Source of the DNA: Saprospiraceae bacterium
GTDB taxonomy: Bacteria > Bacteroidota > Bacteroidia > Chitinophagales > Saprospiraceae
DNA length: 38,171 nucleotides
Direction: 5' to 3'
Assembly: GCA_020848965.1 (NCBI GenBank)
Contig: JADLHE010000075.1
Coordinates: 1 to 38,171, forward strand
In this document: one piece after another, positions 1 through 38,171 of the stretch
How positions within the stretch are numbered: position 1 is the stretch's first letter
Layout of the letters: each line of letters begins with the position of its first letter
Notes under the pieces: generated by a model
Databases searched by the model: none
Told to the model about the DNA's origin: nothing
Seen by the model: the letters and a program-made list of their open reading frames with translations, nothing else
Program-made: the position numbers and the translations under genes

Positions 1-400
1 GGCAGGAAGGCGTCGGGGTTCTTCTCCGACAGTTTCCGGTAGGTGCCCAGTGCCTCCACGTATGCCCTTTCCGCTTCCGGCATCTTTTGGTTGGCACGGT
101 AATAGTTGCCGAGGTTGTTCAGCGTCGAGGCCACATCGGGCAGGAAGGCGTCGGGGTTCTTCTCCGACAGTTTCCTTCGGATGCCCAGTGCCTCCACGTA
201 TGCCCTTTCCGCTTCCGGCATCCTTTGGTTGTCACTGTAAAACACGCCGAGGTTGTTCAGCGTCGTGGCCACATCGGGCAGGAAGGCGTCGGGGTTCTTC
301 TCCGACAGTTTCCGGTAGGTGCCCAGTGCCTCCACGTATGCCCTTTCCGCTTCCGGCATCTTTTGGTTGGCACGGTAAATATTGCCAATGTTGTTGAGCA
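1..400. repeat. Near-identical 138-bp tandem coding repeats (TPR units)
   Basis: GGCAGGAAGGCGTCGGGGTTCTTCTCCGACAGTTTCC recurs at 1, 139 and 277, an exact 138-bp period (46 codons) with few substitutions. Confidence 0.95.
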
Positions 401-1352
401 CCACTGCCCTGCCATATTCATCTTTTGACAGCAACAAAGATTTTTCATAAAAGAGAGCGGCTTTGATGAAGTTGTTTTGTTGCTGAAGGAAAAATGCAAA
501 AGCAAATATCACCTCATCGTTTTTGGGGTCTGCCATCACTGCCTTATCATAAGCTTGCTCTGCTGCGGCAAAGTCGAGCGAAGTGATGGAATTTTTTGCT
601 TGCAGTACATAAGTCTCCGCAATCTGCCTCCGTCCTTTGGCCAATTCTTCTAAGCGGATAGTATGCTGGCGCTCTTCCTCTTCTATTTTTTGGAGCTGCT
701 CGTCGAGGTTGGCTTTTTCGATGAGTTCGTTGGCTTCCCGGGTCTTGCCCTTGGTGCTGAGTTCGTAGGCATCCCGGTAGAGTTGGGAGGCGGCGGCAAG
801 GTCCACTTTGTAGAGGGTTTTTACCATGTCGGCAACCTGGGAGAGGGCCTGGTCTCTTTCTGCGGTCAAAACAGCGATGCGGGTGTTCAAGCGGCCAAGG
901 GAGTCGGCGGGTATTTTATTACCTTCTATTTGAGCATAGAGTGGCGTTACCTGCTTCTTAAACTCCTGTTCGATGGCTGCCCGAATGTTCTTTTCTTGTT
1001 CCTTTAGGTCGGCGTCCCGCTCGGTATCGTTCACCATGCGGATGGTATGGGGGTTCTCGCCAGGGCGCAAGGGTACAAAGCTAAAAAGGTCTCTTTCATC
1101 GAGTACCGACCAGCCATCTTTTTGAACGGAAAAAACGATTTTGGAACCTGCTACAAACTCGTCTCTTTTTGGCAGCTTGAGTTCGAACTGGCCGAGGTTT
1201 GTTGTACCCTGAGGCGTCACACCAAAAACGCCGACCAACACGCCGCCAACGGGCTTGGCTTTGCGGTCTTTGACAAAACCTGTTATCGAGGTTTGGGCGT
1301 TTGCTTTAACAAGCAATAGCAAGAGGAATACGAGTAAAGGGGAGTTTTTCAT
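1..1352 (-). CDS. Exported protein: signal peptide, carboxypeptidase-regulatory-like domain, coiled region and TPR array (3' end truncated by window edge)
   Basis: Minus-strand translation from ATG at 1352 gives MKNSPLLVFLLLLLVKANAQTSITGFVKDRKAKPVGGVLVGVFG..., then 46-residue TPR units (MPEAERAYVEALGTYRKLSEKNPDAFLPDVATTLNNLG). The frame is open to base 1; it is absent from the ORF track because no stop lies in the window. Confidence 0.85.
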   Translation of the reverse strand, partial: MKNSPLLVFLLLLLVKANAQTSITGFVKDRKAKPVGGVLVGVFGVTPQGTTNLGQFELKLPKRDEFVAGSKIVFSVQKDGWSVLDERDLFSFVPLRPGENPHTIRMVNDTERDADLKEQEKNIRAAIEQEFKKQVTPLYAQIEGNKIPADSLGRLNTRIAVLTAERDQALSQVADMVKTLYKVDLAAASQLYRDAYELSTKGKTREANELIEKANLDEQLQKIEEEERQHTIRLEELAKGRRQIAETYVLQAKNSITSLDFAAAEQAYDKAVMADPKNDEVIFAFAFFLQQQNNFIKAALFYEKSLLLSKDEYGRAVVLNNIGNIYRANQKMPEAERAYVEALGTYRKLSEKNPDAFLPDVATTLNNLGVFYSDNQRMPEAERAYVEALGIRRKLSEKNPDAFLPDVASTLNNLGNYYRANQKMPEAERAYVEALGTYRKLSEKNPDAFL

Positions 1353-1397
1353 GGCTGTAAAAGGTTGGTTTTCAATATTTCCTAAGAATACAAATTA

Positions 1398-2552
1398 TCA
1401 TTTTTTGACTTTGACCATATCCACCCGAAAACGTGTATTGGTGGGATTGACAAAATTATCCCAAGGTTTGTAGCCGTTTTTTGACCCAATGAGACGGTAT
1501 CGGTCGTTTTGCATATTTTCTGGAATGGAAAAATTAAAAAGACCATTGATGTCCGTGGTATCTGCCATGCCTTCAACGCGGAAAATTACCCCGACGACTG
1601 GGTTGTTTTTTTCGTCAAAAGCTTGTCCAGACACCGTTCCGAGGCCAATGGCACGGGCCAGCAGGTTGACCGAATTTTTTCCTTTTACATCCACGGTCGA
1701 ATCGGCTGCAAAAGGTTCACTGTTTTCCAAGCGTATGCGGATAGGCTGTTTCATATCTTCGGGCGAAGTACCGGGGAACTCGGCCTGCCCATCAAGAAGC
1801 CGTGCGGATTTAGGGCCGCTGGGGAAAATGATTTTGACCGCCGCTTTGTCAGAAAAAGGGAGCGATGGCCAGCCGCCGCCGCTTTTTTCAACATAGACTC
1901 GTAGGGAAACAGGGGTGGATTTTTCATTGGCCGGATTAAATAAAAACACCAATAAAAACGCAGCAACGGAACCGCCCGCTTTTGCGACATTGCCCCAGTT
2001 TAATTGAAGAAAACCGGGCAATGTAACCGCTATGCCTCCCGCTGCAAGCGCCAACAACGTGCGGAATAAGGCATTGTTGTCAGCGGCCCAGCCGGGTATA
2101 AAAAGCGTAATGGCCAACAGCACCACGAATGCAGCGACGGCAAACCAGAAGGCCATCGTCATGTTTCCAGCAATTTGGTCATTTCCATTTTTGCCAGTTC
2201 CTCCGTCATCATCAGGCGGATTTCCATTGTCCGTGCCTGTTGGAGGTGGTGGGGTATTGCCATTGCCTGTATTCTGCGATGGCGGCTTGCTTACCGTGAT
2301 GCTGACACTTGCCCCATCGGGTAAATCGTTTATCAGTTCCAATAAAGCTTGTGTAATTTGATTATTGGTAAGGTTGATTTCACTGGTTGATTTGACACCT
2401 AATCGCCTTTCTCTTTCTATTGCTTGATAGCGAGATGATAGCAGCAAAACTTCGTTTTCATGCCTTGTACCAACTGCCATTTGTCTCATGGCCTCAATGG
2501 CCTCATCGAGTTGATTTTTGGCAATAAGGGCACGGATATTATTCTTGTCCAT
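1398..2552 (-). CDS. Membrane protein: N-terminal EAD11-like effector-associated domain, low-complexity linker, about 2-3 TM helices, C-terminal carboxypeptidase-regulatory-like domain
   Basis: N-term MDKNNIRALIAKNQLDEAIEAMRQMAVGTRHENEVLLLSSRYQAIERERRLGVKSTSEINLTNNQITQALLELINDL resembles the EAD11 pattern. Then a P/G/D-rich linker, hydrophobic helices (AFWFAVAAFVVLLAITLFIPG, LLALAAGGIAVTLPGFL, VAAFLLVFLF) and GTVSGQAFDEKNNPVVGVIFRVEG...TDINGLFNF. Confidence 0.8.
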   Translation of the reverse strand: MDKNNIRALIAKNQLDEAIEAMRQMAVGTRHENEVLLLSSRYQAIERERRLGVKSTSEINLTNNQITQALLELINDLPDGASVSITVSKPPSQNTGNGNTPPPPTGTDNGNPPDDDGGTGKNGNDQIAGNMTMAFWFAVAAFVVLLAITLFIPGWAADNNALFRTLLALAAGGIAVTLPGFLQLNWGNVAKAGGSVAAFLLVFLFNPANEKSTPVSLRVYVEKSGGGWPSLPFSDKAAVKIIFPSGPKSARLLDGQAEFPGTSPEDMKQPIRIRLENSEPFAADSTVDVKGKNSVNLLARAIGLGTVSGQAFDEKNNPVVGVIFRVEGMADTTDINGLFNFSIPENMQNDRYRLIGSKNGYKPWDNFVNPTNTRFRVDMVKVKK

Positions 2553-2666
2553 ATATGTTTGATATTTTTGTGGTGAAATTAAGTAAAAAATGAAATGTTA
2601 TATTATTAGTCTATGTTTTCTCATAATTATTTCCCTCTATCCGCCTCTCCTCTATTGTGGCACGGT

Positions 2667-2682
2667 TTATGAATATTCATAA
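2667..2682. promoter_or_regulatory. 16-bp perfect palindrome TTATGAATATTCATAA between divergent genes
   Basis: Self-complementary sequence in the intergenic region between the EAD11 gene (minus) and the 2807 gene (plus). Confidence 0.4.
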
Positions 2683-2806
2683 TAACTCAACATTGGGATA
2701 GGGTTTCGCTTTTTATCTAACACAAAAAGAGGCGACGCAAGCGGTGACGCTTTGTGAGAAAACCGCCAGTGCTTGCCCGGCACCTCGACCAAATCCATTC
2801 CCACTT

Positions 2807-3955
2807 ATGGCAACAAAAGCCACCAAGGAAGCCACGGCTGCAGCAGCCAGCGCTTCCGAAACTCCCACACTACAAAGTACATTGCTGGAAATCGTTAGAC
2901 TGCCCTGTGCAAGGGAGTATTTCTTCCAAATGGCCCTCACGGGCTGGGGTTATTGCCGGGCCGACATCAAACTGTTCCAGGACGAAAGCGACCGCTACAC
3001 GGAGACGTTCATTGACGAACAGGTGACGCTCATAAATACCGTGAAAGCGCTGCCGGACGTGGCCGTGCGCCTTGCAGAGGTCAGCCTCGCCAACGATGCA
3101 CTGGTGGCTTGGCGGCAGCAGGTGGGCAGCTTGAGCAAACGCTTGGGGAAAGCATTGGCCTACACTTTTAAAAATCCGGCCACCTTGGAAGCAGAGCGAA
3201 AACTGTCGGGCCTGTACGAGTACGGCATCCCCAGCAGCGAGCCTTGGGGCAGTGTGGACAAGTTCCTGACAAAAGCCAATACCTATTTGACGAATAAAAT
3301 AGCCACGCTGGTAGCAGCCAAGGCGACCAAGGAGAGCTTGCAGACCCAGTTCGTGGAGGCTGCCGCAGGCTTTACGGTGGCTTGGACGGAATATATTGCG
3401 AAGGAAAAAGCCTATAATGACGGCACAAAAGCCGTGAACGATGGCCTCAAAGCTATTTTAGCTGAACTGAACCCTATGCTGGACGATGGCAAATCAATTT
3501 ACGAGTTTGACCCCGTTAATATCAAGAAATTCACCATCAAATACTTGGTGAGGGAAGTGCGGGGCGGGCATCCGGCGGGTTTGGAAGGCTATATGTATTT
3601 TGCCGAAACGGGCAAACCAATGGCCAATGCCCGTGTGGTAGTGGCAGGCGATTCGGAGAAATTCGCCGTGACGGACGCAAAGGGCAAGTACAAGCTCAAC
3701 TTGGCAGAGGGTAGCTTTGATTTCATTTATTCGGCGGCTGGAATGGCCCCACAAACAGTGGCCCGCAAGCTGACAGCAGGTGTTAGCAGCCGTCAAAATG
3801 TGTCGTTGTCGCCCGTACCCGTAGAAGTCGCCATCGTGCCAGAAACACCGCAGCTTGCTGCTCCAGTCACCAACACCGTCCGTGAACTCGCCAACGCCGT
3901 CTCCGGCGTGATGAACGGTGCGACGAATGGTGCGACGAACGGAGCGGCGGTTTGA
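2807..3955 (+). CDS. Helical protein with C-terminal carboxypeptidase-regulatory-like domain, unknown function
   Basis: ORF 2744-3955; ATG at 2807 (MATKATKEATAAAASASE...) preferred over GTG at 2744. C-term GLEGYMYFAETGKPMANARVVVAGDSEKFAVTDAKGKYKLNLAEGSFDFIYSAAG is CarboxypepD_reg-like. Confidence 0.75.
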   Translation: MATKATKEATAAAASASETPTLQSTLLEIVRLPCAREYFFQMALTGWGYCRADIKLFQDESDRYTETFIDEQVTLINTVKALPDVAVRLAEVSLANDALVAWRQQVGSLSKRLGKALAYTFKNPATLEAERKLSGLYEYGIPSSEPWGSVDKFLTKANTYLTNKIATLVAAKATKESLQTQFVEAAAGFTVAWTEYIAKEKAYNDGTKAVNDGLKAILAELNPMLDDGKSIYEFDPVNIKKFTIKYLVREVRGGHPAGLEGYMYFAETGKPMANARVVVAGDSEKFAVTDAKGKYKLNLAEGSFDFIYSAAGMAPQTVARKLTAGVSSRQNVSLSPVPVEVAIVPETPQLAAPVTNTVRELANAVSGVMNGATNGATNGAAV

Positions 3956-4026
3956 TTCAATTTAGCGGTATTTATAAGTTTTGAGATATTATAGGCGTGG
4001 CGTTTAGCTGCGCCTTTTTTTATTCC

Positions 4027-5307
4027 TCACAACTCCACCCGCCGCACCTTCGGCACCAGCAGGTGCATCACGCCCCAGGCCAGCACGTAGGCCATGCCAC
4101 TGATGATGAACATGATGTAATAGCCCGTTTCGATATGCCCCAAGCCTTTGTAATGGTCGAAGAGCCAGCCTGCCAGCTTCGACACGGCAACGCTGCCCAG
4201 CGTGCCCATCATGCCGCCGAAGCCGATGATAAAGGCCACGGCTTTTTTCGGGAAGGCATCGCTCACCGTCGTGTAGATATTGGCGCTCCATGCCTGGTGC
4301 GCCGCCGCCCCCAAGCCGATGATGCCGATGGCGTACCACATATTGAAGCCGCCCAGCCATTGCGCCAGCACCACGGGCAGCACGCAGCTGGCGTAGATGA
4401 GCATCGCCGTCTTGCGGGCCTTGAACACCGGCCAGCCTTTTTGGATGAAATACATCGGGAGCCAGCCGCCGAACACGCTGCCGAAAGTGGCGATGATATA
4501 AACCGTGGCCACGGGCAGGGAGAGTTGCGTCTTGCTGAGGCCGTATTGTTCTTTCAGGAAATCGGGCAGCCAGAACAGGTAGAACCACCAGATGCCGTCG
4601 GTCATGAGTTTGCCGATGGCAAATGCCCAGGTGGGACGGTAGCTGAGGGCTTTCTGCCAAGGCACTGCCGCTTGCTCCCCGGCAGCGGGAACCTCGTCGA
4701 GGTCGCTGTGTATATGGTCGTACTCCGCTTTGCCGAGGCGTGGCTGCTTGTCGGGCGTCTCGTAGAGCCAGAACCAGAAGGCCAGCCAGACCAAGCCCGC
4801 CGCTCCGATGACGAGGAAGGTCGTCCGCCAGCCGTATTGCAGGGCGAGGTAGGGCACGATGAGCGGTGCGATGATGGCCCCGACGTTGGTGCCGGAATTG
4901 AGGATGCCCGTGGCAAAGGCCCGCTCTTTTTTCGGGAACCACTCAGATACCGATTTGATGGCCGCCGGGAAATTGCCGCTCTCCGTCACGCCCAGACCAA
5001 TGCGGGCAAGGATGAAGCCGAAATTGCTGCCGACAAAATAATGCGCCATCGCCGCCACGCTCCACGACACGAGCGAGAGGGCATAGCCCATCTTCGTGCC
5101 GAGCCAGTCAATGAGGCGGCCCACGAAAAGCATGGCAAGGGCGTAGGATAGCTGGAAGGCCACCGTCACGTTGGCATAGTCCGTCTTTGTCCAGTTGAAC
5201 TCAAGATCGAGGTACTCCTTCACGAGGCTGATGACGGCCCGGTCGAGGTAGTTGATGGTGGTGGCGAAGAAGAGGAGGGCGCAGATGGTCCAGCGGTAGC
5301 TTTTCAT
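4027..5307 (-). CDS. exuT: MFS transporter, hexuronate transporter (ExuT)-like
   Basis: MKSYRWTICALLFFATTINYLDRAVISLV...; 12-TM MFS/ACS-family pattern; in a uronate catabolism operon. Confidence 0.85.
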   Translation of the reverse strand: MKSYRWTICALLFFATTINYLDRAVISLVKEYLDLEFNWTKTDYANVTVAFQLSYALAMLFVGRLIDWLGTKMGYALSLVSWSVAAMAHYFVGSNFGFILARIGLGVTESGNFPAAIKSVSEWFPKKERAFATGILNSGTNVGAIIAPLIVPYLALQYGWRTTFLVIGAAGLVWLAFWFWLYETPDKQPRLGKAEYDHIHSDLDEVPAAGEQAAVPWQKALSYRPTWAFAIGKLMTDGIWWFYLFWLPDFLKEQYGLSKTQLSLPVATVYIIATFGSVFGGWLPMYFIQKGWPVFKARKTAMLIYASCVLPVVLAQWLGGFNMWYAIGIIGLGAAAHQAWSANIYTTVSDAFPKKAVAFIIGFGGMMGTLGSVAVSKLAGWLFDHYKGLGHIETGYYIMFIISGMAYVLAWGVMHLLVPKVRRVEL

Positions 5308-5363
5308 GAAAATGGAAATTGGAGGTGTAAAGGAAAATAATTAGGCTGTCCAATTCGGGAAGT

Positions 5364-5594
5364 ACATCCCCCTAACCCCCCAATATCATTAACTTAAGGG
5401 TTTTGATTGACAATTGTTGATTACATGATTGTTGATTTTTGATGTGATGGAGGATTTAAAATTGGCAATGTGCCAACATCTGCTATCAACATTCAACCAT
5501 ATCATCAACAATCATGTAATCATGTAATCAACAATTGTCAATCAAAAACAAGACAATGGCGCTAAGTTAATGTCATTGGGGGTTAGGGGGATGT
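5364..5594. repeat. Nested long inverted repeat (about 231 bp) between eda-like and exuT-like genes
   Basis: Outer arms 5364-5396 / 5563-5594; inner arms 5401-5436 / 5504-5547 (right arm has an extra 8-bp ATGTAATC copy); small hairpin TTGGCA-ATG-TGCCAA near the centre. Confidence 0.9.
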
Positions 5595-5664
5595 CTGTGC
5601 GAATTGAACGGCATTTAAATTTCATCTTAACACCTTGTAATTGGGGCATTAAGGTAGCGGGAAT

Positions 5665-6336
5665 TCAGAAATTCCTCAACTTCGAAATCAGCGCCAACGT
5701 TTCCCGCACCCGTTTTTCCAAGGAGTCAAAATCGCCGCTTTTCAGCACCTCCGACGAGATGAGCTGCGAGCCGAGGCCCACGCAGGTCACGCCCGCTTGG
5801 AACCACGCCCGCAGGTTTTCTTCCGTGGGTACCACGCCGCTGGTGGGCATGATGTTCGTCCAGGGCTGGGGTGCCCGCACGAACTTGACGAAGTCCGGCC
5901 CCAGCGCATGACTGGGGAACAGCTTGACGATTTCGCAGCCCAGTTCCTCGGCCCGACAAATCTCCGTCACCGAGCCGCAGCCGGGCAGGCTGGCCACTTT
6001 GCGGCGGTTGCAGGTCAGTACCACGTCTTCCCGAAGGGCGGGCGTCACCACGAAATTGGCGCCGAGCTGCATGTATAGCGAGGCCGCCGCCGCATCCGTC
6101 AACGAACCAACGCCGAGTATCATATCGGGCATTTCGCTGGCGCAATGCTTGCTCAATTCCCCAAAGACCTCATGGGCAAAATCGCCCCGACTGGTGAACT
6201 CCAGCAGCCGAGCGCCGCCCCGGTAGCAGGCCGCCACCACTTGTTTGCAAAGCGAAACATCGGCGTGGTAAAACAGCGGCACCATGCCCTGTTCGGCCAT
6301 TTTTTGATAGACTTGAATTCGTGTGAAACGTGCCAT
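5665..6336 (-). CDS. eda: KDPG/KHG aldolase (bifunctional 4-hydroxy-2-oxoglutarate / 2-dehydro-3-deoxyphosphogluconate aldolase)
   Basis: MARFTRIQVYQKMAEQGMVPLFYHADVSLCKQVVAACYRGGARLLEFTSRGDFAHEVF...; KDPG aldolase fold signatures. Confidence 0.88.
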   Translation of the reverse strand: MARFTRIQVYQKMAEQGMVPLFYHADVSLCKQVVAACYRGGARLLEFTSRGDFAHEVFGELSKHCASEMPDMILGVGSLTDAAAASLYMQLGANFVVTPALREDVVLTCNRRKVASLPGCGSVTEICRAEELGCEIVKLFPSHALGPDFVKFVRAPQPWTNIMPTSGVVPTEENLRAWFQAGVTCVGLGSQLISSEVLKSGDFDSLEKRVRETLALISKLRNF

Positions 6337-6344
6337 TTTAGTTG

Positions 6345-6424
6345 GTTGACGGTTGTCGGTTGACGGTGGTCGGTTGACGGTGACCGAACCACCTACTACC
6401 GACCACCGACCACCGTCAACCGAT
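6345..6424. repeat. Direct plus inverted repeat spacer (GGTTGACGGTGGTC units)
   Basis: CGGTTGACGGTGGTCGGT 6357-6374 is exactly complementary to 6405-6422; further direct copies of the unit flank it. Confidence 0.9.
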
Positions 6425-6425
6425 T

Positions 6426-7439
6426 TTATCTACTTACCCTTCCCGTTGCGTTCCCGGCCATCAGCGCTTCCACTTCGGCCTTTGATACCAGGTTCATGTC
6501 GCCGGGGATGCTGTGCTTTAGGGTTGCGGCGGCAACGCCGAAATGCAGCGCCCACTGCGGGTCGGAAGGGTAGGAGCGGAGGCCAAAGATAAGCCCCGCC
6601 GTGAAAGCATCGCCCGTGCCTACCCGGTCCACGATGTGGGTGACGGGATAGCTGGGTGCTTCGCAAAACTGCTGGCCATCCCAGAGCAGGCCGGAGAAGC
6701 CGTTTTGCGAAGCATTGGGGTTGCTGCGCAAGGTGGTCGCCACCCATTTTGCACGGGGAAAGCGGTTTTTGAGTTGGGCCAGCATGGAGCGTTGTGCCTC
6801 CTCCCCATCGCCCTCCGGCACGATGCCGAAATAGTTGCGGACGTCCTCGGCAGCGCCCACGATGAGGTCGCAGCCAGCGGTCAGTTCCGGCATGACCTCC
6901 TTGGGCTGCTTGCCGTACTTCCAAAGGGCCGCCCGGTGGTTCAGGTCGGTGCTCACGGTCAGGCCCATGCGGTTGGCCACTTCGATGGCCTCCCGGCAAG
7001 CCTCGGCGGCGCTCTGCGAAATGGCGGGCGTGATGCCCGACCAATGGAACCAATCCGCTCCGGCAAAGGCGGCCTCCCAGTCAATCATGCCCGGCTGGAG
7101 CGTGGCCATGCTGCTGTGCGCCCGGTCATACACGACCTTGCTGCCCCGTTGCGAAGCGCCGTTTTCCAAAAAATAAATGCCGACCCGTTCGCCACCCCGC
7201 ACCACGTGGCGCAGCCCGACGCCATGCTTGCGCAATTCGAGGAGCAGCCGCTCGGCCATGTCGTTTTCCGGCAGGCGGCTCACCCATTCGGCGTCCATCC
7301 CGAACCGGGCCAGCGACACGGCCACGTTGCTTTCCGCCCCGCCAATGATGATTTCAAGGCTGGTGGCTTGCGCAAAACGCTGGTTGCCGGGAGGGGTCAG
7401 GCGCAGCATGGTTTCGCCGAAGGAGATTATTTTTTTCAT
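6426..7439 (-). CDS. kdgK: 2-keto-3-deoxygluconate kinase, PfkB family
   Basis: MKKIISFGETMLRLTPPGNQRFAQATSLEIIIGGAESNVAVSLARFG...; C-terminal DRVGTGDAFTAGLIFG PfkB signature. Confidence 0.9.
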   Translation of the reverse strand: MKKIISFGETMLRLTPPGNQRFAQATSLEIIIGGAESNVAVSLARFGMDAEWVSRLPENDMAERLLLELRKHGVGLRHVVRGGERVGIYFLENGASQRGSKVVYDRAHSSMATLQPGMIDWEAAFAGADWFHWSGITPAISQSAAEACREAIEVANRMGLTVSTDLNHRAALWKYGKQPKEVMPELTAGCDLIVGAAEDVRNYFGIVPEGDGEEAQRSMLAQLKNRFPRAKWVATTLRSNPNASQNGFSGLLWDGQQFCEAPSYPVTHIVDRVGTGDAFTAGLIFGLRSYPSDPQWALHFGVAAATLKHSIPGDMNLVSKAEVEALMAGNATGRVSR

Positions 7440-7475
7440 TCAATTGAGAATGTAGAATTGAGGCTGTGAAGCATG

Positions 7476-7579
7476 TTTTTTGACGCAGATTTTTATGATG
7501 CTTATGATGAATTATGTTGTTGGACGGAACGTCCAACATAAAAAATCATTAAAAATCTGCGTCTTTCTGCGTCAAAAAA
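7476..7579. repeat. Inverted repeat with central hairpin, overlapping the uxaC 3' end
   Basis: TTTTTTGACGCAGATTTTTATGAT (7476-7499) versus ATCATTAAAAATCTGCGTC...TCTGCGTCAAAAAA (7545-7579); centre GTTGGACG-GAA-CGTCCAAC. Confidence 0.88.
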
Positions 7580-8991
7580 CCTGCGTCAAGATTAAAATAG
7601 CTTTTCGCATTTCGGTAGCAAATATCCGCCACCATGCCGCCCAACCACGCCTCATCGTCGGGCAAGAGGCCCCGCTCCACGTCCTGCCCCAGCAAATTGC
7701 AGAGCACCCGCCGGAAATACTCGTGGCGGGGGAAGGAGAGGAAGCTGCGGCTGTCCGTCGTCATGCCGATGAAGGTGCTCAGGATGCCCAAATTGGACAA
7801 AGTATTGAGCTGTTTTTCCATGCCGTCCGCTTGGTCGAGGAACCACCAACCGGAGCCGAACTGGATTTTACCCTTGGTTTTTCCATCGTTGAAATTGCCG
7901 CACATCGTCGCAAATGCCTCATTTTCAGCGGGATTGATATTGTAGAGGCTGGTTTTTGCCAATTGGTCGTCCCGGTCGAGGGCATCAAGGAACTGGGCCA
8001 GTGGCAGTGCCTGCGGCAGATCGCCGATGCTGTCCACCCCGGCGTCGGCACCAAGGGCGGCCAAGAGGCGGCTGTTGGTATTGCGGAGCGGCCCAAGGTG
8101 GAACTGCTGCACCCAGCCCCGTTCGTGGTACATCCGGCAAAGTTCGAGGAGCAAGGCCCCAGCAAAAGCAGCGGGATTGGAGTAGGCTTTGGCGTATTTT
8201 GGGTTCAAAAAATCTTCAAATTCATCCGTTAAGCTCCTCGACATCGCCATTGCCAAGGGCATTTGCGCCAGCCCGTGGTCGGCGATGCTGCAGCCGTTTT
8301 CATGGAAAAAATCCACCCGTTTTTGCAGGGCTTCCACCAAGGTGTTAAAATCCCGGATGGCGACGCCGCTGGCCACTTCCAGTTTTTTCAGATAGGCGAG
8401 GAAAAGAGGGCGGTCGTGGATTTGCAGTGCCTTGTCCGGGCGGAAACTGGGCAGCACCTGCACGCTCCAGCCACTTTCGGCGATGGAGCGGTGGTGTTCG
8501 AGATTGTCGCAGGGGTCGTCGGTGGTGCCAAGCAGTTCCACTTTGAATTTCTCTACCAGCCCCCTTGCCGAAAAGCCCGGCGATTGCAGCAGGCTGTTTG
8601 CTTGCTCATAAATGGCGGCTGCCGATGCCTCGTTCAGGTATTGGTCAATGCCGAAAATGCGCTTCAATTCCAAGTGGCTCCAATGGAACAGCGGATTGCG
8701 CAGCGTTTGCGGCAGGCATTGCGCCCAAGCCAAGAATTTCTGCTGGTCGGAGGCGCTGCCCGTTATGAACTGCTCGTCCACGCCCAAGGCCCGCATGGCC
8801 CGCCACTTGTAGTGGTCGCCCTTGAGCCAGACCTCCGTCAGGGTCTCGAAGCGTTTGTCCGCCGCCAATTCATCTGGTGGGAGGTGGTTGTGGTAGTCCA
8901 CGATGGGCAAATGGGCGGCGTGGCCGTGGTAGAGCCGCCGAGCCATTTCGCTTTGCAGCATGAAATCGTCGTGGAAAATAGTGCTTTTCAT
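7549..8991 (-). CDS. uxaC: Glucuronate isomerase
   Basis: From ATG at 8991: MKSTIFHDDFMLQSEMARRLYHGHAAHLPIVDYHNHLPPDELAADKRFETLTEVWLKGDHYKWRAMRALGV...; the ORF extension to 9114 overlaps the divergent gene and is probably not used. Confidence 0.93.
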   Translation of the reverse strand: MKSTIFHDDFMLQSEMARRLYHGHAAHLPIVDYHNHLPPDELAADKRFETLTEVWLKGDHYKWRAMRALGVDEQFITGSASDQQKFLAWAQCLPQTLRNPLFHWSHLELKRIFGIDQYLNEASAAAIYEQANSLLQSPGFSARGLVEKFKVELLGTTDDPCDNLEHHRSIAESGWSVQVLPSFRPDKALQIHDRPLFLAYLKKLEVASGVAIRDFNTLVEALQKRVDFFHENGCSIADHGLAQMPLAMAMSRSLTDEFEDFLNPKYAKAYSNPAAFAGALLLELCRMYHERGWVQQFHLGPLRNTNSRLLAALGADAGVDSIGDLPQALPLAQFLDALDRDDQLAKTSLYNINPAENEAFATMCGNFNDGKTKGKIQFGSGWWFLDQADGMEKQLNTLSNLGILSTFIGMTTDSRSFLSFPRHEYFRRVLCNLLGQDVERGLLPDDEAWLGGMVADICYRNAKSYFNLDAGFLTQKDADF

Positions 8992-9104
8992 GGCGTCGTG
9001 CAAAAGGTCTTGGCCTTGAGGTTCGACGCAAAGAAACATTGATTTATGTCGAATTAGGCGGTAGCTCGCAGTTAAAATTGCTTTATTTGCCCAAAGTGAA
9101 ATCC

Positions 9105-9680
9105 ATGCACCCACTTATTGCCCATTTTCAAACATACTTGCCGCTGAGTGCCGAGGAAATGGAGCTGATTACCGGAAGGGCGAGCCAGCGGAAAGTCAAG
9201 CGGCGGCAGTTGATTTTGCGGGAAGGATTTACCTGCAAGCATTACAGTTTTGTGGTGCGTGGCTGCTTCCGAATGTACGCCATTGACGAAAAAGGCACGG
9301 AGCACAACGTCCAATTCGCCGCCGAGGGCGATTGGATTGCCGACATCGGCAGTTTCCATGCGGGCAAGCCGAGCGGGTTCTGCATCGAGGCCATCGAGCC
9401 ATCGGACATCCTCCAAATCGAGCAGCAGGACTTGTATTTCCTGTACACCAATATCCCCAAGCTCGACCGCATTTTCAAGGTCATCATCGAGAACAAATTC
9501 ATCGAATTGCAGAACCGGGTTTTGCAAAACATCAGCTCCACCGCCCAGCAGCGCTACCTGCATTTTTTGGAGCAATACCCGCACTTAGCGAACCGCCTGC
9601 CCAATACGCAAATCGCTTCTTATTTGGGCATCACGCCAGAGTTTTTGAGCAAAATTAGGAAGGATTTGGCGGGGCAATGA
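9105..9680 (+). CDS. Crp/Fnr family cyclic-nucleotide-binding-domain regulator
   Basis: MHPLIAHFQTYLPLSAEEMELITGRASQRKVKRRQLILREGFTCKHYSFVVRGCFRMY...; C-term HTH IASYLGITPEFLSKIRK. Confidence 0.85.
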   Translation: MHPLIAHFQTYLPLSAEEMELITGRASQRKVKRRQLILREGFTCKHYSFVVRGCFRMYAIDEKGTEHNVQFAAEGDWIADIGSFHAGKPSGFCIEAIEPSDILQIEQQDLYFLYTNIPKLDRIFKVIIENKFIELQNRVLQNISSTAQQRYLHFLEQYPHLANRLPNTQIASYLGITPEFLSKIRKDLAGQ

Positions 9681-9764
9681 GCGGATTTCTTAAGATAGTT
9701 TAAGGTTATCCCCAATCCATTTGTCAGACCTTTGCAGCCTCATTTTAAATTAAAAATCAGGATT

Positions 9765-10853
9765 ATGAAAAGGATGACGACACTGTTTCTGTTCATATTA
9801 TACGGCCAATTGGTAATGGCTCAGCGCCCCTCCGTACCAACAGATGGGAACGTTTATGTCAATTCTGCATTGGGAATTGATACCAATAATGGCAATAAAG
9901 AAAGTCCATTGAAGTCATTGAGCGAGGCTGCCAAAAGGGTGACTGCATCAGAAGGCGAAGGAGCAATCACTATTTATCTTTCGCCGGGTGTTTATGGTTT
10001 GGCTGAGACCGCAGATTTTAACGCCACAAAATGGAAGTTTTCAAAAAAGAATCGGCTGACAGTGCGGGCCGAAACTTTGCCGGATGACGAAAAATGGAAT
10101 CCATCGGATATGCCTATCCTTATTTCCACCATGCCGTTTTCAACGGAGAAAAACGACAAAGGCGAAACAACTGGCGGGCAAAATTTTGGCATATTGGTGC
10201 AAAACAGCCATGTGACCATCCAAGGTTTGAGGATAATGGGCGAACCCGTCCACGAGAACCCCTCCTACGGCATGTTGATAAGGAATTATCCTATTGTTTG
10301 GGAGGGCAAAAACTTGGAAGATTTAAGGGTTACTCAATGCCTGTTTATCGGCAATAGATTTGCCGTGCCCAATCACCTTGGAATTTTGGCAAATGGTACA
10401 GGCTTGGAGGTTGACCATTGTGTGTTTCACGGTGTCAAAGATGCTGTTGTGATGTGGAACAGCCCGGCATCCAACTCTTCCATGCACCACAACCTCATTA
10501 TAGATAGTTATGGAGGTATCGTTTGGACATGGTCAGCCTCGGATGATTTCAGATTCTACAACAATGTGGTCAGCAATGCCAATGTGCTCTGGATGCTCGA
10601 CAAAGACGAAAAATTGTCTTATACCGTTGAAAACTCAATCATTGTAGGCTACAATTCATTGGTAAATAAAGGTGGCGGCGCTCATGGATTTGGTGAAAAA
10701 GCGGACCCAGCCAAATTGAGAATAAACAAGGATGTAGTTTTGAAAACAACGGGGAAACTTGAAATTATTGAAGACCAAATTAGCAGAATTTTCCTCCATA
10801 TCAAACCCGGCACGTTGGGCGCTGATTTGGGAGCAGGGCTTTTCACCAAATGA
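9765..10853 (+). CDS. Exported right-handed parallel beta-helix (pectate-lyase-like) protein
   Basis: ATG at 9765: MKRMTTLFLFILYGQLVMAQ signal peptide; GNVYVNSALGIDTNNGNKESPLKSLSEAAKRV and IQGLRIMG/VTQCLFIGNR/VDHCVFHGV/MHHNLIIDS rungs. Confidence 0.8.
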   Translation: MKRMTTLFLFILYGQLVMAQRPSVPTDGNVYVNSALGIDTNNGNKESPLKSLSEAAKRVTASEGEGAITIYLSPGVYGLAETADFNATKWKFSKKNRLTVRAETLPDDEKWNPSDMPILISTMPFSTEKNDKGETTGGQNFGILVQNSHVTIQGLRIMGEPVHENPSYGMLIRNYPIVWEGKNLEDLRVTQCLFIGNRFAVPNHLGILANGTGLEVDHCVFHGVKDAVVMWNSPASNSSMHHNLIIDSYGGIVWTWSASDDFRFYNNVVSNANVLWMLDKDEKLSYTVENSIIVGYNSLVNKGGGAHGFGEKADPAKLRINKDVVLKTTGKLEIIEDQISRIFLHIKPGTLGADLGAGLFTK

Positions 10854-10887
10854 ATTTTATCGCAAAATCAAACCCCAAAACTCCCTT

Positions 10888-11670
10888 TCAATGAATATGA
10901 ATCCCCCCATTCACATCAATAGTAGCCCCAGTAATAAACCCTGAAAGCTCCGAAGCCAAAAACAAGCAAGTTCCCGCCAATTCAATGGCTTTGCCCACCC
11001 GTTTTAAAGGAATGGCGGCTATGACGCTCTTTAATTCCTCCTCATTAATTCCATCCAGCATGGCGGTTTCAATCATGGCGGGGCAAATCACGTTGGCACG
11101 GATGCCCTGCGGTGCAAACTCCCTCGCTATGGACTTGGTGAGGCTAATCACGCCACCTTTTGATGCGGCATAATGCGTGCCTCCGACCAAGCCGCCGCCT
11201 CGTTGGGCAGCCAAGGAAGCCAGATTAACGATGACGCCCGCTTGTTTTTCCGTAAATACTTTTAAAACGCTTTTGCAGATATTAAAACTGCCTTTCAGGT
11301 TAACGTCCATGATATCCGCATATTCCCCTTCGTTAATGGACAATATGCCACCGGATTTAACTACGCCCGCACAATGCACCAAGCAGTCAATTGTGCCAAA
11401 ATTCGCCACCGCTTTTTCAATGGCAATGTCGCAATCGGCTGCATTTCTAATATCGCATTTTATGGAAATCACTTCGGGGTTGAACCCAATTTGCGCTGCA
11501 ATTAAATTGGCAATTCCTTCATTTACAATTAAGTCAAGCACCACGATTTTAGCGCCATGAGCGGCAAAAAGTTCTGCCGTGGCATAGCCGATGCTGCGGG
11601 GCGATGCCGCACCTGTGATGACGCAAACCTTGTTTTCTAAGAGTAGGGGATTGTATTTGTTAATGCTCAT
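10888..11670 (-). CDS. Short-chain dehydrogenase/reductase (SDR)
   Basis: MSINKYNPLLLENKVCVITGAASPRSIGYATAELFAAHGA...; YAASKGG active site; C-term GATIDVNGGIHIH. Confidence 0.88.
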   Translation of the reverse strand: MSINKYNPLLLENKVCVITGAASPRSIGYATAELFAAHGAKIVVLDLIVNEGIANLIAAQIGFNPEVISIKCDIRNAADCDIAIEKAVANFGTIDCLVHCAGVVKSGGILSINEGEYADIMDVNLKGSFNICKSVLKVFTEKQAGVIVNLASLAAQRGGGLVGGTHYAASKGGVISLTKSIAREFAPQGIRANVICPAMIETAMLDGINEEELKSVIAAIPLKRVGKAIELAGTCLFLASELSGFITGATIDVNGGIHIH

Positions 11671-12865
11671 AATTAATGGCGGCTTTTTGAGCAATTAAAG
11701 ATGCTATATCAGCAGCGGAATAACCCAACTCCAGCAACAAATCCTGGGTGTCCCAACCGATTGGCACGGCGGGGGCACGAGGCGAAGGATACGCACCATC
11801 CACTTGTATGGTCGAACGGATGACGGCAGCCTTGCCCTCCGTCGGATGGTCTTCAAAAGCTACCAAACCTACGGCTTTCAAATGCGGGTCGGCGGTAAGT
11901 GTTTCGAGCGAATGGCAGGGCATGGCTGGAAGGTCTGCTTGCTGGAAAAGGTCAAGCCATTCGGCAGTGGTTTTGTTTTCTAAAGGGGCCCCCCGCACCG
12001 CAAACCATTCCGCCACATATTTGGCACGGTTGGCGATGGTCGAAAAGCGCATATCGTCCAATAAATCATGCTTATCGGTCAATTTTAAATACGCCCGCAC
12101 CTGTGCGTCGGTATTGATGCTGAAAGAAATATAGCCATCTTTCGTTTTCACGGGCTGGTTGTGCGGGCTTAACAAGCGGAGGTCGCCCACGGGGCCTACG
12201 GGCGGGTCGAAACTCTGCTGCGCCAAATGCTCTTGCAGCACAAAAGCCGCCATCGTTTCGAACATCGGCACTTCGATGCTACTGCCTTTTCCCGTCTGTT
12301 GGCGCTGCATGAGGGCAGCCATGACCGTACCCGCCGTGATTTCGCCCACGACATGGTCGCAAATCAACATCGGAACATAAGCGGGCTTGCCGTCACGGGC
12401 AAGCGTCAAGCCGGCAATGCCCGATGCGCCCTGCAAAACGCTGTCATAAGTCGGCAAGCCGGAATAAGGCCCATCCGTGCCGTAACCCGTAATCATGCAA
12501 TAGACTTTATCAGGAAACTGCGCAAGTATGGTCTGGGCATCCAAACCCAAGCGGGCAAGGGCATCGGGGCGCATATTGGCAACTACGACATCGCATTTTT
12601 CCACCAATTTTCGGCAAATTTCCTGGCCGCCGGGCGTTTTCAGGTCGAGGCAAATATTGCGCTTGCCCCGGTTGAGGTGCAGGTACCCGCCGGAATGTTG
12701 CCCAGTCGGGGAAGCACCACCAAGACCCCGCATCAGGTCGCCGGAGGGGTGTTCCACTTTAATTATCTCGGCACCGTACTGCCCCAATCGCCAAGTAGCG
12801 AGGGGGCCGACCACGACCGTCGTTAAATCCAATATTTTGATGCCTTTTAGTGGTTCGAAATTCAT
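11660..12865 (-). CDS. CaiB/BaiF family CoA-transferase
   Basis: MNFEPLKGIKILDLTTVVVGPLATWRLGQYGAEIIKVEHPSGDLMRGLGG...; classic CaiB/BaiF N-terminus. Confidence 0.9.
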   Translation of the reverse strand: MNFEPLKGIKILDLTTVVVGPLATWRLGQYGAEIIKVEHPSGDLMRGLGGASPTGQHSGGYLHLNRGKRNICLDLKTPGGQEICRKLVEKCDVVVANMRPDALARLGLDAQTILAQFPDKVYCMITGYGTDGPYSGLPTYDSVLQGASGIAGLTLARDGKPAYVPMLICDHVVGEITAGTVMAALMQRQQTGKGSSIEVPMFETMAAFVLQEHLAQQSFDPPVGPVGDLRLLSPHNQPVKTKDGYISFSINTDAQVRAYLKLTDKHDLLDDMRFSTIANRAKYVAEWFAVRGAPLENKTTAEWLDLFQQADLPAMPCHSLETLTADPHLKAVGLVAFEDHPTEGKAAVIRSTIQVDGAYPSPRAPAVPIGWDTQDLLLELGYSAADIASLIAQKAAINYEH

Positions 12866-12871
12866 GTCCAA

Positions 12872-13705
12872 TCAATCTATTTTGGCTTCCATTTCCACGG
12901 CAACCGAATTATTATCATCCAATATTTTGAGTTGCCACATGGTGTCGCCGCCCTCGGTTGCAATCGTCATTCTCCGGTTGCAGAACAGGGGCGTTAAATG
13001 TTTGACTTTAATTTCCGTTAATTCCAGTTTTAATTCCGTTCGGATATATTCCGTTAAAAGCAGCGTCGCCAAACCACCATTCACCACCAAATCCGGCAAG
13101 CCTTCCACGTTTTGGGCATAGCCCCTGTCCAAATGTATTTTATGGGAGTTAAAGCCTAATGCGGAATATTGAAAAAGCAATGTTTCATCAGGTACGAACT
13201 GTTTTTGGTATTTGGCAGAACTCGGTTCGGCAGGTGTTTTTTCATTTTTGGCGGAGAAATTTTTACCGTCAAGCAAGATATAGGTTTGGGTTTCAACAAT
13301 AGCTGGATTTAATGCATCAACCGCTCGCAATTCATGCTGTATGTTCACGATTGCCATCCGCCCAGATTGGCTCGTTTTTTCCATTATATTTTTAATAAAG
13401 CTTGTTTTCTCCAAGACGGAACCAATCACAATATCGCCTTGATACGATACGCTCCTGCCGCCCAAGAGCAACCTCGGCAAGCCAAGTTCGGGCATGGGCA
13501 CGCCCAGACCGGGGAACCCGTCAGGTCGCAGAGCGGATTTCCGGGTCTCGCCCGCCAGCAGGAAAAAGTGCCAGCCTTTTGGCAAATGCCTGCCTTCCAC
13601 GTATGGTTGCGCATCCAAATCGAGCATGGAGGCTACCCGACATACCTGTGTGGGGCTGCATATTTCCTGCTTTATTACGGGATGTTCTATGTCCGAAATT
13701 TCCAT
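12872..13705 (-). CDS. HTD2/MaoC-like dehydratase (mesaconyl-C4-CoA hydratase-like, FAS1-like dehydratase domain)
   Basis: From ATG 13705: MEISDIEHPVIKQEICSPTQVCRVASMLDLDAQPYVEGRHLPKGWHFFLLAGETRKSALRPDGFPGLGVPMPELGLPRLLLGGRSVSYQGDIVIGS...; C-terminal HKIHLDRGYAQNVEGLPDLVVNG hot-dog motif. Confidence 0.75.
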   Translation of the reverse strand: MEISDIEHPVIKQEICSPTQVCRVASMLDLDAQPYVEGRHLPKGWHFFLLAGETRKSALRPDGFPGLGVPMPELGLPRLLLGGRSVSYQGDIVIGSVLEKTSFIKNIMEKTSQSGRMAIVNIQHELRAVDALNPAIVETQTYILLDGKNFSAKNEKTPAEPSSAKYQKQFVPDETLLFQYSALGFNSHKIHLDRGYAQNVEGLPDLVVNGGLATLLLTEYIRTELKLELTEIKVKHLTPLFCNRRMTIATEGGDTMWQLKILDDNNSVAVEMEAKID

Positions 13706-13770
13706 TTTGCTTTTCAATGATTGGATAGGGTGGCTTGAGTCAAAACCTTCCAACCCCAAAGATTTTGCAA

Positions 13771-13778
13771 CAAAATTA
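13771..13778 (-). promoter_or_regulatory. Possible Bacteroidota -7 element TAATTTTG for the 13705 operon
   Basis: Exact TAnnTTTG match on the minus strand, about 70 bp upstream of ATG 13705; no convincing -33 seen. Confidence 0.25.
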
Positions 13779-13851
13779 GAAAGAGTTTTTTTAAATTTGA
13801 AATTCTATTTTCATATTTGCAAAATTTTTCACCACTTCCAACTCCATTTTT

Positions 13852-14268
13852 ATGAAATTCAAATACCACCACATGAATATTTGCACGGAAGATGTGCAAC
13901 GGACTTCGGCGTTTTACCAAAACGTCTTTGGGCTTTCCCGCATACAGGACGAAGAACATTCGTTGGTAGGAGAAGATACCGCCAACCGCTTCGACGGCGT
14001 GGTTGACTTCCTGACAGACGGTGCGGTCGAGTTCCACATCACCCGCAAAGACGTGAACCTCGGTTTTGAGCAAAAGCAATTTATCAACCCGCTCGAACGG
14101 GGGCATTTCTGCTTCCGCACCGACGATATTGTGGGCTTCAAAAAAAAGCTGGAAGAACAGGGCATCCCTTACGCCGACTACGGCAAATGGGCGTTGGCGG
14201 GCTGGTACCAAATCTTCTTCCATGACCCCGATGGCAATATCATCGAGGTACATCAAACTGGCATGTAA
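13852..14268 (+). CDS. VOC family (glyoxalase/dioxygenase-fold) protein
   Basis: MKFKYHHMNICTEDVQRTSAFYQNVFGLSRI...WYQIFFHDPDGNIIEVHQTGM. Confidence 0.88.
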   Translation: MKFKYHHMNICTEDVQRTSAFYQNVFGLSRIQDEEHSLVGEDTANRFDGVVDFLTDGAVEFHITRKDVNLGFEQKQFINPLERGHFCFRTDDIVGFKKKLEEQGIPYADYGKWALAGWYQIFFHDPDGNIIEVHQTGM

Positions 14269-14271
14269 GCG

Positions 14272-15072
14272 ATGAAAAACAAAGAAACGGAAGAGGTCTT
14301 GGACAAAAATGGCGCATATTCTGCCCCCGCATTGGAAAAGGGATTGGACATCTTGGAGGCACTTTGCCAATGCGAAACCGGGCTGACGCAGCAGGAAATT
14401 GCCGCTCGCTTGGGGCGTAATTTGGGCGAGATATACCGGATGCTCAATTGCCTTTTGCAGCGAAACTACGTTGCCAATCAAGGCAATGTATATTCCATTA
14501 CTTCTAAATTGTTTCAATTGTCGCATTTCCACCCGCCAACCTATCGCTTGTTGACGGAGGCATTGCCGATAATGGAGGAGCTGTCGAGGGCGGTTTCGTT
14601 CCCCTGCGATTTGAGGGTTTACAGCAAAGGCGCACAGACCGTCATCGCTTCCATCCAGCCGCCCGACGGCTTGGGATTTATGACCCGTGTGGGCGCAGAA
14701 ATCGAGGTGGCGCCCTCGGCTTCGGGGCGTGTGCTGGTGGCGTTCCAAGACCCAGTCATCATGGAACTTCGGATTAAGGAGAGCCTGCCAGGCAAGCCTG
14801 CCGCCGAAATCGAAGCATTCCGCACGATGCTAAAAGTAGTGGCTGACAAGGGTTTTGCCTCTATCCAGAGCAACCAGTTTGCAGGGCTTCATGCCATCTC
14901 GTTCCCCATTTTTGACATGAACGGCCACGCCGTCGCTGCGCTGACCGTGCCGATGCTCGCCCGCATTGACGGCGAAAAACAGGCAGCGCAAAACGAGGTG
15001 GAAATAAGGCTTCGGGAAAGTGCCGAGAGGCTCAGTAGCCGCATATTTTTTGTGCAAACTCCAACAACTTAA
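14272..15072 (+). CDS. IclR family transcriptional regulator
   Basis: ALEKGLDILEALCQCETGLTQQEIAARLGRNLGEIYRMLNCLLQRNYV; C-terminal effector domain GLHAISFPIFDMNGHAVAALTVP. Confidence 0.9.
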   Translation: MKNKETEEVLDKNGAYSAPALEKGLDILEALCQCETGLTQQEIAARLGRNLGEIYRMLNCLLQRNYVANQGNVYSITSKLFQLSHFHPPTYRLLTEALPIMEELSRAVSFPCDLRVYSKGAQTVIASIQPPDGLGFMTRVGAEIEVAPSASGRVLVAFQDPVIMELRIKESLPGKPAAEIEAFRTMLKVVADKGFASIQSNQFAGLHAISFPIFDMNGHAVAALTVPMLARIDGEKQAAQNEVEIRLRESAERLSSRIFFVQTPTT

Positions 15073-15106
15073 CCCTAAGCCACGCCGTCATTTTTCCAAT
15101 TTCATC

Positions 15107-16189
15107 ATGGAAAAAACATCCAAATACCTGCTCTTCATCGCTTCCATTTTGGGGCTTATAGCGGTTGGCATTTTAGCCTTTGGCAAAGGCTTGAGCACCA
15201 CAGGTCCATACGTTATTGCTGCGCTGGTATGCTTGGCAATCGGCGGGCTGGGCTACCCAAAAATCAAGCAAAACGCCTTCACCATTTGGGTATTCGTGGC
15301 GTTGGCGGTGGGCATGTATTTCCCCCAATATTTCCGTCAAATCGGCGATTTCAAGTTCACCAGCCTCATCGTGCCGTTGATTCAGTTAATCATGTTCACG
15401 ATGGGCACGGAGATGAGCCTGAAGGATTTCGAAAGCGTTTTCAAGACGCCAAAAGCCGTCGTCATTGGCTTGGTAAGCCATTTTACCATCATGCCGTTGG
15501 TAGGCTTCTCGATAGCCAAGGGCTTCGGTTTTCCGCCTGAAATTGCCGCAGGTATCATCCTGATTGGCTCCGTGCCGAGCGGCGTTTCATCCAATGTGCT
15601 GGCATTTATCGCCAAGGCGAATTTGCCCCTATCCATCACCATTGCCACGGTTTCGACCCTGATGGCGCCCATTATGACCCCGTTTTTGATGAAAATACTC
15701 GCAGGGCAATTCGTGGAAGTGGATTTTGTGAAAATGATGCTGCACGTCATGGAAATCATCATCGTGCCGGTGGTGCTCGGCTTGGTCATCAACAAACTGA
15801 TTCGCAACATGAAATGGCTGCAAACCATCATGCCCAAAATATCCATGTTCGGGATATTGATGATGCTGGTAGTCATTATTTCCGCCGGGCGTGACAACCT
15901 GCTGACCATCGGCCCCCTGCTGTTCGTCGCCTCCATGCTGCACCACAGCACGGGCTATTTGCTCGGCTACTGGAGCGGTCGCCTGACGGGGCTTGACGAA
16001 GCCACCTGCCGCACCATTTCATTGGAGGTCGGTATGCAAAATGGCGGTTTGGCGTCTGGCATTGCCCTACAAATGGGCAAAATAGCGACGGTGGGCTTGG
16101 CGTCCGCCATCTCTGTGCCGTGGATGACGATTTCCGGCTCAATGCTGGCAAATTGGTGGAGAAACCGAAGTGAAAAACTTGCATCATGA
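15107..16189 (+). CDS. Bile acid:sodium symporter (BASS/SBF) family transporter
   Basis: MEKTSKYLLFIASILGLIAVGILAFGKG...; GSVPSGVSSNVLAFIAKANLPLSITIATVSTLMAPIMTP; ISLEVGMQNGGLASGIA. Confidence 0.9.
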   Translation: MEKTSKYLLFIASILGLIAVGILAFGKGLSTTGPYVIAALVCLAIGGLGYPKIKQNAFTIWVFVALAVGMYFPQYFRQIGDFKFTSLIVPLIQLIMFTMGTEMSLKDFESVFKTPKAVVIGLVSHFTIMPLVGFSIAKGFGFPPEIAAGIILIGSVPSGVSSNVLAFIAKANLPLSITIATVSTLMAPIMTPFLMKILAGQFVEVDFVKMMLHVMEIIIVPVVLGLVINKLIRNMKWLQTIMPKISMFGILMMLVVIISAGRDNLLTIGPLLFVASMLHHSTGYLLGYWSGRLTGLDEATCRTISLEVGMQNGGLASGIALQMGKIATVGLASAISVPWMTISGSMLANWWRNRSEKLAS

Positions 16190-17697
16190 AAAATACATTC
16201 ATCCTTTTGCTGGCGCTTTGCGCCAATGCCGCTTTTGGTCAAATATTGACCCTCGGCAACCAAGCGTTTGAACTGAAAAACGTCACGGGTTCCATCGTTG
16301 ATTTTCAGGGCGAAAAAGTCCTGAAAATAGAACGGGACCTTAATGCTCTGCCTTTCGATGCAAATAATTTGGAAGCAACCGTAGATGACCGGCATTTTGC
16401 CAAATTAACAAACCTTGATTTTGAGGATGGCACTATCGAAGTGAAGATGTACAGCCAAATTCAAGACCCTTCGCCTTTCCTTGGCGCACAAGGGTTTATT
16501 GGCTTGTATTTTAGGATTGATGAAAAAGATGAAAACTTTGAATCCATTTATCTACGTCCCAGAGTTGGGCGTTCCGACAATCAATTTCGCAGAAATCACA
16601 CAGTTCAATATTTTGCATACCCCGACTATAAATTTGAAACCTTGCGGAAAAAAGCGCCCGGAAGATACGAAGGCGCTGCGCCTGTTGACACCAATGAATG
16701 GATTACGATGCGGATTGAAGTCCATGGTAAACGAGCCGAAATGTTTATCAATGATGCAAAATATTCAAATTTCGTGGTGGACACCATGCTTGCCAAATCA
16801 ACTCGTGGCGCGGTTGGATTGTACGTGGACATCGGCACGATCGGCTATTTCAAAGACTTGAAGGTGATCCCGGCAAACCGGGAAACAGAGTGGCAGGGGA
16901 AAGCCCTGATACGTGCCTTTCAGCCACCCGGCGTGGTATATCATCAGCCCTATGGGAACAACCCCTCGGCAGGCCATTACGTGCAGGCAAACGACGCCAA
17001 AATTTATTACGAAGTATATGGCAAAGGCGAACCCATCGTGCTGCTGCACGGCGGACTGTTCGGCTCCATCATTGAAATGTCGGATTTTATTGACCAATTA
17101 AAAAAGGATTATCAGGTCATTGCCATCAACACACGGGGGCACGGCAAATCCTTCATAGGTAGTGTGCCCATGTCGCTCGAACAACGGGCAAACGACGCCT
17201 TTGCGGTCATCAACGCTGTGACCAAGGACAGCGTGACGGTCATCGGCTTCAGCGACGGCGGTTATGCAGCCTATCAGCTGGCGGCGATGTACCCCAACCG
17301 GGTGAAAAAAATGGTGGTCATGGGTGCAGGGGAATTGTCGCCCGGCGTCAGGGAATTCAATTTCACGGCGGAGCAAGCCAAGCAAATGGACGCTGCCTTT
17401 ATTGCCCAGCACCTGCGGCTGAACCCCGAACCCAGCAGATTGAACGAGATGTTCGCCGGGGTTTGTGCCTGTTACAACAAAGTGACGGTCGGCAAGGAAA
17501 TGCTCGGCAAAATCCAATGCCCGGTCATGGTCATGGCGGGCGACAACGACGGCGGCAACCCAGTGGAGCGGGTCGTGAGTGCTGCCCGGCATATTCCACG
17601 CCATAAAATCAGCATCATCCCCAACACGGGGCATGGGTGTTTTTTGGAGAATTGGCAGGCGGTGTGGGCGTGTGTGTGGCCGTTTTTGAGGGGGTGA
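16186..17697 (+). CDS. Exported two-domain protein: N-terminal ConA-like (DUF1080-like) domain plus C-terminal alpha/beta hydrolase
   Basis: MKNTFILLLALCANAAFGQ signal; NEWITMRIEVHGKRAEMFINDAK...RGAVGLYVDIGTIGYFKDLKV (lectin-like); PIVLLHGGLFGS...VTVIGFSDGGYAAYQLA nucleophile elbow; PNTGHGCFLE histidine. Confidence 0.85.
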   Translation: MKNTFILLLALCANAAFGQILTLGNQAFELKNVTGSIVDFQGEKVLKIERDLNALPFDANNLEATVDDRHFAKLTNLDFEDGTIEVKMYSQIQDPSPFLGAQGFIGLYFRIDEKDENFESIYLRPRVGRSDNQFRRNHTVQYFAYPDYKFETLRKKAPGRYEGAAPVDTNEWITMRIEVHGKRAEMFINDAKYSNFVVDTMLAKSTRGAVGLYVDIGTIGYFKDLKVIPANRETEWQGKALIRAFQPPGVVYHQPYGNNPSAGHYVQANDAKIYYEVYGKGEPIVLLHGGLFGSIIEMSDFIDQLKKDYQVIAINTRGHGKSFIGSVPMSLEQRANDAFAVINAVTKDSVTVIGFSDGGYAAYQLAAMYPNRVKKMVVMGAGELSPGVREFNFTAEQAKQMDAAFIAQHLRLNPEPSRLNEMFAGVCACYNKVTVGKEMLGKIQCPVMVMAGDNDGGNPVERVVSAARHIPRHKISIIPNTGHGCFLENWQAVWACVWPFLRG

Positions 17698-17711
17698 AAT
17701 GCTGAAAAAGA

Positions 17712-17790
17712 TCGTCGCCCCTCCATCGCCCCTGTATATCTTGTGCCCATCATTTCTATTTGCGCCGACTTCCGCTTTGAACGATACTAA
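17712..17790 (-). pseudogene. Remnant of an aldo/keto reductase C-terminus
   Basis: Minus translation ...KSAQIEMMGTRYTGAMEGRR parallels the intact AKR C-term ...[22 protein letters not shown] similar to 19432-19480. Confidence 0.5.
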
Positions 17791-17801
17791 GTTTTAAAAT
17801 C

Positions 17802-18773
17802 TCAACTGAATAAAAAAGACAGCATCAAATCTCGCAACGGCAAAATAACACCTTGCAAAAAAGGCTGGTGGAACAACAATGGCATGGGCAAAATTAGCCA
17901 AGCGAAAACCCAGCATCTCGACAAGATTGAGTGAGCGATGATTTTTTTTATCCAATCATATTCCCGTTCCAAAAACATGGCAGCAGCATGTAGCACAAAA
18001 TAGCAGAATGGCAAACCAAAACCAGCATTTACAGGGCCGGAAATAGCGATTTCATGCAAGATTCCAGAGAGCAGGAATGATAATATCATTGCCTGATTGT
18101 TTCCCAAAATGTTTTTCAAAGGTCGGTAAGCCACCAATACGGTCATTTCTGAAAAGGCGAGGTTCCACCGTTTCCCCCAAAATTCTTGCAGTGATTTTGA
18201 TAAATAAGGTGCTCGGAAAAGTTCACGTGCATCAACTCCAAAAAGTCGCCAAAATGCCGTGGTTAAGTTCAAAATCCCAAAATGCAAGATAAAACTCAAG
18301 CCGACCAATGCAAGCAGGTTCTTTGGGAAAAATGATGTGACTCCTTGATTTTCAATCCATTTTGAAATATACAGCAACAGCAAACCAAGCAAAATTCGGG
18401 AGAGCGCTTTTCCAAACAAGGGTAAAATTCCGGAAAGCGGTTTTGACGGAAAATCTTTGAAAATTGCAGGTCGCATACCAAACCATCCGAGTGAAAAAGC
18501 CGACCATTGCATGAAATTGAGATTGGACTTGCCAAAGCGTTCTTCTATCAAAACTATTATTTTCATGGCAATCAATTGTAGGACAACAATGGCGAACATC
18601 CTAAAAAGTGCAGTTTGACCTTCGGTTGCCCAAACCGAAAAAACAGTGGTCAAAACAGCAAGCGACCAAGCCAACAACCTTGCCCACCATTTGCTTTTAG
18701 AAAAAGCCAGAAAATAGCCAGTCACCAGTAGGAAAAATGCCCAGAATGCAAGCCCAAATAAGGTCAAATCCAT
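17802..18773 (-). CDS. MBOAT_2 / wax-synthase-domain membrane O-acyltransferase
   Basis: Polytopic; FRAPYLSKSLQEFWGKRWNLAFSEMTVLVAYRPL...SFLLSGILHEIAISG with the catalytic-type HE of wax synthase/MBOAT_2 proteins. Confidence 0.75.
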   Translation of the reverse strand: MDLTLFGLAFWAFFLLVTGYFLAFSKSKWWARLLAWSLAVLTTVFSVWATEGQTALFRMFAIVVLQLIAMKIIVLIEERFGKSNLNFMQWSAFSLGWFGMRPAIFKDFPSKPLSGILPLFGKALSRILLGLLLLYISKWIENQGVTSFFPKNLLALVGLSFILHFGILNLTTAFWRLFGVDARELFRAPYLSKSLQEFWGKRWNLAFSEMTVLVAYRPLKNILGNNQAMILSFLLSGILHEIAISGPVNAGFGLPFCYFVLHAAAMFLEREYDWIKKIIAHSILSRCWVFAWLILPMPLLFHQPFLQGVILPLRDLMLSFLFS

Positions 18774-19192
18774 GCTATATTTTTAAAAAAAGCAGTGAAA
18801 TAAACCAGTGTGAAAATGATAAATAGCCCTACTAGGCCGATTTCGCCCAGCGTGTAAATTAATCCTTTTGGCGCTGTTTTTCGGTCGAAGTAAAAAAATT
18901 GAATCAGCACCCTTGCAAACCAATAAAAGCCGATGAAAAGGCTTAAGCACTTTGCCAAAAATGAGCCATTGAGCAAATCATCAGCCCCCCAGATTGACAC
19001 GATGCCGAAGCAAAAATTAATGACTAAAATATAAGCAGCATACGTCCAAAACATCTGCCGGAGCAGGATTGGCAGGGCAGCGAGGTCGTTTTTCCAATTT
19101 AAAAAACGAGGAATCAGTAGGCTGGCAAAAGATAAAACGATGTGCCCAACTCCGCATAACTCAATGAGTTTTTTAAAAAAATCAAGTTCCAT
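18764..19192 (-). CDS. Small polytopic membrane protein, overlapping the MBOAT_2 gene
   Basis: ATG 19192: MELDFFKKLIELCGVGHIVLSFASLLIPRFLNWKNDLAALPILLRQMFWTYAAYILVINFCFGI...; about 4 TM; 10-bp overlap with the downstream gene. Confidence 0.7.
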   Translation of the reverse strand: MELDFFKKLIELCGVGHIVLSFASLLIPRFLNWKNDLAALPILLRQMFWTYAAYILVINFCFGIVSIWGADDLLNGSFLAKCLSLFIGFYWFARVLIQFFYFDRKTAPKGLIYTLGEIGLVGLFIIFTLVYFTAFFKNIAWI

Positions 19193-19317
19193 AATAGATG
19201 TATTGTTGGAGGCTTTTTCAAAGTTATTAGCACAACATACAAATACCAAGTTGGTTCATCAAAATAGAGCGCCATGCCCAACGGCGGCGGCTATTTGCTC
19301 CCGAAATGGGAACTTGG

Positions 19318-19347
19318 GTTCACCCGGTAGGTGCCTACCGGGTGAAC
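19318..19347. repeat. 30-bp perfect hairpin GTTCACCCGGTAGG-TG-CCTACCGGGTGAAC
   Basis: 14-bp perfect stem, 2-nt loop, downstream of the AKR gene; no U-tract. Confidence 0.9.
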
Positions 19348-19422
19348 ATGTTTAGTAGCAGGGATAATGGGTATATTGATTACCCGTTTTTGGAAGAATA
19401 GGCAATGGAGAATTCTGTCAAA

Positions 19423-20424
<1,002 letters not shown>

Positions 20425-20469
20425 TTAAATAATTTTTAGCAAGAAAAATTTACTTTGACAAAATTTACA

Positions 20470-20630
20470 ACTGTAAACTGCTTCTCAGAAATTGTGAGGC
20501 ACTGTATGAAATTTCAGATTGCTTCTCAGAATGTCTGCGGAGCTTTCTGAAATTGTTTTTTAAGCCTTTTAATTTCATGATAAGCAGTTTGCAATTGTTT
20601 TTTAAGCCCCAGAATTTCAAAGGAGCTATA
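20470..20630. repeat. Imperfect direct and inverted repeats in the AKR-AraC spacer
   Basis: TGCTTCTCAGAA occurs twice, ATTGTTTTTTAAGCC twice; CAACTGTAAACTGCTT and the reverse complement of AAGCAGTTTGCAATTG. Confidence 0.7.
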
Positions 20631-20722
20631 TGCAGATAATCTTGAAAATGGAATGCGCTAAACGGCTTTTTTGCCTGAAAAACCATCAATAGTCTATCTT
20701 ATTTAGGCTTACCACTTGGTTT

Positions 20723-21622
20723 TCACCCATTCCTGAACTTCCCCGGACTCGTCCCCACCTGTTTTTTAAAGAAATTATTGAAATGCGTCACCTCCGTAAA
20801 ACCGAGGGCGAAGGCGATTTCCGACACGTTCCATTGGCTGTGCTTTAGTAGGATTTTGGCTTCTTGCAGGATGCGCTCCGCAATAATTTGGGAGGTGGTT
20901 TTCTCGGTCGTTTCCTTCACGGCCCGGTTCAGGTGGTTCACATGGACGTTGAGCTGCTGCGCAAAATCGGAGGGCGAGCGTAGGCTGACTTTTGGGTGGT
21001 CTTCTTCGATGGGGAACTGCCGCTCCAACAGCTCCAAGAACAGCGTGGAAATGCGCTGTGCGGCGTTTATCTGCTGTCGGTCAAAATTTGTGGAGGGCTG
21101 CATCTTCATGGCAAAATGCAGCAGTTCGAACACGAGGTTGCGCAGCACGTCGTATTTGTGGATATAATCGGAGGTGATTTCCTCGAACATTCGGTCATAT
21201 ATGCGCTGAATTTGCGGCACTTGCTCGTCCGCCAGTTCAAACACATGCTCGCCATTGGGCTGGAATACCGAATATTGCCTTATATCGCTGAAATTATGAA
21301 AGAAATGCTGATGGAATATGCAATAAACGCCCGATTTAATATCCTCCAAATTGCCGCATTTATAGGGTATTTGTGGGTTGGAAAAGAACAATCCCTGCTT
21401 TTTAATATTCACTACTTTATCGGCATATTGCATGTCTATATTCCCGGTCACCAGCATTATCTTGTAAAAATCACGCCGCTTATAGGGCAGCGGATTGGGC
21501 TTGCTGATATTCACCGGCACATGCGGAAACACGTTGAAATGCCCGATTTCATGTTTGAGATTCTCAGGAATCCAGCCGAAACGCCGTTGGTAGAAATCTT
21601 CGATTGATTCGATTTTGTCCAT
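20723..21622 (-). CDS. AraC family transcriptional regulator
   Basis: C-terminal HTH: DFAQQLNVHVNHLNRAVKETTEKTTSQIIAERILQEAKILLKHSQWNVSEIAFALGFTEVTHFNNFFKKQVGTSPGKFR. Confidence 0.92.
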   Translation of the reverse strand: MDKIESIEDFYQRRFGWIPENLKHEIGHFNVFPHVPVNISKPNPLPYKRRDFYKIMLVTGNIDMQYADKVVNIKKQGLFFSNPQIPYKCGNLEDIKSGVYCIFHQHFFHNFSDIRQYSVFQPNGEHVFELADEQVPQIQRIYDRMFEEITSDYIHKYDVLRNLVFELLHFAMKMQPSTNFDRQQINAAQRISTLFLELLERQFPIEEDHPKVSLRSPSDFAQQLNVHVNHLNRAVKETTEKTTSQIIAERILQEAKILLKHSQWNVSEIAFALGFTEVTHFNNFFKKQVGTSPGKFRNG

Positions 21623-21629
21623 GATTTTT

Positions 21630-21706
21630 TTGGTGATTGGTGATTAGTGAATGGTGATTAGTGTGTTCCGGCCAATCACTAATTACCAATCACTAATTAC
21701 TAATTA
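21630..21706. repeat. Direct plus inverted repeat spacer (GGTGATTAGTG units)
   Basis: GTGATTGGTGATTAGTGAATGG-type left arm versus right arm CAATCACTAATTACCAATCACTAATTACTAATTA; reaches the stop codon of the upstream gene. Confidence 0.85.
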
Positions 21707-22489
21707 CTTCTCCACAAACTCCCTTCCGAACGCCCACGTCACGCCCACGTTCCACTCAAAATCGCTGACGGCAATTTCCGATTTGAGCGCCTTGTTCATC
21801 ATCGTGCTGACGGAAAGCGGCCATTTGCGGTGCGCCAGGGCAAGGATTCCGGCGGCATAAACCCCATCGGCATCATCAATGGCAAGGTAATAAACTTGTG
21901 GGTTGAACTTCAGGTAAAGCTGCTTCGAAAGCGGCAGATTGTTGAAGTCGGCCCGAAGCGAGAGGAAATGGTTCTTGCTGGAAACTTCCTTTTCGATGCC
22001 CGTGCCAAACAGGTAGTAAATGCTCAGCGAGACGTTTTTGTTGAGGTGATAATAGGGCAGGATTTCCAGCGCCGGGTAGAAGCGGCGGGCTTTGACCACG
22101 TCTTTTTCCACGCCGTTCTCGGTCACGGTGGCGCTCCTGAAATTGATGGCCGGGGCGTGGGTGCCGAGGATTAGGTCGAACTTCTCCTTTTTCACCAGCT
22201 TGTACCGCCAGATGAAAATGAAAGACCAAGGCTTGTAATCCAGCATGGAGTACCAAAACTGCGGGTGGAAGCTGAGCCGCCCCTTGTTGCCACTGATATT
22301 GAAGCCGGTCTGCACGGCGGGTTTGCCCAGCGAGAAGGTCGGCACGAGGGAGAAGCCGTTGTTGTTGGCGCTGACCGTGCCGCTGAATTTAAGGCTGTGC
22401 TTTGTGCTGTCTGGCGATTGGCCGTAGGCCGACTTGCCTAAAACAAGCAATGACAACAGAAGCAAGGTGGTGTTGATGATTCGTTTCAT
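21704..22489 (-). CDS. Exported beta-rich (outer-membrane-like) protein of unknown function
   Basis: MKRIINTTLLLLSLLVLGKSAYGQ signal; aromatic alternating-strand pattern; C-term VGVTWAFGREFVEK. Confidence 0.7.
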   Translation of the reverse strand: MKRIINTTLLLLSLLVLGKSAYGQSPDSTKHSLKFSGTVSANNNGFSLVPTFSLGKPAVQTGFNISGNKGRLSFHPQFWYSMLDYKPWSFIFIWRYKLVKKEKFDLILGTHAPAINFRSATVTENGVEKDVVKARRFYPALEILPYYHLNKNVSLSIYYLFGTGIEKEVSSKNHFLSLRADFNNLPLSKQLYLKFNPQVYYLAIDDADGVYAAGILALAHRKWPLSVSTMMNKALKSEIAVSDFEWNVGVTWAFGREFVEK

Positions 22490-22618
22490 GCTGAAATAAT
22501 TGCAATAAATAATGGGGCAAAGCTCCGAAGTTCGCAGATTTTAGCCTAATGGAAATCAAAGCGATAGTTACAAAAATCAAACAGGTTGATTTTTTTTTAA
22601 AAAAGAAAGGGCGGAAAG

Positions 22619-22673
22619 CTTGTGTAACCAAAAGGTTTCGTTTTACATTTGCGAAACCAAACGGTTACACAAG
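22619..22673. promoter_or_regulatory. Bacteroidota promoter (TTG-N21-TACATTTG) inside nested operator palindromes (AACC-N4-GGTT x2)
   Basis: CTTGTGTAACC aaaa GGTTTCG ttttacatttg CGAAACC aaac GGTTACACAAG; -7 TACATTTG 22644-22651, -33 TTG 22620-22622. Confidence 0.8.
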
Positions 22674-22693
22674 AATGTTTTAATCAAATTCCG

Positions 22694-23275
22694 ATGAAAA
22701 AGATTGTCTGGTTCATGCATGTTTCCCTCGACGGCTTCGTGGCCGGGCCGAATGGCGAAATGGATTGGATTAAGGTGGACGAAGAACTTTTCGACTACGC
22801 TGGCAAGCGCACCGCCGCCGCCGACATGGCGCTCTATGGCCGTGTGACTTGGGACATGATGGAAGCCTATTGGCCCACCGCCGCCGATAAACCGAAGGCT
22901 TCCAAGCATGATATCGAGCATTCTGCTTGGTACAAACAGGTGCAGAAAATCGTGCTTTCCCACAGCAGGCAGGGCGACCGCCACCCGCTCACCATGTTTA
23001 TCGGTGAAAATATTGCGGAACAAATTGCGCAGCTAAAACAAGGCGGGGACGGCGAAATCATCATTTTCGGCAGCCCTTCGGCGGGCCGTTTCCTCCTGCA
23101 AAATGGACTAGTGGACGACCTCTGGCTCTTCGTGAACCCGATGCTGCTGGGCGAGGGCATCCCCATGTTCCCGGCACTTTCGAAGCGGGTGAAACTGGAA
23201 CTGGTGGATTCCGAGCAATTGGACAACGGGGTGGTTTGCCTGCATTACGAATGCGCCCGCCCATCTAATTACTAG
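22694..23275 (+). CDS. Dihydrofolate reductase family / RibD C-terminal-like protein
   Basis: MKKIVWFMHVSLDGFVAGPNGEMDWIKVDEELFDYAGKRTAAADMALYGRVTWDMMEAYWP...IIIFGSPSAGRFLLQNGLVDDLWLFVNPMLLGEG. Confidence 0.9.
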   Translation: MKKIVWFMHVSLDGFVAGPNGEMDWIKVDEELFDYAGKRTAAADMALYGRVTWDMMEAYWPTAADKPKASKHDIEHSAWYKQVQKIVLSHSRQGDRHPLTMFIGENIAEQIAQLKQGGDGEIIIFGSPSAGRFLLQNGLVDDLWLFVNPMLLGEGIPMFPALSKRVKLELVDSEQLDNGVVCLHYECARPSNY

Positions 23276-23321
23276 CTTGAATCATGGAGTTCCTAATTTC
23301 TAATTTCCCAATCCCCATTCC

Positions 23322-23651
23322 ATGCGACGTGACGTTTTCCAAGCCATCGCCGACCCAACCCGCCGGGAAATATTGGGTCTGCTGGCGCAAAATCCGCAGA
23401 ACATCAACACCATCGCCGACCGTTTTCCGACGAGCCGGATAGCGATTTCAAAGCATTTGAAAATCCTGACGGAATGTGGCCTTGTGGCTGTAAAACAGCA
23501 GGGTAGGGAGCGCATTTGCGAAGCGCAACCCGAAAAACTGCGGGAAGTGGCTGACTGGGTGGAGCAGTACCGCCAGTTTTGGAACGAGAAGCTGGATTCG
23601 CTGGAGCAGTATCTGGCGAAAATGCAAGGAAAGCAGGTTGATAAGGGTTGA
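23322..23651 (+). CDS. ArsR family winged-helix regulator
   Basis: MRRDVFQAIADPTRREILGLLAQNPQNINTIADRFPTSRIAISKHLKILTECGLVAVKQQGRERICEAQPEKL. Confidence 0.92.
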   Translation: MRRDVFQAIADPTRREILGLLAQNPQNINTIADRFPTSRIAISKHLKILTECGLVAVKQQGRERICEAQPEKLREVADWVEQYRQFWNEKLDSLEQYLAKMQGKQVDKG

Positions 23652-23730
23652 TAACGGTTCATGAGGGTTGATTTCCCTCATGGCGAGCGCCCCATCAACC
23701 CTTATCAACCCTATCAACTTTTATCAACCT
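23635..23730. repeat. Direct plus inverted repeat spacer (GGGTTGATAA units) with central hairpin
   Basis: AGGTTGATAAGGGTTGATAA left; ATCAACCCTTATCAACCCTATCAACTTTTATCAACCT right; centre CATGAGGG-ttgattt-CCCTCATG. Confidence 0.9.
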
Positions 23731-24564
23731 ATGCAAAATTCACCCGACTCAACCGAGGGCCGCAGCCTCGAAATCACCCGACTGCTCGACGCTCCCAGAG
23801 ACCTCGTTTGGGAGGTTTGGACGAACCCCGAACACATCCAACATTGGTGGGGGCCAGAAGGCTTTCGCAACACTATCTACAAGATGGAAGTGCGCCCCGG
23901 CGGCGTCTGGGAATTCATGATGCATGGCCCCGACGGCACGGATTACCGGAACCTACACATGTATGTGGAACTGGTGAAACCGGAGCGCATCGTACTGCAG
24001 CATGTGAACGGTCCAAAGTTCACGCTGACGGCCACTTTCACCGAAGAGGGCAGAAAAACCCGCCTCCACTTGCAAAGCCTGTTCGAGAGCGAGGAACAAC
24101 TGGCGCATGTCATCAAAGCGGTCAAAGCAGACGTAGGCTTGAAGCAAAATGTGGACAGGTTGGAAGCGTACGTTGTAGGGCAATCCGAAATCCGCAATCG
24201 TAAATCCGCAATTGTGGAAACCCGCTATGTGTTGGCCGTGCAGAACCTCGCTGCATCCGTTGAGCATTACCAGGAAAAACTGGGCTTTACCACCGACTGG
24301 GCTTACGACGGATGGCATCAGTTGCGGCGTGGCAGCTTCGTGGTCATGCTCGGCGAGTGTTCCGACGACCGCTCGGCCTTTGAGACCCGCAACCACTCCT
24401 ATTTTGCCTACGTGCAGGTGGAGGGGGTAGATGAACTATACAAGGAACTCGTCGGTAGGGGCGCTGAAATCCACTACCCATTGGGAAGCAAGCCTTGGGG
24501 CATGCGGGAGTTCGGCATCATCACCGTGGATGGCCACCGAATTATGTTTGGGCAGCAGTTATAA
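23731..24564 (+). CDS. SRPBCC (AHSA1-like) domain fused to a VOC domain
   Basis: MQNSPDSTEGRSLEITRLLDAPRDLVWEVWTNPEHIQHWWGPEGF... then linker SEIRNRKSAIVE, then TRYVLAVQNLAASVEHYQEKLGFTTDW...GIITVDGHRIMFGQQL. Confidence 0.88.
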   Translation: MQNSPDSTEGRSLEITRLLDAPRDLVWEVWTNPEHIQHWWGPEGFRNTIYKMEVRPGGVWEFMMHGPDGTDYRNLHMYVELVKPERIVLQHVNGPKFTLTATFTEEGRKTRLHLQSLFESEEQLAHVIKAVKADVGLKQNVDRLEAYVVGQSEIRNRKSAIVETRYVLAVQNLAASVEHYQEKLGFTTDWAYDGWHQLRRGSFVVMLGECSDDRSAFETRNHSYFAYVQVEGVDELYKELVGRGAEIHYPLGSKPWGMREFGIITVDGHRIMFGQQL

Positions 24565-24575
24565 ACCAGCATCGG

Positions 24576-24592
24576 CGAGGTTATGAACCTCG
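24576..24592. repeat. Short perfect hairpin CGAGGTT-ATG-AACCTCG
   Basis: 7-bp perfect stem between two SRPBCC genes. Confidence 0.6.
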
Positions 24593-24633
24593 TTGCAACC
24601 GCCTGATTTTCAAAATATTAAACTTTACAAGCA

Positions 24634-25128
24634 ATGAATCAACTTACCATTACCCGCACACTTGACGCACCCCGTGACCTTGTTTTCAAGGTTTGGACTG
24701 ACCCACAGCACCTCGCCAACTGGTGGGGCCCAGCAGGCATGGGCCTTCGGGTCGTGCGCTTTGACCTGCAACCCGGCGGAATTTTTCACTATTCAATGGT
24801 GGCGCAGAACGGCGCTGAAATGTTTGGCCGGATGGCCTACCGGGAAATCACACCGCCGGAGCGCTTGGTGTGGGTCAATTCCTTCGCCGATGCCGAGGGC
24901 AATGTGGCACAGTCGGCCTATTTCCCGAACAATGAATTCCCCTTGGAAATACTGAATGTACTGACCTTGACGGACGAGGGTGGAAAGACCAAGCTCACCC
25001 TTACTGGCGGCCCGCTCAATGCCACTGCCGAACAGGAAGCGTTCTATGTGGGCATGATACCAAACATGGAGCAGGGCTTTGGCGGCACTTTTGAAAAGCT
25101 ACAAGATTACCTCAAATCACTTGGATAA
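24634..25128 (+). CDS. SRPBCC (AHSA1-like) domain protein
   Basis: MNQLTITRTLDAPRDLVFKVWTDPQHLANWWGPAGMGLRVVRFDLQPGGIFHYSM... Confidence 0.92.
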   Translation: MNQLTITRTLDAPRDLVFKVWTDPQHLANWWGPAGMGLRVVRFDLQPGGIFHYSMVAQNGAEMFGRMAYREITPPERLVWVNSFADAEGNVAQSAYFPNNEFPLEILNVLTLTDEGGKTKLTLTGGPLNATAEQEAFYVGMIPNMEQGFGGTFEKLQDYLKSLG

Positions 25129-25131
25129 TCC

Positions 25132-26406
25132 CTAAATGTCCAGTTTGAAATAGGCTTGCAGGGCGGAGCCATCGTTGGGGAAGGCGATGTAAAACAAAGA
25201 ATTGTTGTCAAGCCATTCCAGCTTGCCCCAGGTGGTTTCCACGGCGTTGTTTTCTGTGCCTGTCAGCTGATGGAGGTTTCCGCTATCAAAATCGAGTAGC
25301 CAGACCTCCATCAGGCCAGAGCGGTCGCTAAAAAACGCCATTTTCCTGCCATTGGGCGAGAGGACTGGGTTCAGTTCTTTCCATTGCGACTGAAGGACAG
25401 GCTCAACGGCTTTGTTGGCGACATTGAGTTTGAAAATGCCATCTTGCTCAGGTGCGTCGGAGTCCACCCCGAAAAAGAGCAGCTTATCATCATTGGACCA
25501 AGTGGGCCGGCCCGACCCGATGCTGCCTGCGGTGAGAATATGCCCTAGGCCATTGGTGAGCTGCGTTTTTTCGCTGCCATCCATCCTGATTTTCCAAATT
25601 TCAAATTCGCTTATGTGGCCTTCGTCGGAGGCAAAGGCTATCCATTCGCCATTGTTTGAAATATCGGGGTTCAGCACAAACTCCGCCCCCGATGTAAGCT
25701 GGGTGATATTGCCGCTCGCCACATCCAATAACGACAGGTGCTGCGGAATATAGCCTTGCTCAATGGCGGCTTCGTTCAAATCGGTGCAAAACGCCAATTT
25801 TTCACCATCAGCCGACCAATCGGGGAAAACCGCTGAACGCTGTACCAAACTACGGGTTTGTGTATTCAGGTCGTAAATGAAAAGGCTGGTAGCGCCGTAC
25901 ATTCCGTTGTCCCAGGTGTAGGTGGGGTCTGTGAAGGCAAGTTTGTCATTGGTTGGCGACATGGTAGCAGACTGGATGGGGTAGCTCTGCGGGTTGGTCA
26001 GGCGGATGGGCTGCTCAGCTTCGGAAGGCACTACCATAATCGTATCCGAGACGACCGTTTCCAAGCCATTTTTTTCCGATTTTACATAGAAAAAATAAGG
26101 CGTTTCAGGTTGAAGCGCTACGGCAGTGTAGGTATAGGTTTCATCGTTTGGAATATCCTCAATTTGCACAAAATGGTTCAAATCTCCCTCCGAGCGATAG
26201 ATTTTGAACCTATCAGGGGCAACATATTGGAAAGGACGCCAAACATCATCAAAGCTAAGGGCACTTATCTTGATGACCGCTTGGTTAGTCGTTCGGTAGG
26301 CAATGAGCGTCGGAGGCAGCAGCCGTTGGTCTTCAAAGTTTTTTTGCTTTTGGCAGGCAAGCAAAAACAGGATGGCAATTGCCGAAGAGACTGCGATAGG
26401 TTTCAT
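25132..26406 (-). CDS. Lipoprotein with Fn3-like and TolB/PD40-type beta-propeller repeats
   Basis: MKPIAVSSAIAILFLLACQKQ lipobox; repeated SPTNDKLAF / SADGEKLAF / SNNGEWIAF / SPNGRKMAF motifs. Confidence 0.85.
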   Translation of the reverse strand: MKPIAVSSAIAILFLLACQKQKNFEDQRLLPPTLIAYRTTNQAVIKISALSFDDVWRPFQYVAPDRFKIYRSEGDLNHFVQIEDIPNDETYTYTAVALQPETPYFFYVKSEKNGLETVVSDTIMVVPSEAEQPIRLTNPQSYPIQSATMSPTNDKLAFTDPTYTWDNGMYGATSLFIYDLNTQTRSLVQRSAVFPDWSADGEKLAFCTDLNEAAIEQGYIPQHLSLLDVASGNITQLTSGAEFVLNPDISNNGEWIAFASDEGHISEFEIWKIRMDGSEKTQLTNGLGHILTAGSIGSGRPTWSNDDKLLFFGVDSDAPEQDGIFKLNVANKAVEPVLQSQWKELNPVLSPNGRKMAFFSDRSGLMEVWLLDFDSGNLHQLTGTENNAVETTWGKLEWLDNNSLFYIAFPNDGSALQAYFKLDI

Positions 26407-26526
26407 GTTGAAATAGATTTAGGTTGCCGATTTGCGTGGATAGACAGCTTTGCTGCGTTGAATGGTTGGTTGGGCATTGGCTAAAGTATCAGACCTTTGC
26501 CGCATCATTCATCTTCAAAACTCAAA

Positions 26527-26867
26527 ATCATTTTCACGGTCGAACAAATCGAGGCTGCCCACGCCGAAGTGAAAACTGGGGCTGATTTTCCGAACACCAG
26601 CCTAAGACGATTGGCCCAATTTGTCCGCTTTCTGTCCCTCCCCGCACCTGCCGCTGCCCGAACTTTGCCCTAAACAATGCAAATCCACCCTGCTGCGGCA
26701 AATAGCGCCTATTTCAAATTGACTATCCGTTTGTCTCAATTTTTCCTTTTGGTAAAAATGGCGGTGTTGCTGCTTTCCTGTACCTCTTCCATTTCGACGA
26801 CAAGAGCGACCAGGTGATGAACGCCATGGAAGGGTTTGAGGGGCAACTGCGGGAGGCGGGGAAATAA
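26527..26867 (+). pseudogene. Decayed coding region (DUF1398-like N-terminal fragment; unidentified C-terminal fragment)
   Basis: 26527-26592 reads IFTVEQIEAAHAEVKTGADFP, then loses similarity; 26742-26867 reads FPFGKNGGVAAFLYLFHFDDKSDQVMNAMEGFEGQLREAGK*; no intact ORF joins them. Confidence 0.45.
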
Positions 26868-26906
26868 GGACGACGAAGACTGAAAAGCCCTACTTTGCCG
26901 GATAAT

Positions 26907-27464
26907 ATGTTATACAACAATCAAAAAATGAATGAAATGGAAATTCCCAAATTGAGTTTCGATGAAAATGGTGGCTTGGTCATCGTTGCATCTCCAACTT
27001 CTTCCAAGCACGATTTCGATTTTTTTGAAGGCAAATGGAATTTGAAAAACAGGAAACTGAAAACGAGGCTGAACGGCTGCACTGACTGGGTCGAGTTCGA
27101 TGCTACTCAGGAGATGCACCGGATTTTGCACGGAAAAGGGAATATTGACAATTTCATCGCAAGTTTCGACGGCGAGCCTTTCGAGGGGATGTCCTTGAGG
27201 CTGTTCAACCCTGAAACCCGGCTTTGGAGCATTTACTGGGCGGACACCAGCAGGGGCGAAATGGACCCGCCCGTCAAGGGTTCTTTCGACGGCGATATTG
27301 CACATTTTTTCACCAAGGACACCTACGAAGGCAAGCCGATTTTAGTGGTGTTCCGATGGGATGTCAGGGACAAGGGAAACCCCATTTGGAGCCAAGCATT
27401 TTCAGCCGACAATGGCGAGACCTGGGAGTGGAATTGGTACATGTTCATGTCAAAGGCAAACTAG
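26907..27464 (+). CDS. Conserved hypothetical (DUF1579-like lipocalin-type) protein
   Basis: HDFDFFEGKWNLKNRKLKTRLNGCTDWVEFDATQEMHRILHGKGNIDNF...; start uncertain (26895/26907/26928). Confidence 0.65.
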   Translation: MLYNNQKMNEMEIPKLSFDENGGLVIVASPTSSKHDFDFFEGKWNLKNRKLKTRLNGCTDWVEFDATQEMHRILHGKGNIDNFIASFDGEPFEGMSLRLFNPETRLWSIYWADTSRGEMDPPVKGSFDGDIAHFFTKDTYEGKPILVVFRWDVRDKGNPIWSQAFSADNGETWEWNWYMFMSKAN

Positions 27465-27472
27465 TTTTTATC

Positions 27473-28378
27473 ATGCAATTCAAAAAAAAGCTGTTAATGG
27501 CCATGATTGGGCTTGCTTGCATGGCATCCGCCAATGCCCAATCCCCATCGGACACTATCCCTTTCACCCTCAACAGCCAGAGCAATATCTGCATCCGTGC
27601 CAGCATCAACGGGGTGGATAGCCTGCTGTTGATGTTCCATTCCTCCAACTCGGGCGTGGCCTTGACATCGGAGGCTGCGGCGAAAATGGCAACGCTCAAA
27701 GACCGCCAAAACATGGAGGTAAACACTTGGGGCGGCAAGGCAACGTCTCAATACAGCGAAAACAACCAGTTGACAATCAGCAAATTGCGATGGGATAGCC
27801 TAACGGTTTTCTTGGACGAGTATTCGGGCGTGGGCACCGACGGGAAGTTCGGCTACGACCTCTTCGACGGTAAAATCGTGGAGATTGACTACGACCATTC
27901 CCGCTTCATCGTACATTCGGAAATGCCCCGGCTGCCCAGCGGCTATGCCGAGGTGAGTTTGATGGAACGGCGCGGCAGCCTCTTCATCCCCGGCACTTTG
28001 AAGCTGGGAAAAACAGTCTATCGTGACAGCTTCATGTTCCACACCGGCTATGGCGGCACGGTGCTGCTCGACCCCAAAATCGGGGAGCGGTACGGGATGC
28101 AGGCCCGCCTGAAGACCATTAGCACGTCGGAGTTGAAGGATTCCTTTGGCAATGTTTTCAAGATAGAAACCAAGGAACTTCCCCGGCTCCGGCTGGGTGG
28201 CAAGCGGCTGAAAAACGTCCCGTTGAGCTTTGCCGCCCGCTCCTCGGACATCCCGATGAAAGTCTTCGGCAACGGGCTGTTGAAGCGGTTCAACGTGGTG
28301 TTCGACTTACAGCGGCAACGGCTTTTTATGAAGCCGAATGGGGCATGGGGGCTGCCGTTTGAGAAGAAGCGAGGATGA
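27473..28378 (+). CDS. Exported retropepsin-like aspartyl-protease-fold protein, probable pseudoenzyme
   Basis: MQFKKKLLMAMIGLACMASANAQ signal; two lobes with LLLMFHSSNSGVALT and SFMFHTGYGGTVL where DTG-type motifs would be expected. Confidence 0.65.
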   Translation: MQFKKKLLMAMIGLACMASANAQSPSDTIPFTLNSQSNICIRASINGVDSLLLMFHSSNSGVALTSEAAAKMATLKDRQNMEVNTWGGKATSQYSENNQLTISKLRWDSLTVFLDEYSGVGTDGKFGYDLFDGKIVEIDYDHSRFIVHSEMPRLPSGYAEVSLMERRGSLFIPGTLKLGKTVYRDSFMFHTGYGGTVLLDPKIGERYGMQARLKTISTSELKDSFGNVFKIETKELPRLRLGGKRLKNVPLSFAARSSDIPMKVFGNGLLKRFNVVFDLQRQRLFMKPNGAWGLPFEKKRG

Positions 28379-28558
28379 AGTGACATCTTTTTGCCGGCTC
28401 AACATTACAATTATAGCTGACAGTTGGATGGCAAAAAGGTGTCATCTCACAGGCGGCCGGTATCGAGATGACACCTTTTTGCCTTTGAAAATCTAGCCAA
28501 TGCGCAGTTGGCAAAAAGATGTCACCTCATAACCTGGGGCTTGCCGTTTGAGAAGAAG
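28346..28558. repeat. BIME/REP-like element: four alternating copies of a 19-bp motif flanked by a 24-bp direct duplication of the upstream gene's 3' end
   Basis: Motif at 28377-28395(+), 28430-28448(-), 28465-28483(+), 28510-28528(-); direct repeats 28346-28369 and 28535-28558. Confidence 0.9.
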
Positions 28559-28588
28559 TAGCAAACAACTTTCACTAAATATTTCAGC

Positions 28589-29107
28589 ATGAAAAAATCA
28601 CAAATCAACCCACTCCCCAAATACTTCGACCGCTACATCAACCTCGTTGATGACGTGGAATTGGACATTGCCTTCGGCAACAGCCTCGACGAAATCGCCC
28701 GTTTTGATTGGGAGAAATGCCGCCAGCTCGGCCACCAAGCCTACGCCCCCGGCAAGTGGTCGGTGCCCGATGTGCTGCGCCACCTGCTCGATTGGGAATG
28801 GATTATGACCTACCGGGCGATGGGCTTCGCCAGGGGCGCCTTCAAAAAAGCGCCGGGCCACGACGAAAACAAAATGGCCAAAAATGCCAATGCCAACGCC
28901 CAAAACATCGAGGGCTTGGTGGCGGAAATGACTGCCCTGCGGCATTCTACCCGGCTGTTTTTCAACACCTTGAACGAGGAACAGCTTCAAAAACAGGGCA
29001 TCTGCTGGGAGTCCGTCATGTCGCCGCTGTCGTTGGCATTCACGATTTTGGGGCACCAAAAGCACCATTTTGGGATATTGGAGGAGCGGTATTTCCCTTT
29101 GGTGTAG
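28589..29107 (+). CDS. DinB family protein
   Basis: MKKSQINPLPKYFDRYINLVDDVELDIAFGNSLDEIARF...YAPGKWSVPDVLRHLLDWEWIMTYRAMGF...LGHQKHHFGILEERY. Confidence 0.85.
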   Translation: MKKSQINPLPKYFDRYINLVDDVELDIAFGNSLDEIARFDWEKCRQLGHQAYAPGKWSVPDVLRHLLDWEWIMTYRAMGFARGAFKKAPGHDENKMAKNANANAQNIEGLVAEMTALRHSTRLFFNTLNEEQLQKQGICWESVMSPLSLAFTILGHQKHHFGILEERYFPLV

Positions 29108-29183
29108 CCCAGTTTTGGCATTTTTACAACCTTTCAGTTAGGATTGGGTCTATCTGTTTTTCATTCAAAACAAAACAGCATCC

Positions 29184-30470
29184 ATGAAAAAACTTGGAAC
29201 CTTAGCGCTTTCGCTCGCAGCCTCCCATCTTTTTGGGCAAACCCCTCAAAAACTTTCCTTTAACGAGGAATACAGCCAGCTTTCAGTCAGCGCTGCCACC
29301 AACCTGGTTTATGAAGCAAAACTCGAAAAAGGCAAATCCTACCAATTTGCCGCCATGCAATTGGGCATTGACGTGATGCTGGTTTTGCAGGATGAAAACA
29401 GTGCGACCGTGAAGGAAATGGACTCGCCCAACGGCAAATACGGCAAGGAGATTTTCGAGTTTTCGCCGCCCAAAACTGGAGCTTATCGCCTGACCATCAA
29501 GCGGTTCGAGGAGGAGGGCAATACGGACAATGGCAAGGTCTCGTTTTACGTAAAGCGCTTTTCTGAAGCTGAAATGCGGCAGCGGGAGCAGGCAAAAAAA
29601 GCCCTCGAAACCGAGAACGTCAAAAATACCCTGACGCTTGATATTGACCATTTTTGGGAAGCCTACGATGCTCTGAAAAATTGCAAAACGCACTACGACA
29701 GCGTGACCTGCATCCAAAACCTGTACTTCGACCGGGGCACGGTGGGCTTGCAGGACTTCATCGAGCAGCGCAATTGGTATGCCGACGATTTTGTGAAGGT
29801 GCTCCGGGACAGCGCCGCATTTTACCAGTCCGTGCGGGAAAAAACCTACGCCGTGAAGCAGTCCGAACCAATCATTCAGGAGGTTTACGAGGAAATGAAG
29901 TCGCTCTATGCTGGATTCAAACCTTTCAAGGTTTGTTTTGCCATCGGCAAAATGCGCACGGGCGGCACGGTGTCAGGGCAATTCCTACTGCTCGGCACGG
30001 AACTGACCACCACGGGCGACCCTGCAAAAATCCCGCAGCGCATCAAGGGCCTCGTGACGCACGAGAGCGTACACACCCAGCAGCCGGAACAACTCGACAG
30101 CAACGCCATCGTGTGCAACCAGCTCTATTTTTGCCTTCGAGAAGGCGCTGCGAATTTCATCGGGCAACTAATTTCAGGCACCACGAACTACGGCGAAACG
30201 GACAGCTACGGAGAGGCCCATGAGGCGGAACTTTGGGAAGAGTTCAAGTCCACCCTCTGCCGGAACGACACCAGCAACTGGCTCTACAACGGCGACACCG
30301 CCAAGGGTCGCCCCGCCGACCTCGGCTATTATATCGGTTACAAAATCTGCCAAGCCTACTACAACAACGCCACTGACAAACGCCAAGCCGTGGCGGACAT
30401 CATCGAAAAGATTAGCGACCCGGTGGCTTTCCTGCAAAAAAGCGGGTATGACCGGCAGCCCAAAAAATAA
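29184..30470 (+). CDS. Exported putative zinc metalloprotease (HExxH), DUF2268-like, with N-terminal PPC-like domain
   Basis: MKKLGTLALSLAASHLFGQ signal; YRLTIKRFEEEG (PPC-like); GLVTHESVHTQQ contains HESVH. Confidence 0.7.
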   Translation: MKKLGTLALSLAASHLFGQTPQKLSFNEEYSQLSVSAATNLVYEAKLEKGKSYQFAAMQLGIDVMLVLQDENSATVKEMDSPNGKYGKEIFEFSPPKTGAYRLTIKRFEEEGNTDNGKVSFYVKRFSEAEMRQREQAKKALETENVKNTLTLDIDHFWEAYDALKNCKTHYDSVTCIQNLYFDRGTVGLQDFIEQRNWYADDFVKVLRDSAAFYQSVREKTYAVKQSEPIIQEVYEEMKSLYAGFKPFKVCFAIGKMRTGGTVSGQFLLLGTELTTTGDPAKIPQRIKGLVTHESVHTQQPEQLDSNAIVCNQLYFCLREGAANFIGQLISGTTNYGETDSYGEAHEAELWEEFKSTLCRNDTSNWLYNGDTAKGRPADLGYYIGYKICQAYYNNATDKRQAVADIIEKISDPVAFLQKSGYDRQPKK

Positions 30471-30474
30471 GAGA

Positions 30475-31392
30475 ATGTCCAAGCAATTCATCTTCCTCAT
30501 CTCCCCCCGCACCCATATCCTCGACCTTGCGGGGCCTGACCAAGTGCTGAACGAGGCCATTTTTTACAAAGCGCCTTTTGAAATCCACTACTGCAGCTAC
30601 GCCGCCGACGAGGCGGGCACGGCCTCCGGTTTGCGCTTCGCAAACTTGAAGCACTTCGCCGACATCGAGCCGAGGGAGGGCGACTATATCTTCGTGCCCG
30701 GCATGGACACGGAAGTGCTTGCCAGCACGAGTAGCAGCGTGATGAAAGGCTTATTTGATTGGTTGTCAACGGCTTATGGGCGTGGCGCAAATCTCTGCTC
30801 CGTCTGCACAGGGGCTTTTCTGCTGGCAAAGGCGGGCCTGCTCGACGGCAAAACCTGTACCACGCACTGGAAATATACCCAGCGTTTGCAGCAGCAATAC
30901 CCCCGCCTGAAAGTGCAGGAAAACGTGCTTTTCACCGAAAAGGACGGCATCTTCACGAGTGCGGGCATCGCCTCCGGGGTGGACTTGGCGCTGCACATCG
31001 TCGAGCGGGAAATGGGGGCCTACTTCGCCAACAAAGTGGCACGGGAAATTGTCGTCTATATCCGGCGGGAGGGCGGACAGGCGCAGCAGAGCGTTTTCAT
31101 GAGCTACCGCAACCATATCCATGCGGGCATCCACGCTGTGCAGGACCACCTCGTTGACCACCTCGACCAAAAAAATTCGCTGCCGCAATTGGCGGAACTG
31201 GCGAACATGAGCACCCGCAATTTCACCCGCATTTTCAAAAAGGAAACCAGCATTGCCGTAGGCGACTACATCACCTTGCTTCGCAAGGAAAAGATAGGGG
31301 AACTGCTGAAAAACCCCGATTTGTCGAGGGCGCAACTGGCCCGCCAAGTGGGGCTGGGGAGCGAGCGGCAGTTGGGGAGGTTGATGAAATAG
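30475..31392 (+). CDS. GlxA family regulator (DJ-1/PfpI domain plus AraC HTH)
   Basis: MSKQFIFLISPRTHILDLAGPDQVLNEA...LCSVCTGAFLLAKAGLLDGKTCTTHWKY...LAELANMSTRNFTRIFKKETSIAVGDYI. Confidence 0.92.
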   Translation: MSKQFIFLISPRTHILDLAGPDQVLNEAIFYKAPFEIHYCSYAADEAGTASGLRFANLKHFADIEPREGDYIFVPGMDTEVLASTSSSVMKGLFDWLSTAYGRGANLCSVCTGAFLLAKAGLLDGKTCTTHWKYTQRLQQQYPRLKVQENVLFTEKDGIFTSAGIASGVDLALHIVEREMGAYFANKVAREIVVYIRREGGQAQQSVFMSYRNHIHAGIHAVQDHLVDHLDQKNSLPQLAELANMSTRNFTRIFKKETSIAVGDYITLLRKEKIGELLKNPDLSRAQLARQVGLGSERQLGRLMK

Positions 31393-31393
31393 C

Positions 31394-31738
31394 TCATTTC
31401 TTTTTCTTGCTCGACTTCGCCTTTGGGTTGTATTCCAGGCATTTCCCCAACCAAAATTCAAGGTCGGCTTCGCTTTCATAGCCTTCCGGCAACACGTACA
31501 GGAAGCCGGGCATGTGCTTGCCCTGCATGGCCATCGGTGTGGCGAAGGGCCTTTCTAGTAGTTCGTCGGTCTCGGCGGGGTCAACACGGGCGAGGAGCTT
31601 GCCGTCCCGGTTGGCCCCGGCCAACATCTTGTCGTCCACGAGATAGCAGATGCCGCCGAACATCTTTTTTTCTTCGTAAACAATGCCTTTGGCGGTGAGT
31701 GCGTCGGCAATGCGGGTGGCGGTGATTTGTTTATCCAT
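31394..31738 (-). CDS. TfoX/Sxy N-terminal-domain protein
   Basis: MDKQITATRIADALTAKGIVYEEKKMFGGICYLVDDKMLAGANRDGKLLARVDP... Confidence 0.88.
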   Translation of the reverse strand: MDKQITATRIADALTAKGIVYEEKKMFGGICYLVDDKMLAGANRDGKLLARVDPAETDELLERPFATPMAMQGKHMPGFLYVLPEGYESEADLEFWLGKCLEYNPKAKSSKKKK

Positions 31739-31743
31739 AACAA

Positions 31744-31805
31744 GTTTTGAGTTTGAGGTTTCGAGTTTTGAGTTGGGCCACTCGATACCCAAAACTCGAA
31801 ACTTC
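31744..31805. repeat. Direct plus inverted repeat spacer (GTTTCGAGTTTTGAG)
   Basis: GAGGTTTCGAGTTTTG 31755-31770 versus CAAAACTCGAAACTTC 31790-31805 (1 mismatch); second GTTTTGAG copy in the left arm. Confidence 0.85.
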
Positions 31806-31813
31806 AAAAAAAA

Positions 31814-32488
31814 TCAGTCCATTGCACGGTTCAAGAACGCATCGAATGGGTGCAGCGCCTTGAACACCGTGGCGCAATGCTTCAAGAATCCATCGGACAG
31901 TATCTGCTCTTCTGACAGCTTGTGCGTGGCGAGGAAGCTTTTGTGCTTCAACAGCTCGATAGCAGGGTGGTCGGCGGCATAATCCTTGGGCGTAGTCTTT
32001 AGTTTTTCGCCTTCTATTGCTCCAAAATACTGCTTGAAATCCTTGCCGTTGAGGATGCCGTTGAACTCAGCGGTGTTGTAGGCAATCTCTTGCCGAATCG
32101 CTTTAAGCCATTGACTTTCAGGCAGGTATGCCCCGCCAGCTAAGAAGCTTTCGCCGCCCGGTTCGAGGTGGAGGTAGTAGCCCGCCTTGGTATGGATTTC
32201 CGATTTTTTGGCGGCAGCGGTCACGTGCGCCCCGAAATGGGTCTTGTACGGCGATTTATCCTTCGAGAAGCGCACATCCCGGTAAATGCGGAACACGCAG
32301 TCCTTCGCCGTGTAGTGCGCAATGCCGGGGTCGAATTTCTGGATTTCGAGAATCAAGGCATCCACGAATTGGTGGAATTCCTTGTTGGCGACTTCGTAAC
32401 GAGGCTTGTTGGCCGTGAACCAGTCACGGTTGTTATTGGCCTTCAAATCGCTGAGGAATTGAAGGGTAGGTTGGGAAATGCTTGCCAT
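31814..32488 (-). CDS. DUF2461 family protein
   Basis: MASISQPTLQFLSDLKANNNRDWFTANKPRYEVANKEFHQFVDALI...FRIYRDVRFSKDKSPYKTHFGAHV. Confidence 0.92.
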   Translation of the reverse strand: MASISQPTLQFLSDLKANNNRDWFTANKPRYEVANKEFHQFVDALILEIQKFDPGIAHYTAKDCVFRIYRDVRFSKDKSPYKTHFGAHVTAAAKKSEIHTKAGYYLHLEPGGESFLAGGAYLPESQWLKAIRQEIAYNTAEFNGILNGKDFKQYFGAIEGEKLKTTPKDYAADHPAIELLKHKSFLATHKLSEEQILSDGFLKHCATVFKALHPFDAFLNRAMD

Positions 32489-32642
32489 GTGTTGTCAGGT
32501 GATTTTGATGAAAAACAGGAGGCAAATATTGTGAAAAGGAGGCAGCATTCTGCTTTTGCGCTCATTTTTTAGGGATAATTTGTGCAACCCAAGGAACGCA
32601 GCGCATCCACTTTAGCCGACGTTTAACATCAAATTGGCAGCT

Positions 32643-34967
32643 ATGAAAACCCTCATCACACTATTCCTTTCATTTTTCTGCTTTGCAACGAACTGGTGCT
32701 TTGCCCAACGGCCTGGCCTAGCGCTTCAATTCCAAGGTGGCCAATATGCCTCGTGCCCTTTGGAATTTCCGAATGCGCAAACCACGTTCTCCCTGGATTT
32801 CCGCTTCAAATCCAATCGCAATTCCCCCAATTTCAAAGACTTCCAACGGGTGCTCTGCTGGAACGACGGCAGCAAAGTTCGGTTGGAATTCGGCCTGGAC
32901 CGAGGCACACTCCAAGCTTTCCTATACTCGGAGACGGGCATATCCACGCCGGGGGGCATGATGAAGGGCAAGGCTGGCATGGCCGATGGCGAATGGCACC
33001 ACGTCGCTTTTTCACAGCATGCCGAAACTTGGGAATTCTGGGTGGATGGCCAGCAAGTGGCAACAGCAAGTGGCCGATTTTCACCGGGTAAGGTGCTGCT
33101 GCTCGGCAAATGGTACCACGGCGGCGAATTCACGGGCCTGATTGACGAGGTGAGGGCCTGGGCTACCGACCTTTCGCTACCGCAATTCAGCCAAAACACG
33201 CCTGAACCGCTTGTTTGGTACGATTTCAACGGCAATATTGTCGAGGGCAGCAGCAAAATCAACGATAAAAAAGGGCTTCGGCCACTGGCGCTGTACGGCT
33301 TCGGTAGCGCTTTGCTGGTGGCCGAAAACAGTCGTTTTGAGAAAACCCCATCGCCTAGTTTAGAAGGGGATTGGCCTATGACCGTTGGAAAGGCACTTGA
33401 CGAGATTGGCGCTGGCAGGTTTTCAGCGACCGATGCTTTGACGTTTATCGTCAAAAGCAAATCAGAGCCGGATACCTATTTCTCCTTGGATTTCGTGCAG
33501 GCGGCGAGGGCTGAACAGTATGGAGGTGACGGTATCCCCATCCCCAATTCCGACCGTTATCTGGAAGTGGACAGCACCGAGTTGGACAAGGAAGAGGTGG
33601 CCGAATATGCCGCATTGCGGAGCACCAAAAGCCTGCGGAGCATGGAAGATGACGAATTTTGGGCGGTCTTGCAAACTGGCACATTCAAGCGGCAAGAAGA
33701 CGGCGAACTGCAAACCTTCGATGTGGCGGGGCCATACAATGGACTGTTTGCTAAATATGAACCTTTGAAGGAAAAAACACTGTCAGATTACGGCATTGAG
33801 CGGTCAAACGTGGAGCATCGCATCCTTTCCAGTGGTATGCTCAGCAACTGGTATTTTGACGAAGCCGAAGCCTATTCCCTAGGACTTTTCCATGTGGCTG
33901 GCGGGCGGCCTTTCGCCCTGATTTTCGATGATGATGGCTATGTTATAGGCTATGTGCTGGTGACAAACGACGGCCCCTTGATGGCCTTGGACGACTGCGA
34001 GGGCCTTGACTGTGGCTGGCGTTTTGAAGAAATGCCCCATCGCCAATACTTGGATTGGAAGCATGAGCAGCGTTGGCAGACCAGCGACAGGTTCAAGGTT
34101 TTTGACAAATTAATCCAAACCGATGGGCCTTTATTGGTGAAAAAAGGGCTTCGTGATACCGTGACGGGCATCGTCGTGCTGCCCGCTGCTTTTGATGAAA
34201 TAAGGCTTTCCAACCTGCATGTGGTAGCGATGAACGAGGGTAGGGGAGCCAGTACGATTTACGACAGTTTCCTTCGCCCCGTGCTGGTTCAATCGCCCAA
34301 AGGCCCAAAAATTAAGGCCGTCAGCACCAGACTGGAAAGCTCGGATGGGCTGCAATTGGTGCTGGGTAAAGAGCTGGTCTGGCTCACGCCAAAAGGCGAA
34401 TTGGAGCAGAATCCGGTGCGTAATAGGCCGGTGTATGGCGTCTGTGGTACGGTGGATTATTGGCGGGACAGCATTGGCGAAGCCTATAGTCTAATCAAGA
34501 CTTTCGAATCATACCATAGCTCACTCTACGGCTCAGAGCATAGCAGCAAGTATAAGCTTGATTTCATTATGTACAGACAGGGGCGGGAATACACGGATTT
34601 CCAGTTTTTAAACGGTCAAAAAAGCCAAGACTACTCCGGCAATTCGGGAATAACTGCGCAATATGACCGATTGCCCTACTCAACGCTTATTGCGCAGCGA
34701 AAAGATGGGCTTTTTGACCTGATTTCATTGGAGAAAAAAGATGACCAATTGGATTTTGGGATATTGTTGGAAGGCTTGGAAACGGTGCAGCCCAAAGGCA
34801 ATTATCACCCCCTTTTCTTTAAAAAAAATGGAAAATGGGGGATTTACCCAGCTATGAAAACGGGTGAATTTCTTCGCATTGAGCCTTTTGACTTCTTCTT
34901 CGCCAAAGCCTACAAATCGGAAAGCGATTGGGGCTGGCTCGGCTTGGACGGAGTGTTCGTTGATTAG
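32643..34967 (+). CDS. Large exported protein with N-terminal LamG/ConA-like domain, WG-repeat-like C-terminal region
   Basis: MKTLITLFLSFFCFATNWCFAQ signal; TTFSLDFRFKSN...GEWHHVAFSQHAETWEFWVDGQQVATA...GLIDEVRAW. Confidence 0.8.
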   Translation: MKTLITLFLSFFCFATNWCFAQRPGLALQFQGGQYASCPLEFPNAQTTFSLDFRFKSNRNSPNFKDFQRVLCWNDGSKVRLEFGLDRGTLQAFLYSETGISTPGGMMKGKAGMADGEWHHVAFSQHAETWEFWVDGQQVATASGRFSPGKVLLLGKWYHGGEFTGLIDEVRAWATDLSLPQFSQNTPEPLVWYDFNGNIVEGSSKINDKKGLRPLALYGFGSALLVAENSRFEKTPSPSLEGDWPMTVGKALDEIGAGRFSATDALTFIVKSKSEPDTYFSLDFVQAARAEQYGGDGIPIPNSDRYLEVDSTELDKEEVAEYAALRSTKSLRSMEDDEFWAVLQTGTFKRQEDGELQTFDVAGPYNGLFAKYEPLKEKTLSDYGIERSNVEHRILSSGMLSNWYFDEAEAYSLGLFHVAGGRPFALIFDDDGYVIGYVLVTNDGPLMALDDCEGLDCGWRFEEMPHRQYLDWKHEQRWQTSDRFKVFDKLIQTDGPLLVKKGLRDTVTGIVVLPAAFDEIRLSNLHVVAMNEGRGASTIYDSFLRPVLVQSPKGPKIKAVSTRLESSDGLQLVLGKELVWLTPKGELEQNPVRNRPVYGVCGTVDYWRDSIGEAYSLIKTFESYHSSLYGSEHSSKYKLDFIMYRQGREYTDFQFLNGQKSQDYSGNSGITAQYDRLPYSTLIAQRKDGLFDLISLEKKDDQLDFGILLEGLETVQPKGNYHPLFFKKNGKWGIYPAMKTGEFLRIEPFDFFFAKAYKSESDWGWLGLDGVFVD

Positions 34968-35698
34968 CCCTTGGCCAATTCCGTTTCTAGGTCTTTCAAT
35001 GTTTTTTCCAGCTTTTTGATGACGCCTTCGTAGTTCATGATGGAGAATTGCCTATCGTAAATCAGTTTTCTGAGCCTAGCATTGAGCAAGTTTTTCTCGA
35101 TTGCGGGAAGCTGCGTCAATGGCATGATGCGGGCCTTTGCTTTATCGGTAGCGCCGAAGTCAAAGCATTTGGCCAGCGATTGCAGGATTGGCTCGTTGTA
35201 GTGTTCGAAGAACTCGTGCGGACTGTACTCTTCCTCAATTTTTTGGATGCTCTCAAAATCGAAGTCGTAGAGGTCGGCAATCTGCGTGCGCAGGGAATCA
35301 TTTGTGACCGACTCAACGCCACGAGATTTAAGGGTTTCGTAGGCTGCTGTGTGCTGTATGGAGGTAAAATCCCGGAGCGCTGCGATATAATGGAAATACA
35401 GCGTGTCCATGCTGGCGTTTGGGTCTGTCAACAGCTTGCCAAGCGCCTTGGTGGACGCTATTGAGCTATGATGCCCATTCAGGTTAAGCTGCAAATCCTT
35501 TAGGTTGACGCTAAGTTCGTGGTGTACTTCCTGCAACAAATGGCGCTCTTTTGACTTGAAATCACGGTCGGATGCCCACTCCGTCAACCAAAAAGCGAGC
35601 AGCACGCCGACCAGGGTGGCCAACATGTTCAAGAAAAAATCGCTGGCAAACCAGCGGCGGGGCGTTTCGGGGTTCATAGCGGATGCGCTTTTGTTCAT
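34964..35698 (-). CDS. Single-TM protein of unknown function (DUF6090-like)
   Basis: FFLNMLATLVGVLLAFWLTEWASDRDFKSKERHLLQEVHHELSVNLKDL; stop codon overlaps that of the convergent gene (TTAG at 34964-34967). Confidence 0.65.
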   Translation of the reverse strand: MNKSASAMNPETPRRWFASDFFLNMLATLVGVLLAFWLTEWASDRDFKSKERHLLQEVHHELSVNLKDLQLNLNGHHSSIASTKALGKLLTDPNASMDTLYFHYIAALRDFTSIQHTAAYETLKSRGVESVTNDSLRTQIADLYDFDFESIQKIEEEYSPHEFFEHYNEPILQSLAKCFDFGATDKAKARIMPLTQLPAIEKNLLNARLRKLIYDRQFSIMNYEGVIKKLEKTLKDLETELAKG

Positions 35699-35744
35699 TG
35701 ATTATTTTTGAAATCAGCGCCCAAAGGTAGTGTTTTGAAAAAGG

Positions 35745-35779
35745 AAAAGGCCATAACCCGGGTTGGGCTATGGCCTTTT
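35745..35779. terminator. Bidirectional rho-independent terminator
   Basis: AAAAGGCCATA...TATGGCCTTTT, 11-bp perfect stem with T-tract. Confidence 0.8.
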
Positions 35780-35800
35780 TTTGTAGTGAATCGAAACGAG

Positions 35801-36397
35801 TTAAAAATCGGAGTTCATGTTGCCATTCGTCTCGATTTTCCCGTTTTTCTCCTTTATGTCCCCTTTGAAGAACAGGCTGAAATCGGGTTTCAACGCCTTG
35901 CCCCAGTACTTTTCGAGGCCGGATTTGTATTTTTGGAACAGCGAATCCGATGCGTTTTCGCCGTTCACGTTCAGGCCCTTTTCATCGAAAATGATGCGGG
36001 CTTTGCCATTCAACGAAGTGATAAGCCCATCTTTTTTCAGTTCCTGAAAGAACCAAGTCATCATTTTCTGGTGCGTTTCACCCATTTTATCGCCGTATTC
36101 GCCCATGATTTCCCCCAGCTTTCCCATCTGGTCGCCGAGTTCGTTCATTTTTTCGCCAAGGGCCTCCATCTTTTCTGAGGCACTGCTGGATTGGCCTTCG
36201 TTGTCCTCCAACTCCTTGCCGTATTGCTCCATTTCTTTGCCGTAGCCGTCCATGACCTCGCCTAGTTTGTCCATTTCCTTGCCGAGGCTTTCCATTTTTT
36301 CATCGAGGGCGGCCAAGGTCATGTCATCGCTTTGCGAAGCAGCCATAAACGGGGCAGCAAGCAGGGCCAAGAGGCAGCAGAAAATCGTTTTCTTCAT
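35801..36397 (-). CDS. Exported protein with heptad-like MG(K/E)xM repeats and a BlaR1/M56-tail-like C-terminal domain
   Basis: MKKTIFCCLLALLAAPFMAASQ signal; EKMESLGKEMDKLGEVMDGYGKEMEQYGKELED...EKMNELGDQMGKLGEIMGEYGDKMG; ELKKDGLITSLNGKARIIFDEKGLNVNGENASDSLFQKYKSGLEKYWG. Confidence 0.7.
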   Translation of the reverse strand: MKKTIFCCLLALLAAPFMAASQSDDMTLAALDEKMESLGKEMDKLGEVMDGYGKEMEQYGKELEDNEGQSSSASEKMEALGEKMNELGDQMGKLGEIMGEYGDKMGETHQKMMTWFFQELKKDGLITSLNGKARIIFDEKGLNVNGENASDSLFQKYKSGLEKYWGKALKPDFSLFFKGDIKEKNGKIETNGNMNSDF

Positions 36398-36483
36398 GAT
36401 GATAAACAGTTTGGTGATTGATAGAAGGTTTTGGAATTTCCAGCAATGACCCAATTACTGCCTATTGGTTGCAAAGCAAAACA

Positions 36484-37125
36484 CTAAAAATCTTCGTGGA
36501 GGTCGTAAATCTTCGCAATCTTGGCCACTTCCTTTTCCATGTCCAGTTCGAGGTCTTTCAGGTAGCCGTTGTGCAGGTCATAGACCCAGCCGTGCACGGT
36601 CGGATAGCCCTCGTGGTAGTAGCGTTTCTGCACACTGGCGACCTTCACCACATTGATGCACTGCTCCCTGACGTTCAGCTCCACGAGGCGGTCGTAGCGG
36701 GCCTCCGTATCGCTGATGCCATCCAATTCATCTTGGTGGATGCGGTAAACGTCCCGGATATTGCGCAGCCAGGGGTTCATCAGGCCCAAGTCCTTGGGCA
36801 CCATGGCCGCCTTCACGCCGCCGCAGCCATAGTGGCCGCACACGATGATATGCTTGACCTGCAAATGCACCACGGCGTAATGGATGACGGACTGCACGTT
36901 CAGGTCGGTGTTCACCACGAGGTTGGCGATGTTGCGGTGCACGAATACCTCGCCCGGTTCCAGCCCCATGATTTCATTGGCGGGCACCCGGCTGTCGGCA
37001 CAGCCGATGTAGAGGAAATCGGGGGTTTGGTCTTTGGCCAATTTTTCAAAAAAATCGGCGTCGTGGCTGATTTTTGATTCGACCCACTTTTTGTTGTTCT
37101 CAAAAACTTGTTGGTAAATATTCAT
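36484..37125 (-). CDS. can: Beta-class carbonic anhydrase
   Basis: MNIYQQVFENNKKWVESKISHDADFFEKLAKDQTPDFLYIGCADSRVPANEIMGLEPGEVFVHRNIANLV...HIIVCGHYGCGGVKAAM. Confidence 0.95.
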   Translation of the reverse strand: MNIYQQVFENNKKWVESKISHDADFFEKLAKDQTPDFLYIGCADSRVPANEIMGLEPGEVFVHRNIANLVVNTDLNVQSVIHYAVVHLQVKHIIVCGHYGCGGVKAAMVPKDLGLMNPWLRNIRDVYRIHQDELDGISDTEARYDRLVELNVREQCINVVKVASVQKRYYHEGYPTVHGWVYDLHNGYLKDLELDMEKEVAKIAKIYDLHEDF

Positions 37126-37161
37126 TTCTTAAAGCATGGATTGGTAAAAATGCAAAAATGA

Positions 37162-37197
37162 AAAAACCTCCCTACGCTAAAAAGCAGGCAGGTTTTT
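37162..37197. terminator. Rho-independent terminator between SulP and carbonic anhydrase genes
   Basis: AAAAACCTCCCT / AGGCAGGTTTTT (one mismatch), T-tract on both strands. Confidence 0.65.
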
Positions 37198-37218
37198 AAA
37201 GTCTTTATTTCGGAATGA

Positions 37219-38171
37219 TTAAGCTGGCATCAAATTGCCCGTCGCAATGCTGTTTTTCAACTCCACAGATGTCACGTGCGAAGGCGAATCATCCAGTTTG
37301 TACTCCTTTTTGAAGCCTATCAAGGTCACTTTTATGTTCTTGTCAAGCGAGCCTATTTTCAGGAAATCCTGGATGAGCTGTATGACATCGTAGTCAATAT
37401 ACACACTGTTCGTGGCGTCAATGATGAGCTTGCTGTTATTGGGCAAATGGGCCAAAGTTTGCTTGATGGCGGCCTTGTTCAGGAACGATACTTCTTGAGC
37501 CAGGTCTATTCTGATGGCTTCACCTTGATGGTATTCCTCCTTCTTGAAGAAATAAGCCACCTTCAGGTTCGCCCGCAAGATGAAGAAAATACTGACCACC
37601 ATACCGATGCCCACGCCCTTCAGCAAGTCGGTGAAAACCACGGCGGCTACCGTGACAATGAACGGGATGAACTGGTACCAGCCATTGCGCCACATATGCT
37701 TGAACACCGCAGGGCTGGCGAGCTTGTAGCCAATCATGAGCAAGATGGCAGCAAGGCAGGCCAGTGGTATCTTGTTCAAAATACTGGGGATGGCCAGCAC
37801 TGCAATTAGCAGGAAGATACCATGCGCAATGGCCGATAGCTTGGTTCTGGCCCCAGAGTTTACGTTGGCCGAGGTGCGCACGATGACCGAGGTCATGGGG
37901 ATGCCGCCCAAAAGGCCGCTGAGTAGGTTGCCGATGCCCTGGGCTTTCAACTCGGTGTTGGTGTTGGTGAAGCGCTTGAGCGGGTCCATTTTGTCCGCTG
38001 CCTCTATGCACAGCAGCGTCTCTATGCTGGCCACGGCGGCGATGGTGGCTGCCAATATCCAGACCTTGGAATTGGAAATGGCCGAGAAATCGGGGGAGGA
38101 GAACTGACCGATGAACTCACCGAAACTGGAAGGCATGGGCAGGTTCACCAAATGCTCTTGGCTGATGGCCA
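37219..38171 (-). CDS. SulP family anion permease with STAS domain (N-terminus beyond window)
   Basis: ...AAADKMDPLKRFTNTNTELKAQGIGNLLSGLLGGIPMTSVIVRTSANVNSGARTKLSAIAHGIFLL...; frame remains open to the window end. Confidence 0.92.
   Translation of the reverse strand, partial: AISQEHLVNLPMPSSFGEFIGQFSSPDFSAISNSKVWILAATIAAVASIETLLCIEAADKMDPLKRFTNTNTELKAQGIGNLLSGLLGGIPMTSVIVRTSANVNSGARTKLSAIAHGIFLLIAVLAIPSILNKIPLACLAAILLMIGYKLASPAVFKHMWRNGWYQFIPFIVTVAAVVFTDLLKGVGIGMVVSIFFILRANLKVAYFFKKEEYHQGEAIRIDLAQEVSFLNKAAIKQTLAHLPNNSKLIIDATNSVYIDYDVIQLIQDFLKIGSLDKNIKVTLIGFKKEYKLDDSPSHVTSVELKNSIATGNLMPA

What the first reader, a model, noticed from the sequence alone, without database searches (positions are those of the whole stretch)
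5308..31813. A class of complex intergenic palindromes with divergent sequence but common architecture, all between co-directional genes
At least six spacers (5364-5594, 6345-6424, 7476-7579, 21630-21706, 23635-23730, 31744-31805) contain short direct units on one side and the same units inverted on the other. Several also have a compact central hairpin. The units differ completely between sites (TTGATTACATGATTG; GGTTGACGGTGGTC; TTGACGCAGATTTTT; GGTGATTAGTG; GGGTTGATAA; GTTTCGAGTTTTGAG), so this is not one dispersed repeat family. In several cases one arm carries an extra 7-10 bp tandem copy. All six lie between same-strand neighbours. A local process generating inverted repeats, such as template switching at replication forks or an RNA-structure-selected operon element, would explain architecture conserved without sequence.
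Basis: partly seen in the sequence, partly recalled or inferred. Interest (0 to 1): 0.8.

Follow-up and report, generated by a model that had tools for sequence, protein, structure and literature searches.

The report
Mobile hairpin elements between bacterial genes
The palindromes are real and are best read as copies of mobile hairpin DNA elements with arms of short (mostly 7-base) repeats, because the same arms elsewhere enclose a gene for one of two small, poorly understood proteins; this gives an orphan protein family, and possibly an old class of cyanobacterial repeats, a testable role.

Summary
All six palindromes exist and fold far better than shuffles (z -5.6 to -9.2). (1) The units are multi-copy dispersed families, shared across the genus and built on a common grammar: period 7 (or 8-10), C-poor 5' arm. 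(2) They are not specific to co-directional genes; only ordinary terminators clearly prefer convergent spacers. "Architecture without sequence" does hold: at orthologous spacers of a related species palindrome occupancy is conserved (16/26 vs 4/27, p=6e-4), yet the unit is often unrelated. What they are: in four genomes of this Saprospiraceae genus, 28 of 29 PF05635 genes (23S-rRNA-intervening-sequence / four-helix-bundle protein, "IVP") sit between inverted arms of this kind, against about 1% of control genes. Related IVPs carry related arms at unrelated loci. The pattern recurs, more weakly, across Bacteroidota and in cyanobacterial plasmids. Sites A and B match IVP arms in the window's own genome; site C matches arms around a GxxExxY gene; an unlisted palindrome (28375-28530) matches arms around a REP-type Y1 transposase. 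Sites D-F fit the grammar but have no partner gene yet. I read them as gene-less members of mobile hairpin elements. How they move is inferred, not shown.

The parts
5364..5594 (.). Site A: nested palindrome. Outer arms ACATCCCCCTAACCCCC / GGGGGTTAGGGGGATGT; inner arms TTTTGATTGACAATTGTTGATTACATGATT (30 bp, 100% complementary). Inner part belongs to the family that surrounds PF05635 genes in G000, G008 and G001.
   Evidence: 71% identity over 168 bp to the palindrome beside IVP gene L165 of the same genome; arm z 18.4 vs reversed decoy 2.1; IVP gene inside these arms in L066/G001
6344..6422 (.). Site B: heptamer palindrome (GGTTGAC / GGTGGTC) filling the spacer between KDG kinase and KDPG aldolase genes; same arms flank IVP gene L151 of the same genome
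   Evidence: (87% over 39 bp, both arms); z 14.4 but decoy 10.2; other units at the orthologous spacer in G006, G008, G001, G009, and an IVP gene between arms in G004
7467..7588 (.). Site C: TTTTTTGACGCAGA arms plus a central hairpin GTTGGACGGAACGTCCAAC, between uronate isomerase and KDG kinase genes; dispersed family; same arms flank a GxxExxY (TIGR04256/PF13366) gene in the same genome
   Evidence: L205:7472-7891 IR score 403 with arms TTTTTGACGCAGAAAGACGCAGATTTTTTATG; absent at the orthologous spacer of G006
21630..21707 (.). Site D: heptamer palindrome (GTGATTA / GTGATTG) between an AraC-type regulator gene and an upstream gene; overlaps the upstream gene's stop codon
   Evidence: octamer GGTTTAGA palindrome at the same place in G006, none in G007/G008; no partner gene found
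23635..23730 (.). Site E: 10-mer palindrome (GGTTGATAAG) between an ArsR-type regulator gene, whose last codons and stop lie in it, and the next gene
   Evidence: same unit at the orthologous place in G006 and dispersed copies in G000 L197, G008 and G007; no partner gene found
31744..31808 (.). Site F: heptamer palindrome (GTTTTGA / GTTTCGA) upstream of a TfoX-N gene
   Evidence: absent at the orthologous spacer of G004 and G001; no partner gene found
28375..28530 (.). Unlisted: four-arm palindrome GAGATGACACCTTTTTGCC; belongs to a family whose arms flank a Y1 (REP-associated-type) transposase gene in the same genome, so a REP/RAYT-type element
   Evidence: arms of L326 GAGGTGACATCTTTTCGCC
20467..20598 (.). 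Unlisted: long imperfect palindrome ACAACTGTAAACTGCTTCTCAGAAATT, not unit-built; family not determined

Best explanation
The palindromes are members of families of mobile hairpin elements. A full element is a 5' arm of quasi-tandem 7-10 bp C-poor units, a small ORF, and the same array inverted. The ORF is an IVP (PF05635 four-helix-bundle protein) for sites A and B and for much of the unit-built class, and a GxxExxY protein for the site C family. The window copies lack the ORF, like MITEs or solo REPs. SHOWN by sequence: the architecture; families dispersed within and between species; near-constant presence of arms around IVP genes in this genus; IVP and arms moving together to unrelated loci; own-genome matches for sites A, B and C; high turnover of unit type at spacers that keep a palindrome. 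INFERRED: that the protein promotes spread of the hairpins in trans, probably by handling the single-stranded or hairpin form while host replication and repair do the DNA chemistry; that spacers near gene ends are tolerated landing places; that no operon-specific function is needed.
For: 28/29 IVP genes in four genomes have inverted arms scoring >=59 vs 2/197 control genes (Fisher p=3e-32) and 2 of 65 neighbouring ORFs. A scan of genus loci not restricted by gene family (IR >=75) found only GxxExxY, Y1 transposase and IVP genes in such loops; the pool does include loci fetched because of Y1/IVP-type hits. IVP pairs >=140 bits: mean arm z 6.7 vs median 0.5 for distant pairs, permutation p=2e-4, and 14 of 16 pairs share no genomic context. 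10 of 32 unit palindromes of G000 match own-genome IVP arms at z>=8; reversed decoys 0; genus arms 15 vs 0; arms from other families 0. Bacteroidota-wide: arms >=40 at 19/28 IVP genes vs 4/65, 5'-arm G>C at 28/28 vs 24/65. Cyanobacterial plasmids: 5 of 7. Turnover. G004 has an IVP gene between arms exactly where six other loci of the genus have other spacer contents, five of them solo palindromes.
Against: Sites D, E and F have no partner gene found, so for them membership rests on architecture and grammar. Co-inheritance of gene and arms as one package explains the IVP-arm correlation without recognition in trans. No target-site duplication was seen. PF05635 shows no catalytic motif: only Q36 and E73 are invariant in eight diverse members. 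Site B's match is less specific than A's (decoy z 10.2). Phylum-wide, 9 of 28 IVP genes score below 40.
Confidence: 0.7

Rival explanations
1. Local generation: replication slippage and hairpin template switching create and homogenise inverted tandem units in place, so architecture is kept and sequence drifts.
For: 7-bp periodicity with uneven copy number between arms. Some orthologous pairs look like in-place drift: GGTTGAC to GGCTGAC/GGTGGAC (L209/L221), and a conserved loop with diverged arms at L198:18082 vs L243.
Against: The same units recur at many unrelated loci and in other species, with own-genome IVP arm matches far above reversed decoys, and they enclose specific protein families. 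It cannot explain the IVP association. It probably acts in addition, after insertion.
Confidence: 0.12
2. RNA-structure-selected operon element: hairpins kept by selection for mRNA processing, stability or termination.
For: Strong RNA folds. Palindrome occupancy of a spacer is conserved between species while the unit changes (odds ratio 9, p=6e-4).
Against: Also present in divergent spacers, 4/80 vs 42/429 (p=0.21). None of the six lies at a terminator-like pattern where scanned (5300-24000). Often absent at the ortholog. Occupancy can equally reflect spacers that tolerate insertions. No Rfam family matches.
Confidence: 0.1
3. Ordinary intrinsic terminators or regulator operators.
For: A separate A-stem-T class exists and is strongly convergent: 19/63 vs 19/366 co-directional and 0/80 divergent; 35745-35779 is one.
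Against: The six lack a U-tract and a G+C-rich compact stem, have period 7-10, and have a strongly skewed 5' arm, unlike terminators (43/46 vs 19/38 positive).
Confidence: 0.04
4. All are REP/BIME-type palindromes moved by Y1 (RAYT) transposases.
For: Y1 genes are present and flanked by inverted dispersed palindromes, one family matching window 28375-28530.
Against: Arms of the Y1 genes recovered are of other sequence families than sites A-F. Unit-type arms surround IVP or GxxExxY genes instead. G004 has only weak or interrupted Y1 hits yet has unit palindromes.
Confidence: 0.04

Closest known systems
Intervening sequences (IVS) of 23S rRNA with S23p/IVP ORF (Coxiella, Leptospira; PMC4990558)
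   Same: An S23p (PF05635) ORF inside a long stem-loop formed by terminal inverted repeats; sporadic distribution, regarded as parasitic and horizontally acquired
   Different: Here outside rRNA, between protein genes; arms are arrays of 7-10 bp units; several unrelated arm families per genome; very many ORF-less copies
REPtrons / TIRtrons: RAYT or TIRYT transposase with REP or TIR repeats (PMC3733652)
   Same: A gene between inverted palindromic repeats whose solo copies are dispersed between genes; several repeat families in one genome
   Different: The enclosed protein is IVP or GxxExxY, not a Y1 transposase; no GTAG tag was looked for or noticed; the true Y1 system coexists with its own repeat families
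Nostoc trnL intron P6b heptamer hairpins, Class I TDNGATT / Class II NNTGAGT (PMC4476775), and cyanobacterial STRRs (own knowledge)
   Same: Hairpin built from 7-nt repeats; one motif class repeatedly replaced by another at the same site while structure is kept
   Different: One locus inside an intron; no gene in the loop and no dispersal mechanism reported there. IVP genes inside heptamer arms in Nostoc plasmids suggest a link
TAACTGA heptamer direct repeats of Beggiatoaceae, Cyanobacteria and Bacteroidetes (PMC4679880)
   Same: Intergenic 7-mers, scattered distribution, suspected horizontal spread
   Different: Mostly direct repeats of one motif (one indirect repeat among 169 sets), no palindromic element or partner gene described
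Avd of diversity-generating retroelements (PMC10053308)
   Same: PF05635 resembles Avd, which is essential for retrohoming
   Different: No PF00078 reverse transcriptase detected in G000, G004 or G006, one in G008, so an RT partner is not supported

Membership tests
23S rRNA IVS | PF05635 ORF inside a stem-loop with terminal inverted repeats | tested here: met
   28/29 genes in four genomes; for the family, not for the ORF-less window copies
23S rRNA IVS | Located inside 23S rRNA and excised by RNase III | tested here: not met
   Window sites lie between protein genes; excision not testable here
MITE-like non-autonomous element | Multi-copy, dispersed, with ends matching a gene-bearing element in the same genome | tested here: met
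   Sites A and B with IVP elements, site C with a GxxExxY element
MITE-like non-autonomous element | Ends matching a gene-bearing element: sites D, E, F | tested here: inconclusive
   No arm match above decoys, but the genome is 85.55% complete and in 623 contigs
MITE-like non-autonomous element | Target-site duplication | tested here: inconclusive
   None obvious at empty orthologs, but flanks are too diverged for a clean test
REP / REPtron | Repeats flank a Y1 (RAYT) transposase gene | tested here: not met
   For sites A-F: Y1 genes carry other repeat families. Met for 28375-28530
REP / REPtron | GTAG or CGTC tag at one end | not tested
   No systematic scan was made
Cyanobacterial STRR / P6b heptamer hairpins | Hairpin arms of degenerate heptanucleotide repeats | tested here: met
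   Period 7 in 32/46 unit-built palindromes
Intrinsic terminator | Compact G+C-rich stem followed by a U-tract | tested here: not met
   No terminator-like pattern at sites A-E; site F lay outside the scanned range and was judged by eye
Diversity-generating retroelement | Reverse transcriptase with template and variable repeats | tested here: not met
   PF00078: 0 in G000, G004, G006; 1 in G008
Known Rfam RNA family | Match at gathering threshold | tested here: not met
   0 matches in the window

The most novel reading that the evidence does not exclude
A widespread class of bacterial mobile elements without a recognised transposase or reverse transcriptase: a small four-helix-bundle protein (IVP/S23, relative of Avd) or a GxxExxY nuclease-fold protein spreads hairpins whose arms are arrays of short units, each protein clade with its own unit. 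Newly arriving hairpins replace older ones at the same intergenic sites. The heptamer repeats of cyanobacteria would be the same system.
Probability: 0.35. Interest if true: 0.92.

Novelty: new variant of a known kind. Interest (0 to 1): 0.78.

Why it matters
PF05635 / TIGR02436 four-helix-bundle proteins were found in 45 of 61 Bacteroidota genomes, up to 16 matches per genome, and have no known function outside DGRs. Finding them consistently inside inverted short-unit arrays, with the same arrays dispersed without the gene, gives them a concrete hypothesis, links the rRNA IVS to a much larger population of elements between protein genes, and offers a possible source for heptamer repeat hairpins such as those of cyanobacteria. 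It also explains how spacers can keep a hairpin while changing its sequence entirely within a genus. If only the descriptive part holds, it still annotates several hundred intergenic elements per genome (6.7 unit-built per 100 kb in the sample; extrapolation).

Tried and rejected
(a) Co-directional specificity: rejected. (b) 'Units unique to each site': rejected. (c) General insertion of new palindromes into loops of old ones: outer-flank inverted repeats not enriched, 0/49 vs 39/732 random placements; site A is a nested exception. (d) A phylum-wide hotspot at the kdgK|kdgA spacer: only a few of 80 Bacteroidota loci have a palindrome upstream of kdgA. (e) RT-driven spread: RT absent in three of four genomes. 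(f) Y1 transposase as mover of the unit-built class: its arms are other families. (g) Rfam: nothing. (i) Wide use of the class: unit-built palindromes were 0 in 357 kb of Flavobacteriales loci, 0.5/100 kb in Nostocaceae plasmids and 1.3/100 kb in E. coli, so the solo class is lineage-enriched. (j) First IVP-flank test took the wrong ORF near contig ends; redone with exact coordinates. (k) GxxExxY outside the genus: only 2 of 6 plasmid copies have arms >=54, so this link is thinner than the IVP one. (l) Ten literature searches in open PMC papers found no report of IVP or GxxExxY genes inside such arms; subscription journals are not covered.
Full report
WHERE. The window is contig C75 of G000, a 5.83 Mb genome in 623 contigs. 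A relative in its genus, G007, has a contig of the same length (51558) as a record of a Saprospiraceae MAG, so the genus is taken to be Saprospiraceae.

OBSERVATION. The six inverted repeats are present and fold with z -5.6 to -9.2. A genome sample (479 kb of G000, 397 kb of same-genus G004, own gene calls) shows inverted repeats far above dinucleotide shuffles, and in all spacer classes: in G000 24% of co-directional, 60% of convergent and 6% of divergent spacers at score >=66. Separated by arm structure, two things are mixed. Ordinary A-stem-T terminators account for much of the convergent excess (19/63 vs 19/366 co-directional and 0/80 divergent, p=5e-8 for convergent vs co-directional). 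Unit-built palindromes occupy 33/366 co-directional, 9/63 convergent and 4/80 divergent spacers, without significant avoidance of divergent spacers (p=0.21).

GRAMMAR. The unit-built class (46 in the two samples) shares rules although the units differ: period 7 in 32/46 (8-10 in the rest), a 5' arm with more G than C in 43/46 (terminators 19/38), and TGA 55 per kb in the 5' arm against 13 per kb on its complement. Because each element is a palindrome this holds on both strands. Density per 100 kb is 6.7 in G000, 8.2 in G006, 4.3 in G004, 0 in sampled Flavobacteriales loci and 1.3 in E. coli.

DISPERSED FAMILIES. The units of sites B and C hit many other places in G000 and in G003, G006, G007, G011 and other relatives; units of A and E occur in G001, G007 and G008. 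The units differ between sites, but each of these is a repeat family.

TURNOVER AT ORTHOLOGOUS SPACERS. At site B the flanks are about 90% identical between G000 and G006, yet G006 has an ATTGTT-type palindrome there; G008 and G001 have an 8-mer type, G009 a short TGGAAAA type, and G004 has a PF05635 gene between AATTGATAATT arms. Site D is a 7-mer in G000 and GGTTTAGA in G006; site C is absent in G006 and site F in G004 and G001. Over 53 orthologous junctions, occupancy is associated (both 16, G000 only 10, G006 only 4, neither 23; p=6e-4), while the units are often unrelated, for example atpD|atpC AATGATG vs GTGATTC. Caveat: the G006 loci were partly chosen because G000 has a palindrome there, and spacers that tolerate insertions could give the same association.

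LINK TO PROTEIN FAMILIES. G004's IVP gene between palindrome arms led to a test of all PF05635 genes in G000, G004, G006 and G008. With exact coordinates, 28 of 29 have inverted unit arms (score >=59), and the remaining one shows a weaker unit-type match. Controls: 2/197 genes, 2/65 neighbouring ORFs, 2/469 sampled genes, of which one is the GxxExxY gene below. Closely related IVPs carry similar arms (16 pairs, permutation p=2e-4) although 14 of the 16 pairs share no genomic context: gene and arms travel together. This shows an element, not recognition in trans. Of 32 unit palindromes in the G000 sample, 10 match own-genome IVP arms at z>=8; reversed decoys give 0 and arms from other families 0.

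THE WINDOW SITES. Site A: 71% identity over 168 bp to the palindrome beside IVP gene L165 of the same genome, z 18.4 vs decoy 2.1; in G001 these arms hold an IVP gene. Site B: arms of IVP gene L151, 87% over 39 bp; the reversed decoy is also high (10.2), so the match is weaker evidence. Site C: arms of a GxxExxY gene, L205:7472-7891, score 403. The unlisted 28375-28530 palindrome: arms of a Y1 gene, L326. Sites D, E and F: no partner found.

BEYOND THE GENUS. In 28 testable Bacteroidota genomes 19 IVP genes have arms >=40 (4/65 controls) and all 28 have G>C in the 5' arm (24/65 controls), each with its own unit. In cyanobacterial plasmids 5 of 7 IVP genes lie between inverted heptamer-type arrays, for example CAGGGAA in Nostoc, and one lies between cas6 and cas4 in Anabaena sp. 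90. GxxExxY genes in Bernardetia and Bacteroides finegoldii plasmids lie between CACAGAG-type arms; four other GxxExxY copies do not reach the threshold.

HOW IT LIKELY WORKS. Most likely the hairpins are mobile and the window copies are gene-less members. The rRNA IVS is an S23p ORF in a stem-loop that replaced the tetraloops of rRNA helices (PMC4990558), and REPtrons show how a gene between palindromes can seed solo copies (PMC3733652). PF05635 resembles Avd, essential for DGR retrohoming (PMC10053308), but no RT was found in three of four genomes, so I favour a DNA-level route in which the protein handles single-stranded hairpin DNA and host enzymes complete the copy. This last step is inference. 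[quoted passage not shown]

VERDICT. Observation confirmed; interpretation partly supported; the better explanation is families of mobile hairpin elements tied to small proteins.

Noticed in passing
window 28375-28530: Four-arm palindrome of a dispersed family whose arms flank a Y1 (REP-associated-type) transposase gene in the same genome: a Bacteroidota REP-like family.
   Followed up: partly
window 22619-22673: Inverted repeat TTGTGTAACCAAAAGGTTTCG / CGAAACCAAACGGTTACACAA in a divergent spacer; looks like a regulator operator, not the hairpin class.
   Followed up: no
window 19318-19347: Strong 13-pair hairpin GTTCACCCGGTAGG.CCTACCGGGTGAAC found by the terminator scan.
   Followed up: no
L320:1495-1863 (Anabaena sp. 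90 plasmid) and L317:1501-1890 (Pseudanabaena): PF05635-type genes next to CRISPR genes: between cas6 and cas4 (with heptamer arms) and just after cas2 (no unit arms).
   Followed up: partly
L049 (G008:C56), site C ortholog: Where G000 has palindrome C, G008 has a 748-bp insertion that appears by eye to encode a nucleotidyltransferase-like and a HEPN-like protein.
   Followed up: no
L203:17994-18217, L204:7085-7225, L205: The site C family carries a second dispersed mini-palindrome TTTTGCTTCGCAAAA at its ends or in its loop: composite elements.
   Followed up: no
L169/L174 (G004:C41:203654-203964): One IVP gene split into two frames, apparently frameshifted, still between its arms.
   Followed up: partly
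L198:18082-18285 vs L243: Orthologous palindromes with a conserved loop and diverged arms, an example of arm drift in place.
   Followed up: partly
unit-built palindromes in G000 and G004: TGA is about four times more frequent in the 5' arm than on its complement; with a 7-bp period this puts stops in all three frames on both strands. Cause unknown.
   Followed up: no
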